From a virus: a DNA stretch of 42,940 nt. Numbering within the stretch: the first letter of the stretch is position 1; every line of letters starts with the position of its first letter. The DNA is taken from positions 1-42,940 of IMG/VR virus record IMGVR_UViG_3300042945_002518; one strand, 5' to 3'. The position numbers and the translations under genes were made by a program. The notes beneath the pieces are model-generated. The model searched no databases. It was not told where the DNA came from and saw nothing but the letters and a program-made list of their open reading frames with translations. Below are positions 1 to 42,940 of the stretch, one piece after another.

Positions 1-1266
1 GGGCCGAATGCGGTTACTATAACGGCGGCTGGCGATGCCCAGATTAGTACAACGCAAAGCAAGTTTGGTGGTGCAAGTGCTTATTTTGATGGTGTCGGCG
101 ATTCTTTGTTTGCGTCATCTTCTACATTGTTCAGTTTTTCAGGCGATTTTACGGTTGAAGGATGGTTTTATTTTTCGCAGGTCAACCAGTATAATGGTGC
201 AACAATCCTTATAAGTATGAACGTGCTAAACGCCTTTCAGTTGGGTACTGAAGGAAACAACATCAGACTTAGGTTTAATGGCACGCTTTTAATTGATTAT
301 GCAAACACTGCATCAAATCTTTTGAATAAGTGGACTCATATTGCTGTTACTCGCAAAGACAGCACTGTAACGCTGAGGGTTAACGGAACTTCTGTGTCGT
401 CAGCAACAAGTACGGCAAGTACAAGCGTTTCATCGATTAGCATTGGTCAACAGGTTAACAACGCAGCATTTTTTCATTATTTCAATGGCTACATCGACGA
501 CTTGCGCATCACCAAAGGCATAGCTCGCTACTTGGCCAACTTTACGCCACCCACCGCCGCCTATCCTGACCTTTACAACCCCTATACCACCCTGCCCGTC
601 TCTGGTGCGGCCTTATGGCTCAGTGCCCCGCAAACTTCGTCGCTTTATACAGACGCAGGGGCAACCAATGTCATTAAGGCTAACGATGCTGTTTACCAGT
701 GGAATGATCTATCAGGAAACAACCGGCACGCCACACAGACAACATCCGCCAATCGTCCGACATGGGTAGCACCGGCAAGCGGTAGGAATGGGCTGGGAGC
801 AGTAGCGTTTAATGGGAGCCAGTTTATTGGATCATCCAATACGGGATCTGTAAGTTTTGGTACTGGCGATTTCACGGTAGAGGGGTGGATCAAGCCGAGC
901 AGTTTTTCGGGAAACAACATCCTGCTTTATTCAGGCAACGGCGGATTCCCGCTTTACTTTAATTCTTCTGGGCTTTTCAAGGTATCTAATTGGGGAGTGG
1001 CTGATTACATCACAACTTCCACAGCCATTTCAACAACAAACTGGACTCATTTTGCCGTGACTCGTGCAAGCGGTACGCTAAGACTGTTTCTGAATGGGTC
1101 ACAAACAAATTCAGTATCAAATTCGGTTAATTTTAGCCCGTCAACATTTTTGCTTGGGTGGGATAACAACGCATCAAATCCTAAATATGTCGGCCAGATT
1201 CAAAACCTGCTGATCTACAACGGTCAAGCCCTTTACACGTCCAACTTTACCCCGTGGATGAGCTAA
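1..1266 (+). CDS. LamG-domain tail fibre / adhesin, C-terminal part (5' end outside window)
   Basis: The reading frame is open from base 1, so this is the C-terminal 421 residues of a larger protein. It holds two concanavalin A/laminin G-like (LamG) domains. The first covers roughly residues 1-175, with the typical KFGGASAYFDG and FTVEGWFYF strands and a HIAVTR strand near residue 113. The second covers about residues 245-421, with FTVEGWIKP and THFAVTR. A linker with the WNDLSGNNRHA motif joins them. LamG domains bind glycans and are common on phage tail fibres, so a role in host-surface recognition is inferred. The partial gene at the other window end finishes with the canonical beginning of the first LamG domain, so the two belong to one protein of over 700 residues. 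A start codon near base 106 would cut the first domain and is rejected. Confidence 0.85.
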   Translation, partial: GPNAVTITAAGDAQISTTQSKFGGASAYFDGVGDSLFASSSTLFSFSGDFTVEGWFYFSQVNQYNGATILISMNVLNAFQLGTEGNNIRLRFNGTLLIDYANTASNLLNKWTHIAVTRKDSTVTLRVNGTSVSSATSTASTSVSSISIGQQVNNAAFFHYFNGYIDDLRITKGIARYLANFTPPTAAYPDLYNPYTTLPVSGAALWLSAPQTSSLYTDAGATNVIKANDAVYQWNDLSGNNRHATQTTSANRPTWVAPASGRNGLGAVAFNGSQFIGSSNTGSVSFGTGDFTVEGWIKPSSFSGNNILLYSGNGGFPLYFNSSGLFKVSNWGVADYITTSTAISTTNWTHFAVTRASGTLRLFLNGSQTNSVSNSVNFSPSTFLLGWDNNASNPKYVGQIQNLLIYNGQALYTSNFTPWMS

Positions 1267-1267
1267 A

Positions 1268-1855
1268 ATGAGTCTCTACTGCCTTGTCGTCAACGGAAAT
1301 ATCGGTGCCCCGGCAAGCCTGCCTCGGGATTACCGAAATATCAGCAATTTCTACGCCCTGCCACCGGCTGATCTGGCCCGATACAACTGGTATCCATTTA
1401 ACCCGGCAACGCCACCGACATTTACCGAATCCACGCAAAAACTGGTCGAATCGCTCACTTTCACTGGCACGCAGGTCAATCAGTCTTGGCAGGTGGTAAG
1501 TCTGACGCAACAAGAGCAAATTGCATTTGCCACAGCACGCTTGACAGCTATCGGGCAGGCAATTACGCCTTACATCAATAGCCAAGTGGCAAACAAGAGC
1601 TATGAAAGCCACGTTTCAGCCCGTGCTGTTGCCAGTTCTGCTGATCCTGAATGGGCAAAGGACGGGCGGGAAGCTACAGCCTACTACGACGCTATTTGGA
1701 GCATCTTCAGGAGCCTTCAGGCAGGCGTGCAAGCCGGAACAATGCCATTGCCGACCGTCGAGCAATTTATCAGCAGCTTGCCGAAACTCTGGACGCCACC
1801 GGCACCACCGGCACCACCGAACGGCAACGGCACAGCCAACGGGCCATTGCCATGA
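1268..1855 (+). CDS. Fibre-associated protein / tail fibre assembly candidate
   Basis: A 195-residue protein that begins one base after the fibre stop codon, which implies translational coupling. The N-terminus carries a phrase like 'LPRDYRNISNFYALPPADLARYNWYPF', typical of small proteins that follow fibre genes in many phages. The middle is helical and Gln/Ala-rich, and the C-terminus is a short Pro/Gly tail with APPAPP. The position directly after the receptor-binding fibre suggests a fibre chaperone or fibre-associated role. This is inferred from synteny, since no catalytic motif is visible. The ATG overlaps the TGA of the next frame at its end, continuing a tightly packed operon. Confidence 0.6.
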   Translation: MSLYCLVVNGNIGAPASLPRDYRNISNFYALPPADLARYNWYPFNPATPPTFTESTQKLVESLTFTGTQVNQSWQVVSLTQQEQIAFATARLTAIGQAITPYINSQVANKSYESHVSARAVASSADPEWAKDGREATAYYDAIWSIFRSLQAGVQAGTMPLPTVEQFISSLPKLWTPPAPPAPPNGNGTANGPLP

Positions 1856-2070
1856 CATTCACCAACGCCGCCCGCAATTTTACTTTCCTGATGGTTGTGG
1901 CCTTTGTGCTGCTGATTGTTGACCTCTACAAGTGGCAGACTGGCAAGCAAACATGGTCAGAAGCAATCTGGACAGTGAATCAGAAAACGCTGGCCTTTTC
2001 ATTCGGTGTGGGTGTCGTTTGCGGCCATCTTCTTACAGTGCCCAGAGGGAGAATCAATGCCCGATCCTGA
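1852..2070 (+). CDS. Small single-span membrane protein (holin-cassette candidate)
   Basis: A 72-residue protein whose ATG overlaps the previous stop (ATGA). An upstream in-frame extension exists but lies inside the preceding gene, so the overlapping ATG is preferred. It has a strong hydrophobic segment at about residues 12-25 (FLMVVAFVLLIVDLY) and a second weaker one near 46-60 (LAFSFGVGVVCGHLL), separated by a Lys/Gln/Trp loop. Two short spans in a protein of this size, followed by several further small membrane proteins and a peptidase, fit a holin or holin-like lysis protein. No family could be recognised, so the role is inferred from size, topology and position. Confidence 0.55.
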   Translation: MTFTNAARNFTFLMVVAFVLLIVDLYKWQTGKQTWSEAIWTVNQKTLAFSFGVGVVCGHLLTVPRGRINARS

Positions 2071-2308
2071 AATTAAGCAGTTGCCCTCAATCTGGGGGTA
2101 TATCAACTGGCGAGAACTTCGCACGATTGTCATTACCAGCAACATCGCGCAGGCGGCTTTGGAATTGGTCATTCTGCCCATCCTGCAAAATCACTCGCTT
2201 TGGCTTGCGGAGCCTTGGAGCAGCAGGCTTTCGCCAGTTTTTGCGCTGGCGGTTGCACTGATCACAGGACGTATGCTCGGGAAACGAATGATTCGTCAGG
2301 GAGAGTAA
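2057..2308 (+). CDS. Small membrane protein
   Basis: An 83-residue protein that starts inside the end of the previous gene. The ATG at 2057 is preceded by GAGGGAG, a good ribosome binding site, and this decides the start over longer in-frame options. It has two hydrophobic stretches, about residues 24-45 (IVITSNIAQAALELVILPIL) and 59-72 (LSPVFALAVALITG), and ends in a basic cluster (GKRMIRQ). This is a typical layout for a small inner-membrane phage protein. It belongs to the run of four membrane-associated genes from 1852 to 3149, so a lysis-cassette or membrane-remodelling role is possible. No homologous family is recognised. Confidence 0.55.
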   Translation: MPDPEIKQLPSIWGYINWRELRTIVITSNIAQAALELVILPILQNHSLWLAEPWSSRLSPVFALAVALITGRMLGKRMIRQGE

Positions 2309-2310
2309 AA

Positions 2311-2670
2311 ATGTTTGATATTGATCACGAAAGCACTCAATCCTTCTTAGATTCCATAGGAGACCGGCTTTTGGGGCCGGGCTGGATTCTTGTGGGGACG
2401 CTTGAACTGGCTTCTGCGGTGATTACAGCCACAGAGAGCCGGTATGCAAGCGGATTTGAGGGCTTCTTGCATCATCTCATGGATCTTTTCATTCCCGCCG
2501 TCACGGCAACCATCGGGTATTTCACGATGCGGAATCGTCGTGAATATTACCGCATGAAGTTAGAACTTGAGCAACAGAACGAGCGGCTCAGGCTCGAAAA
2601 TGAGAACTTTGCGCTTCGCATTGAAGCCGCAAAACTTGGGCTGCCCGAAAAGGGCAGTGTGGATGTCTGA
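2311..2670 (+). CDS. Membrane protein with C-terminal coiled coil
   Basis: A 119-residue protein that starts two bases after the previous stop, with GGGAG just upstream of the ATG. Residues about 22-42 (GPGWILVGTLELASAVITAT) and 52-70 (LMDLFIPAVTATIGYF) are hydrophobic. From about residue 75 a charged Glu/Arg/Leu-rich helix (MKLELEQQNERLRLENENF) forms a clear coiled coil. Two membrane segments with a cytosolic or periplasmic coiled coil resemble some holins and i-spanin-like proteins, but no conserved motif settles this. The gene closes the first half of the lysis-like cassette and is followed by a hairpin terminator. Confidence 0.55.
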   Translation: MFDIDHESTQSFLDSIGDRLLGPGWILVGTLELASAVITATESRYASGFEGFLHHLMDLFIPAVTATIGYFTMRNRREYYRMKLELEQQNERLRLENENFALRIEAAKLGLPEKGSVDV

Positions 2671-2674
2671 TTTC

Positions 2675-2706
2675 AACTGTCAAGCACTATTTGACAGTTC
2701 CTTTTT
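2675..2706 (+). terminator. Rho-independent terminator-like hairpin
   Basis: AACTGTCAA at 2675-2683 pairs perfectly with TTGACAGTT at 2691-2699 around a 7-base loop, followed by CCTTTTT. It lies between the coiled-coil membrane gene and the next small gene. The U-tract is short and interrupted by two C bases, so termination may be partial. Confidence 0.5.
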
Positions 2707-2727
2707 CCCGGAAAGATGGGGTGATCT

Positions 2728-2940
2728 GTGCTGTTGGAAGTATTAGTGACTCAGGTGTGTACCACTGGACAATGCCCGCAAGTCGTTCAAATTTCGCCCA
2801 CAGTGACCGTCTATGCGGTTGCAAGTGAAATCTATCGACCGAATCCGTTGGCGGGCCTCCTGCGCAAAAATCGGCAGCCTCAGACGCTGCTGATCTTGAC
2901 CGCTCCGCCTCAGAAGGTTGAATCAGGGAAAAAAGAATGA
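2728..2940 (+). CDS. Hypothetical 70-residue protein
   Basis: This begins with GTG at 2728, seven bases after a GGGG stretch. The N-terminus LLEVLVTQVCTTGQC and the middle VQISPTVTVYAVASEI are mostly beta-prone, and the C-terminus is basic and Pro-rich. Two Cys residues flank TTGQ (C-x4-C). The stop overlaps the next ATG (ATGA), so it is translationally coupled to the membrane gene that follows. No function is recognised. It could be a small envelope protein, because its neighbours on both sides are membrane or secreted proteins. Confidence 0.45.
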   Translation: MLLEVLVTQVCTTGQCPQVVQISPTVTVYAVASEIYRPNPLAGLLRKNRQPQTLLILTAPPQKVESGKKE

Positions 2941-3149
2941 AAAATCTCGTGCGATTCGTGCCGTTTGCGCTGATCTGGCCGATCCTCCAGCTGCTTGCTC
3001 CCGTCATTATAAAGTTGGTCATTCCTTTGATCTTGCAGAAGGTCAGAGAAGCGGACGAAAAGGGAGAGATGGTGACAATCACTGATGATGAGATTGCCAG
3101 ATTCCTCAAGCGGCATGAATCGCACTTGAAAGCGGTTTACCAACGATGA
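2937..3149 (+). CDS. Small membrane-anchored protein
   Basis: A 70-residue protein that overlaps the genes on both sides (ATGA at each end). Residues about 5-37 form a long hydrophobic stretch (FVPFALIWPILQLLAPVIIK, then LVIPLILQKV). The rest is a charged helix (EADEKGEMVTITDDEIARFLKRHESHLKAV). An N-terminal membrane helix or hairpin with a soluble charged tail is compatible with an inner-membrane spanin or holin accessory, but there is no direct proof. Strict coupling to the secreted thioredoxin-like and peptidase genes suggests these products act together. Confidence 0.55.
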   Translation: MKNLVRFVPFALIWPILQLLAPVIIKLVIPLILQKVREADEKGEMVTITDDEIARFLKRHESHLKAVYQR

Positions 3150-3640
3150 TCAGCCTACTTGCGGCAGTTTTGCTTGCACAATCATCCATTCCCTCAGTGG
3201 TGGTACAGCCATCGGCAGAAGAGCGGGTGGTCTTCAGCCATCACGGGTTCACATATTTTGTAGGCAAGCAGACAGGTCAGGTGGTGGTTCTTGGCGACGG
3301 CAACCCGACACCGCCGCCAACTCCGCCACCTGTACCTCCTGACAATAAGCCTGTAGTTAAGGATGTGGCTTGGTTTTCGCTGATCGTTGATCCATCAGAC
3401 CCGGAACAGGCGCAATGGCGAACAAACGGCGTAGTGCGCGGCCTGCTGAAAGATGCAGGGGTACAGTTCCGAACGTATGCCGACACGGAAAGGGACATCG
3501 ACCTTCTGAATTTTCGAGGAGACGTTACCTCGACCGGATTGCCAACGGTGATTCTGCAAGACAAGAGCGGCAAGCTGGTACAGGTCAAGAAAATAACTTC
3601 GATTGAAGAACTTAAACTGATCGCAGCGGGGCTGAAATGA
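3146..3640 (+). CDS. Secreted protein with Pro-rich linker and thioredoxin-like C-terminal domain
   Basis: A 164-residue protein. It starts with a short signal-peptide-like or membrane segment (MISLLAAVLLAQS). A beta-rich stretch up to about residue 52 follows, then a linker of PPPTPPPVPP type at about 55-66. The C-terminal domain (about 72-164) has the strand/helix order of a thioredoxin or glutaredoxin-like fold, including the cis-Pro-type motif TGLPTVILQDKSGKLV near residues 131-146, but no CxxC pair is visible. A redox role is therefore unlikely and a binding role is possible. It overlaps the papain-like peptidase gene by ATGA, so the two may be functionally linked in the envelope. The fold assignment is inferred from sequence pattern only. 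Confidence 0.5.
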   Translation: MISLLAAVLLAQSSIPSVVVQPSAEERVVFSHHGFTYFVGKQTGQVVVLGDGNPTPPPTPPPVPPDNKPVVKDVAWFSLIVDPSDPEQAQWRTNGVVRGLLKDAGVQFRTYADTERDIDLLNFRGDVTSTGLPTVILQDKSGKLVQVKKITSIEELKLIAAGLK

Positions 3641-4434
3641 GCGAAGGCTTGGAACAGTGGGTATTACCTGACGGTCAATCCGTCTTTCTGGGCAATAACG
3701 AGCCGCCGGTCAGCCTGATTCTGCCGGTTCGTGGCGTGTTGCCAGACGTGCCCGAGCATAAGTGGCAAGAGTTCGACCTGCGAAAAGACACGTCTTATCC
3801 GGTCAAGATCAAGAACCAAGGCTCTTACGGGGCCTGTAATGGTCACGCAGCGGCTTCATCGCTCGAAGATGCCCGTTATATTGCTAACATGGGCTATGTG
3901 CCTTTGTCAGCTTGGCTGGTTTATGCTGATTTATGCAATGGTGTTGATCGTGGCAGTTCGATTGCTGAAGCCCTGACGCTGCTGCAAAAGAGCGGCACTT
4001 GCGACGACGCACTGGTGCCACACGGGGTCATCAATCCCCGCCGAATCGATGCCGGTGCCAGAGAAAACGCCAAGCGATTCAAGGTTGAAATTGGCTATCG
4101 CCTGCAAAACTTCAACGATCTCTGCGTGGCCTGCCAGTTACGAATCCCGTTCAATTTTAGCGTGCCGGTCAATGCGGGCTTTAACATGCTCGACTCCGAA
4201 GGTGCGCCGCAGAATCGGGCAGGCTGGCACAATCACGCCGTATCGGGCGGGTTTGCAATGAAACAAGGCAAATCAGGCTGGCTGATCGGCATGAGAAACA
4301 GTTGGGGTGAACAGTGGGGTAATCAGGGCTACTGCTGGATCGGTGAGCGTAACATCCGAGGCAGTGGCTTTGATGCGTATGGTGTATTTTCAGCGGAAGT
4401 TGACCCAGCCAATCTTCCACCGTCACTAAAATGA
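3637..4434 (+). CDS. Papain-family (C1) cysteine peptidase
   Basis: A 265-residue protein with the full papain catalytic layout: oxyanion Gln61 and nucleophile Cys67 in the segment NQGSYGACNG, His200 in WHNHAVSGG, and Asn221 in the hallmark MRNSWGEQWG, followed by GYCWIG. In classical papains the nucleophile is followed by Trp or Ser; here it is Asn. There is no signal peptide. It lies after four small membrane proteins and a secreted protein, just before the head genes. That is the position where a lysis enzyme is expected, and no muramidase, amidase or transglycosylase is visible in the window. A role in host envelope degradation is inferred. An alternative is processing of virion proteins. 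The family assignment is firm, the biological role is not. Confidence 0.88.
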   Translation: MSEGLEQWVLPDGQSVFLGNNEPPVSLILPVRGVLPDVPEHKWQEFDLRKDTSYPVKIKNQGSYGACNGHAAASSLEDARYIANMGYVPLSAWLVYADLCNGVDRGSSIAEALTLLQKSGTCDDALVPHGVINPRRIDAGARENAKRFKVEIGYRLQNFNDLCVACQLRIPFNFSVPVNAGFNMLDSEGAPQNRAGWHNHAVSGGFAMKQGKSGWLIGMRNSWGEQWGNQGYCWIGERNIRGSGFDAYGVFSAEVDPANLPPSLK

Positions 4435-4459
4435 CACCTGACACCAGTTATGATACAAT
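4431..4459 (+). promoter_or_regulatory. Promoter of the head operon
   Basis: ATGACA (4431-4436) and TACAAT (4454-4459) are separated by 17 bases. The -35 hexamer overlaps the stop codon of the peptidase gene and the spacer carries the heptad operator. It would drive the small basic protein and the downstream head genes. Confidence 0.6.
4432..4446 (+). promoter_or_regulatory. Tandem heptad operator, 14/15 match
   Basis: TGACACCTGACACCA is two identical, directly repeated TGACACC heptads without spacer. It differs from the genome consensus TGACACCAGACACCA at one position. It covers the -35 box and spacer of the head-operon promoter, so a bound protein would block RNA polymerase. Confidence 0.65.
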
Positions 4460-4492
4460 TGTGTTGTTAGGTGGCTTGTAGGAGTTTTGGTT

Positions 4493-4612
4493 ATGGCAAA
4501 AACAAGAAAACCGTTACAGAAGAAGCCTGTGCCACGAATGATCGTGGAGAAGCAGGAAGAGGCTCGCGAGCACAAGCCAAGCAGAAAAGGCAAGCCAAAG
4601 GCCGACTGCTGA
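4493..4612 (+). CDS. Very small basic protein
   Basis: A 39-residue open frame starting with ATG, preceded by TAGGAG eleven bases upstream and placed just behind a recognised promoter. Nearly half of the residues are Lys, Arg or His (for example RKPLQKKPVPR at the N-terminus and KPSRKGKPKADC at the end). The strong basic character suggests nucleic-acid binding or packaging as an internal head protein, and the next gene is also very basic. No family is recognised. Confidence 0.5.
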   Translation: MAKTRKPLQKKPVPRMIVEKQEEAREHKPSRKGKPKADC

Positions 4613-4639
4613 CAATGAGACAGAAAAGGGAGTGATCAA

Positions 4640-6739
4640 ATGGCAATGCGGATGTTTAGATCAATGCGAAATCCGGCCACAAAAACTGGCCGAACCAGCA
4701 ACACGTTTGGCAGTCGGATCAGAACATCCGCAAGAACCATTCGCGAGCAGACTGGAAATCTTGTCCAAGGGATAAGAAAAAGAGCAGCCTCAACAGCTCC
4801 GGCTCGCGGATACCAGCAGGCCACCGCCAGTCGCAATGTCAAAGGCTCCGCTGCGTCTTACGGTGAAAGTGCACGCAAAAAGGCGTACAATGCCGGAGTC
4901 AAGCAGACCCAAAGCCGTGCAATGCAGCATCGTGCTATCGCTGGTGCCCCTTCACCACAGGGATCAAGCTTGGGTTACAAGGTTGGCTTCAGGCTTGGCA
5001 GTCAAGTCGCCGCATCCAAGTACAAAGGTAACATTCGCACGAAGCTCGGCGTTGACCGGCCTAACCCACACATTCAGGGCGGCACTTACAAGGATATTCA
5101 AGGTCGTACTGGGCTTGAGTCAAGAACGCTGACGCAGGCCACCGCTGCACTGATCCAGACCAAGCGTCTTGCTGGTCAGGCCAAGCGATTTGCTGGCTCA
5201 GCCCTGAAGAATAAGCCAGTGCCGCCATCGCACATCCAGAGCCCTGTCAGCAATAAGCCGCTGGTGCCTCCGGGCAGTGCAAGTGCAGCCTATCGTGCCA
5301 CAAGAGGTGGTATCCGTGGTTTTGCAACTGGCGTAAAGTCTGGTTTCCAGATGCCAAAGGCAACTGTACGACAGGCGTACAATGCCGCCCGATTCAACAC
5401 AACCAGTTTTGGCACATTCAAGATCAACACCAAAGCCAACGCTGGTCTGTTTGCAGCCGGATACGGTATCGGCAAAGCAGCCAATCTGACGAAACGGGCT
5501 GTCTTTGCAGGCCAAGATGCAATGTCGGCAGCCATAAAGGCTCCGTTCCGGGCGGCTGCCGGTGGTGCAGGTGTCGCTGCTGGTCTGGGCAGAGGCTTGA
5601 AGTATGCCGCTCAGGGCAACACCACGCTGCGAAACGCCCGATACTCCTACATGAACGCCATGCACGCCGCCAAGATGGGCGACAGCCGTGCCGACCGCAT
5701 TGCAGGCAAGATCGTCGGGCCGCTTGACAGGGCGATGAATTACGGTGCCCGCAAGCTCACGCCTGCTGCTCAGGCTGTTGGGCTGCCAATGTACGAGGCT
5801 TTGAAGTACACGGTCACAAAAGCACCCGGAGATGCATTCAGGGCTGCTAGAGCGGGTATCCAGAACAGAGCGGCTGCGAAAGCCAAGAAGGCACAAGTGG
5901 CTCAGGCTGTTGCCAACGCAACACAGTGGGGTGGCAGAAACTCCACAACGCCAATGGGCAAAAACACCACGGCACAGCAAGTTCGTTACAGCATGGCTAT
6001 GAACAAGAAGGCGGCTGCACAAGCTGCATCTGGTCAAACGCCTTGGGGTCCACGAAACAGCAAGACGCCTGCCGGTCTCAACACCACAGCTCAGTTGGTG
6101 AGATTCAACAACTACATGGCCGGTAAGCGGGCCGTCAGCATGGGACCGCCGCCGCCACCAACGCCTCCTCCAACGCCTCCTCCAACGCCGCCACCGGCCA
6201 AGCCAACACCACCGGTTACACCGCCAGTTACGCCTCAGAACAAGCCAACGCCGTCTGCGGCCTCGGCAGGGACTAGAAAAGGTCGGACATTTGTTGCCGG
6301 TAGCCGGGGCACAACAGTCCGCACAAGTCCACCAAGATTCACTGCGGGACGTGGCAGAAGAATGCCAGCCAAAGTCGCTCGACGAATAGACAGAAATATT
6401 CAGGATTTACAGTCCGCAGTGAAAAAAGATGAAATTAACAGATTTTTCTCCGCTGAGAATCAGTCGTCTGAAGCCACCGGCACTGCGGTAAAACAGGCAA
6501 GACAGAACCGCACAGATTCAGAGCAGGCAACGAGAGACCAGCTTGCGAGGATGCTGTGGGAGAAAAGAGCTTTCGCAAGAGCATCGCAGGCTCAGGCCGC
6601 CTCGCCTCAAACGCCCGCATCCCAGAGCAATCTCTTCAACCAAGAGGCTATTGGGGGTGGCAAGCGAATGGGCAGGCCAAAGGGAAGCACAGACAAGGCC
6701 AAGCGAAAGCCACGAACCAGACGAAACCCGGGGGAGTGA
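4640..6739 (+). CDS. Large basic, Ala/Pro-rich protein of unknown function in the head gene cluster
   Basis: A 699-residue, strongly basic protein rich in Ala, Arg, Lys and Gly. ATG at 4640 follows GGGAG at proper distance. It contains repeated AYNAG/AYRA/QAYNAA phrases and two imperfect tandem copies of a roughly 35-residue unit at about 427-461 and 466-499, sharing W-G-x-R-N-S-x-T-P and N-T-T-A-Q-x-V-R. A proline tract (PPPPPTPPPTPPP) follows at about 503-535, then a charged C-terminus ending in an AT-hook-like GRPKGS. The composition suggests a DNA-binding or disordered virion protein such as an internal or ejection protein. The position upstream of scaffold and coat supports a head role. 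The function is inferred only and no family is recognised. Confidence 0.6.
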   Translation: MAMRMFRSMRNPATKTGRTSNTFGSRIRTSARTIREQTGNLVQGIRKRAASTAPARGYQQATASRNVKGSAASYGESARKKAYNAGVKQTQSRAMQHRAIAGAPSPQGSSLGYKVGFRLGSQVAASKYKGNIRTKLGVDRPNPHIQGGTYKDIQGRTGLESRTLTQATAALIQTKRLAGQAKRFAGSALKNKPVPPSHIQSPVSNKPLVPPGSASAAYRATRGGIRGFATGVKSGFQMPKATVRQAYNAARFNTTSFGTFKINTKANAGLFAAGYGIGKAANLTKRAVFAGQDAMSAAIKAPFRAAAGGAGVAAGLGRGLKYAAQGNTTLRNARYSYMNAMHAAKMGDSRADRIAGKIVGPLDRAMNYGARKLTPAAQAVGLPMYEALKYTVTKAPGDAFRAARAGIQNRAAAKAKKAQVAQAVANATQWGGRNSTTPMGKNTTAQQVRYSMAMNKKAAAQAASGQTPWGPRNSKTPAGLNTTAQLVRFNNYMAGKRAVSMGPPPPPTPPPTPPPTPPPAKPTPPVTPPVTPQNKPTPSAASAGTRKGRTFVAGSRGTTVRTSPPRFTAGRGRRMPAKVARRIDRNIQDLQSAVKKDEINRFFSAENQSSEATGTAVKQARQNRTDSEQATRDQLARMLWEKRAFARASQAQAASPQTPASQSNLFNQEAIGGGKRMGRPKGSTDKAKRKPRTRRNPGE

Positions 6740-7407
6740 TTGGCGTTGAGCAGCAAGCGTCAGCCTCAACGCCGCCTGTGACGCAGACCTCTACTGCCGT
6801 CGATAAAGCCCGCAGTGCACAAGGTAATACACCTGCTGTTGTCAAGAAAGCCCGCAGTGCCGAAGAGCAAAAGGCGAGAAACGAAGTTGCATCTCACCTG
6901 TGGCAAGCAAAAATTAATCGCGACACGTCTTTTAAGCACATGGTCGAGCAGTCGAGCGATGACAACCTGCGATGGATCATGGAAAGACCGGTTGAACGCA
7001 AAAAAACAGATACCGGATATAGCGACCTCGTTTATGCTCGTGAAAGTCGCTATAGAGGGCGTTACGCCGCTGTAAACATGCTTTTTGACGAAAAGGCTGT
7101 TGGCGAAAAAGTCCCTTGGGGAACAGTTCTTTTTGAAGCTCGTCGAAACCAAGATCCAAAGAAACTTGCACGGCAGGCAGTTCTTGAGTATCGACATGAC
7201 AAAATGATGGATCAAGTGATGGATCTGTTTGATGCTAAAGGTATTGCTGTAAGAGGAGGTTTAAGTCAAAAGACATACGATAGAATTGTTAAACTCAAAG
7301 ACCAGATCGCTGAGCAAAGAAATGTAATTGAGTCAAAAATGCCGAAAAAGTTTAGGCCAAGGAGCACTCTTACCAATAAAAGACGCTACGAAGTAAACGA
7401 CATGTAG
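6736..7407 (+). CDS. Hypothetical basic protein, head cluster
   Basis: A 223-residue protein. The best start is GTG at 6736, which overlaps the preceding stop (GTGA). A purine-rich GGGGGAG tract lies immediately upstream, close to the minimum spacing, so the start is uncertain. The N-terminal 40 residues are Ser/Thr/Pro-rich with two KARSA repeats. The remainder is helical and charged, with phrases such as ARESRYRGRYAAVNMLFDEKA and a basic end. The frame also runs upstream within the previous gene, but that portion is a shadow. Its position before the promoter of the scaffold gene suggests a virion or morphogenesis protein. The function is unknown. Confidence 0.55.
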   Translation: MIGVEQQASASTPPVTQTSTAVDKARSAQGNTPAVVKKARSAEEQKARNEVASHLWQAKINRDTSFKHMVEQSSDDNLRWIMERPVERKKTDTGYSDLVYARESRYRGRYAAVNMLFDEKAVGEKVPWGTVLFEARRNQDPKKLARQAVLEYRHDKMMDQVMDLFDAKGIAVRGGLSQKTYDRIVKLKDQIAEQRNVIESKMPKKFRPRSTLTNKRRYEVNDM

Positions 7408-7418
7408 AGTACGTTCTC

Positions 7419-7447
7419 TTGACACAAGTGTCCATCTTTGTTACAGT
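7419..7447 (+). promoter_or_regulatory. Promoter of the scaffold/capsid operon
   Basis: TTGACA (7419-7424), 17-base spacer, TACAGT (7442-7447). The predicted start is near 7454. The -35 box overlaps a palindrome GACAC-AA-GTGTC (7421-7432) built from the same GACAC core as the heptad operator that lies just downstream. Confidence 0.75.
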
Positions 7448-7455
7448 GCTATAAA

Positions 7456-7470
7456 TGACACCAGACACCA
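7456..7470 (+). promoter_or_regulatory. Tandem heptad operator, exact consensus
   Basis: TGACACCAGACACCA, exact match, directly at the predicted transcription start of the scaffold/coat promoter. One of three identical copies in the window (others at 20845 and 38633). Confidence 0.75.
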
Positions 7471-7484
7471 CTCAGGGCTGATTC

Positions 7485-8228
7485 ATGTCAGAAGATATTA
7501 GCCAGTACAAAGATTGGCTCAAGGAAAGAAACGAGGAAAACAAGCGTCGCCGGAAAGCACTCCGCGAGGCTGAATCTCGGATCAAGGAACTTGAGCAGTT
7601 GCTGGCTGAAAAAGATCAGCAAATCAATGAATACGAGACTGCTCTCGTAGAGCTGGATGATGTTCGTCTGGATATGGAGCAGCAGCTCCAGAACATTCCT
7701 CAGGAATTGGAGGAATTTCGCCAGCAGGCGTTTCTTGGTCAGCATAAAGAGGCATTCCAGCAGATGCTGGGCGACAGTGGCTTGCACCCGCAGGCTTCAC
7801 TTGAACAGTTGTGGCAGATGGTCGGGTACGACCCTTACCAGATCGAAGAGCTGACACCGGAACTCGTCAACGAAGTTCTGACGGCGGCCAGAGATCAGGC
7901 GCCATTCCTGTTCATGGGCAAAGATGTGTCGCAACAGATGCCGGTACGTCAGTACCAGAGCGGGCCGCAGGCAGCGGCCATGGCTGCACAGAACGGCTTT
8001 GTGCAACCCAGTGGTTTTCTGAGGAGTCCGGCTGTTGCCCAACAGGCATCGCCTATGGCCCCGAAAGCTCCTGAAGGTTGGTCGTCTGTCGCAGCGAGGG
8101 GTGTCCCCATTTCTCCACCAACGCAAGCGATTCAGGGTCGTTTTCAAGACTCCAAGTGGATCGCGGCCAATCAAAAGGCCATAGCGGAAGCGGTCGAGTC
8201 AGGGGCACAGTTTATCAGCTCTGACTGA
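7485..8228 (+). CDS. Capsid scaffolding protein
   Basis: A 247-residue protein directly upstream of the coat gene. Residues about 10-80 form a long coiled coil (KRRRKALREAESRIKELEQL and following heptads). The centre is Gln/Pro/Ala-rich and low in complexity. The C-terminus ends in a short helix (SKWIAANQKAIAEAVESG) typical of the coat-binding end of phage scaffolds. The composition and the scaffold-coat gene order support the call. Scaffolds direct coat assembly into the procapsid and leave before DNA packaging. The start ATG is 14 bases behind the heptad operator, with a weak AGGG ribosome binding site. Confidence 0.75.
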   Translation: MSEDISQYKDWLKERNEENKRRRKALREAESRIKELEQLLAEKDQQINEYETALVELDDVRLDMEQQLQNIPQELEEFRQQAFLGQHKEAFQQMLGDSGLHPQASLEQLWQMVGYDPYQIEELTPELVNEVLTAARDQAPFLFMGKDVSQQMPVRQYQSGPQAAAMAAQNGFVQPSGFLRSPAVAQQASPMAPKAPEGWSSVAARGVPISPPTQAIQGRFQDSKWIAANQKAIAEAVESGAQFISSD

Positions 8229-8260
8229 CACATTTCGCTTTGGCTATTGGGGTAATACCA

Positions 8261-9379
8261 ATGCCAACGGAATCAACAGGCGGTTTATGGAAGTCAAAGG
8301 TTGTGGGCGATACCGGTGCCCAGACCACTCTTGGTACGTCATTCTCGATTGATCAGCTCTACGCCAACATCATTGCCGCCTTCACGCAGGCAGAAGCGGC
8401 ACTCGTCGGCCCCAACCTCTTCCTTGATCTGGTTCATACAGACGTGGATATGGGCGACACGGGCTATCAGGGCAAAAAGGTCACGATCAACTTCCCCAAC
8501 TCGTCGTTCAGCGTGAATGACGTGGCGGTCGGAAGCTCGATCTCATACGACGCTCCGCAGACGCTCACTCGCGATCTGGAGCTGAAGTATCACCCAACGC
8601 TTGCTTTCCCGATCTATGATCTGGAAAAGGCGTTCTCGGCACGCCCGGGGCAACTGCGTGAGATGTTCGTTGACGAAGCCATCAAAACCTTCGGCACGTA
8701 CATGAACAAGCAGATCACCTCACTGATCCGGCCAGCAGCAACTAATGTTGAAGGGTTCCCGATCATCAATGCGGGTGCTGGCGGCGGTTCGCTTTCCGGC
8801 AATGCCAAGCTTGACGTGAAAGACTTTGCCGTCGGCTGGTCAACGCTCGTCAAAAACAAGTGCCCGGTGCGTGACTTCCCCAATGTCAATGTTGTGGTGC
8901 ACCCGGACACATACACCTACTTCCTCACGGACGACAACTGGGCCTTGGCCAATGCTGTCGGCTATGAGATTGCCGGTTCAATCCGCCGTTCGGCGATGGT
9001 TGGACAGGTGTTCGGTGTTGTGGCCGACTACGACCTTGACACGCCGGTGGCCTACTTTGCCAGCGGTCAGATCCCGGCAAACGACGCCAACAACAACATT
9101 GTTGACGCTACAAACGTGGCAACAGGCAAGAAGCGATTCCGCTCATTCCTGTTCCACAAGCGGGCCATTGCCGTTGCCTATCGTCCGCTGGAACTCCCCG
9201 GGCCTGAGTCGGGCGTTAAAGCTTCGATGGCCATCTACAAGGGCGTTCCGATCCGGTTCATGCTGACATACAACCGTCAGAAGTTCCGCTGGGAAATTTC
9301 CTTCGACTCACTTTTCGGCAAGATGATCTATCGCCCGGAATTTGGTGTCATCTTCCAGTCAGACGCCATCACCGTCTGA
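8261..9379 (+). CDS. Major capsid protein
   Basis: A 372-residue protein from the ATG at 8261, which has a GGGG ribosome binding site at proper distance. An in-frame TTG 21 bases upstream lacks one. Features shared with P22-type and other HK97-fold coats are an N-terminal domain with TLTRDLELKYHPTLAFPI, a central peptide-rich insertion (VVHPDTYTYFLTDDNWALA), the phrase FLFHKRAIAVAYRPLELP, and a C-terminal beta region (WEISFDSLFGKMIYRPEFGVIF). Length, order behind the scaffold and a strong terminator-like hairpin downstream all fit the most abundant virion protein. The exact coat subfamily is not certain. Confidence 0.85.
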   Translation: MPTESTGGLWKSKVVGDTGAQTTLGTSFSIDQLYANIIAAFTQAEAALVGPNLFLDLVHTDVDMGDTGYQGKKVTINFPNSSFSVNDVAVGSSISYDAPQTLTRDLELKYHPTLAFPIYDLEKAFSARPGQLREMFVDEAIKTFGTYMNKQITSLIRPAATNVEGFPIINAGAGGGSLSGNAKLDVKDFAVGWSTLVKNKCPVRDFPNVNVVVHPDTYTYFLTDDNWALANAVGYEIAGSIRRSAMVGQVFGVVADYDLDTPVAYFASGQIPANDANNNIVDATNVATGKKRFRSFLFHKRAIAVAYRPLELPGPESGVKASMAIYKGVPIRFMLTYNRQKFRWEISFDSLFGKMIYRPEFGVIFQSDAITV

Positions 9380-9399
9380 TCCACAAACCTCTCGGGTCG

Positions 9400-9439
9400 C
9401 CCTGCTCTGCCGGTATGCCTTCCGGCAGGGTAGGGTTTT
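9400..9439 (+). terminator. Hairpin after the major capsid gene
   Basis: CTGCCGG (9407-9413) pairs with CCGGCAG (9422-9428), with an outer CCCT/AGGG pair, followed by TTTT. It probably attenuates transcription so that coat is made in excess of the connector and tail genes downstream. Confidence 0.55.
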
Positions 9440-9451
9440 GGAGTTTAGGAA

Positions 9452-10312
9452 ATGCCCGGCGAACCGTACAACGTGGATCGGTCTGTTTACGACGTGGTGC
9501 GTGACACAGGGCGAGTTTTCAGCCGTCAGGTGATCAGCGACGACGGCGCCGACCTCACGGGCTTCAACTCAACCACAAACATCCTCTCGGCTGACATCTG
9601 GGCGGGCGACAACCAGCCATCGCTCAATATCGACGGCCTTCAGGCTTATTGGACAAACGCCGCCCAAGGCCAATATACAATCTCGGTTCCGCCAATCGAT
9701 CCCACGATTGTCGATGCTATTTACTCATTGCGGGTGCTGATGACGACCGGCGATGTCTCCAAGGAGATCTATCGCGGCAGGATACGGTTCATTGATGCTC
9801 CCGGCCAGTTCTGCAAGCAGCTCAATGTCTATTGCTCCTATAGGGACGTTGTTGATCACGCCCCTTGGATCGAGTCGCTCCAGACAGACCTTGATCGAAG
9901 CGGCTTCCAGCGTCAGAGATCGGCTGCAAAGAACTGGATCGATCTGGCTATCGTCAAGCGGGCAAAAGTGCTTGACAACGCTTGGATGCAAGGCAGCAAC
10001 TATCTTTACTACGGTGTGGTGCCCCCGGGTTTTGCCTACTCGCGATACATCCAGTCGCTGATCGGCGAAGGCAAGATCATGGTTGACCAGAATCTTTCCG
10101 ACATTGCCGCCTACTACACCATCCACCTGATCTGCGAAACACAGTTCTCGCCTCAGGGTGCCTATGGCCCATACCTCGACATTTCACGCAGGATGTATGG
10201 CATGGCGGCCCAGCGTCTTGAAACCGCCATCATCCAGTTCGATACAAACAACGATGGCTCGCCCGAGATTGCCGTAGAGATCGGCAGGGCCAGCGGCAGG
10301 AGCTCGCTTTGA
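9452..10312 (+). CDS. Head-tail connector-region protein
   Basis: A 286-residue protein following the coat gene, with a modest GGAGTTTAGGAA ribosome binding region. The N-terminal 125 residues are beta-rich with a BppU/Ig-like pattern (IWAGDNQPSLN, YTISVPPIDPTIVDAIYSLRV). The C-terminal half is helical (WIDLAIVKRAKVLDNAWMQG, DLSDIAAYYTIHLICE-like) and resembles adaptor proteins that attach to the portal. Gene order (coat, this gene, a 241-residue gene, tail terminator, tail tube) places it at the head-completion/adaptor position. The role is inferred from synteny. Confidence 0.6.
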   Translation: MPGEPYNVDRSVYDVVRDTGRVFSRQVISDDGADLTGFNSTTNILSADIWAGDNQPSLNIDGLQAYWTNAAQGQYTISVPPIDPTIVDAIYSLRVLMTTGDVSKEIYRGRIRFIDAPGQFCKQLNVYCSYRDVVDHAPWIESLQTDLDRSGFQRQRSAAKNWIDLAIVKRAKVLDNAWMQGSNYLYYGVVPPGFAYSRYIQSLIGEGKIMVDQNLSDIAAYYTIHLICETQFSPQGAYGPYLDISRRMYGMAAQRLETAIIQFDTNNDGSPEIAVEIGRASGRSSL

Positions 10313-11034
10313 TCAACCTGCTTCCAAGCCAAAGCCTTGACGAACTGATCAACATTGTGGATTGCTTCACAAGGGCGGATCAGTATGCCATGAGCCTTTC
10401 AGCTCGCCTTCAGCTCGTCATGCTGGAAGATAACAGGGTTGGCATCCTCAACGGTACCGATGGCCGTGGCAACCCGCTGACACCCACAAAATACAGATAT
10501 TCCTCAAGCGGTGTCTCCAAAACCGGCCAGCATGGCCAGTATCGAGTCACAAAGCAGGTAAACACCCAGAAGAACACGTTTCGCATCTTCTTTAACTTCA
10601 GCGAGATTCCACGCGATTATCAGTCATACGCTGCCCAGACCAATCTGACAGCCCAGTCAACAACCTCGCTTTACATCGGGGCCAACGCAGTCGGATCGTA
10701 TCGCTCCCAGTTCTTTAATCCCAACCCTGTTGATGCCGACTTTTCGCTCTACCGCAATTTTACCGGGCCACCAACAGCACCAAACTGGGAAGAGTCGCGT
10801 GTGATCTCGAACTATGTCTCACATGACATGACGGCAGGGCCATCCGTCAACGTCTTTTCCCAGTGGGAAGACGTCAGAAATAAAGATGGGTATTCATTTC
10901 TTTCAGACCTGTTTCATGGAGGTGGCAAGTATCCGCCACGTGACCTGACGGGCATCCGGCCATGGGGCCTGCACAATGCCGAAATTCAGGCATCGTATTT
11001 CCTTCAGGATTTAGAGGAGGGCATCTTTGCTTGA
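10309..11034 (+). CDS. Head closure / neck protein candidate
   Basis: A 241-residue protein starting with TTG at 10309. The start overlaps the previous TGA and has GCAGGAG at proper spacing, which decides this start. It contains GTDGRGNPLTPTKYRYSSSG near residues 50-69, resembling the G-x-D-x-x-G-x-P-x-x-P loop of virion morphogenesis or head-tail joining proteins, followed by mixed beta strands. Coupled translation between the connector and the tail terminator candidate suggests a stopper or neck function. No exact family is recognised. Confidence 0.55.
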   Translation: MINLLPSQSLDELINIVDCFTRADQYAMSLSARLQLVMLEDNRVGILNGTDGRGNPLTPTKYRYSSSGVSKTGQHGQYRVTKQVNTQKNTFRIFFNFSEIPRDYQSYAAQTNLTAQSTTSLYIGANAVGSYRSQFFNPNPVDADFSLYRNFTGPPTAPNWEESRVISNYVSHDMTAGPSVNVFSQWEDVRNKDGYSFLSDLFHGGGKYPPRDLTGIRPWGLHNAEIQASYFLQDLEEGIFA

Positions 11035-11506
11035 ACTTCCAAAGTCAGCTTACACCAAGCTGTATCGAGCCGTTGAAAAGCAACTGAAAGCCGACCCTGC
11101 TCTCCAGAAGGTCGTCAAGTCTTGGAATGTGTTTCAGGGCAAGACGCAGGACTTCCAGACGCCCAGCATCAGCCAGTACCCGTCTGTGGCACTGCTGGTC
11201 TCTTCCAGTGGCATGAGCCCGTTTTCACAGGCAAGCAACGAAGAGACGATGGTGATCGATCTGGAGATGGCCGTCAATGGCACGGATCAGGATGACCTGC
11301 TGAATCTCTGGTGGGCCATTCAGAAAGCCCTCAGGCCGTCAACAGAGGGCCGAAAGGCATTGATTGCCGCTCTCAAGGACGACCCCTGCACTACGGTTGT
11401 TTTTGAGGGCTTTGGCAAGTCGGCACTCAATCACGTCAAGATCCGTGAAAACAACACAATGGTCGGCACTGGTTCCATATACATCAACCTGCTCATTAAG
11501 GAGTAG
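11027..11506 (+). CDS. Tail terminator-like protein
   Basis: A 159-residue protein with a TTG start at 11027, six bases behind a very strong GAGGAGG. It has an N-terminal helix (AYTKLYRAVEKQLKADPAL), then alternating strands (PSVALLVSSSG, TMVIDLEMAVNG), an internal helix (DLLNLWWAIQKAL) and a final beta strand (GTGSIYINLLIKE). Size, the alpha/beta pattern and the position directly before the tail tube gene match tail-completion/terminator proteins of long-tailed phages, which cap the tail tube. The assignment is inferred. Confidence 0.55.
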   Translation: MLELPKSAYTKLYRAVEKQLKADPALQKVVKSWNVFQGKTQDFQTPSISQYPSVALLVSSSGMSPFSQASNEETMVIDLEMAVNGTDQDDLLNLWWAIQKALRPSTEGRKALIAALKDDPCTTVVFEGFGKSALNHVKIRENNTMVGTGSIYINLLIKE

Positions 11507-11511
11507 CAGAC

Positions 11512-12630
11512 ATGGCACGTTATTGGGCAAGAATGTTTGCGGAACGCACCTCGGGAACGGCAGCCGCCGACATTTGGAACTCAGACAAGTATTCATACAA
11601 GGGCACCATCAGCAGCACGTCGGCAGGCACGGCCAACAAGCATTTTATCCTGCCGGATGTTGAAGATGGTCCGGGCCTGAACATGCAGTCCGTGAACATC
11701 CCTTGGCAGATCAGCTCGTTTGGCTCGTATGGCGGTGTGCGGCTGGCTGGCTCTGAACTTCAGCAAGTTGGCGGCACATTCACCACTGCCCTCTTTGCTG
11801 AAAACGCAGAATGGCTGCTGCGTCATGCTTTGGTGTCATACAAGCTCCGCAACGGCCAGACTTTCTACGGCAACGACACATTCTCGTTTGCCGTGGCCAG
11901 ATCGTTTCTGGATGCCGACAACTACCCACAGCACGAGCTTTACCGGGGCTGCAAATTCAGCGACGTTTCACTGTCGTGCTCCGATCAGGCTCCCATTCTG
12001 CGTGCGTCGTTTGGCATTGTGGGATCAACCAAGGAATATCTTGCCGGTGGCAACACCGACACCTACACCGGCGATGCCCTTGCCTATGCCACCGAGCCAA
12101 CAGCCTGCGATCAGTATCCCTCGGATATTTTCACGTTTCAGGATGCCGAAATTCTGATGGCTGCCAGTGGCACCACGGCCAACGTGCAGGTGACGGAGGT
12201 TCGCAACCTGTCGATCAGCTTCCGCAACGTGCTCGACCCGATCTTTGGACAAGGCCGAAACGTGCAGACGCTTCAGCGGGTGGCCTGCGAGATGTCGTGG
12301 TCGGGCGAGTTCACCATGACAATCCCCGGCCCAACAGCAAATGCCACGCTTGTGCCTGATCCATCGCTGAATATGGCCCCGTCGCAGTGGTTTCGCTACA
12401 AGCTGGAATCGCTGAAAAACGGCACGTCAGCCGCCCAGTTCCCGATCATCTTCAAGTTCAAATCCAATAGCAACAACAAGGTGATGAACTTCAATATTGG
12501 CCGCTCGCTGATCACTCAGGTGTCTGACGTGATGCCGATCAACCGGACATTCACGGTTCGTGTCGGCGGGATTGCCATGCTGGGGTCAGACTGCAACAAC
12601 TTTACGATTGACTTCCCGACCCTCACCTGA
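11512..12630 (+). CDS. Major tail tube protein
   Basis: A 372-residue protein with GGAG just upstream of its ATG. The N-terminal part has ANKHFILPDVEDGPGLNM and a strand-rich core. The C-terminal half has the phrase FTFQDAEILMAASGTT and VTEVRNLSISFRNVLDPIFG, in which strands pair as in tube proteins that carry a 'phage tail tube' fold. It lies immediately upstream of the tape measure gene, the standard location. It would polymerise around the tape measure to form the tail tube. The sequence also contains a chance GACACC-type match, which is coding. Confidence 0.75.
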   Translation: MARYWARMFAERTSGTAAADIWNSDKYSYKGTISSTSAGTANKHFILPDVEDGPGLNMQSVNIPWQISSFGSYGGVRLAGSELQQVGGTFTTALFAENAEWLLRHALVSYKLRNGQTFYGNDTFSFAVARSFLDADNYPQHELYRGCKFSDVSLSCSDQAPILRASFGIVGSTKEYLAGGNTDTYTGDALAYATEPTACDQYPSDIFTFQDAEILMAASGTTANVQVTEVRNLSISFRNVLDPIFGQGRNVQTLQRVACEMSWSGEFTMTIPGPTANATLVPDPSLNMAPSQWFRYKLESLKNGTSAAQFPIIFKFKSNSNNKVMNFNIGRSLITQVSDVMPINRTFTVRVGGIAMLGSDCNNFTIDFPTLT

Positions 12631-12642
12631 TGAGGCACAGCA

Positions 12643-14628
12643 ATGGATCGCCTAGTCAACATTCGGATGACTGCGGATTTGTCGCAGATCATCCAGCAGT
12701 TCACTCAGCTTAACAACACCATCAACACTGTCACTTCGTCGCTGGGCGGGGTGACAGGCTCCAATATGAATATTGGCGGCATGGCAGGTGGCATGAATCT
12801 GCCGGGTGCCATGGGTGGTGTGGCGGGTGCAGGCGGAACGATGCCCGGGACGGGCGTGACCAACCCGAGAACATCCAACCGTGGCGGCGGGGCGGCAGCC
12901 AACAGCTATAGCTCGATTGGGCGGGCTGATGGCCGCAACGTCACATCGATGATGTTCGGCCTGTCGCAGATCGGTTTTGCTCTGGAAGATTACCAGTACG
13001 CAGGCTGGCGTGGCGTCATGAACAACGTGCCGTGGATCGCCAATGCCCTGACAAGCATGGTGGCACCGGCAGCCGCACCCTACGCCCTGCTTGGAACCGC
13101 CATTGGCGTGCCACTGGCCAACATGGCCTATGAAAACATGTCCGTCCAGACACGAGACAAAATCTCACAGATGTTTGGCGGTGTCGGCATGTCTGCAAAT
13201 GACATGAGAAGTGCTGAAATCGATCAGATGCAGCAAATGCTCGACAAGATTCCGGGCGGCAGCTACAGACGTTATGGGCTGGAACGAAACCTGTCGTATG
13301 CCAGAAGGCAGGAAGGGCTATCGCAGGCAGGCTTTGAAGCTCTCAGAACCGACTACGCCGCATTGTCTGGCGACAGGGAAGAGAGAATGGGTCTTGCAAG
13401 CGACTTTTTCCAGACCCAAGGCGAACGAGGCAGGTTTTCCACCATTGATAGCAGGATAGAGGACACCCTGACCACGTTCTCACGCGACGAAAGAAGGCGT
13501 GCTCAAAGGCTAATTGTTGACGAATACAACCAAATGTCGTTGCCGATGCAAGTTCTCAATGACGCAGGTTCTTTTCTTCGCTCTGCCGGAGGTTTTATTT
13601 CCGGCACTGGCGATGGCGACACATCAAAGAGACTGCTCGACGGTGCTCTTGAGCGTGTCAAGAAAGAGAAAGTCAACTGGGCCAACGAGCTTGCGGCGGA
13701 GATCGAGAAGATCAGGAAGGGCGAAAAACCCAACTGGGACAGGATGCTCGACTTGGCCGACAAGATGGGGCCAGACGTTTACTTTGAAATCAGGGCACTG
13801 CGACGCGAATACACCCGTGCCAGCGACAAAGTGAAACTGGAAAAATCTGAACAGGCAACAGCCGTCGAAGAGGATGCACAATACGCCGCAGAGGAACAAG
13901 GGCGGCTTGAGCGGCTTGGTCAGGGTGCCGGAATGGCCTCTGGCAGATATTCATCGCAAATTGGTGCGATTATTGCCGGATCACGAAGCATGACAGTCGA
14001 TAACATGCAGATGGATGCCGGTCAGGTTGCAGGCGAACGCATCAAGGATTTTCTGGCGAAACAGGGAGTGCCAGAGGATATTCGCAATGAGATTGCAAAT
14101 CCAAAACTTTTACAGGGTATTCGTGACGCTGAAGAGAACAGGAAAAAGCCGGACGAGAAGATCTGGGAAGAAAACAGCCAGCAGTGGATTGCCAATGTTA
14201 AAAGCGACCTGCTGCAAGCACAGAACGCCGCTTGGAAAAACGGTCGGTTTAATCAGCAGATTTACAACTCCTACATCTATCGCATTAAGACAAAGATCAG
14301 AGACGATCTTGTCATGTCCGGTGTCAGCCGGAAAAACGCCAATTCGTATGCAGAAATGATCTTTAATGCTGCATACAAAGAGGCACAGGAGTCTTACACC
14401 GATGCGGTGGAGGTCTCACGCAACCAGCTTCAGGTTGACGCCAGAAAAGGCATTCGCGTGGATCAGGGTATGGTTCACAATGCCGCCATGCAAAACCTTG
14501 TGGGTGAGATGTCAGACGACCTCACGGCTGTTTACGGCAACGCTCAGGCAAACACGTTCATGATGAACCGGATTTACCAGCAGCAGCTTCGCCGCAGGCA
14601 GATCATGCTTAACAGGTTCCAACGATGA
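12643..14628 (+). CDS. Tape measure protein
   Basis: A 661-residue protein behind the tube gene. The N-terminal helix and a Gly/Met-rich flexible region (about 34-90) precede a hydrophobic segment at about 126-165 (PWIANALTSMV, PYALLGTAIGVPLANMAY) that could insert into the host membrane during DNA ejection. The rest is long amphipathic helix rich in Arg, Glu and Gln. Using roughly 1.5 angstrom per residue, a rule known for tape measures, a tail near 100 nm is expected, short for a siphovirus. No lysozyme or peptidase domain is visible. The stop overlaps the next ATG. Confidence 0.75.
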   Translation: MDRLVNIRMTADLSQIIQQFTQLNNTINTVTSSLGGVTGSNMNIGGMAGGMNLPGAMGGVAGAGGTMPGTGVTNPRTSNRGGGAAANSYSSIGRADGRNVTSMMFGLSQIGFALEDYQYAGWRGVMNNVPWIANALTSMVAPAAAPYALLGTAIGVPLANMAYENMSVQTRDKISQMFGGVGMSANDMRSAEIDQMQQMLDKIPGGSYRRYGLERNLSYARRQEGLSQAGFEALRTDYAALSGDREERMGLASDFFQTQGERGRFSTIDSRIEDTLTTFSRDERRRAQRLIVDEYNQMSLPMQVLNDAGSFLRSAGGFISGTGDGDTSKRLLDGALERVKKEKVNWANELAAEIEKIRKGEKPNWDRMLDLADKMGPDVYFEIRALRREYTRASDKVKLEKSEQATAVEEDAQYAAEEQGRLERLGQGAGMASGRYSSQIGAIIAGSRSMTVDNMQMDAGQVAGERIKDFLAKQGVPEDIRNEIANPKLLQGIRDAEENRKKPDEKIWEENSQQWIANVKSDLLQAQNAAWKNGRFNQQIYNSYIYRIKTKIRDDLVMSGVSRKNANSYAEMIFNAAYKEAQESYTDAVEVSRNQLQVDARKGIRVDQGMVHNAAMQNLVGEMSDDLTAVYGNAQANTFMMNRIYQQQLRRRQIMLNRFQR

Positions 14629-17168
14629 TTCTGAAGCTGAAGGTCAATGGCACGCTGATCGACATGGCCGTCAAAGGCATCAAGCTCAACTCGGTGCAAA
14701 CCATGGTTGAGTCGGGTCAGCCAATGTTCGACTTTTTCATTGTCACACCCGTCATGCCCTCGCCTGCGTCCGGCTTCAATGCCGACAACCCTTGGACATA
14801 CAACGCCAAGGAAGTTGAGCTCATCGCACAGAAAAACACGGACGCCAATGTCACCAGAACGCTGTTTCTTGGCGATGCCATGCAGGTCAACCCGTCATAT
14901 CGGGATAACAACTTAAACGGCTTCTCTGTTTCATGTGTCGGCTTTGGCAACAGGGCCGAGCGGATCCCGATCCTGAATCCGTTTGACCTCTCCACATCCA
15001 TCACTTTTAACATGGACAGAAGATCGTTTGACTACGACTCACTGCTTGACGGCAAGAATCTTGGTCAGGCCATCAAGATGCTGCTTACTGGCTACGATAC
15101 CGCCACAAGGCTGATTGCCAATGGCTATACCGGCATGTTCACCGCAACTGGCTCATCAAGCTCGGCGGCAACGCTGGTGGACGATCTGGAAACAGAGCTT
15201 GGCCTTTTGACCACACGACCGGTATCGCCAATCAACTTCTCTGGTGAAAACCTGCTGGGATCAATCCAGTCGCTTCTGGATGCCTATGACCCGAACTATC
15301 GCTGCATTGCCGACCCGCACGAGAGACGCTTCAAGATCTACGACAAGAGACGCACCAGCAAAAAGACGTACACGCTCGGCACAGACCCGATTGACGGCTT
15401 CAGGCACAACAGGGACACATCTGTATCGTACAAAAGCGTCAGGATCAGGGGCTCGGCAAACATCAGGCCCTATCTGGCACACTGGAATATGGGGATCGAC
15501 ACCACTTACCCCAAGGGATTCAAGACCGGAAACCTGATCGAACAGTTCCAGTACGGCACAAAATCCAGCGACACAGCCAAGGCAAGCTGGAAGCTTGGCG
15601 ACTTTGAGAATCAGGTCGTCGTCAAGGCCGACGAAAACGGTATCTACTGGCCATCTCCCGGCGAATATGTGCCGTGTGCCAGCCAGACACCGCCTTACGC
15701 CTGCAAGCCGACCAGCATGCCTCAGGCAGATGAAGTGGAGCTCAACGCCGCGGCGTTTTCCACACACCCGGAAACGGATATCGGCGGGCCGCTGGCATGG
15801 GCTCAGAATGAATGGGCACAGACATCCTCAGGCTCAACCGTTGCCCGTCAGGGCAGGCTTTCCATCCGGCGAGTTTTTCGGTGGAACGGCACGGAAACAG
15901 CCACCCTGAAAAAGGGTGATGTGATGTGGCAAGTTGAGGACCGATTTCTGGTGGTCGGCAATGACCCGTACCCCAATGTGATCCAGAAGTGCGACGGCAC
16001 AAACTGCACATACGACAAGATCAGATTCAAGCTGGACAGGCCGCACGGCATTGCACCAAGCGATGTGACCCCACCATCGGATATTACAGCCACACCTTCA
16101 AACTACAAGGAAGAGTGGTCGTTTGAGCTGACAGGGTACAACCCTTCAGGTGCCGTTGTCTGGCGACGATACAAAGTCAATTTCGGCACAAACACACAGG
16201 CATCAAATGCCTATGGCGTTACCAGAAAGATCATGAAGAGCTTCCCAGAGCCCGTGCCTTGGCGAAGTGCCGACGGCTCATCGGTTGTCATGGTCTCAAG
16301 CCCGCAGGCGGCAATCGTCTGGTCAAAGACATACGCCAAGCCGTTCAATGAATGGCCGATCAACTTCTATATCGACCGCGAGAACAACCAGATCATCTTC
16401 ACGCCACCGGTTGTCAGGGTTTTTGGCACACGGTCCAAGCTGGAGACGGGCGGGTTCAACAACACAATCACCCCACCGTGGGGCACCTATAATTCAAGCA
16501 CTGGCACCACAAACCAGACGATTGATGGCGTGCCTTATGACATCAGAGTGCTTCTGCCGGTTGCCGATGGCATCCTTTCCACGGTCTATCCGCCTACAAC
16601 GGCCAACCTCACGGACAACAGGCCGGATGGCAAGCCGTATTACGGCACAGCGGCTCGCTACGAGGGCGTAACGAAGATTCTTGAGGTTTCCATGCCTCAG
16701 TGGGTGAACTCGTCAGACGGGGCAAATATGGACGCCTACGCCCAACAGCTTTACGAGTCAGTTAAAGACACCATTGTTCACGGCGAGTTTCAGTACATTC
16801 AGGAAATCGATCCGTTTGTCGAGTCGTGGCATCCCTACTGGCTGCCGTCACAGTCATTCACGGGTACGGACGGGCAGCCGCACAACAGGCCGCTGTTGCC
16901 TTCGGTTTCCGTTGCGATGGCAGACACAACCGTATGCGACACCGGCATTGGCGTGCTTTCGGAAGACGAGCTGCTTTTGACTGCTGTTGAGCTTCGGTTC
17001 AATGAGGGTGTTGGCGGCAAGTCAATGACAACGGTGATGCAGTACAGCAACCAGAAAGCCCCGTGGGTTTCGCCCCAGATGGGCTTTGACTTTTACAGGC
17101 AGTCGATCACAGCCGACTCAATGGAAGGCTGGATTGAGATGCAGAGAAACGCGAGCCCGATTCTATGA
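14625..17168 (+). CDS. Tail tip / baseplate hub protein candidate
   Basis: An 847-residue protein overlapping the tape measure stop (ATGA). It starts with a beta strand typical for hub-like proteins (MILKLKVNGTLIDMAV), then blocks such as YNAKEVELIAQ, LFLGDAM and VSCVGFGNRAERIPIL that resemble the first domains of distal tail or tail-associated (gp27-like) proteins. A long C-terminal region is rich in Asn, Thr and Pro. Four Cys residues lie near 345-360, and two more (KCDGTNC) near 455. Position directly after the tape measure supports a hub that closes the tail tube. No enzymatic motif is seen. Confidence 0.65.
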   Translation: MILKLKVNGTLIDMAVKGIKLNSVQTMVESGQPMFDFFIVTPVMPSPASGFNADNPWTYNAKEVELIAQKNTDANVTRTLFLGDAMQVNPSYRDNNLNGFSVSCVGFGNRAERIPILNPFDLSTSITFNMDRRSFDYDSLLDGKNLGQAIKMLLTGYDTATRLIANGYTGMFTATGSSSSAATLVDDLETELGLLTTRPVSPINFSGENLLGSIQSLLDAYDPNYRCIADPHERRFKIYDKRRTSKKTYTLGTDPIDGFRHNRDTSVSYKSVRIRGSANIRPYLAHWNMGIDTTYPKGFKTGNLIEQFQYGTKSSDTAKASWKLGDFENQVVVKADENGIYWPSPGEYVPCASQTPPYACKPTSMPQADEVELNAAAFSTHPETDIGGPLAWAQNEWAQTSSGSTVARQGRLSIRRVFRWNGTETATLKKGDVMWQVEDRFLVVGNDPYPNVIQKCDGTNCTYDKIRFKLDRPHGIAPSDVTPPSDITATPSNYKEEWSFELTGYNPSGAVVWRRYKVNFGTNTQASNAYGVTRKIMKSFPEPVPWRSADGSSVVMVSSPQAAIVWSKTYAKPFNEWPINFYIDRENNQIIFTPPVVRVFGTRSKLETGGFNNTITPPWGTYNSSTGTTNQTIDGVPYDIRVLLPVADGILSTVYPPTTANLTDNRPDGKPYYGTAARYEGVTKILEVSMPQWVNSSDGANMDAYAQQLYESVKDTIVHGEFQYIQEIDPFVESWHPYWLPSQSFTGTDGQPHNRPLLPSVSVAMADTTVCDTGIGVLSEDELLLTAVELRFNEGVGGKSMTTVMQYSNQKAPWVSPQMGFDFYRQSITADSMEGWIEMQRNASPIL

Positions 17169-17311
17169 TCGACGAGTCACGGGTGATTGAGGTTGAAAGG
17201 CGGCTCAATGAGCTGCTTGACAGAGTTTCAACGCTTGAGAAGGTGGCCGCTATGTTGATGGACAAGCTCAACTCCATTGCTGCAATGCTCAACAGTCCGG
17301 CAAAACGATGA
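17165..17311 (+). CDS. 48-residue coiled-coil protein
   Basis: A short frame bounded by ATGA overlaps at both ends (17165 and 17308), which strongly supports translation. The sequence is one helix with a heptad pattern (VIEVERRLNELLDRVSTLEK), then AAMLMDKLNSIAAML. Its first 15 residues resemble the N-terminus of the next gene (ETRWLEIERRLRSAEL), so it may have arisen by duplication or form a coiled coil with that protein. It probably acts as a trimerisation or assembly helix at the tail tip. Confidence 0.6.
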   Translation: MIDESRVIEVERRLNELLDRVSTLEKVAAMLMDKLNSIAAMLNSPAKR

Positions 17312-18693
17312 ACGAAACAAGATGGCTTGAGATTGAACGCAGGCTGAGGTCAGCCGAATTAAGAACAGGCGACATCGACGCCATTCTGAAGTCGATTTAC
17401 GACCGGTCAATGGTGCTCTCGACCTTTATTCTGCCAAACATTGATGATACCGTCACGCCAGTCTATCCGCCCGGATCGTGTTATGACACGTCCGTCAGTG
17501 TTCTCTGGTACAACTCGCCCACAATCAGCCGGGAAATTCCGCTTGCCAGCACCGACTCAAACTGCTCAAACTCCACTTGGATCGGTGTTGCACCCGGGGC
17601 AAGTGGCTGGCCCGATGTGCTGGATAGCTGGCGGCAGTACATTAGCTACAATGGCACCACCACAACGCTTGACAGCAAGGATGTTATTTGTGTCAGCGGC
17701 GCACCGGTTCTCACTACAACTCCCGGATTCACGCAGCCCACATATCTGATTTTGCCAACAATCAACGTGGACAATCCTGCAACGATATGGTGGAACCTCT
17801 CGATCCACCAGTCAGTTCCGGCTGTCCATGACGCCAGAAACGAAAATTTGACGTGGTATTACGCCAATGGCAACAGCCCGACAAGCCCCTGTTTTATTTA
17901 CGGCACCAGCAACATCACGGTGACTTATGGCAACACGTCGGCCAACCAGACATACACCTATGGCAATAGTATTCTGGATGTCTGTCAGATTACCGGACCG
18001 GAGACGGGCAACGTCACCATTACATACAACAAGAATGGTTCGGCTGATCTAAATCAAAAATACGATGGCAAATTCCGCCTCACACTGATGGATTACGTGG
18101 TCTATAACGGCACAAGCGGCCCTGATCCAGCTGGTGCTGCCACCAATGCCAACGGCCTGCTTGCTGGCGTCAAAGGGCTTCAGGTCATCATGGGCCAGAA
18201 CGGGACAACCTGCGACATCGACAAAAGTATTCGTTTTGTACCGTCAAACTGGAACGGAACAGTCACCTCTTACGGAAATAACGACTACAAGTATGCACAG
18301 TTCACCCCAAGTGCCAACTGGGCTTCCAGTGCCAATCTCACACTGGGCCGCAGGATTGGCTCAATTGGCATGGTCAAGTGGTCGTCGTGCGATGCCAACG
18401 CTACGATCTTTGAGAGTTTGCCTACTGACATTAAATGGAAAGGCCCGGGCAGCGTCTCGCCTTGGAGCTTAAACAGGGAATGGAACGGCAGTTTCCCGTT
18501 TGAGGACATTTCATTTCCGCCATCGTCAACACACACGCTTGCCAACGCTCCTGTCAGCGGTTTTGATTACATGTCTGAAGAGTGGTGGACAAGCAATATT
18601 ACCATAGGATGGCGAACTGTATATGCAAGCTATGCCGGAAGTTACAGCTATGTCCCTGTGAGTCTGAAATGGAAAGTTGAAGGCCCGATATAG
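17308..18693 (+). CDS. Minor tail / receptor-binding protein candidate
   Basis: A 461-residue protein with an N-terminal helical anchor (EIERRLRSAELRTGDIDAI), then an entirely beta-rich, Asn/Thr/Ser/Trp/Tyr-rich body. Six to eight Cys residues are spread through it (for example PGSCYDTS, SPCFIYG, LDVCQITG). The composition resembles host-recognition proteins. It is the last gene of the tail module, followed by a promoter and unrelated genes. No known domain is recognised. An alternative is a structural side-tail protein. Confidence 0.55.
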   Translation: MNETRWLEIERRLRSAELRTGDIDAILKSIYDRSMVLSTFILPNIDDTVTPVYPPGSCYDTSVSVLWYNSPTISREIPLASTDSNCSNSTWIGVAPGASGWPDVLDSWRQYISYNGTTTTLDSKDVICVSGAPVLTTTPGFTQPTYLILPTINVDNPATIWWNLSIHQSVPAVHDARNENLTWYYANGNSPTSPCFIYGTSNITVTYGNTSANQTYTYGNSILDVCQITGPETGNVTITYNKNGSADLNQKYDGKFRLTLMDYVVYNGTSGPDPAGAATNANGLLAGVKGLQVIMGQNGTTCDIDKSIRFVPSNWNGTVTSYGNNDYKYAQFTPSANWASSANLTLGRRIGSIGMVKWSSCDANATIFESLPTDIKWKGPGSVSPWSLNREWNGSFPFEDISFPPSSTHTLANAPVSGFDYMSEEWWTSNITIGWRTVYASYAGSYSYVPVSLKWKVEGPI

Positions 18694-18700
18694 TGACCTC

Positions 18701-18729
18701 TTGTATAGATATTTTACTTGTGCTATATT
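18701..18729 (+). promoter_or_regulatory. Sigma70-like promoter
   Basis: TTGTAT (18701-18706), 17 bases, TATATT (18724-18729), directly after the tail operon. It would drive the 104-residue gene at 18782. No heptad operator overlaps it, which sets it apart from most promoters here. Confidence 0.55.
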
Positions 18730-18781
18730 TTTCCGAGTGACAGAACCTATTAACCCGAGCCGTGCATATAACGGAGAAATG

Positions 18782-19096
18782 ATGAGTAAAGCATTTCAGG
18801 AATATAAGCCGTGGAAGTCAGTGAATCCTCAGTTCAACCCTGTTTTGCAGCAGGTTCATGAGGATGACGACTCGCTCTACACAGAGCAGATAGCCGAGCC
18901 CTACTACGGCACCATCTATGAGTCAACGATGCTGCTTAATGCAATATCGGGATTGATTCTGGCAATCAAGGACGTACCCAGCCAAATGGAAAATGTGCAA
19001 AAGCTGGCAAACTTCGCCACTGAAAGCATAGTTGGCAAAACAGAAACAATTGACGAAAAGACACCAGAAACAGTTGATCTGTCTCCAGTGATCTGA
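18782..19096 (+). CDS. Hypothetical 104-residue protein
   Basis: Two adjacent in-frame ATGs exist. The second, at 18782, is better spaced from GGAG at 18773 and is chosen. The protein is acidic, with a Pro/Lys/Gln N-terminus (FQEYKPWKSVNPQFNPV), a central helix (MLLNAISGLILAIKDV) that is moderately hydrophobic, and an acidic Thr/Glu-rich tail. It forms a single-gene unit between a promoter and the small-RNA locus. Its 3' end contains both a GACACCAG heptad and the -35 box of the next promoter. No family is recognised. Confidence 0.5.
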   Translation: MSKAFQEYKPWKSVNPQFNPVLQQVHEDDDSLYTEQIAEPYYGTIYESTMLLNAISGLILAIKDVPSQMENVQKLANFATESIVGKTETIDEKTPETVDLSPVI

Positions 19097-19102
19097 TACA
19101 AT
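19074..19102 (+). promoter_or_regulatory. Promoter of the candidate small RNA
   Basis: TTGATC (19074-19079), 17 bases, TACAAT (19097-19102). It lies within the last codons of the preceding gene. A single AGACACCAG heptad is found just upstream at 19059-19067. The predicted start is about 19108-19110. Confidence 0.55.
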
Positions 19103-19108
19103 TAAATA

Positions 19109-19235
19109 GTCGCAAAGGTTAGTCTCGGAGCGACAATCATAGCGTGTGGTCTGGATCTACCTTAACAAGTCTGCAACCCTTGTTATGCGGACCACAAGCC
19201 ATAAACCTACCGCTTGCCGTGCGGTGGGTTTTTTT
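19109..19235 (+). ncRNA. Candidate structured phage small RNA with own promoter and terminator
   Basis: The segment has a promoter (19074-19102), no credible reading frame, and a strong intrinsic terminator, so a transcript of about 125 nt is predicted. Its predicted folds are a 5' hairpin GTCGC (19109-19113)/GCGAC (19130-19134); a 9-bp closing stem TGTGGTCTG (19145-19153)/CGGACCACA (19188-19196) with one G-U pair; and inside it a 7-bp hairpin TAACAAG (19163-19169)/CTTGTTA (19179-19185) with a 9-base loop. The terminator hairpin forms the 3' end. The fold is not a tRNA because D and T arms are absent. The role is unknown; an antisense regulator or a decoy RNA is possible. Confidence 0.5.
19203..19235 (+). 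terminator. Intrinsic terminator of the small-RNA locus
   Basis: An 11-bp stem, AAACCTACCGC (19203-19213) with GCGGTGGGTTT (19221-19231), one G-U pair, loop of 7, ending in a run of seven T (19229-19235). This is the clearest terminator in the region. Confidence 0.85.
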
Positions 19236-19236
19236 A

Positions 19237-19266
19237 TTGACTTTGTTACGCCCCCTCCCATAATAT
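19237..19266 (+). promoter_or_regulatory. Promoter directly behind the small-RNA terminator
   Basis: TTGACT (19237-19242) and ATAATA/TAATAT (19260-19266) with a 17-18 base spacer. The heptad operator begins at the last base of the -10 box. It points into a stretch without a supported gene. Confidence 0.65.
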
Positions 19267-19280
19267 GACACCATACACCA
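19266..19280 (+). promoter_or_regulatory. Tandem heptad operator, 14/15 match
   Basis: TGACACCATACACCA, one mismatch to the consensus, covering the predicted transcription start of the preceding promoter. Confidence 0.65.
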
Positions 19281-19679
19281 GAAGGTGTTTTGACCTCTGG
19301 TTTCAGAATTGGCGTCAGCCACCGGTTGCAGTCGAGTGCGTATCTACCGGAACCCAAAACGGACGCTCGTTAAAGATACTTGCCGGATTCACAGGTCTCC
19401 GGTCTGCGAAGGAATTGATCGAAAAAGGGTTCTCCACAGCGAGTTTTTCCGGGCAACGGGCAGGTAGTAGATCCTGCAAGCACGGCAACGTCCCGGTCCC
19501 AAACTGATACTGATCACTCAGTAAAAAACCCTCCCATAAGATCAATTTCACCAGCAGTTCAATGAAGCAGTCCTGAAACCACCAGCAGCCGCCAACCCTC
19601 TTAATATCAGTAGGGATGGCCGTGCTGTGCGCAGAATAGACCTCTCTCGCCTTTTTTCAAATTATTTTAGATATGGCAG
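19281..19679 (+). other. Stretch of about 400 bases without a supported gene
   Basis: It is transcribed from the 19237 promoter if that is active. One 80-codon frame exists, but its only ATG (19265) would lie upstream of the transcription start and overlaps the operator, with no ribosome binding site. Small hairpins are visible: CCGGA/TCCGG near 19383-19402 and GCAGG/CCTGC near 19459-19476. The segment may hold a second RNA, but nothing decisive is seen. Confidence 0.4.
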
Positions 19680-19707
19680 TTGACACCAAACTGACATTTT
19701 GTAGAAT
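19680..19707 (+). promoter_or_regulatory. Promoter with flanking direct and inverted heptads
   Basis: TTGACA (19680-19685), 16 bases, TAGAAT (19702-19707). A TGACACC heptad overlaps the -35 box, and inverted GTGTCAG (19710-19716) and GGTGTCA (19723-19729) lie at and after the start. It drives the replication/recombination gene block beginning near 19746. Confidence 0.65.
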
Positions 19708-19769
19708 AGTGTCAGAAAAGGGGGTGTCAGATTAACAGGAAGATCATTTGCCGGACTCCTGATGAGATT

Positions 19770-20006
19770 GTGCTCAAGCTCAAGAGCCTAGTAGGGCTTT
19801 TTACTGTCAACAAAATTTATGGTCAGGATGACCGCCTGTTGACTCAGGAGAAGATGGTATCGATTGCGATTGAGCATTTACACGAGCAGGTGAAGGGCGA
19901 GGCGATAGACCGAAGCTCGATGAAAGCGATTGCGGATCGGGTCAACGGGTTTTATGCCGATAGTGCCGAGAGTGTGAAACAGCCAACACGGGATGCGTTT
20001 CGATGA
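19770..20006 (+). CDS. Hypothetical small protein, first gene of the recombination block
   Basis: A 78-residue protein from GTG at 19770, helical and charged (QEKMVSIAIEHLHEQVKG, MKAIADRVNGFYADSAES). The frame remains coding-like upstream (residues read IICRTPDEIVLKLKSL), and an ATT codon at 19746 lies five bases behind AGGAAG. The true start may therefore be that rare codon, giving 86 residues. It overlaps the next gene by ATGA. No family is recognised. Confidence 0.5.
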   Translation: MLKLKSLVGLFTVNKIYGQDDRLLTQEKMVSIAIEHLHEQVKGEAIDRSSMKAIADRVNGFYADSAESVKQPTRDAFR

Positions 20007-20413
20007 GTTACGGAGATTCAACTTGGAATTACGGAAAATACAAAGGGACGCCCATTCAGGAGGTTCCAACCGATTATTTGAGCTGGGCTGCGGCCAACAT
20101 GGAGTTGCGGACGGCCAAGACAGCGGCAGCTAAAGAGCTGACACGACGGAATCAGGACGTTCCCGAGCCAAAGATCAAGAACGAGCGGGAGAAAACGGCG
20201 GATCAGGTTCAGTATGAGATCAGAAAGGTTCATGCCGTAATGGGCGAAATCACTGCCGGTCTCAACAGGCTTCTGATCCACGCCGGGCTTCCGCCTGTAT
20301 CCATTGACCCAAAGCTGGGACGAATCAGCAGGCCGAGGCCCGAATCCAACTATGAGCCCGCCCCGGGTTACATCGAGGGCGAAGAGATCGGTACTGATGA
20401 TACGCCGTTTTAA
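20003..20413 (+). CDS. DUF3820-like protein with SSB-like acidic C-terminal tip
   Basis: A 136-residue protein. The N-terminal motif YGKYKGTPIQEVPTDYLSWAA (about residues 11-31) matches the G-K-Y-K-G-x-P-I-x-x-x-P-x-x-Y-L-x-W signature of the DUF3820 family, which is often found in phage replication modules and near exonucleases. A charged helix follows. The protein ends in EEIGTDDTPF, very like the D-D-D-I-P-F tip by which bacterial SSB recruits repair and replication proteins. No separate SSB gene is visible in the window. A role in recruiting host DNA-processing enzymes or in ssDNA handling is inferred. The start overlaps the previous stop. Confidence 0.65.
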   Translation: MSYGDSTWNYGKYKGTPIQEVPTDYLSWAAANMELRTAKTAAAKELTRRNQDVPEPKIKNEREKTADQVQYEIRKVHAVMGEITAGLNRLLIHAGLPPVSIDPKLGRISRPRPESNYEPAPGYIEGEEIGTDDTPF

Positions 20414-20440
20414 GACAACACGGCACGGACGCCTGTTTTC

Positions 20441-20520
20441 TGTCGTGATTGGATGAGCCCGCCTGTTTTGTTGATCAGGTCGCTTAAGAGGCTTGCTGGG
20501 TTCGAGTCCCAGCCGCGACA
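20441..20520 (+). tRNA. tRNA-like element, anticodon uncertain
   Basis: The 3' half is convincing: T-stem CTGGG/CCCAG around the invariant-type loop TTCGAGT (20496-20512) and a 3' strand CGCGACA (20514-20520) that pairs with TGTCGTG at 20441-20447. The anticodon arm CCTG/CAGG (around 20462-20479) has an unusual loop, the D arm cannot be drawn, and no encoded CCA follows. It could be a degenerate tRNA, a tRNA-Asn-like remnant (GTT in the loop), or a fragment of a host tRNA from recombination. Function as a tRNA is doubtful. Confidence 0.35.
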
Positions 20521-20522
20521 AT

Positions 20523-20551
20523 CAGCATGGTTTTACAACTGAACCATGCTG
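20523..20551 (+). repeat. Perfect 10-bp inverted repeat
   Basis: CAGCATGGTT (20523-20532) and AACCATGCTG (20542-20551) around a 9-base loop, two bases after the tRNA-like element. No T-run follows, so it is more likely an RNA processing or protein-binding structure than a terminator. Confidence 0.55.
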
Positions 20552-20652
20552 GCCTCTGAGTCCGTTCATTCACATGGATTGGCGAAGAGATAATCCTGAG
20601 GCTGGGTGGCTCGTTGCTGCCCAGCATTCTTTCAACCATTACGAGAGTAAGC

Positions 20653-20847
20653 ATGCACGCAAAGATCATTAAGAACGCAATCGACGAATGCAACCGTTTT
20701 TCCAAGCTGGCCAACGACATTCTGGAGAGCGGTGAAGTCACACCGGCAGACGAGGATGTCTTGAAGCGATTCTCGTTGGACGCCATGAGGTCGCTGCGTC
20801 GCGTGCGTGGTGAATCAGAGAACCAAGAGCCTTCTGAGACAAACTGA
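20653..20847 (+). CDS. Hypothetical 64-residue helical protein
   Basis: The ATG at 20653 with GAGAG upstream is preferred over an in-frame TTG 39 bases earlier, which runs through the hairpin region. The protein is one long charged helix pair (KIIKNAIDECNRFSKLANDI, DEDVLKRFSLDAMRSLRRVR) with an acidic, Asn/Gln/Ser tail. It lies directly in front of a heptad operator and the nuclease gene. No family is recognised. Confidence 0.45.
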   Translation: MHAKIIKNAIDECNRFSKLANDILESGEVTPADEDVLKRFSLDAMRSLRRVRGESENQEPSETN

Positions 20848-20859
20848 CACCAGACACCA
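20845..20859 (+). promoter_or_regulatory. Tandem heptad operator, exact consensus
   Basis: TGACACCAGACACCA overlaps the stop of the preceding gene and ends one base before the ATG of the nuclease gene. No good promoter is seen here, so the site may act on translation initiation, block elongation, or repress read-through transcription. Confidence 0.65.
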
Positions 20860-20860
20860 C

Positions 20861-21310
20861 ATGCCACGATACGAAACACTTCAGGATGTTTGCAGGGAAG
20901 CAATGGTCGCAGGATGGCTCGGCCAATTCCTTGGTGCCGTGCCGGTGAAAACAGGGGCGTTTTCGCCGCACGACTACCTTCTGCAAAAGGACGGCAAAAC
21001 GTCTCATGTCATTGAGATCAAGTGCCGTTCCGGGGTCAGAAAGTACAAAGATTACATGGTTTCGGCGGAAAAGTGGCACAACCTCATCGCAGCAGGGTTG
21101 GAACACAAATGCCCAGCCCTGCTTGTTCTTTACGACGAAACTGACAGCCGGATCTATGCCGTTAAGGCGGCCAGTGCAAACGTGAGCCACTTGAGCATTA
21201 TCGGCAGAAACGACCGGCCCGAGCAGCCACCCGAGCCCTCGGTCGTTATTGAGTGGGGAAAGTTCAAGTCCATAGCGATCATCAAAAGAAAGGTAAGCAA
21301 TGTCGGGTGA
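20861..21310 (+). CDS. PD-(D/E)XK-type nuclease (Holliday-junction / VRR-like candidate)
   Basis: A 149-residue protein with the minimal PD-(D/E)XK core: Asp38 in PHDYLLQ, then Glu52-Ile-Lys54 in VIEIKCRSG. An upstream helix carries REAMVAGWLGQF, typical of small phage nucleases that cut branched or ssDNA-flanked substrates. It lies three genes before a RuvC-like resolvase. The first ATG follows the heptad operator at once and no ribosome binding site is visible. A GTG at 20807 would give 18 more residues, but most of that extension lies inside the previous gene. Nuclease fold assignment is fairly good; the substrate is unknown. Confidence 0.65.
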   Translation: MPRYETLQDVCREAMVAGWLGQFLGAVPVKTGAFSPHDYLLQKDGKTSHVIEIKCRSGVRKYKDYMVSAEKWHNLIAAGLEHKCPALLVLYDETDSRIYAVKAASANVSHLSIIGRNDRPEQPPEPSVVIEWGKFKSIAIIKRKVSNVG

Positions 21311-21539
21311 CATCAAAGAGATTGTACAGAAACTGGGTCGGTTTGACTCGATCACAGAAGCCTACAAGTCGGGCGACATCGAAAAACTGAAGGCCGCCGT
21401 TGACCAGAACATCACAACGCTCGAAACAATCGTAATCAACGCCAAAGGCGTCATTGATCGATACCAGCCAACAATCGACCTGCTGACACTTTTGACTAAC
21501 CAGATTGAAGCGGCAAAAGTTGCCGAAAAAGCAGAGTAA
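21300..21539 (+). CDS. Hypothetical 79-residue helical protein
   Basis: The ATG at 21300 overlaps the nuclease gene end, with AAGGTAAG upstream. The protein is almost entirely amphipathic helix with a repeated hydrophobic pattern (IKEIVQKLGRFDSITEAYKS, AAVDQNITTLETIVINA). It resembles small oligomerising or scaffold-type proteins of replication modules but has no recognised family. It is coupled to the following gene by a three-base gap. Confidence 0.45.
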   Translation: MSGDIKEIVQKLGRFDSITEAYKSGDIEKLKAAVDQNITTLETIVINAKGVIDRYQPTIDLLTLLTNQIEAAKVAEKAE

Positions 21540-21542
21540 CTG

Positions 21543-22343
21543 ATGATTGACTGGTCGGAAATCAAGGCGACTGTGATCAAGATTGTCAAACTGCACGCAG
21601 AGTACAGACATCTTGACGATTACATGCAGAAGCCGAGCCCCGGCCAATGGAAGATGGCACATAGCAAAATGCTGAAGGAAGAGGACCAGAGGTGGGTCTG
21701 GCGGGGCAAAAGGCGAGTTGTTGACGAGAACGGGGCACCGGTCGCTGAATGGTCAGACCCACCAGTGGCTGAACTCATCGCAATCATGTCGCCTTGCGTG
21801 GTGCTTGCAATGGTCAGAACCATTGAGCAGATGGCGTCGATCATCGCAGCCTACAGAAACAGCGGCAGGATCGTCAACGCTCACACGGAAGAGAGCGTAC
21901 GAGTCTCCATACTTGAGCACAACAGGCGAATCACTGAGAAGTTTGTCGCCGAACAAGTGCGACTGTTCGCAGAAGATTCGGTGGTGGCGAACAGATATGC
22001 GGAAAAACTTGGAAAAAACCACGAAGAAATCAGGCAGGAGCTTCTCAAAAAGGCACACCTCAGTCCTTCCGATCCAGTTTGGCTTCTGACGAAGGAAGAG
22101 ATGGAAGAGAGAGGTTTCTTCAAAAACAGTAGGAGAAAGCGAGCTGAAAATGCAAAAGCCCGAAGGCAAGTGGATCATCGGGATCGATCCCGGTTTAGAC
22201 GGGGGAATAGCAGCATACGACGGCCTGAACCTGATATTTCACCAGCGGATGCCGGTCATCAAGAACGGAACCAAGAGAGTGCTGAATATCGGTCGGATAG
22301 TGGAAACACTGAACCAGCCGGAGATTCAGGCGATTGTGCTTGA
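21543..22343 (+). CDS. Hypothetical 266-residue protein, long 3' overlap with the RuvC gene
   Basis: The first about 200 residues look like a genuine, helical protein (LHAEYRHLDDYMQKPSPG, VVLAMVRTIEQMASIIAAYR, HEEIRQELLKKAHLS). The last 64 residues (from about 22150) are read out of frame through the start of RuvC and are low-complexity and basic or acidic (RDRSRFRRGNSSIRR, GNTEPAGDSGDCA). The tail is therefore either a dispensable read-through or under dual constraint. No family is recognised. It belongs to the recombination block by position. Confidence 0.55.
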   Translation: MIDWSEIKATVIKIVKLHAEYRHLDDYMQKPSPGQWKMAHSKMLKEEDQRWVWRGKRRVVDENGAPVAEWSDPPVAELIAIMSPCVVLAMVRTIEQMASIIAAYRNSGRIVNAHTEESVRVSILEHNRRITEKFVAEQVRLFAEDSVVANRYAEKLGKNHEEIRQELLKKAHLSPSDPVWLLTKEEMEERGFFKNSRRKRAENAKARRQVDHRDRSRFRRGNSSIRRPEPDISPADAGHQERNQESAEYRSDSGNTEPAGDSGDCA

Positions 22344-22623
22344 GAAAGTTCATTCCATGCCCAAACAGGGAGTGGCCAGCACGTTCAAGTTTGGCGAGAA
22401 CTATGGCGTGATCAAAGGTGTGTCGGCAGGCATTGGCAAGATGTTGGTCGAAGTCACGCCGCAGGAGTGGAAGAAGAGCGTGATCAGGGGCGTCGATCTG
22501 GCCCTTGGTAAGAAAATGTCGGTCGCATTCTGCTGCAACATGTTTTCCAAGGAAAACCTGACCGATGGCGAGGCGGACGCCGCCTGCATGGCCGTGTGGG
22601 GCTGGAAGTTCCTAGCGTTTTAA
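22150..22623 (+). CDS. RuvC-like Holliday junction resolvase
   Basis: A 157-residue protein with the RuvC/RNase H fold signature: Asp13 in IIGIDPGLDGGIA, Glu65 in AIVLEKVHSM, and the C-terminal Asp pair in DGEADAACMAVWG (Asp139/Asp143). It cleaves four-way junctions before packaging or during recombination. GAGAA and AGGAG lie 14 bases upstream of ATG, so a CTG at 22144, which sits at better spacing, is an alternative. The 3' end overlaps the convergent integrase gene by 12 bases. Confidence 0.85.
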   Translation: MQKPEGKWIIGIDPGLDGGIAAYDGLNLIFHQRMPVIKNGTKRVLNIGRIVETLNQPEIQAIVLEKVHSMPKQGVASTFKFGENYGVIKGVSAGIGKMLVEVTPQEWKKSVIRGVDLALGKKMSVAFCCNMFSKENLTDGEADAACMAVWGWKFLAF

Positions 22624-23607
22624 CTTGGCCTTTTCAGCCGACGACAACATGTATTCCGGGTCTTGCTGCATCTTGGCATAGACCCGTGAAATCATGGTCA
22701 GATCAGAATGCCCGACAAGATGCGATAGCGTGACGGTATCCACGCCATTTTTCAACGCCTCGGTGATATAGCCTTTCCTGATCGACCCGAGGTGATACCG
22801 CTTCCCTGTTGCTTTTTTAATTCGATAAAACTGACTGTTGACGTTGCACCTATTCCATGGCGTGCCTTTTTGTGTGACGAAGATGTGACCATCTTTTCGT
22901 TGACCGATTGACTGTTTCACCAGACTCACGGCACGGTCAGTCAAATAAACAATCCTGATGGACTTTTTCCCTTTAGACTCGCTTCGTGGCAGCACGATCC
23001 GGTTAAACTCAGGCTCAAAGTGCCTGACCTCAAAGCAGAAAATTTCCTGCGGCCTCACGCCGGTTTCCCAAGAGAACTCAAGCATCATTCTGAAGTTGAG
23101 GCACTTAACCTGCGACAAGAGGGCGGCAAACTCGCTTGGTGTGATGGCATCTTCCCGGCTGATCTGGGCAGGCTTGCGGAAGTGCTCAATCGGGGAGCGG
23201 TCAATAAACCCCTGCCGCACGGCCCACGAGAACATGGCACAGATTGCCCGGGCAAGATTATGCCTGCTGTTCTGCCCGAGCTGTTTAGTGGAGTCGATGA
23301 TATGGGTGAGGTGGTAGGGCTTAAACTCGTGGCATGCGGTTGCATTCAGAACGGGCATGGCGATGTTCAGAAAATACGCATACCACTCATGCGTCCTGAC
23401 GGCCCTGTTTGACTTGACCCAATTGAGGAACCGGTGAGCGATCTCTGCACAACTCTGCACATCAACCGGCTCATGCGAGGCGATGATCTGGTAATACTTG
23501 GCAAACGCCTCAGAACGCTCCCGAGCAAGCCTGATCTGCTTGTCGCCGATCTGCACGTACCAGCATTTTGTTTGCTTACGATAAAACGGTTTCGGCTTAC
23601 GAGCCAT
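22612..23607 (-). CDS. int: Tyrosine integrase
   Basis: A 331-residue protein. N-terminal residues 1-45 carry a basic arm-binding-type region, and 50-140 the core-binding SAM-like domain. The catalytic residues are visible: Arg185 in TGVRPQEI, Lys212-215 in SKGKKS, Arg277 in GSIRKGYITEAL, His300 in GHSD and nucleophile Tyr310 in SRVYAKM. At the usual H-x-x-R motif position the residue next to Arg277 is Lys instead of His. It mediates site-specific integration and marks the phage as temperate. The start ATG follows GGGG. The tRNA-Pro fragment lies 50 bases upstream of its start. C-terminal style recalls integrases of planctomycetes, which is a weak hint for the host. Confidence 0.92.
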   Translation of the reverse strand: MARKPKPFYRKQTKCWYVQIGDKQIRLARERSEAFAKYYQIIASHEPVDVQSCAEIAHRFLNWVKSNRAVRTHEWYAYFLNIAMPVLNATACHEFKPYHLTHIIDSTKQLGQNSRHNLARAICAMFSWAVRQGFIDRSPIEHFRKPAQISREDAITPSEFAALLSQVKCLNFRMMLEFSWETGVRPQEIFCFEVRHFEPEFNRIVLPRSESKGKKSIRIVYLTDRAVSLVKQSIGQRKDGHIFVTQKGTPWNRCNVNSQFYRIKKATGKRYHLGSIRKGYITEALKNGVDTVTLSHLVGHSDLTMISRVYAKMQQDPEYMLSSAEKAKLKR

Positions 23608-23657
23608 GGGTATGCCCCAAAACTCTGCACAAGCCCGAAAAAATTTGCTGTAACTAG

Positions 23658-23704
23658 TCGGGGCGAAAGGATTTGAACCTCCGACTTCCTGCTCCCAAAG
23701 CAGG
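23658..23704 (-). other. Candidate attP: tRNA-Pro(TGG) 3' half
   Basis: On the minus strand this 47-bp segment reads as the anticodon arm and everything 3' of it in a tRNA-Pro: stem CCTGC/GCAGG around the loop TTTGGGA (anticodon TGG), five-base variable region, T-arm GGAGG/CCTTT around TTCAAAT, acceptor strand CGCCCCG and discriminator A. The 5' half (a CGGGGCG strand and D arm) is absent. This is exactly the pattern of phages that integrate into the 3' end of a host tRNA gene and restore it. Its location next to int supports attP. Confidence 0.65.
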
Positions 23705-23730
23705 CCAAAAGGTGGGCTAAGCCCTTTCGC
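23663..23730. repeat. Inverted repeat framing the attP region
   Basis: GCGAAAGG (23663-23670) and CCTTTCGC (23723-23730) face each other across the tRNA fragment. Inside, GGGCT/AGCCC (23713-23723) forms a second small palindrome. They may be integrase core or arm sites. Confidence 0.4.
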
Positions 23731-23748
23731 AGCAGATTGTTACGAAAA

Positions 23749-24090
23749 TCAGTCCATGTAAGGTTCGACCATTTTTCTGCGATCTTCTTCGCTCAGTTTG
23801 AAGAACTCATGCACAAGGACGTGGAACAATACCTGAGCCTTGGGCTTCCTGCCTTGGCAAAGGTAGCCAGAGTTCCGCAGCCAATCGGTCGCTTCGTTGA
23901 AGTAATACTCCGTGCTGGGCTGCATACGCACATACATGCGTGGGCTTTCGATATCAAGCGTGCTAGGCATCTCGCCCAGCGGAAACTTTGGCTTGACCTC
24001 GGCAGGCTGCGGCAACGTAATTGCAGCCCCAGTCTCAGCGGCAAATTTTCTCATGAGTTCTAAAAGTTGAGCTTGCTCTTCAGGTGTCAT
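23749..24090 (-). CDS. Small DNA-binding regulator candidate (ribbon-helix-helix-like)
   Basis: A 113-residue protein divergent from the RecT operon. The ATG at 24090 has GGGG eight bases upstream; a GTG at 24120 would add ten residues. The C-terminal half shows strand-helix-helix order: RMYVRMQPS (51-59), a helix EYYFNEATDWLRNSG, a Gly/Lys turn, and a helix KAQVLFHVLVHEFFKL (84-99). This is compatible with a ribbon-helix-helix fold, whose repressors bind short tandem repeats. It is the only gene here with its own minus-strand promoter other than int, a typical position for a phage repressor. Its start codon overlaps one TGACACC heptad, compatible with self-control. Function is inferred and no helix-turn-helix motif is visible. 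Confidence 0.45.
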   Translation of the reverse strand: MTPEEQAQLLELMRKFAAETGAAITLPQPAEVKPKFPLGEMPSTLDIESPRMYVRMQPSTEYYFNEATDWLRNSGYLCQGRKPKAQVLFHVLVHEFFKLSEEDRRKMVEPYMD

Positions 24091-24126
24091 GCCTATGTCC
24101 CCAGAAATTTTGTTTGTCACAACTTA

Positions 24127-24156
24127 ATTATGCAACAAAAGTTACAAATAAGTCAA
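24127..24156 (-). promoter_or_regulatory. Minus-strand promoter for the regulator candidate
   Basis: Read on the minus strand, TTGACT (24156-24151), 18-base spacer, CATAAT (24132-24127). It lies back to back with the plus-strand RecT promoter at 24180, giving a divergent control region with the heptad operator on the RecT side. Confidence 0.45.
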
Positions 24157-24179
24157 TTGCCATAAATCTTACAGCAGGG

Positions 24180-24208
24180 TTGACAGGTCTGGTTGTGACG
24201 GATAGACT
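24180..24208 (+). promoter_or_regulatory. Promoter of the RecT/ThyX operon
   Basis: TTGACA (24180-24185), 17 bases, TAGACT (24203-24208), followed by the inverted heptad operator and a GATAGGAG ribosome binding site. It heads the operon ending with the gene at 27426. Confidence 0.7.
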
Positions 24209-24210
24209 TC

Positions 24211-24225
24211 TGGTGTCTGTTGTCA
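24211..24225 (-). promoter_or_regulatory. Tandem heptad operator on the minus strand, 14/15
   Basis: TGGTGTCTGTTGTCA on the plus strand is the complement of TGACAACAGACACCA, one mismatch to consensus, placed at the predicted transcription start of the RecT operon. It shows that orientation is not important. Confidence 0.6.
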
Positions 24226-24261
24226 CTGTGACAAACCGAGGAGCCGATAGGAGTGAGTGCG

Positions 24262-25143
24262 ATGAGTGCGAATCTTCCAGATAAATCCATTAAATACAAT
24301 TCGCTTGCCGAGATCTCGCAGGTTGCCAATTGGGCGGTCAAATCCGGCCTGTTTGGTGTCAGGTCTGCGGATGAGGCTGCCGTAAAAATCTTGTATGGCG
24401 TCGAAATGGGCCTGCCCACGTTTCAGGCGTTGACTTCGCTCAACCTGATTCAGGGCAAAGTCACCATGGCCGCTAATCTGATGGCGTCGCTGATCAAGCG
24501 GAGTGGCCGTTACAACTATGTGATTCGGACTTGGGATGAAACTGAGTGCGTGATTGACTTCAGTGACAACGGCCAAGCAGCCGGATCATCGTCGTTTACA
24601 ATGGCCGACGCCAAGCGTGCCGGTCTGGTCAGGGGCGGCGGCGGTTGGGATAAGTATCCGAAAGCGATGCTCTTTGCCCGGGCGATCTCGCAGGGGGCAA
24701 GAGCCTACTGTGCAGACGTTTTCTGCGGACCAGTTTATGACCCGGAAGAATTGACCCCAGACACCAGAAATGGCGATGTCAAGCCTGAGGTTGTCAGTGT
24801 GCCGGTGGCTGAGGCACCCACGCCTGAGCTGTCACGTTTTGCGGTTCTGCCTGCCCCAGTGGAGAAGCAGGTGCATCCACTGAAGATTGAGCTGTCGAGC
24901 TACTTTGGGTCTGACAAGCAGGCCATCAAGAACGCGGTGGTGAAGATCTATGAGGTGGCAGCCCGTAACGGGCTTGTTGATGGATCGACAGTTGACGAGA
25001 AGGTCATGTATGCGGAGCTTGTCGGGGTCATTGATCGTGGCAAGCTGAGCATAGAGGATGTCCGCCTGATCATCAGCAGCGACGACGCGATGGTCGTTGA
25101 GGAAGTGGAGGAAGCCGATGCCGCTGACACTGGGGCTGAGTAA
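24262..25143 (+). CDS. RecT-like single-strand annealing recombinase
   Basis: A 293-residue protein. The ATG at 24262 sits eight bases behind GATAGGAG; a GTG nine bases upstream overlaps the ribosome binding site. RecT-family signatures are visible: GVEMGLPTFQALTSLNLIQGKVTMAANLMASLIKRSG in the N-terminal half, then FTMADAKRAGL, WDKYPKAMLFARAISQGAR and a Cys-containing CADVFCGPVYDPEEL. It anneals complementary single strands in phage recombination and replication. A near-consensus heptad (24752-24766) lies inside the coding sequence. The C-terminal 100 residues are acidic and probably recruit partners. A dedicated exonuclease partner is not obvious. Confidence 0.8.
   Translation: MSANLPDKSIKYNSLAEISQVANWAVKSGLFGVRSADEAAVKILYGVEMGLPTFQALTSLNLIQGKVTMAANLMASLIKRSGRYNYVIRTWDETECVIDFSDNGQAAGSSSFTMADAKRAGLVRGGGGWDKYPKAMLFARAISQGARAYCADVFCGPVYDPEELTPDTRNGDVKPEVVSVPVAEAPTPELSRFAVLPAPVEKQVHPLKIELSSYFGSDKQAIKNAVVKIYEVAARNGLVDGSTVDEKVMYAELVGVIDRGKLSIEDVRLIISSDDAMVVEEVEEADAADTGAE
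24752..24766 (+). promoter_or_regulatory. Near-consensus heptad pair inside the RecT gene
   Basis: TGACCCCAGACACCA, 14/15 match. Unlike the others it is intragenic and has no promoter. It could act as a roadblock ('stoperator') or be chance. Confidence 0.4.
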
Positions 25144-25444
25144 AAAAGAGTACATCGACCTGAAGCGTAATGGCGAAAGGATTCGCCTTACGTTTAACAA
25201 GTTTTCCAAGAATAGTCCGAGTCTGACAATTGAATGTGATGGGGGGTGGTCGATTGAACGCATTAGCGGACGAAGAGGAACGGATCGAGGATTTTCTAAG
25301 GAAAGCAATGCCGGTCTTGGGCTTTCGCGTGTTCGTCAACTTGCGAACCGAAGAGGGAAGACTACTCACAAGGACGTTCCACCACGGGATAAGAAAAGCC
25401 CGCCCAAGCCTGACAGAAAGCGAGGCGATGGAGATCGTCTATGA
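25118..25444 (+). CDS. Small protein (CsrA-like pattern possible) with long 3' overlap
   Basis: The ATG at 25118 lies inside the end of the recT gene. The first about 55 residues look genuine: PLTLGLSKKEYIDLKRNGER, IRLTFNKF, PSLTIECDGGWSIERI, a strand-rich pattern that loosely resembles CsrA-type RNA-binding proteins. The remaining half is read out of frame through the next gene and is basic and Pro/Lys-rich. A downstream TTG gene starts at 25254, so the overlap is about 190 bases. The assignment to CsrA is weak. Confidence 0.4.
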   Translation: MPLTLGLSKKEYIDLKRNGERIRLTFNKFSKNSPSLTIECDGGWSIERISGRRGTDRGFSKESNAGLGLSRVRQLANRRGKTTHKDVPPRDKKSPPKPDRKRGDGDRL

Positions 25445-25919
25445 CTTGGCCACTTCTGGCGAAAGCTATGCGTGGCCGGACAAGTTTGCGAGAGGCTTTT
25501 TTACAGCTCTCAGGTCGAAGGTTGGTATGCCTGTAGGAGCGGCTGCCGTTAAGCCGCTTCAAGATTTCACGGACTCGAAATCTTGCGAGGTGTGCGATGG
25601 ACAAGGGATTGCGATACTGCCGAAAATGTATGGGCCGGGATCGGCGGCCTGCGTCTGCAAGAAAGGAAGATTTTACTTTTCTTGCTGGATCAAAGATAAT
25701 CCGAGAATTGTGGATCTTGAGCTCTACCCTCATGTTGTTGAGCACATCATCAGGGAACAGCAGCCTGCCGCAGCTCTTCCGGCTGGAACGCCTGCAGAGC
25801 TCATCAGGTATTTCAAAACACGACTGGGGGGAAGTGATGACAGACCAGATACTTTTCCGGGAGATAGCCAGACAAAAGGCGTTGGAGTGGAAAATCAACA
25901 TCGACGGCATGCCTCATAG
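25254..25919 (+). CDS. Zinc-finger protein of unknown function in recombination operon
   Basis: A 221-residue protein. The best start is TTG at 25254, with GGGGGGTGG upstream; other in-frame starts lie at 25230 and 25239. A four-Cys metal site is visible, CEVCDGQG near residue 112 and CVCKKGRF about 22 residues later, a pattern like DnaJ-type or ribbon zinc fingers. The region before it contains LRTEEGRLLTRTFHHG and a helical PDKFARGFFTAL block. It sits between RecT and ThyX genes, so a DNA-replication or repair role is plausible. No family is recognised. Confidence 0.55.
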   Translation: MNALADEEERIEDFLRKAMPVLGFRVFVNLRTEEGRLLTRTFHHGIRKARPSLTESEAMEIVYDLATSGESYAWPDKFARGFFTALRSKVGMPVGAAAVKPLQDFTDSKSCEVCDGQGIAILPKMYGPGSAACVCKKGRFYFSCWIKDNPRIVDLELYPHVVEHIIREQQPAAALPAGTPAELIRYFKTRLGGSDDRPDTFPGDSQTKGVGVENQHRRHAS

Positions 25920-26124
25920 TGATGAGGCGTATCATGTGAAAAACCATGTCGTGCGTGATTATTGTTCTGCCTGTCGCATTGATGATCTGTCTCACTCGGA
26001 ACACATGAGGATGTGCGAGCTCGCCGCCGAGGTGATCGTCAAATTTTCACCAGTCAAAGACAAGCTGCCTTCGGCGGAGGAGCTTGGCAACTTTTTCAAG
26101 GCGATAGAGTTTGAATCTCACTAA
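25837..26124 (+). CDS. Hypothetical 95-residue protein
   Basis: The ATG at 25837 follows GGGGGGAAGTG, a strong ribosome binding site, and overlaps the previous gene by 83 bases in another frame. The sequence is helical with two Cys (DYCSACRIDD) and several His (SDEAYHVKNHVV, SHSEHMRM), which could bind metal. It ends shortly after the ThyX start. No family is recognised. Confidence 0.5.
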   Translation: MTDQILFREIARQKALEWKINIDGMPHSDEAYHVKNHVVRDYCSACRIDDLSHSEHMRMCELAAEVIVKFSPVKDKLPSAEELGNFFKAIEFESH

Positions 26125-27112
26125 AGCTGAAGTCATCTGCGATTCTGTCAACCCGCTGGGCAACCGGCTGATCACGCTCGAGCTGGTTTATCCGAGGATT
26201 GTGCACGCAGAGGTCATGAGTTATTGCAGCTTTGCCAGAAACGCCAACAGTAGCCGGGCCATGACGCCCGGCTCTGTCATTCAACAGGTGAGGGACGAGG
26301 GCTTCGTGCCTGAAGTCTGGCGTAAGGCAGATGTGAGAGGGATGATCCCCAAAGGCAAGCTCGACCCGCTGGCAGCAGCCAAAGCAGAGACAATCTGGCG
26401 AGAAGCACTGGCTGACGCTACGAAGCACGCCAAGCGGCTTGACGACCTGAAGGTGGCCCGTGAGCTCACCAACCGGATACTTGAGCCTTTTGCGTGGATA
26501 AAAACGCTGGTGACGGCTTCTTGGCCGAATCTGGCCAACTTCCTGCATCAGCGAATCTCCAGAGAGGCACAGCAGGAGATCAGGGTGCTGGCGGAAGCGG
26601 TCGGCAATGCGATTCACATGAGCAAGCCGGTGGAGCTTGGCAAATCGGGCTGGCACATACCTTACACGAAGATTGACGAGATTGACGACAAGAAGCGGCT
26701 GATGTTGTCAGTGGCCCGTTGTGCCAGAATCAGCTATCGCACGCCACGGTCGATCAACTGGAGTGAAAAGCAGGTAGAGGACGCCGATATTCAGCTTGCG
26801 ATGCGGCTGCAAAGAGACGCCCACTGGTCGCCGTTTGAGCATCAGGCGTTGAGCTGGATACCCGCCGAGTATCGGAACGATCACGACGAGGCGGTTCCCT
26901 ACAAGCTGCGTGGCAAGTTTCAGGATGGCTGGGTGCAGTACAGAAAGACAATATCCGGCGAGTGCTTTACCGATTACAATCTGAACCGGTTTGGCAACGG
27001 TAAGCAGGCCAAAGAGCAGCCACAAAACGATAGGAGCAGTGTTACATGGGCATCGTTTTCAACGGAGTTGTCGAAGTTTCTGGAGAAAACATTGAATACA
27101 CCGGAACCCTGA
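26111..27112 (+). CDS. thyX: Flavin-dependent thymidylate synthase ThyX
   Basis: A 333-residue protein with a TTG start overlapping the preceding gene end. The ThyX signature lies at residues 33-50 in the form HAEVMSYCSFARNANSSRAM (variant of R-H-R-x-x-S-x-N-x-x-S-x-R). Downstream LTNRILEPFAWIKTLVTASW, NFLHQRISREAQQEIRVLA and GWHIPY match the FAD/dUMP-binding core of phage ThyX. It converts dUMP to dTMP using methylenetetrahydrofolate and FAD. The extra C-terminal region (about 200-333) is typical for longer phage versions. Provides nucleotides for replication. Confidence 0.8.
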   Translation: MNLTKAEVICDSVNPLGNRLITLELVYPRIVHAEVMSYCSFARNANSSRAMTPGSVIQQVRDEGFVPEVWRKADVRGMIPKGKLDPLAAAKAETIWREALADATKHAKRLDDLKVARELTNRILEPFAWIKTLVTASWPNLANFLHQRISREAQQEIRVLAEAVGNAIHMSKPVELGKSGWHIPYTKIDEIDDKKRLMLSVARCARISYRTPRSINWSEKQVEDADIQLAMRLQRDAHWSPFEHQALSWIPAEYRNDHDEAVPYKLRGKFQDGWVQYRKTISGECFTDYNLNRFGNGKQAKEQPQNDRSSVTWASFSTELSKFLEKTLNTPEP

Positions 27113-27426
27113 TCAACTTCTTTTACAGCCGCAAAGAATTTGGTGTCAAAGCAGCCGAACGTCTGGTCATTGACTGTATTGAAAAAGACACCGCTTCCAT
27201 GACGGAGGTAAATCAGTGGGTGATGATCTATGAGGATGGCCGCCGCAAAACGCACACGGTCGTTTTTTACTGCATCCGTAACGAATATTCAGAAACGCCT
27301 GACTTTCTAATCATCACCATACCCACGAAAAGCTGGGAGTCGGGCAATGATATTTCTGCTGCCCTCAACTGTAACAATGGGTCTGGCGAAGAAAAAACTT
27401 ATTGGCAGAACCCTGAGCTGAACTGA
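27046..27426 (+). CDS. Hypothetical 126-residue protein
   Basis: The ATG at 27046 sits behind GATAGGAG inside the ThyX gene (67-base overlap). The sequence is beta-rich (FNGVVEVSGENIEYTGTLIN, QWVMIYEDGRRKTHTVVFYC) with a mixed C-terminal part. No motif is recognised. It closes the RecT/ThyX operon, and the next promoter begins 46 bases later. It may be a small accessory protein. Confidence 0.5.
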   Translation: MGIVFNGVVEVSGENIEYTGTLINFFYSRKEFGVKAAERLVIDCIEKDTASMTEVNQWVMIYEDGRRKTHTVVFYCIRNEYSETPDFLIITIPTKSWESGNDISAALNCNNGSGEEKTYWQNPELN

Positions 27427-27464
27427 CACCAGATCAGCAAAATAAATTAGAAAAATTTTTGTTT

Positions 27465-27480
27465 TGGTGTATTGACACCA
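27465..27480. promoter_or_regulatory. Inverted heptad operator
   Basis: TGGTGT-ATTG-ACACCA is a perfect 6+6 inverted repeat that overlaps the -35 box of the next promoter. A second TGACACCAGA half site lies at 27424-27433, overlapping the stop codon. Confidence 0.6.
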
Positions 27481-27500
27481 TATAGCAGTTGCCATATATT
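27472..27500 (+). promoter_or_regulatory. Promoter of the DUF932 gene
   Basis: TTGACA (27472-27477), 17 bases, TATATT (27495-27500). The leader after it has the hairpin CGGCA/TGCCG (27511-27529) and the ribosome binding site GATAGGAG (27541-27548). Confidence 0.75.
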
Positions 27501-27555
27501 TCTATTACACGGCAGGAATGACTTGCCGGAAATTTTTCCCGATAGGAGACGACTG

Positions 27556-28356
27556 ATGGGTACAGCAAATCTGATGGTTCATGCTGGTGGCCGTTATGTT
27601 GAGCGTGACGAGCTTTTGATGGTGCCCTGCCCTGAGCCGACCCGGACGTGGAAGCCTGTGGATCACTTCACGGTGGCCACGAGCGTGATTCACCTGATGC
27701 AGATGGGTGGTTATGGGATTAAGCGGGAGAAGTGGGCTTTGAGTGGCCCGGGCAACGAGCGGATGTTTGGCGTGCTGGATATGGAGTGCGACCTGAACGG
27801 TCGTGACATTACGCTGGCCGTTGGTGTCCGCAACAGTGTTGACAAGACGTTCCCGCTTGGTTTCTGTGCAGGCAACCGTGTGTTTGTGTGTGACAACCTT
27901 GCTTTCAGTGCCGAGCTGATGGTCAAGAAGAAGCACATGAAAAACGGCTTCAGCAACTTCACGGTATCCATTTCAAAGGCGGTGGCATCGCTTGAGGGCT
28001 TTGTGCAGGCCGAGAAAGCCCGGATTCAGCGATGGCAGGGCACAAAGATTTCACGGCTTCAGCGTGATCACGTCATTCTGAAGGCTTTGGAGTCAGACGT
28101 ATTTCCCAAGACGCTGATGGTGGACGTGTTTCGCGAGCAGGTAAACCCGCAGTATGCCGAGTTTCGCGATGGCACGGCTTTTGGTTTGTTTAACAACTTC
28201 ACAACGGCCATGAGACCTCGGGCAGTGCGATTGCCTCATGAGCATAGCATGGCCACGCAGAAGCTCACATCGATCATTGAGGATGTCGTTTTCGACCTCC
28301 GGCCTGATCAGTACCGCATTACAACCCCGTCCGCAACTGAAACCGTATCGGAGTAA
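27556..28356 (+). CDS. DUF932-family protein
   Basis: A 266-residue protein. The ATG at 27556 is seven bases behind GATAGGAG. The DUF932 core appears as GYGIKREKWALSG, LAVGVRNSVDKTFPLGFCAG and NRVFVCDNLAFSAE, including the conserved R-N-S-x-D and V-C-x-N-L. The family is widespread on phages and plasmids and is often called plasmid/phage-like protein. Its biochemical role is not settled; anti-defence and DNA replication roles have been considered. It forms the first gene of a promoter-headed unit with the next small gene. Confidence 0.75.
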   Translation: MGTANLMVHAGGRYVERDELLMVPCPEPTRTWKPVDHFTVATSVIHLMQMGGYGIKREKWALSGPGNERMFGVLDMECDLNGRDITLAVGVRNSVDKTFPLGFCAGNRVFVCDNLAFSAELMVKKKHMKNGFSNFTVSISKAVASLEGFVQAEKARIQRWQGTKISRLQRDHVILKALESDVFPKTLMVDVFREQVNPQYAEFRDGTAFGLFNNFTTAMRPRAVRLPHEHSMATQKLTSIIEDVVFDLRPDQYRITTPSATETVSE

Positions 28357-28361
28357 CAAGC

Positions 28362-28622
28362 ATGAGTGCAGACGCAAAAGATATCGACTTTGAACTGACA
28401 CCAATCGAAATCAGTAGTGACCTGCCCAGTGTTTCACACTGGCAGGAGTCGAGAAGGGAGATTGAACAGGTGAAGCATGAACTTAACGCCTATTCTCAGA
28501 GGATAGCCTGCCTGATTGACCGGGGCTATAACGGGGCTGCTCACACGAGGCTCCAGAGTGCCGAGCATGCACTGAGGGAAGCAGTAATGCAGCTTCACAT
28601 TGCGTCAGGTATAATGCTATGA
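28362..28622 (+). CDS. Hypothetical 86-residue protein
   Basis: It starts five bases after the DUF932 stop with a weak GGAGTAACAAG ribosome binding region. The N-terminal third is acidic (DIDFELTPIEISSDLPS) and the rest forms charged helices (SRREIEQVKHELNAYSQRIA, LQSAEHALREAVMQLHIA). It is likely cotranscribed with DUF932. No family is recognised. Confidence 0.5.
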   Translation: MSADAKDIDFELTPIEISSDLPSVSHWQESRREIEQVKHELNAYSQRIACLIDRGYNGAAHTRLQSAEHALREAVMQLHIASGIML

Positions 28623-28638
28623 CGAAGGCAAAAAATAA

Positions 28639-28659
28639 ACCCCCCAGTCCATGGGGGGT
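28639..28659 (+). promoter_or_regulatory. Very stable leader hairpin
   Basis: ACCCCCC (28639-28645) and GGGGGGT (28653-28659), loop AGTCCAT. There is no T-run, so it is not a normal terminator. It sits just upstream of a GATAGGAG ribosome binding site and a 12-codon frame, and may control access to that site or stabilise the mRNA. Confidence 0.55.
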
Positions 28660-28678
28660 ACACGATAGGAGAAAGTTG

Positions 28679-28717
28679 ATGAAATCAACCATCTTCAATA
28701 GTAAGGGTAACAGATAA
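28679..28717 (+). CDS. 12-codon leader ORF with strong ribosome binding site
   Basis: ATG at 28679 sits eight bases behind GATAGGAG, the best ribosome binding site type in this phage, and reads MKSTIFNSKGNR before TAA. The next gene (28721) begins three bases after it and has no ribosome binding site of its own except GTAAGGGTAA within this frame. Translational coupling through this peptide, or a leader-peptide control, is suggested. Confidence 0.5.
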   Translation: MKSTIFNSKGNR

Positions 28718-28720
28718 ACC

Positions 28721-29023
28721 ATGAATGTCAATAGTTCAAACGCAGCTTTCAGGCTTTTATATCTGGCAGAGGGGGAGTGGCAAAACGGCATTCCTCTTGG
28801 CCTCACAGAAAGCGGCTCGCCTGATGGGCGTGATATCCCGCAAGACACTGAGGAAATCGCTTATAGGCAAGCCTGCGATTATCTCGATAGCCTCACGGAA
28901 GCTGAAGTGAAGCGAGTCAAATGGATTGGGGTCAGGTCGTACATGGTTGGCGATGATGGAACTGGCGAGTCAACAGGCAGGCCCAGACTGATTAATCCTG
29001 AAACGCAGGACTGGATCGACTAA
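28721..29023 (+). CDS. Hypothetical 100-residue protein
   Basis: It follows the 12-codon leader ORF by three bases. The protein is acidic and Gly-rich in the centre (LTESGSPDGRDIPQDTEEIA), with a C-terminal VKWIGVRSYMVGDDGTGE. No motif is recognised. Weak own ribosome binding and strong coupling context suggest regulated translation. Confidence 0.5.
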   Translation: MNVNSSNAAFRLLYLAEGEWQNGIPLGLTESGSPDGRDIPQDTEEIAYRQACDYLDSLTEAEVKRVKWIGVRSYMVGDDGTGESTGRPRLINPETQDWID

Positions 29024-29046
29024 ACAATCACATAGGAGAAAGACAA

Positions 29047-29319
29047 ATGGCAAAATGGAAAGCACCTCTGACGCATGATGCCGCTAAAAAGCGGTTTGCC
29101 GATGCCCTGAACGACGCAATGAGCGGATTCTTTGGAACGCCTAGCGATGGGGCTTTCGCCTCAATCGTTGATGAGTGCGAGGGCACGTTTAATGACTTGC
29201 GGGAAGATGGGGAGTCGGTCACTTCAGCCCGGGAGTCAACTAACAGCCAGTTCTGGGAGTCTCTTAGAGAGGGCATTGAAAGTGCGATTGAAGAGTCTCT
29301 TGACGGCCTTTTTGACTGA
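29047..29319 (+). CDS. Hypothetical 90-residue acidic protein
   Basis: The ATG at 29047 is preceded by ATAGGAG eleven bases upstream. The protein is rich in Glu, Asp and Ser (SIVDECEGTFNDLREDGESV, ESAIEESLDGLFD) with helices and an N-terminal basic patch (AKWKAPLTHDAAKKRF). No family is recognised. Acidic small early phage proteins often inhibit host factors, but this is only analogy. Confidence 0.5.
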   Translation: MAKWKAPLTHDAAKKRFADALNDAMSGFFGTPSDGAFASIVDECEGTFNDLREDGESVTSARESTNSQFWESLREGIESAIEESLDGLFD

Positions 29320-29356
29320 TCAGTAAGCTCCCCAAAAACTCAAAAAACCAAAAATA

Positions 29357-29410
29357 GTGCGTACCGTGTGTTGTTGTGATTAGTTCACGCACACACGGTC
29401 GCACGCTTTT
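29357..29410 (+). terminator. Long imperfect hairpin, terminator-like
   Basis: GTGC (29357-29360) plus ACCGTGTG (29363-29370) pair with CACACGGT (29392-29399) plus GCAC (29401-29404). An inner GTGA/TCAC helix (29376-29379 and 29385-29388) lies inside, and GCTTTT follows. It closes the DUF932 unit. A direct repeat ATACAGTA (29419-29426 and 29445-29452) lies in the AT-rich stretch behind it. Confidence 0.5.
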
Positions 29411-29506
29411 AATAGACAATACAGTATTAATTAAGATTTAAATACAGTAGCCCAAAGCTAGCCGTTGCTGGAACTGGTGTCAGTCAAAATTTTTTCTTGG
29501 ACACTG

Positions 29507-29535
29507 TTGACTTCTGGTGTCACTTGCCATACATT
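29507..29535 (+). promoter_or_regulatory. Promoter of the glutamine amidotransferase gene
   Basis: TTGACT (29507-29512), 17 bases, TACATT (29530-29535). The spacer carries an inverted TGGTGTCA heptad (29515-29522); a second, TGGTGTCAG, lies upstream at 29475. The ribosome binding site GATAGGAG is at 29584-29591. Confidence 0.75.
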
Positions 29536-29600
29536 TTTTGTGTCGGGCAGAATTGTCCGGCTGATTTCACAACTCGACTACCCGATAGGAGCTTTTGCCT

Positions 29601-30359
29601 ATGTGTTTGATTGTTCACAAGCCTGCTGGCCGTGCATTTAACCTTGACCTGATCACACAAGCCGCCAGCGTTAATCGTGATGGCTTTGGCCTTATGTGGC
29701 CTGAAGATGGCAAACTTCAGACGGTCAAGATTCTCGACATGACTCAGCTTCGGCATACTGTTGAGCTGTTTAACAAGCGGCCAGAGATTGAAGCTGGCCT
29801 GCACTTGCGATACGCCACCCACGGCACGATCAGCAATGATAATTGCCACCCGTTTTCACGCAACGGCTTTGGCCTGATGCACAACGGCATTATCTCGCAC
29901 GTCAAAACCAAAGGTGACGAGTCGGATACCCGTGCTTTCTGCCGTGCTTATGCGTGGCCTATGCTGCGACGACACGGTATCAACGTCGATACGGTTTACC
30001 AGCTGGCAAGCCTGCACGGCCCCGGTAATCGCTTATTAGTGGCTGATTCTGCCGGTAACTTTGCCAGAACCGGTGACTGGACCGAGGTTGACGGCTGCCA
30101 GTATAGCAATACCAGCTATTTTTGGAGCTCAAAGTCTTTCGCCAAGCGTGCCCGTATTGATTTTCAGCCTGACAGTATCTTGGATATGTCGTCGTGGTCA
30201 TATCACAAGATTGCACGTTACGTCAAAAATAACCCTAAGATCGTCACTGATCTGATCTACCAGTTCTTCGATGACATTATTGTCGAGGACGAGGAAACTG
30301 ACAAAAACCGGCTGTTTTTGGAAAACTGGCGGTCAACTGATGAAAAGATACCGTTCTGA
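29601..30359 (+). CDS. Class II glutamine amidotransferase-like protein
   Basis: A 252-residue protein from ATG at 29601, nine bases behind GATAGGAG. It starts Met-Cys, so Cys2 can be the N-terminal nucleophile after Met removal (Ntn hydrolase). Family motifs follow: NRDGFGLMW (25-33), GLHLRYATHG (66-75, Arg70), NCHPF, LMHNGIISH (92-100) and DESDTRAFCR (106-115). There is no synthetase or isomerase domain, so it must deliver ammonia to a separate partner; the amidoligase-like protein two genes downstream is a candidate. The C-terminus, STDEKIPF, resembles the SSB tip. Its own promoter and terminator make it a single-gene unit. Confidence 0.8.
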   Translation: MCLIVHKPAGRAFNLDLITQAASVNRDGFGLMWPEDGKLQTVKILDMTQLRHTVELFNKRPEIEAGLHLRYATHGTISNDNCHPFSRNGFGLMHNGIISHVKTKGDESDTRAFCRAYAWPMLRRHGINVDTVYQLASLHGPGNRLLVADSAGNFARTGDWTEVDGCQYSNTSYFWSSKSFAKRARIDFQPDSILDMSSWSYHKIARYVKNNPKIVTDLIYQFFDDIIVEDEETDKNRLFLENWRSTDEKIPF

Positions 30360-30373
30360 CAAGTCTGTTTTAC

Positions 30374-30398
30374 GAGGGGGCAAAAGCCCCCTTTTTTT
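30374..30398 (+). terminator. Intrinsic terminator after the amidotransferase gene
   Basis: GGGGGC/GCCCCC around an AAAA loop, followed by seven T bases (30392-30398). A clear terminator. Confidence 0.9.
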
Positions 30399-30426
30399 AT
30401 TTGTGTAAAAAATTTTATTTTGAGTA

Positions 30427-30455
30427 TTGACCTTTGCTATCTGGTGTCATATATT
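30427..30455 (+). promoter_or_regulatory. Promoter of the gene at 30515
   Basis: TTGACC (30427-30432), 17 bases, TATATT (30450-30455). An inverted TGGTGTCA heptad (30442-30449) fills the end of the spacer. The leader contains TGGCCA-ACG-TGGCCA (30465-30479), another hairpin, before AGGAG. Confidence 0.75.
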
Positions 30456-30514
30456 TCATACGACTGGCCAACGTGGCCAGCAGGACAATTCGGAACTAAC
30501 GAGGAGAAAGCGAT

Positions 30515-31126
30515 ATGAGAACCAACCCCATTACAGTTTTGTTGGATAGTGGAAAGTGCCAGTTTCCTTATGCTGATTCGGTCAAGATGCACCTTCACAA
30601 GTTTCTTAATATCGGCAAGATACAGACTGTTGCCAGTGTTGACGTTGCAAAGGCCATTGTTGACTTTCTTGTTGATTTTCTGGACTTTGGGCATAGCCTA
30701 GAGCGGATTAAAGACGGCCTGTCGTTTCATTGCGAGAAAGAGGGCAAAACACTTCTGATCAAGCCTTCTGGCTGGTCAAAACGAGTGCAAGATCATGTCA
30801 TTCATGAACCGGTTTTCACCGACGACAAAGAGGACCTGAGATACGCCTATCGCACGTTCCACGCTCATAAGACGTGCTTCAAGGAAGATTTTCACAAACT
30901 GGTCAATCAGATTGTTTCTGGTGAAGTCAGCCCGGATGATTACATCGGCGACAATTACGATGAGCTCGACACTGACGACGACATTATTGAAGCTCTTGGC
31001 TATGTGATTAAGCGTGTCGATCCTGCCCTTTATCAGTCCACAGAAACGCCTGTTGGGGCACGCTACGCTATCTTTACCCGTAACGAACCGGTTTTCTATT
31101 GGGATGGACGCCACTGCCCGGGCTGA
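30515..31126 (+). CDS. Hypothetical 203-residue protein
   Basis: ATG at 30515 behind GAGGAG. The N-terminus is helical and hydrophobic in part (VDVAKAIVDFLVDFLDFGHS). The middle is Lys/His-rich with GWSKRVQDHVIHEPVF, and the C-terminal half is acidic (DNYDELDTDDDIIEALGYVI) and ends with FYWDGRHCPG. No motif is recognised. It is a single-gene unit between a promoter and a terminator, typical of early accessory genes in this phage. Confidence 0.55.
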   Translation: MRTNPITVLLDSGKCQFPYADSVKMHLHKFLNIGKIQTVASVDVAKAIVDFLVDFLDFGHSLERIKDGLSFHCEKEGKTLLIKPSGWSKRVQDHVIHEPVFTDDKEDLRYAYRTFHAHKTCFKEDFHKLVNQIVSGEVSPDDYIGDNYDELDTDDDIIEALGYVIKRVDPALYQSTETPVGARYAIFTRNEPVFYWDGRHCPG

Positions 31127-31152
31127 TCAGCCTATGACAACATGAAAGACAC

Positions 31153-31181
31153 AAGGGGCTGCTTATGCGGCCCTTTTTTTT
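31153..31181 (+). terminator. Intrinsic terminator
   Basis: A 10-bp stem with two G-U pairs, AAGGGGCTGC (31153-31162) with GCGGCCCTTT (31167-31176), loop TTAT, followed by T residues to 31181. Confidence 0.85.
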
Positions 31182-31400
31182 GTCCAAAAAAGCCAAAAAA
31201 GCCAATAAATACACATACGTCACGCACCTGACACGCACGCCCACGCCACCCACGAGGCAACCGTCACGAAAAAACCTTTTTGTTTATTTTTTGGTAAAAG
31301 TCTTAAAACCCTGTAAATCTAAGTTTTAAAGTAAATCCAAAACGCGCCCACATGTGCATACAAAGACTTGAATCAAAATAAAAATTTTTCCACCGGTAAC

Positions 31401-31429
31401 TTGACATCAGACGACAAAATCGATAAACT
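31401..31429 (+). promoter_or_regulatory. Promoter of the gene at 31490
   Basis: TTGACA (31401-31406), 17 bases, TAAACT (31424-31429). The degenerate heptad pair TGACATCAGACGACA (12/15) overlaps it, and TGACACC lies downstream at 31459. Palindrome ATGGCA-CAAA-TGCCAT at 31436-31451 is near the predicted start. Confidence 0.6.
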
Positions 31430-31489
31430 TGACATATGGCACAAATGCCATGACAAATTGACACCATCACGATAGAGGAGAGAATCAGG

Positions 31490-31813
31490 ATGAAAGAAAC
31501 ATTTTTGCAATCACTTATGCGACCACGGACAGCATTTGAACACCGTATGTTTTTTGCTGAATTGTTTGAGCAAAACAGAGAAATTAAACGGAAGAATTTC
31601 AAGGCTTTAGACGAGGCTTTCAACGAACTATTGAAAACTACGACTTACAGGGACCGAAACAAGCCAACCAGCCTAGAGCATAACCCTATTTACATCGAAA
31701 TCAGACAATCAAAGACAGCTGGAAAACCTAGACCAGTTAAACAGAAAACCGCCATCGTCAGACAGATTAATCATGAAGTACGACTTTACAAGACTTCCCA
31801 CCAAACGGATTAA
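31490..31813 (+). CDS. Hypothetical 107-residue basic protein
   Basis: ATG at 31490 behind GATAGAGGAG. The sequence is basic and helical (HRMFFAELFEQNREIKRKNF, RQSKTAGKPRPVKQKTAIVR) with a possible nucleic-acid-binding C-terminus. No family is recognised. It is followed by a hairpin, and the amidoligase gene 95 bases later may be its operon partner. Confidence 0.5.
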   Translation: MKETFLQSLMRPRTAFEHRMFFAELFEQNREIKRKNFKALDEAFNELLKTTTYRDRNKPTSLEHNPIYIEIRQSKTAGKPRPVKQKTAIVRQINHEVRLYKTSHQTD

Positions 31814-31822
31814 CAGATCGAA

Positions 31823-31861
31823 ACAAGCGATTTTTTCGCTTGTCTAGTGATGATGTCACTA
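31823..31861 (+). promoter_or_regulatory. Two consecutive leader hairpins
   Basis: ACAAGCGA/TCGCTTGT (31823-31843, loop TTTTT) and TAGTGA/TCACTA (31845-31861, loop TGATG) follow directly. Without a T-run they resemble the leader hairpins found before the other early genes. The ribosome binding site GATAGGAG lies at 31894-31901. Confidence 0.45.
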
Positions 31862-31908
31862 CTGACGAGATCAGACAACAACACGATAGCACGATAGGAG
31901 ATTAGACC

Positions 31909-33255
31909 ATGTACGCATTGATCACAATCAATCCCGCCCAATCCATTATTAGCCATACCACCACAGACCACACTTTCAGCTTTCAGGCTGATTTTGTGCC
32001 AGAAAACCAGCTTATTGAACAGGCTGAAAACGACCTTTATTGGTCAGATACTGAAGACCGTTATTTATGGAGCTGGCAGAGTCAGGAAGTCGAAATACGC
32101 AATAGTCGCGGTAGATTGACACAAGACCACGTTTCAGAGGAATTTGAACCGTCAGATTATGACCTTGAAACGTGCTCAGATTGTGGCTGCTTACAGCATA
32201 GCGATCATATCACATCTGACAGCCACCGCACGTTATGCAGTGATTGCATCGGCAACTATTCCAGCTGCGAACAATGCGGCGACATCCTCGACGAGTACGA
32301 ACAGCACTGGAATGAACACGATAACAGTGTCTATTGTTCCGATTGTTACCCTGATTATAGCGGAGACGCCAACGCCCGCCGCACGGGATTTTACCAGCCT
32401 ACTTTGCATGATCGGTATTTAGACGATTGCAGCCACAAACGCCCGTCAGCTTACCCGATACCGTTAGGCATTGAGATAGAAGGCGAACTGCATCCCGACC
32501 ACAACGACCGCCGGGAAGCCTTGACTAACCTAATTACAACCATGACCACCACGGCCCACTGGCAATGGCGACAGGAAGGAATCAGCTATTCCGAAGGAAG
32601 ATCAATCGCCACATCAAAATCCGATGGAAGCCTAACCACAAACGCCGGATTTGAACTTGAGTTTTCTTACAATCGACTTGAAACCTACCGAGCCATCTTC
32701 AGAGACAAGACCGTCAAGAGCCTATACAACAGCTTATTCGACGACGACAAGCATGATAATGATTCAGAGATCGGCTTGCATATCTCAATTCCACAATCAT
32801 ACTTGGCAAGCCGGAAAGCCTTGTATTTTGCCAGCTTGATTATGGAACACTACGAAAACGAACCAGACGATGCAGAAGATGATTTTGGCAGATGTCAGAA
32901 CCATTACAACGACATCAAGCCCGCCAAGTGGCAAGCAAAGCATAAAACCCTCAGAGTCAAGTATAATGCACTTGCGATTCATTCAATCGGCAACCCGGAA
33001 GTAAAGACTAAAACGGAACGATACGGGCGGATTGAATTCCGCTTGCCTAAATCCGCCACAAGTGCACAAACCTTACTTGATCGGCTTGAGCTGGCAATGA
33101 GCCTATTCATGTTTGCCAGATACGCTTCAGATGTTTTACCAATCACAACCAAGCCGGAAACGGCTTACAACGCCTTTAAAGCCTTTCACCGCCTACGCCT
33201 TGACCTAGAGTATAAAGCAGCCAAAAAGGCTGAAAACAGACCTTCCCCCAAGTAA
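31909..33255 (+). CDS. Amidoligase-like protein with tandem zinc ribbons
   Basis: A 448-residue protein behind GATAGGAG. The N-terminal third has two zinc-ribbon-like Cys sets: Cys89/Cys92 with Cys110/Cys113, and Cys120/Cys123 with Cys143/Cys146. From about 184 an amidoligase (COOH-NH2 ligase, glutamine synthetase-like fold) pattern follows: PLGIEIEGELHP (185-196), SDGSL (238-242), GFELEFSY (247-254), GLHISIPQ (289-296) and GRIEFRLPKS (373-382), with Glu, His and Arg expected for metal/ATP binding. The family links a carboxyl to an amine using ATP. Substrate unknown. With the nearby glutamine amidotransferase it may build a peptide, nucleotide or protein modification. Confidence 0.7.
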   Translation: MYALITINPAQSIISHTTTDHTFSFQADFVPENQLIEQAENDLYWSDTEDRYLWSWQSQEVEIRNSRGRLTQDHVSEEFEPSDYDLETCSDCGCLQHSDHITSDSHRTLCSDCIGNYSSCEQCGDILDEYEQHWNEHDNSVYCSDCYPDYSGDANARRTGFYQPTLHDRYLDDCSHKRPSAYPIPLGIEIEGELHPDHNDRREALTNLITTMTTTAHWQWRQEGISYSEGRSIATSKSDGSLTTNAGFELEFSYNRLETYRAIFRDKTVKSLYNSLFDDDKHDNDSEIGLHISIPQSYLASRKALYFASLIMEHYENEPDDAEDDFGRCQNHYNDIKPAKWQAKHKTLRVKYNALAIHSIGNPEVKTKTERYGRIEFRLPKSATSAQTLLDRLELAMSLFMFARYASDVLPITTKPETAYNAFKAFHRLRLDLEYKAAKKAENRPSPK

Positions 33256-33284
33256 TACCAAATCCAACTAACCTACCAGCCTAC

Positions 33285-33313
33285 GCCCTGCCCTAACCGG
33301 CAGGGCTTTTTTT
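33285..33313 (+). terminator. Intrinsic terminator after the amidoligase gene
   Basis: GCCCTGCC (33285-33292) with GGCAGGGC (33299-33306), loop CTAACC, seven T bases following. Confidence 0.9.
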
Positions 33314-33354
33314 GTTACCTGTAAACTGTCAAGTTTACTCTGCAAGCGTAGCAA

Positions 33355-33389
33355 CCCACCCACCCACCAAACCAAACCAAACCCACCCA
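33355..33389 (-). repeat. Candidate G-quadruplex on the minus strand
   Basis: CCC-A repeats flank three CCAAA units on the plus strand, giving five GGG and three GG runs on the minus strand with 1-5 base loops. Confidence 0.5.
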
Positions 33390-33461
33390 CAGAGTAGAGA
33401 GTAGTTAAGTCACTTTGCTTCTTTATACTAACTTGGTATATTACTACTTACTTGGTTACTC

Positions 33462-33513
33462 ACCGCCCTAGGCTACCATCTTACCCCGTTATCCGACCGC
33501 CCTAGGTTATCAT
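33462..33513. repeat. Direct repeat pair, iteron-like
   Basis: ACCGCCCTAGGCTACCAT (33462-33479) and ACCGCCCTAGGTTATCAT (33496-33513), 16 of 18 identical, period 34 bases, each containing the palindrome CCTAGG. Fits a binding site for an initiator or regulator. Confidence 0.55.
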
Positions 33514-33756
33514 GACATTTTTGTAGTAGCAATAAAAAAAAGTCTAAAAGACACCAAAAAGCCTTATTTATTTTACCTAAGGGAGATAAAAAGGTTAAAA
33601 AGAGGAAAAAGTATCCCGCGACTATACCGGCATACTGCCGGCTATCGATAGAGAGAAGTTAGTTGGATAGTAGATAAATATGTGTTCACTTCGTTCACGA
33701 TAGATGGTTTTTGAAGTGAATGCAGGGCATCAGGGGAGAGCGAGAAAGCGGGGGAC

Positions 33757-33845
33757 CCCCCACCTCCTTCTCCACATACTGTACTTTTCTGAAACGGTAC
33801 TGATGGCAGAGGTACAAAGCGGTAGGTGGGGGTGGGGTGTTTTTA
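33757..33845 (+). terminator. Long-range hairpin with U-run
   Basis: CCCCCACCT (33757-33765) pairs perfectly with AGGTGGGGG (33824-33832); TTTTTT occurs at 33840-33845. The 58-base loop contains a GTAC/GTAC helix. It may terminate transcription from upstream, but the spacing to the U-run is not ideal. Confidence 0.35.
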
Positions 33846-33872
33846 TATGCACAGCATTTTCCATAAGGTGTA

Positions 33873-33900
33873 TTGCCATCATTAGTCTGTTTGCTATAAG
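33873..33900 (+). promoter_or_regulatory. Promoter for the accessory gene block
   Basis: TTGCCA (33873-33878), 16 bases, TATAAG (33895-33900). A TGACACCAGATA heptad (33905-33916) covers the predicted start. AAGGGGGAGG (33924-33932) gives a ribosome binding site for the peptide at 33940. Confidence 0.55.
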
Positions 33901-33939
33901 ATGTATGACACCAGATATAAGGCAAGGGGGAGGCGTGTT

Positions 33940-34008
33940 ATGCCTAGTGAGGATCGGCATGGGGTGTCAGCTGTGAATGACGAGCGAAGCGAAGGAATGA
34001 ACTTCTGA
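33940..34008 (+). CDS. 22-residue peptide, duplicate of the next gene's N-terminus
   Basis: ATG at 33940 follows GGGGGAGG with good spacing. The peptide starts MPSEDRHGVSA, identical to the first 11 residues of the next gene, then diverges (VNDERSEGMNF) and stops. The two coding copies differ at five bases over these codons, all at third positions and all synonymous. This indicates that the peptide is, or recently was, translated and selected. The next ATG lies 13 bases behind its stop. Function unknown; leader control or a micro-protein partner are possible. Confidence 0.6.
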   Translation: MPSEDRHGVSAVNDERSEGMNF

Positions 34009-34021
34009 GACGGAGTGAGAT

Positions 34022-34363
34022 ATGCCTAGTGAAGATCGACACGGAGTCTCAGCGGCGGTAGTGATGAGGTTGATACAGGAGGCGTTGGATTGCAACTGGG
34101 ATTTGCCTGAGGACATGAGTGTACGGATACCCGAGATGTTGATGGGTATTGTGAATGATCCGAATGAGAGTACCCGCAACAAGATTAATGCGGCGAACTC
34201 GTTGGCTAAGCTGAAGGAGCAGAGAACGGAGTCATTAAGCCGTGCTGCGAAATATGCGATAGATCTGGCGACTAATGGGGTGAGTGAGGCGTTAGCCGAT
34301 CAGCCTCCACTTGATGGTGAAAGCATGATCGACGATAGGCCGCAGGGTTCTATAGAGGAGTAA
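34022..34363 (+). CDS. Hypothetical 113-residue helical protein
   Basis: It starts MPSEDRHGVSA, shared with the preceding 22-residue peptide, then helices (VVMRLIQEALDCNWDL, NESTRNKINAANSLAKLKEQ, SLSRAAKYAIDLATN) and an acidic tail. GGAGTGAG lies upstream. The helix-rich pattern with a STRNKINAANSLAKL block could suit a small terminase or oligomerising protein, but it lies 3 kb from TerL, so this is weak. No family is recognised. Confidence 0.5.
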   Translation: MPSEDRHGVSAAVVMRLIQEALDCNWDLPEDMSVRIPEMLMGIVNDPNESTRNKINAANSLAKLKEQRTESLSRAAKYAIDLATNGVSEALADQPPLDGESMIDDRPQGSIEE

Positions 34364-34368
34364 GAGAG

Positions 34369-34692
34369 ATGGGTTGCAGTTACCACGACATAGGAAGTCC
34401 GCCGCGGCGGATGAGCGTGAAGTTTAATGAGCTGGATGACAGCACATCCTGTCTCTGTACGCTCGACTTCATTCATGGCGATATACCCACCATCTCCCAG
34501 ATCAGATCGCTGGCCATGTTAGGGGCTGCCTGTGAGTATGCCAAACAACTGAGGGTGAACGGTAGCGATGACGAGCAGAGGTTTCTTTCTCAGGTAGGTA
34601 CTGTGCAAACGCTCGTACCGGAAGATGTTCAAAAGGCGATAGACGAAGCATTCACGAAGATAGGATGGAAGAAAAATGAAAGAGCTAATTGA
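34369..34692 (+). CDS. Hypothetical 107-residue protein
   Basis: ATG at 34369 behind GGAG of the previous stop region. The N-terminus has GCSYHDIGSPPRRMSVKF and two further Cys (STSCLCTLDF), a possible metal site. The C-terminal half is helical (TISQIRSLAMLGAACEYAKQ, VPEDVQKAIDEAFTKIG). No family is recognised. It overlaps the next gene by 17 bases. Confidence 0.5.
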   Translation: MGCSYHDIGSPPRRMSVKFNELDDSTSCLCTLDFIHGDIPTISQIRSLAMLGAACEYAKQLRVNGSDDEQRFLSQVGTVQTLVPEDVQKAIDEAFTKIGWKKNERAN

Positions 34693-35278
34693 GCAATACA
34701 ACCGCATTCAAGCCATGGCCACCGGCCTTCGACATGTCAGTCAAGATATTCCCGGTCTTGTTGACGACCACACCATTGAGGTAATGATTAACAAGATTGG
34801 CCTCAGAATGCACACTCTGGCCCATGAGATCGTTAGGGAGTTGCAGCAACAGCTTAACGGCGACGCAGAGCAGCCAAACGAACCGGTGCAGGCAGGCAAG
34901 CCTGAACTTACTGTTTGGTGCCTCAAAAACAAAGTGACGGGCAAATACCTTGCGTGCCAATACGTTATTCAGCTTTTCAGGAGCCACAACGATGCGTGGT
35001 CTCACAGAACATGGTTTAGCGACAAGGTTGATTGGATCCCAGAGGTCTATGACGGCACGCAAGATGCTGAATGGAATGTAAAAGGGCCTAAGCCGATTGA
35101 TAACGACACAAATAAGCCACTCTGGACGGTGATTGCAGCCGGAGAGCCTGATTATGAGGCGAGATCTAGAGGGATTATGGGCAGTTCAAAGTATCGCATG
35201 TTTTTCACGAAAGAAGATGCTTTGGAATCTATCGGCGATAGCATCGACAAAAAGGTTGTTCCAGTGTGGGGGGAGTGA
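34676..35278 (+). CDS. Hypothetical 200-residue protein
   Basis: ATG at 34676, GATAGGATGGAAG upstream. The N-terminal 65 residues are helical (IEQYNRIQAMATGLRHVS, LAHEIVRELQQQLN). The C-terminal part is a mixed alpha/beta domain with VWCLKNKVTGKYLAC, RTWFSDKVDWIPEVYDG and YRMFFTKEDALESIGD. Two copies of a short 'characteristic plus ruler' pattern (LKNKVTGKYL and RGIMGSSKYRMF) suggest a small repeated fold. No family is recognised. Confidence 0.5.
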   Translation: MKELIEQYNRIQAMATGLRHVSQDIPGLVDDHTIEVMINKIGLRMHTLAHEIVRELQQQLNGDAEQPNEPVQAGKPELTVWCLKNKVTGKYLACQYVIQLFRSHNDAWSHRTWFSDKVDWIPEVYDGTQDAEWNVKGPKPIDNDTNKPLWTVIAAGEPDYEARSRGIMGSSKYRMFFTKEDALESIGDSIDKKVVPVWGE

Positions 35279-35280
35279 AC

Positions 35281-35820
35281 ATGAACGAACAGATTGAACA
35301 ACTGAAGGCTGATAAAGCGGCACTTGAAGCGGCACAAGAAATCGCAACCCGTCGAGGTTTTGTGCGGGGTCAGCTCTGCGAGTATGTCATCATGGAAATT
35401 GCCGGGAAAATTGCCGAGCTTGAAAAACAAGCGGCTGACCCATGGAAGGAAGCAAAGCAACTAGTTGAGTACTGGCATCGCGCAAACCCATTGCTTGACA
35501 AGAGTGCAGAATTGAGACGAGAAGTTTCTTTATACGTCCGCCATCTTGAGGAGAAGGTAAAACAACTGGAAAATACCGCCATACCGGCTGAAGTGTTTCA
35601 GCGTGCAGCATTACAGCGGCGGATAAAGCACCAGCGAAGGGAGCTAAAGATGCTGAACAGAGGGATGCACAGACAGGCTCTTGAAATAAGATCATACGAA
35701 CACATCAACAGTGATCTGCACCGAAATAAAGGCTATTTAATGGGCGAAATAGTCAAGCACCAAGAAAAGATTAGAGGTCTTGAATCAGAAATAAAAGGTA
35801 TGAAAGCGATGAAATCATGA
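35281..35820 (+). CDS. Coiled-coil protein, 179 residues
   Basis: ATG at 35281, GGGGGAG seven bases upstream; an in-frame GTG at 35266 is inferior. Almost the whole sequence is charged helix (NEQIEQLKADKAALEAAQEI, LRREVSLYVRHLEEKVKQLE, LQRRIKHQRRELKMLNRGMH, KHQEKIRGLESEIKGMK). Rod-like oligomer expected. It overlaps the next gene by ATGA. No function recognised. Confidence 0.5.
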   Translation: MNEQIEQLKADKAALEAAQEIATRRGFVRGQLCEYVIMEIAGKIAELEKQAADPWKEAKQLVEYWHRANPLLDKSAELRREVSLYVRHLEEKVKQLENTAIPAEVFQRAALQRRIKHQRRELKMLNRGMHRQALEIRSYEHINSDLHRNKGYLMGEIVKHQEKIRGLESEIKGMKAMKS

Positions 35821-36128
35821 GCCAAATTGAAATTACGCCCGCCCTCTTGAGCGATCTGCGACAGAAGGCAGAGGCGGCAACGCAGGGGCCGTGGAATCAA
35901 CAAGGACTTGCAAGTCTGTTGCGATTCGCCCAAAAACACGATGGCCCGTGGAATGACGACGAGTATATTGACTGTACTTTGCAGCTTCCTGAAGAGAAAG
36001 ACGCTAACTACATCGCCGCCGCATCGCCTGCCGTGGTGCTGGCACTGGTGGCTGAGGTGGAGCGGTTGAGAGACACGCAAAACAACCTTTTGGCGACACT
36101 GAGAAGAATTAAGTCTGACCTACGTTAG
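35817..36128 (+). CDS. Ead/Ea22-like protein
   Basis: A 103-residue protein. The C-terminal block ANYIAAASPAVVLALVAEVERLRDTQN matches the conserved A-x-Y-I-A-A-x-x-P-A-x-V-L-A-L-x-x-E-x-x-R-L-R motif of the Ead/Ea22-like family found in many temperate phages. The N-terminal part (LLSDLRQKAEAATQGPW) matches as well. These proteins are early and dispensable in some phages; molecular function is unclear. Coupled to the previous gene. Confidence 0.65.
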   Translation: MSQIEITPALLSDLRQKAEAATQGPWNQQGLASLLRFAQKHDGPWNDDEYIDCTLQLPEEKDANYIAAASPAVVLALVAEVERLRDTQNNLLATLRRIKSDLR

Positions 36129-36184
36129 CGAATGTATACAAGACCTAGCAGAAGAAGCAATTACAAGAGTCACGGAGGCCAGCA

Positions 36185-36475
36185 ATGCCGATCAAGCCTG
36201 AATCTATCACCAAACAACAGGCGGAAAAGTTCGCCGAACTCATGGACGCCGATTTCGGACGGTTCCTAAATGATTATCAGGCAATCCCAATCGATAAGAT
36301 TGCCAATGCTTTAATCGAGGCCGGGATTGTCAGCCCGCCGGTGTATGTTGTCCGCAACACTAAAACGGGCGAACTGGCACGGCATCCTCTCGGTGATGTC
36401 GCTCTTGTAGTTGCCGACACTTGGCTGGTTGTAGAAGGTTGGGAGCGTGAGCACTGGAAAGGGCAGGCTGAATGA
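36185..36475 (+). CDS. Hypothetical 96-residue protein
   Basis: ATG at 36185 behind GGAGG. It has an N-terminal helical part (TKQQAEKFAELMDADFGRFL) and a beta part with VYVVRNTKTGELARHPLG and VADTWLVVEGWEREHW. It overlaps the DUF3310 gene by ATGA. No family is recognised. Confidence 0.5.
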   Translation: MPIKPESITKQQAEKFAELMDADFGRFLNDYQAIPIDKIANALIEAGIVSPPVYVVRNTKTGELARHPLGDVALVVADTWLVVEGWEREHWKGQAE

Positions 36476-36849
36476 AACAGCTTAAACATAAGCCATTTCT
36501 AATTTCGCCGGAGTTGCGGGAATCGCTACGAAAGCTGGATGAAAAAAGTATCAAGGTCACAATGGCAGAAACAATGAGCGGCCCAGACGATCCTATCAAC
36601 CCTGACCACTACAAGAACCACCCGTCCGGCGTAGAGTGCATTCAAATCACAGAACACATGAATTTCTGCCGTGGCAACGCTATCAAATACCTTTGGCGTG
36701 CGGGTGAAAAGGGCGATGTGATTGAGGATTTGAAGAAGGCCCGATGGTACGTTGATCGCGAGATTCAAAGGCTGGAATTTATCGCGAAAGACAAGTTCCG
36801 TTCAGAGGAAATCTTGATCGGTGAAGGCTTGGAAGGGGGAAATCAGTGA
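36472..36849 (+). CDS. DUF3310-family protein
   Basis: A 125-residue protein. The DUF3310 signature is clear: DPINPDHYKNHPSGVECIQI (about 40-59), FCRGNAIKYLWRAGEKG and DVIEDLKKARWYVDREI. The family is common in phages and has been described as a nucleotide-kinase-like or nucleotide metabolism accessory protein, without firm biochemical proof. The N-terminal 35 residues are an extra basic helix. The gene is coupled to both neighbours by ATGA and GTGA overlaps. Confidence 0.75.
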   Translation: MKQLKHKPFLISPELRESLRKLDEKSIKVTMAETMSGPDDPINPDHYKNHPSGVECIQITEHMNFCRGNAIKYLWRAGEKGDVIEDLKKARWYVDREIQRLEFIAKDKFRSEEILIGEGLEGGNQ

Positions 36850-37070
36850 GCGATCCAACGAAAGAGCATGTGCTTTTTGACATTCCAGTCTGGTGCTATG
36901 AGCCGGATTTTGTCGAGCGTATGGCAAAATTAACTATGGGGGAATTTTTGAAAATAGATGACGATGACGTAACGCGGCATATCCATAAAGCAAAAGAAAA
37001 ATTCAACAGGTATTGCGAGCGTATCGAGCGTTTTCGGCCAAAAACGATCATTGTTTCGCCTGACATTTAA
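36846..37070 (+). CDS. Hypothetical 74-residue protein
   Basis: GTG start at 36846 overlapping the DUF3310 stop, with GGAAGGGGG upstream. Mixed sequence with a Cys (PVWCYEPDFVERMAKL) and an acidic/basic helix (IHKAKEKFNRYCERIERF). No family is recognised. Confidence 0.5.
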   Translation: MSDPTKEHVLFDIPVWCYEPDFVERMAKLTMGEFLKIDDDDVTRHIHKAKEKFNRYCERIERFRPKTIIVSPDI

Positions 37071-37088
37071 CAAAAAGGATGAAAAAAG

Positions 37089-37361
37089 ATGCCTGACGCC
37101 AAACAACCATCGACTGACGTTATTGTTGCCAAGATACTGCTAAGCGTGAGCGGTTCAAGCTCCGACGCCTACACAGAATCACTTCTTGGCGGTGCCATAT
37201 TGGCCCTCACCATCCAAAAGCAGCAGTTTGAGGCACAACTGGAGGCCATTAATGAAAACAAAAACCAACCCACCATGGATCAGCAACGAGTGGGAGAGAT
37301 GCCGAAGGGACCCAGTCCGGTTCAATCGAGTAATACTGAAACGGCACAAGCTGTGGAGTAA
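37089..37361 (+). CDS. 90-residue protein overlapping TerL; small terminase candidate
   Basis: ATG at 37089, weak AAGGATG upstream. The N-terminal 60 residues form helices (STDVIVAKILLSVSG, LGGAILALTIQKQQFEAQLE); the C-terminal 30 residues are disordered (Pro/Gln/Ser/Thr-rich) and are read through the beginning of TerL in another frame. Location before TerL is where a small subunit would lie, but it lacks a visible helix-turn-helix DNA-binding part, so the assignment is weak. Confidence 0.4.
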   Translation: MPDAKQPSTDVIVAKILLSVSGSSSDAYTESLLGGAILALTIQKQQFEAQLEAINENKNQPTMDQQRVGEMPKGPSPVQSSNTETAQAVE

Positions 37362-38625
37362 GCAGGCAAGCATACTCGACAGCTTCCAGAAGTATCCTGT
37401 CACACTCTGTAAGGCCGGAAACTCGGTCGGCAAGTCTTATGCACTGGCCGCCGCCGCCCTGCACTATCTGGCCTACAATCCCGGTGCCAAGATCATCTGC
37501 ACCGCCCCGTCACACACCCAGCTCAGGGAAGTTCTCTGGGCCAACATTGTTGAGGCGTACAACAACTGCCCCTACAAAATCTTCGACAATGCCAGACTTT
37601 CAAAGTCTCCTGACCTGAAACTGGAAGTCTCGCCCTCATGGTTCATCCTCGCCTACTCCACCACCACCGCAGAAAGATTTTCCGGGCACCACTCACGCAG
37701 GCTGGCCGTGATCGTTGATGAAGCGTCTGGTGTTAATCGCGAGATCTTTGAGGCTGCCGACTCGCTTATCCCACACCGCATGCTTCTGATCGGCAACCCG
37801 CTCCGTCCTGAAGGCGTATTCTACGAGCGATGTCTGAGGGCCAGCCAGACTTCCGGCACAAACCTCATCACCATAAAGTCCACCGAAAGCCCCGACATTG
37901 CAGTGCCACACTCCAATCGCGGCCTCGCCTGCCAGAACTGGCTGGATAAATGCCGTTCAGACTACGGCGAAGGGTCAATGTGGTGGAAGGCACACGTTGA
38001 CGCTGAATTTCCAACCTCCGGGGCCGAACAAGTCATCCCGTCCGACTGGCTCAACGCCTGCGAAACAGTTGTCTGGACACAAGCTGGCCACCGCAGGCTC
38101 GGCATCGACCTCTCCACAGGCTCAGGCGGAGACAAAACAGTCCTCATCGTTCGCGACGACAACGGTGTGCTTGAAGTCATGCACTCAAACGAATGGTCGC
38201 TTGAAGAAACAGCCCGCCGCTGCTACGAGCTCGTTATGCGGTTCAAGATCATGCCCCAGCACGTCGTCTGGGATATGCCCGGGATCGGCATGGACTTCGC
38301 CTACCGCCTCGAATCAGTCGGCATCCACGGGGCCACCGGATTCCAAGGCCAACGCTTCTCCGGCAAAATCCACGCCAACCTCAAAACAGCCGCCTACTGG
38401 AACATGCGACAACGACTCGACCCCAAAGGCGTCTGGCCTCAACGATTCAGCATCAGCCCAAGCTACACCAAGCTCTTCAGAGACGAACTCGCCGCCACAC
38501 GATACACAATCGATGCCTCTGACAGAATCGCCATCGTTCCTAAAGACGATATCATCGCCGCTCTTGGCCATTCGCCAGACTTCGCCGACGCACTGGCCAT
38601 GACATTCGCCTACCCCAATATCTGA
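37252..38625 (+). CDS. terL: Terminase large subunit
   Basis: A 457-residue protein. The ATG at 37252 is six bases behind GGAGG, which decides the start over longer in-frame options. ATPase domain: Walker A variant KAGNSVGKS (54-62), Walker B AVIVDEA (152-158) with Asp156/Glu157, coupling motif MLLIGNP. Nuclease domain: Asp286 in LGIDLSTGSGGDKT, Asp341 in VVWDMPG, and Asp443/Asp446 in SPDFADALAM, matching the RNase H-like nuclease. It packages DNA into procapsids via the portal and cuts the concatemer. The gene overlaps the previous one by 110 bases. Confidence 0.92.
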   Translation: MKTKTNPPWISNEWERCRRDPVRFNRVILKRHKLWSKQASILDSFQKYPVTLCKAGNSVGKSYALAAAALHYLAYNPGAKIICTAPSHTQLREVLWANIVEAYNNCPYKIFDNARLSKSPDLKLEVSPSWFILAYSTTTAERFSGHHSRRLAVIVDEASGVNREIFEAADSLIPHRMLLIGNPLRPEGVFYERCLRASQTSGTNLITIKSTESPDIAVPHSNRGLACQNWLDKCRSDYGEGSMWWKAHVDAEFPTSGAEQVIPSDWLNACETVVWTQAGHRRLGIDLSTGSGGDKTVLIVRDDNGVLEVMHSNEWSLEETARRCYELVMRFKIMPQHVVWDMPGIGMDFAYRLESVGIHGATGFQGQRFSGKIHANLKTAAYWNMRQRLDPKGVWPQRFSISPSYTKLFRDELAATRYTIDASDRIAIVPKDDIIAALGHSPDFADALAMTFAYPNI

Positions 38626-38631
38626 TTGCAA

Positions 38632-38661
38632 TTGACACCAGACACCAAATAAGCATAATAT
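38632..38661 (+). promoter_or_regulatory. Promoter ahead of the portal gene
   Basis: TTGACA (38632-38637) and ATAATA/TAATAT (38655-38661), spacer 17-18. The exact heptad operator overlaps the -35 box and spacer. A terminator lies only 30 bases behind its predicted start. Confidence 0.7.
38633..38647 (+). promoter_or_regulatory. Tandem heptad operator, exact consensus
   Basis: TGACACCAGACACCA, exact copy, covering the -35 box and most of the spacer of the portal promoter. Confidence 0.75.
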
Positions 38662-38691
38662 ACCATTGCATAACCAGAGACTATGCGGAAG

Positions 38692-38726
38692 GATTGGTGC
38701 ATATTTCTGTGTGCCAATCTTTTTTT
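38692..38726 (+). terminator. Attenuator-like intrinsic terminator in the portal leader
   Basis: GATTGGTGCA (38692-38701) pairs with TGTGCCAATC (38710-38719), 10 bp with two G-U pairs, followed by seven T bases (38720-38726). A competing upstream stem GCATA/TATGC (38668-38672 and 38682-38686) lies in the same leader. Because the promoter is just upstream, either a leader RNA of about 60 nt is made or an antitermination mechanism is used. Confidence 0.75.
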
Positions 38727-38751
38727 CTCTCTGCACGCTGGTTAAACGACA

Positions 38752-40314
38752 ATGGCCTATGACACGGTTCCGCTTTTCGGGTCAACCTCACAGCTTCTTT
38801 CCAGTAATGCAGGAAAGGCGTTCGGGCGTTTCACGCCCACAATAGTTAATTCGCCGGAAGAGATACAAAAGCAGGTTGACGCCGGTTTTGAGCAGGAATA
38901 CCCTCGCATTGTCGAGCACTCCAAGAACAAGCAGGCTTACAACGCCGAGTTTGACGAGCTCCTGACAACCATGTCGAGCACGGCCATACCCAAGAAGGTG
39001 TGGCGATACGTCGTTTTAATGCGTCGGGCCGTCTCTGTCCTCTCAAAATACCTTTACAAGAATCCGCCCAGAAGGATCATCCCTTCAAACCCCGAGATCT
39101 CGGATTATCTTGAGTACCTTTATCGCGTCGAAGGCGTGAATGCCATCATTCAGGCCGCTGACAAGATGACATACGTAACCGACGTGTCAGCGATTGAGGT
39201 GTTTCCGAACTTCAGCAGTGATCCGGCAGCCTCGCCCGTCAAGTTCAGGCTTTGGGACGGTGCCGAAATCATTCCGATGTTTGCCCCTGACAACGCCATT
39301 GATCCCGTGGCGGTCGCCACGATCACCACTTTTGGTGCCAGCCAGTTCATTGCCCGGGTTTACACACCGGAAACCATCAACACATACCGGATTGCTGATG
39401 GAAAATCAGATTTGACCGAATCTGGCCGAAATTACTTCGGCATTATTCCGTTTGCATTCTTCCACTACGAACATCCTGTCAACTACTTCTGGTCGCCCGG
39501 CATTGGCAAAGCCCTCAGAGACATGAATCAGCATGTTGTCCGCAGGCTCACCGACCTCAACGACCAAATCTCTAACCTCAGGCCCAAAGGCTACGCCAAA
39601 AACTGCCCACCTCAGTGGGTCATGCCGACAAACCTCCGCCCTGACGAGTTTGTCACCATGCCTAACGCCTTTAATGCCCAAGGCGAAGGCCCAGAAGCCG
39701 AGATTGGCTGGCTCAACCCTGACACCAGCTTCACTCAGATTGACTGGAATGACCTCACCAATTTCATCGACTTCGGCCTTGAGATGCTTGGCATACCGCC
39801 ATCGTCAATCCGCATGGAGCAACAGGGCGGCACGTCGGGCGTGGCAATCCAGTCCGAGCAGCTTCCGCTCATCGAAGAAGCCGAAAACCGGCAGGTCTCT
39901 TTCGAGCGATATGAGACCAATCTGGCGAAGATCACACTTAGGGTCATCGCTGCACAGATCGAAACATTTAAAGTCAGGCCCATATTCAATCCTGCCGACC
40001 TGCGACAAGCCGCTGAAAACCTCGCCATGACGTTCCGTTGGCCGCCCATGACCAAGAACAGGCCGGGGCCTGACAGAGACGCCCACGATGCGTTTATGCT
40101 CCAGAACAAGCTCAAGAGCCGCATCACGATCATGATGGACAACGAGAACATGAGCGAAGAGGAAGCCGCCGCTTATGTCCAGAAGCAGCTCGATCAGATC
40201 AATCAGGAAGAGCTTTACATTGCTCAGGCCCAGTTGCAGGTAGAGCAACAGCAACTGGCAATCCAAGCCCAGTTTGCACAGCCTCCAGCACCGGAGAGTA
40301 CCGATGGGAATTAA
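38752..40314 (+). CDS. Portal protein
   Basis: A 520-residue protein directly after TerL. SPP1/HK97-type portal features are seen: helical N-terminal wing, beta-rich mid-section around EVFPNFSSDPAASPVKFRLW and IIPMFAPDN, the clip/stem-like region GIGKALRDMNQHVVRRLTDLND, and GIPPSSIRMEQQGGTSGVAIQSEQLPL (a typical portal phrase). A helical, Gln-rich C-terminus (QAQLQVEQQQLAIQAQF) would form the barrel. It forms the dodecameric entry ring through which TerL packs DNA. It has no clear ribosome binding site apart from AAACGACA, so translation may be weak. Confidence 0.85.
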   Translation: MAYDTVPLFGSTSQLLSSNAGKAFGRFTPTIVNSPEEIQKQVDAGFEQEYPRIVEHSKNKQAYNAEFDELLTTMSSTAIPKKVWRYVVLMRRAVSVLSKYLYKNPPRRIIPSNPEISDYLEYLYRVEGVNAIIQAADKMTYVTDVSAIEVFPNFSSDPAASPVKFRLWDGAEIIPMFAPDNAIDPVAVATITTFGASQFIARVYTPETINTYRIADGKSDLTESGRNYFGIIPFAFFHYEHPVNYFWSPGIGKALRDMNQHVVRRLTDLNDQISNLRPKGYAKNCPPQWVMPTNLRPDEFVTMPNAFNAQGEGPEAEIGWLNPDTSFTQIDWNDLTNFIDFGLEMLGIPPSSIRMEQQGGTSGVAIQSEQLPLIEEAENRQVSFERYETNLAKITLRVIAAQIETFKVRPIFNPADLRQAAENLAMTFRWPPMTKNRPGPDRDAHDAFMLQNKLKSRITIMMDNENMSEEEAAAYVQKQLDQINQEELYIAQAQLQVEQQQLAIQAQFAQPPAPESTDGN

Positions 40315-40567
40315 CTACGTCGTTATCCGGCATGCTCATCGTCGTGCCGCTCTGCGAATCAAGACACCTGAGGTGTCCATTGTCAAAAGCGGAAACACTT
40401 ACACGGCTGTGTCGTCGCAAATAAGCCTGAGCTACGTCTGGTCTGTCACAGGCGGCACAATCACGGCTGGAAGCGGAACGCAAACAATCACCGTTTCTGG
40501 CACGCCAACAATTGTTTCAGTCACTGCGACAAACGCCAACGGCAAGTCGGGGAGTGCGACAATCTAA
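40304..40567 (+). CDS. Small Ig/PKD-like protein
   Basis: An 87-residue protein, ATG at 40304 behind GGAGAG, overlapping the portal gene end. After a basic N-terminus (HAHRRAALRIK) it has an Ig/PKD-like beta sequence (YTAVSSQISLSYVWSVTGGT, ITAGSGTQTITVSG). Such domains decorate virion surfaces and bind carbohydrates weakly. A virion decoration or fibre-associated role is inferred. Confidence 0.55.
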   Translation: MGINYVVIRHAHRRAALRIKTPEVSIVKSGNTYTAVSSQISLSYVWSVTGGTITAGSGTQTITVSGTPTIVSVTATNANGKSGSATI

Positions 40568-40938
40568 TGGCAAAATCGTGGAAACAAACCGCCGCAACCC
40601 GAGGAATTGAGTTCTATCCCGGCAACAACGTCACTCTGGCTTTCCAGATTACGACGCCGGTTACGGCCAATAACATCACGACGAATGTTCCGGTCAATAT
40701 CACGGGGTATCAGTTCGAAGCAAATTTACTGGTAAATGGTCAAGTTTTTACGGGAAATGTTTCGGTAATCAGTGCAGCCAATGGCACGATAGCCCCGGCC
40801 TTTTCGCGAGAACTTACGGCCAATGTGCCTGAAGGTTGCCACGGCTGGGAACTGGGCATGACCGACGCAGGCAATTACAAGCGAACGATAATTATTGGCC
40901 CAGCCGTTGCCTTGTGCAAAGGGGGCTGCAATGCCTGA
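40567..40938 (+). CDS. BppU-like / fibre attachment protein
   Basis: A 123-residue protein, starting one base inside the previous stop. The sequence (IEFYPGNNVTLAFQITTPVT, VNITGYQFEANLLVNGQVF, GWELGMTDAGNYKRTIIIG) has the beta-sandwich pattern of the N-terminal domain of baseplate upper proteins, which attach receptor-binding fibres. It precedes two fibre genes, which supports the role. Two Cys near the end (LCKGGC). Confidence 0.6.
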   Translation: MAKSWKQTAATRGIEFYPGNNVTLAFQITTPVTANNITTNVPVNITGYQFEANLLVNGQVFTGNVSVISAANGTIAPAFSRELTANVPEGCHGWELGMTDAGNYKRTIIIGPAVALCKGGCNA

Positions 40939-42094
40939 CCCAATCGTTATTCTGGCAAATTCGCCGGACCAGATCGTCATTCCGCCCCTTTCCGTAACGA
41001 TCATTCAGGATGATCGAACGGCGATGGTTACGTCCGTCAATAACATGACGGGCAACGTCTCGATCAATTACGGCAACCTTCCCGGCACGCCGAATCTAGC
41101 GGTTTATCAGACAATTGCCAATAACACTTGGGCGAACCTGACGGGAAAGCCGACTTTTGCCACAGTCGCCACCAGCGGCCTTTACAGCGATCTAACCGGC
41201 CTGCCGAATCTCAGTGTTTATCTGACAACGGCCAACGCAGCTACGACCTATCAGCCAATCGGCAACTACGTTGCGGCCTCTTGCCTTACATGGTCGAATA
41301 TCACGGGAAAACCGACATTTGCTACAGTGGCAACGTCAGGGGCTTACTCTGACCTTACGGGCACGCCGAATCTAGGCGTTTACCTGCTTAGTACCACAGC
41401 GGCAAGCACTTATTACCTTCAAACCAACCCCAGCGGCTATATCACGGCTTCCTGCTTAACCTACAGCAACATCTCAGGCACGCCAAACCTGAGCTTGTAC
41501 CTCACTACAGCGAATGCAGCGGCAACGTATCTGCCATCGGCCAACTTCAGTTTTGCCAATATCACGGGCAAGCCGACGACACTTGCCGGATACGGCATTA
41601 CCGATGGATTGACAACCAGTAACGCATCGGCTACTTACGCCACGATTGCCAGCCTTTCAAGCTATCTGACAACGGCCAACGCTTCTACGACCTACGCCAC
41701 ACTTTCGACAAACACATTCACGGGCCAGCAGAATTACAACAGTAATATTCTTGACAAGCCACGGTTGCAAGCCCTCAGAGAGAGCTATTCCAGCCCGACG
41801 ATTAGCGGCGGCACGCTTACGCTCGATTTGAGTGTGGCAAACAACTTTTACACGTCCCTTAATGCGGCCATCACAACCATTTCGATTACCAACGTGCCAG
41901 CGTCAACGATGGAAGCGTTCTTCAAATTGGAACTGACCTCTGACGGCACGGCTCGGGCGATTACTTGGCCGGGCTCATGGACGTTTCTGTCAGGCTCGAA
42001 CCCTTCAGTGCCATCAACCAACGGGGCCAAGACGGTTCTTCTCGGGTACACAAAGGACGGTGGAACAAGCTGGTCAATAGGATCGAACAAGTGA
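40931..42094 (+). CDS. Repeat-containing tail fibre protein
   Basis: A 387-residue protein, ATG at 40931 behind AAAGGGGGC. Residues about 45-270 consist of imperfect repeats with the core N-(I/L)-(T/S)-G-x-P and YLTTANA(A/S)TTY, typical of beta-helical phage fibre shafts. The C-terminus holds a globular domain (LSVANNFYTSLNAAITTISI, ARAITWPGSWTFLSG) resembling collar or phage tail-collar-like knobs. It is Asn/Thr/Ala-rich. A receptor-binding or shaft function is likely. The stop overlaps the next start (GTGA). Confidence 0.75.
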   Translation: MPDPIVILANSPDQIVIPPLSVTIIQDDRTAMVTSVNNMTGNVSINYGNLPGTPNLAVYQTIANNTWANLTGKPTFATVATSGLYSDLTGLPNLSVYLTTANAATTYQPIGNYVAASCLTWSNITGKPTFATVATSGAYSDLTGTPNLGVYLLSTTAASTYYLQTNPSGYITASCLTYSNISGTPNLSLYLTTANAAATYLPSANFSFANITGKPTTLAGYGITDGLTTSNASATYATIASLSSYLTTANASTTYATLSTNTFTGQQNYNSNILDKPRLQALRESYSSPTISGGTLTLDLSVANNFYTSLNAAITTISITNVPASTMEAFFKLELTSDGTARAITWPGSWTFLSGSNPSVPSTNGAKTVLLGYTKDGGTSWSIGSNK

Positions 42095-42940
42095 TAGCGA
42101 AAAAGCTCTTACAAGTTCTGAAACCTGCAACCGGCGGTGGTGGTGGTGGTCCGTCCGTTCCGACACCTACCGTCTATTGGGAAGCTGATTACGGTATAGT
42201 TACGACTACCAATGGCACCACAGCCGACGCCTCGCCTGTATCGGGCAACAAAGTTTTATCGTGGACAAGCAAAGACGCATCAGCTTCGGTAGCAAGCTAT
42301 TCGGTCAATAGTCAGCGGCCAACTTATTTCGCGCCTTCGGGAAGTAAGCCGTATGTAAGATTTCTTGCGTCAGGCAGTGAAACGCTTGAAACAACGGCAT
42401 TTGTTTCTACGTTTAATAATGCCAGCCAATATTCAATGGGCGTACTTTTCCGCAAGATGCCCGCTTACACCGGCTATCACAACCAAGTCTTTTTGGCGTT
42501 AAATACAGGCAATGCGGGTTCATTGTTTGCACAGGGTGGCTTAAACATCGGTCAAATAGCTTCGGGCGGCGTTACATATCTGGGCGGCACTCGGGTTATT
42601 CTGAATGGTATTTCTCTGCCAACGGGCGTTGGCACATTGTTTGGCTCCTTCTCAACAACTTCGACAAGTGCAACAGTCGCCGCATCGTCAAACACAAGAT
42701 TGTATTACAACGGAATTTTAGTGGCTTCCGATACAGCTTCATCTGCCACGCTAAATTATTCCGACAAAATCATTCTCAACAACTTTGTTGATCCTCCCAA
42801 CTCGGTCAACACAGAAGTGTTTGGGTTCTACCTTTACTCGACGCAATTGTCCGATACACAAATCACCTCGGTTCATAACGATTGTTTTTCGCGGTTTAAC
42901 GTGGGAGATTTAGATTTTTCGTCTGTTTCGCTCCTCCTTC
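42091..42940 (+). CDS. LamG-domain tail fibre, N-terminal part (3' end outside window)
   Basis: GTG at 42091 overlaps the previous stop. A short helix and GGGGGG linker are followed by a beta-rich LamG-like domain (PTVYWEADYGIVTTTNG, FGFYLYSTQLSDTQITSV). The final readable segment, VGDLDFSSVSLLL, is the classical beginning of another LamG domain whose continuation is the open frame at base 1. Together they form a multi-LamG fibre of at least 700 residues. Closing the circle directly would shift the frame and reach a TAG after 15 codons, so some bases are absent at the junction. Confidence 0.75.
   Translation, partial: MIAKKLLQVLKPATGGGGGGPSVPTPTVYWEADYGIVTTTNGTTADASPVSGNKVLSWTSKDASASVASYSVNSQRPTYFAPSGSKPYVRFLASGSETLETTAFVSTFNNASQYSMGVLFRKMPAYTGYHNQVFLALNTGNAGSLFAQGGLNIGQIASGGVTYLGGTRVILNGISLPTGVGTLFGSFSTTSTSATVAASSNTRLYYNGILVASDTASSATLNYSDKIILNNFVDPPNSVNTEVFGFYLYSTQLSDTQITSVHNDCFSRFNVGDLDFSSVSLLL

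Follow-up and report, generated by a model that had tools for sequence, protein, structure and literature searches.

A recurrent 15-bp sequence is the probable operator of a phage-encoded repressor at early and late promoters of a temperate phage

The window analysed here, a whole IMG/VR entry of 42,940 nucleotides, is from a temperate phage with an integrase, a terminase, RecT and ThyX, and carries a dispersed 15-bp sequence that is concentrated at its strong predicted promoters. This sequence is probably the operator of one phage-encoded repressor that silences the prophage, most likely the product of the gene at 23749-24090. The genes referred to below were:

22612 to 23607, minus strand: tyrosine integrase
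23749 to 24090, minus strand: candidate repressor gene, 113 amino acids, leftward, beside attP and the integrase
24253 to 25143: RecT
26111 to 27112: ThyX
37186 to 38625: large terminase
38752 to 40314: portal (weak match)

The segment between the integrase and the candidate repressor gene (23608-23748) resembled the 3' half of a tRNA, with an anticodon-loop-like stretch, TTTGGGA, and judging from its sequence is probably attP in a tRNA-Pro gene. Over 54 bp the attP-like sequence matched one locus of a Planctomycetales MAG at 89% identity, and the best bacterial terminase match was likewise in a Planctomycetales MAG. Since that match was 35% and tRNAs are conserved widely, the Planctomycetales were regarded as a lead to the host only. 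No near DNA matches for the first 25 kb were found among 50,697 phages. The N-terminal part of the protein encoded at 25118-25444 resembled CsrA by eye.

Exact copies of the 15-mer, TGACACCAGACACCA, were found at 7456, 20845 and 38633. When up to three mismatches were allowed there were 15 sites, whereas shuffles that preserved dinucleotides averaged 1.41 and never reached 15. The recurrence beyond chance claimed in the first-pass annotation was confirmed, as were the coordinates, strands and mismatch numbers of all seven 15-mer sites that it listed. An unseeded ranking of all 14-mers placed the motif at the top in the phage genome, and the same search did not return it among the leading 14-mers of those relatives to which it was applied. 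Of the 15 sites, 11 fell in noncoding DNA, which makes up only about 10% of the genome (binomial p 8e-9); eight of the 11 were in the forward orientation and three inverted (24211, 29508 and 30435). The heptad WGACACC alone had 21 noncoding copies, compared with 4.0 expected. The predicted operators and the promoters associated with them were:

4432 to 4446, plus strand: operator TGACACCTGACACCA, covering the -35/spacer of promoter 4431-4459, which precedes gene 4640-6739
7456 to 7470, plus strand: operator TGACACCAGACACCA, just 3' of promoter 7419-7447, before gene 7485-8228
19059 to 19073: weak heptad site AGACACCAGAAACAG, listed in the first-pass annotation for promoter 19074
19266 to 19280, plus strand: operator TGACACCATACACCA, directly after the -10 of promoter 19237-19264
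19681 to 19687, plus strand: single heptad TGACACC, the -35 of promoter 19680-19707, with an inverted heptad at 19723-19729
20845 to 20859, plus strand: exact operator where genes 20653-20847 and 20861-21310 are separated by 13 nt, a stoperator-like position
24127 to 24156, minus strand: leftward promoter TTGACT-18-CATAAT of the candidate repressor gene, core without operator
24211 to 24225, minus strand: operator TGACAACAGACACCA, after the -10 of promoter 24180-24208 (recT operon), in the region divergent with the candidate repressor
24752 to 24766, plus strand: near-exact operator within the recT coding sequence
27473 to 27487, plus strand: operator TGACACCATATAGCA, covering the -35/spacer of promoter 27472-27500, the strongest
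29508 to 29522, minus strand: operator TGACACCAGAAGTCA, over promoter 29507-29535
30435 to 30449, minus strand: operator TGACACCAGATAGCA, in the spacer of promoter 30427-30455
31402 to 31416, plus strand: operator TGACATCAGACGACA, over promoter 31401-31429, with another heptad at 31459
33906 to 33920, plus strand: operator TGACACCAGATATAA, after the -10 of promoter 33873-33900
38633 to 38647, plus strand: exact operator, covering the -35/spacer of late promoter 38632-38659 between terminase and portal

Promoters were predicted by a sigma70-type score. The eight best sigma70-like promoters on the plus strand all carried the motif or a single heptad, and nine of the 12 best had a noncoding site, where random placement in noncoding DNA gave 1.5 (p 5e-5). 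The heptad includes TGACA and may provide a -35 hexamer by itself, and for this reason promoters with both hexamers outside the operators were tested separately; five of these seven had a noncoding site, compared with 0.81 expected (p 2.5e-4). As had been proposed, five of the seven near-exact sites (4432, 7456, 19266, 24211 and 38633) lay at promoters, while 20845 and 24752 had none (best scores 5.1 and 3.1). The single or degenerate heptads noted earlier at other promoters were real at 19680, 27472, 29507, 30427, 31401 and 33873 and weak at 19074.

The operator centres fell between -27 and -20 at promoters 4431, 19680, 27472, 29507, 30427, 31401 and 38632, and at about +2 to +9 at promoters 7419, 19237, 24180 and 33873. 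The use of two placements and of both orientations fits a repressor and does not fit an activator or a promoter element of fixed spacing. In the proposed mechanism, a single phage repressor would bind at almost all strong sigma70-type promoters of the lytic units transcribed rightward, both early and late, and would block RNA polymerase either by covering the -35/spacer region (the first group of centres) or by occupying the start site (the second). The sites at 20845 and 24752, away from promoters, may be elongation roadblocks. The repressor itself would be made from the gene next to attP and the integrase. The best noncoding promoter on the minus strand (24156-24127) belongs to this gene and has no operator in its core, the pattern to be expected if the product of 23749-24090 maintained lysogeny and the rightward units served lytic growth.

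The system had been thought to control late, early and RNA genes together. Early and late promoters did carry predicted operators, and the extension to RNA genes was weakened when an Rfam search gave no matches. A counterpoint to the repressor model is that direct repression of late promoters leaves the timing of the lytic cycle unexplained. The 125 nt at 19108-19232, running from promoter 19074-19102 to an intrinsic terminator, folded much better than shuffles (z -3.3) and, from its sequence, is possibly a small RNA; its promoter lacks a good operator site.

The internal structure of the motif was examined by aligning the noncoding WGACACC copies on one copy only, because searching for a pair would bias the result, and then scoring the flanking bases. 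On average the seven bases after the anchored heptad agreed with it at 4.05 of 7 positions, and those before it at 3.43, compared with about 2 at other offsets. No excess of a third heptad appeared at +14. In the refined matrix the strongest positions were A3 and A10, positions 11-13 were nearly free, and the weakest in the core were 11 and 13. The first heptad was nearly invariant across sites. Thus, of the two contiguous WGACACC units described in the first-pass annotation, the direct repeat at exactly 7 bp was upheld and the second unit proved degenerate in about half of the sites; the operator unit is best described as two direct-repeat heptads, the second often degenerate. Given this degeneracy, an asymmetric 15-bp site recognised by a protein of another fold is conceivable. 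The repressor would probably bind as two units to these half-sites, strongly to the first (TGACACC) and more weakly to the second. A palindrome as the general rule was rejected because A at position 10 was nearly invariant where G would be required; moreover, inverted heptads were in weak excess only, at +8 and -9. Palindrome-like inverted halves were present at site 29508 and on the minus strand at 24204-24218 (AGACACCAGAAGTCT), and inverted heptads at some promoters (19723, 29476 and 33963).

The position of the gene and the logic of the promoters indicate that the repressor is most likely the 113-residue product of 23749-24090. This protein matched no Pfam or PDB family, no DNA-binding domain could be recognised in it, and tblastn against 50,697 phage records gave nothing credible, which would place the candidate repressor outside all known families. 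Searches with the candidate, RecT or an 847-residue tail-region protein returned no usable relatives, none were found in 392 genomes from the phylum of a distant terminase relative (a search without a positive control), and no relative with both the candidate and the motif was found. A single-sequence AlphaFold2 model was poor (mean pLDDT 48.5) with helices at 58-74 and 83-97, preceded by PRMYVRM, a possible strand read from the sequence only. As modelled, the order of these elements is compatible with a ribbon-helix-helix fold. A heptad, TGACACC, at 24083-24089 overlaps the start codon of the gene and is possibly autoregulatory, so that the candidate gene may not be wholly free of the operator system.

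One special case of the repressor model, a tentative one, is that an omega-like ribbon-helix-helix protein binds contiguous heptads in either orientation. The omega protein (ParB) of plasmid pSM19035 binds contiguous WATCACW heptads over promoters, 7-10 per site, and also serves plasmid partition (PMC9499535). The phage sites resemble these in being non-palindromic, contiguous 7-bp repeats that overlap promoters, and the exact 7-bp repeat, the strong single heptads, the inverted heptads at promoters and the modelled helices after the possible strand all favour such a protein. However, the sequence differs and the sites have two heptads, with none enriched at +14, rather than the 7-10 of omega (PMC9499535), and the ribbon-helix-helix candidate is a low-confidence model of a protein without a Pfam, PDB or credible phage match. 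The contiguous 7-bp repeat of the omega-type system suggested earlier was borne out; its regulator was not established.

It is rather doubtful that the 15-mer is an asymmetric recognition site for a monomeric protein that has two DNA-binding domains, as do the repressors of cluster A mycobacteriophages. The stoperators of these phages (L5, TipsytheTRex) number more than 20, are 13 bp long, lie in many cases away from promoters and have mostly one orientation; the repressor is monomeric and two-domain, and related phages have different cognate motifs (PMC9283540, PMC6550527). Points of likeness are the dispersal of asymmetric sites over promoters and short gaps between genes, the relatives with other motifs, a nearly invariant first half, the nearly free positions 11-13 and the stoperator-like positions of the near-exact sites 20845 and 24752. 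In contrast, the strong noncoding sites of the phage number about 11, most of them at promoters; they occur in either orientation, three being inverted, and among the near-exact sites only 20845 and 24752 (inside recT) are away from promoters. The repeat at +7 also stood far above other offsets, and the candidate gene encodes only 113 residues.

Two fragments, G001 and G002, had terminases 82% identical to that of the phage; both are without the candidate-repressor region and, since the regions compared hardly differed between them, were counted as one relative. The G001 promoters at 28641, 10484, 23765 and 26054, among its best, carried the motif. At 10484, before a 248-residue gene, the -35, the -10 and the operator were kept and the flanks had diverged. 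The operator position at 7456 was conserved in G001 and G002, and TTGACACCAG was kept in the terminase-portal gap of the nearest relative, shifted but at the promoter there. The operators were thus retained at two late promoters, where loss of the motif from a kept promoter, named in the first-pass annotation as contrary evidence, was not seen; the operator at 4432 was not kept in G001.

The motif was absent from eight relatives with terminases about 50% identical (G003-G005, G007-G010 and G012). These had GTATTRACCAG, with 2-7 noncoding copies each (at most one mismatch) compared with at most 0.8 expected, and in G003 and G007 this sequence was also at the terminase-portal promoter. On sequence grounds the best promoters of G006 seem to carry a third sequence, ATTACAGTA/TACTG. 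That relatives have another repeated sequence at the promoter between terminase and portal is as expected for immunity types. Six relatives (G005, G006, G007, G008, G010 and G012) encode a family of proteins of about 100 residues at the integrase-side position, with tRNA-like stretches at the same place in G006 and G010; the structure model of the family (pLDDT 57) gave no useful fold match. Homology of the candidate to these proteins was rejected (hhalign probability 0.2%, alignment z below 1.5). A comparison with an 80-residue protein beside the terminase of the relatives gave z of about 5-8, but with many gaps and a different order of features, and was regarded as chance-like.

It is conceivable, if unlikely, that the candidate is a master immunity repressor of a new ribbon-helix-helix family, with tandem heptads silencing early and late promoters directly, and that the relatives have an unrelated small protein at the same position with operators of its own. 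If so, the regulator and its operators at every promoter would have been exchanged as one set.

A role of the motif as an activator site or as a promoter element peculiar to the phage is improbable. The heptad does supply the -35 hexamer in five promoters (4431, 19680, 27472, 31401 and 38632), but in five others the site is in the spacer or after the -10, outside the hexamers and in both orientations, and such variable placement does not suit an activator. The operator of a borrowed host regulator, for example an SOS-type repressor, is more improbable still, given that relatives with terminases about 50% identical use another sequence and that the Planctomycetales MAG with the 35% terminase relative, the one bacterial genome checked, had, at no more than one mismatch, a single site in 6.9 Mb, close to the chance level.

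The closest parallel to one phage repressor acting at dispersed operators is SPbeta, in which a 15-bp sequence, SPBRE, is repeated at about ten promoters and bound by the prophage master repressor MrpR, a protein with a tyrosine-recombinase fold (PMC10516654). The phage shares with it a motif of about 15 bp at many promoters across a single prophage and sites kept at orthologous promoters in a relative (two late promoters in one independent relative, with 4432 lost). Unlike SPBRE, the sequence is another one, late promoters are included and the half-sites form a 7-bp direct repeat; and, unlike MrpR, the candidate is a 113-residue protein without a family match. Position and promoter logic point to 23749-24090 as the gene for the phage-encoded master repressor of lysogeny that such a system would have. 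The system belongs with the SPBRE/MrpR kind and has features of stoperators and omega heptads; what had been called a new operator family is new in sequence, while dispersed prophage operators are a kind already known (PMC10516654, PMC6550527, PMC9283540).

The analysis yields a near-complete predicted regulatory map for a temperate phage of an uncultured group, in which essentially all strong promoters, late ones included, share one operator. It suggests that a single phage protein, probably encoded beside the integrase, could switch off the whole virus during dormancy. The relatives with other operators at the same places offer a natural series for the simultaneous change in specificity of a repressor and a dozen sites.

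Elsewhere in IMG/VR the exact 15-mer occurred in 72 stretches, none with three dispersed copies; one of these (L194) was a tandem array and another (L145) a local cluster. In the latter, at L145:72-560, TGACACC was clustered in both orientations beside repeated CCGGACATG, with nine copies of TGACACC in a 5.1-kb locus of a 120-kb contig, which looks like a replication or partition region. Repeats of another kind were seen in G006 (L024:1805-4823), where about ten copies of TTCCAAGAGCGGTGTCGGT (at most five mismatches) lay mostly just after the stop codons of successive small genes, and a similar set, CGGTATGAGCAGTGTCAGT, was present in G010; by their sequence and position these may be stoperator-like intergenic repeats.
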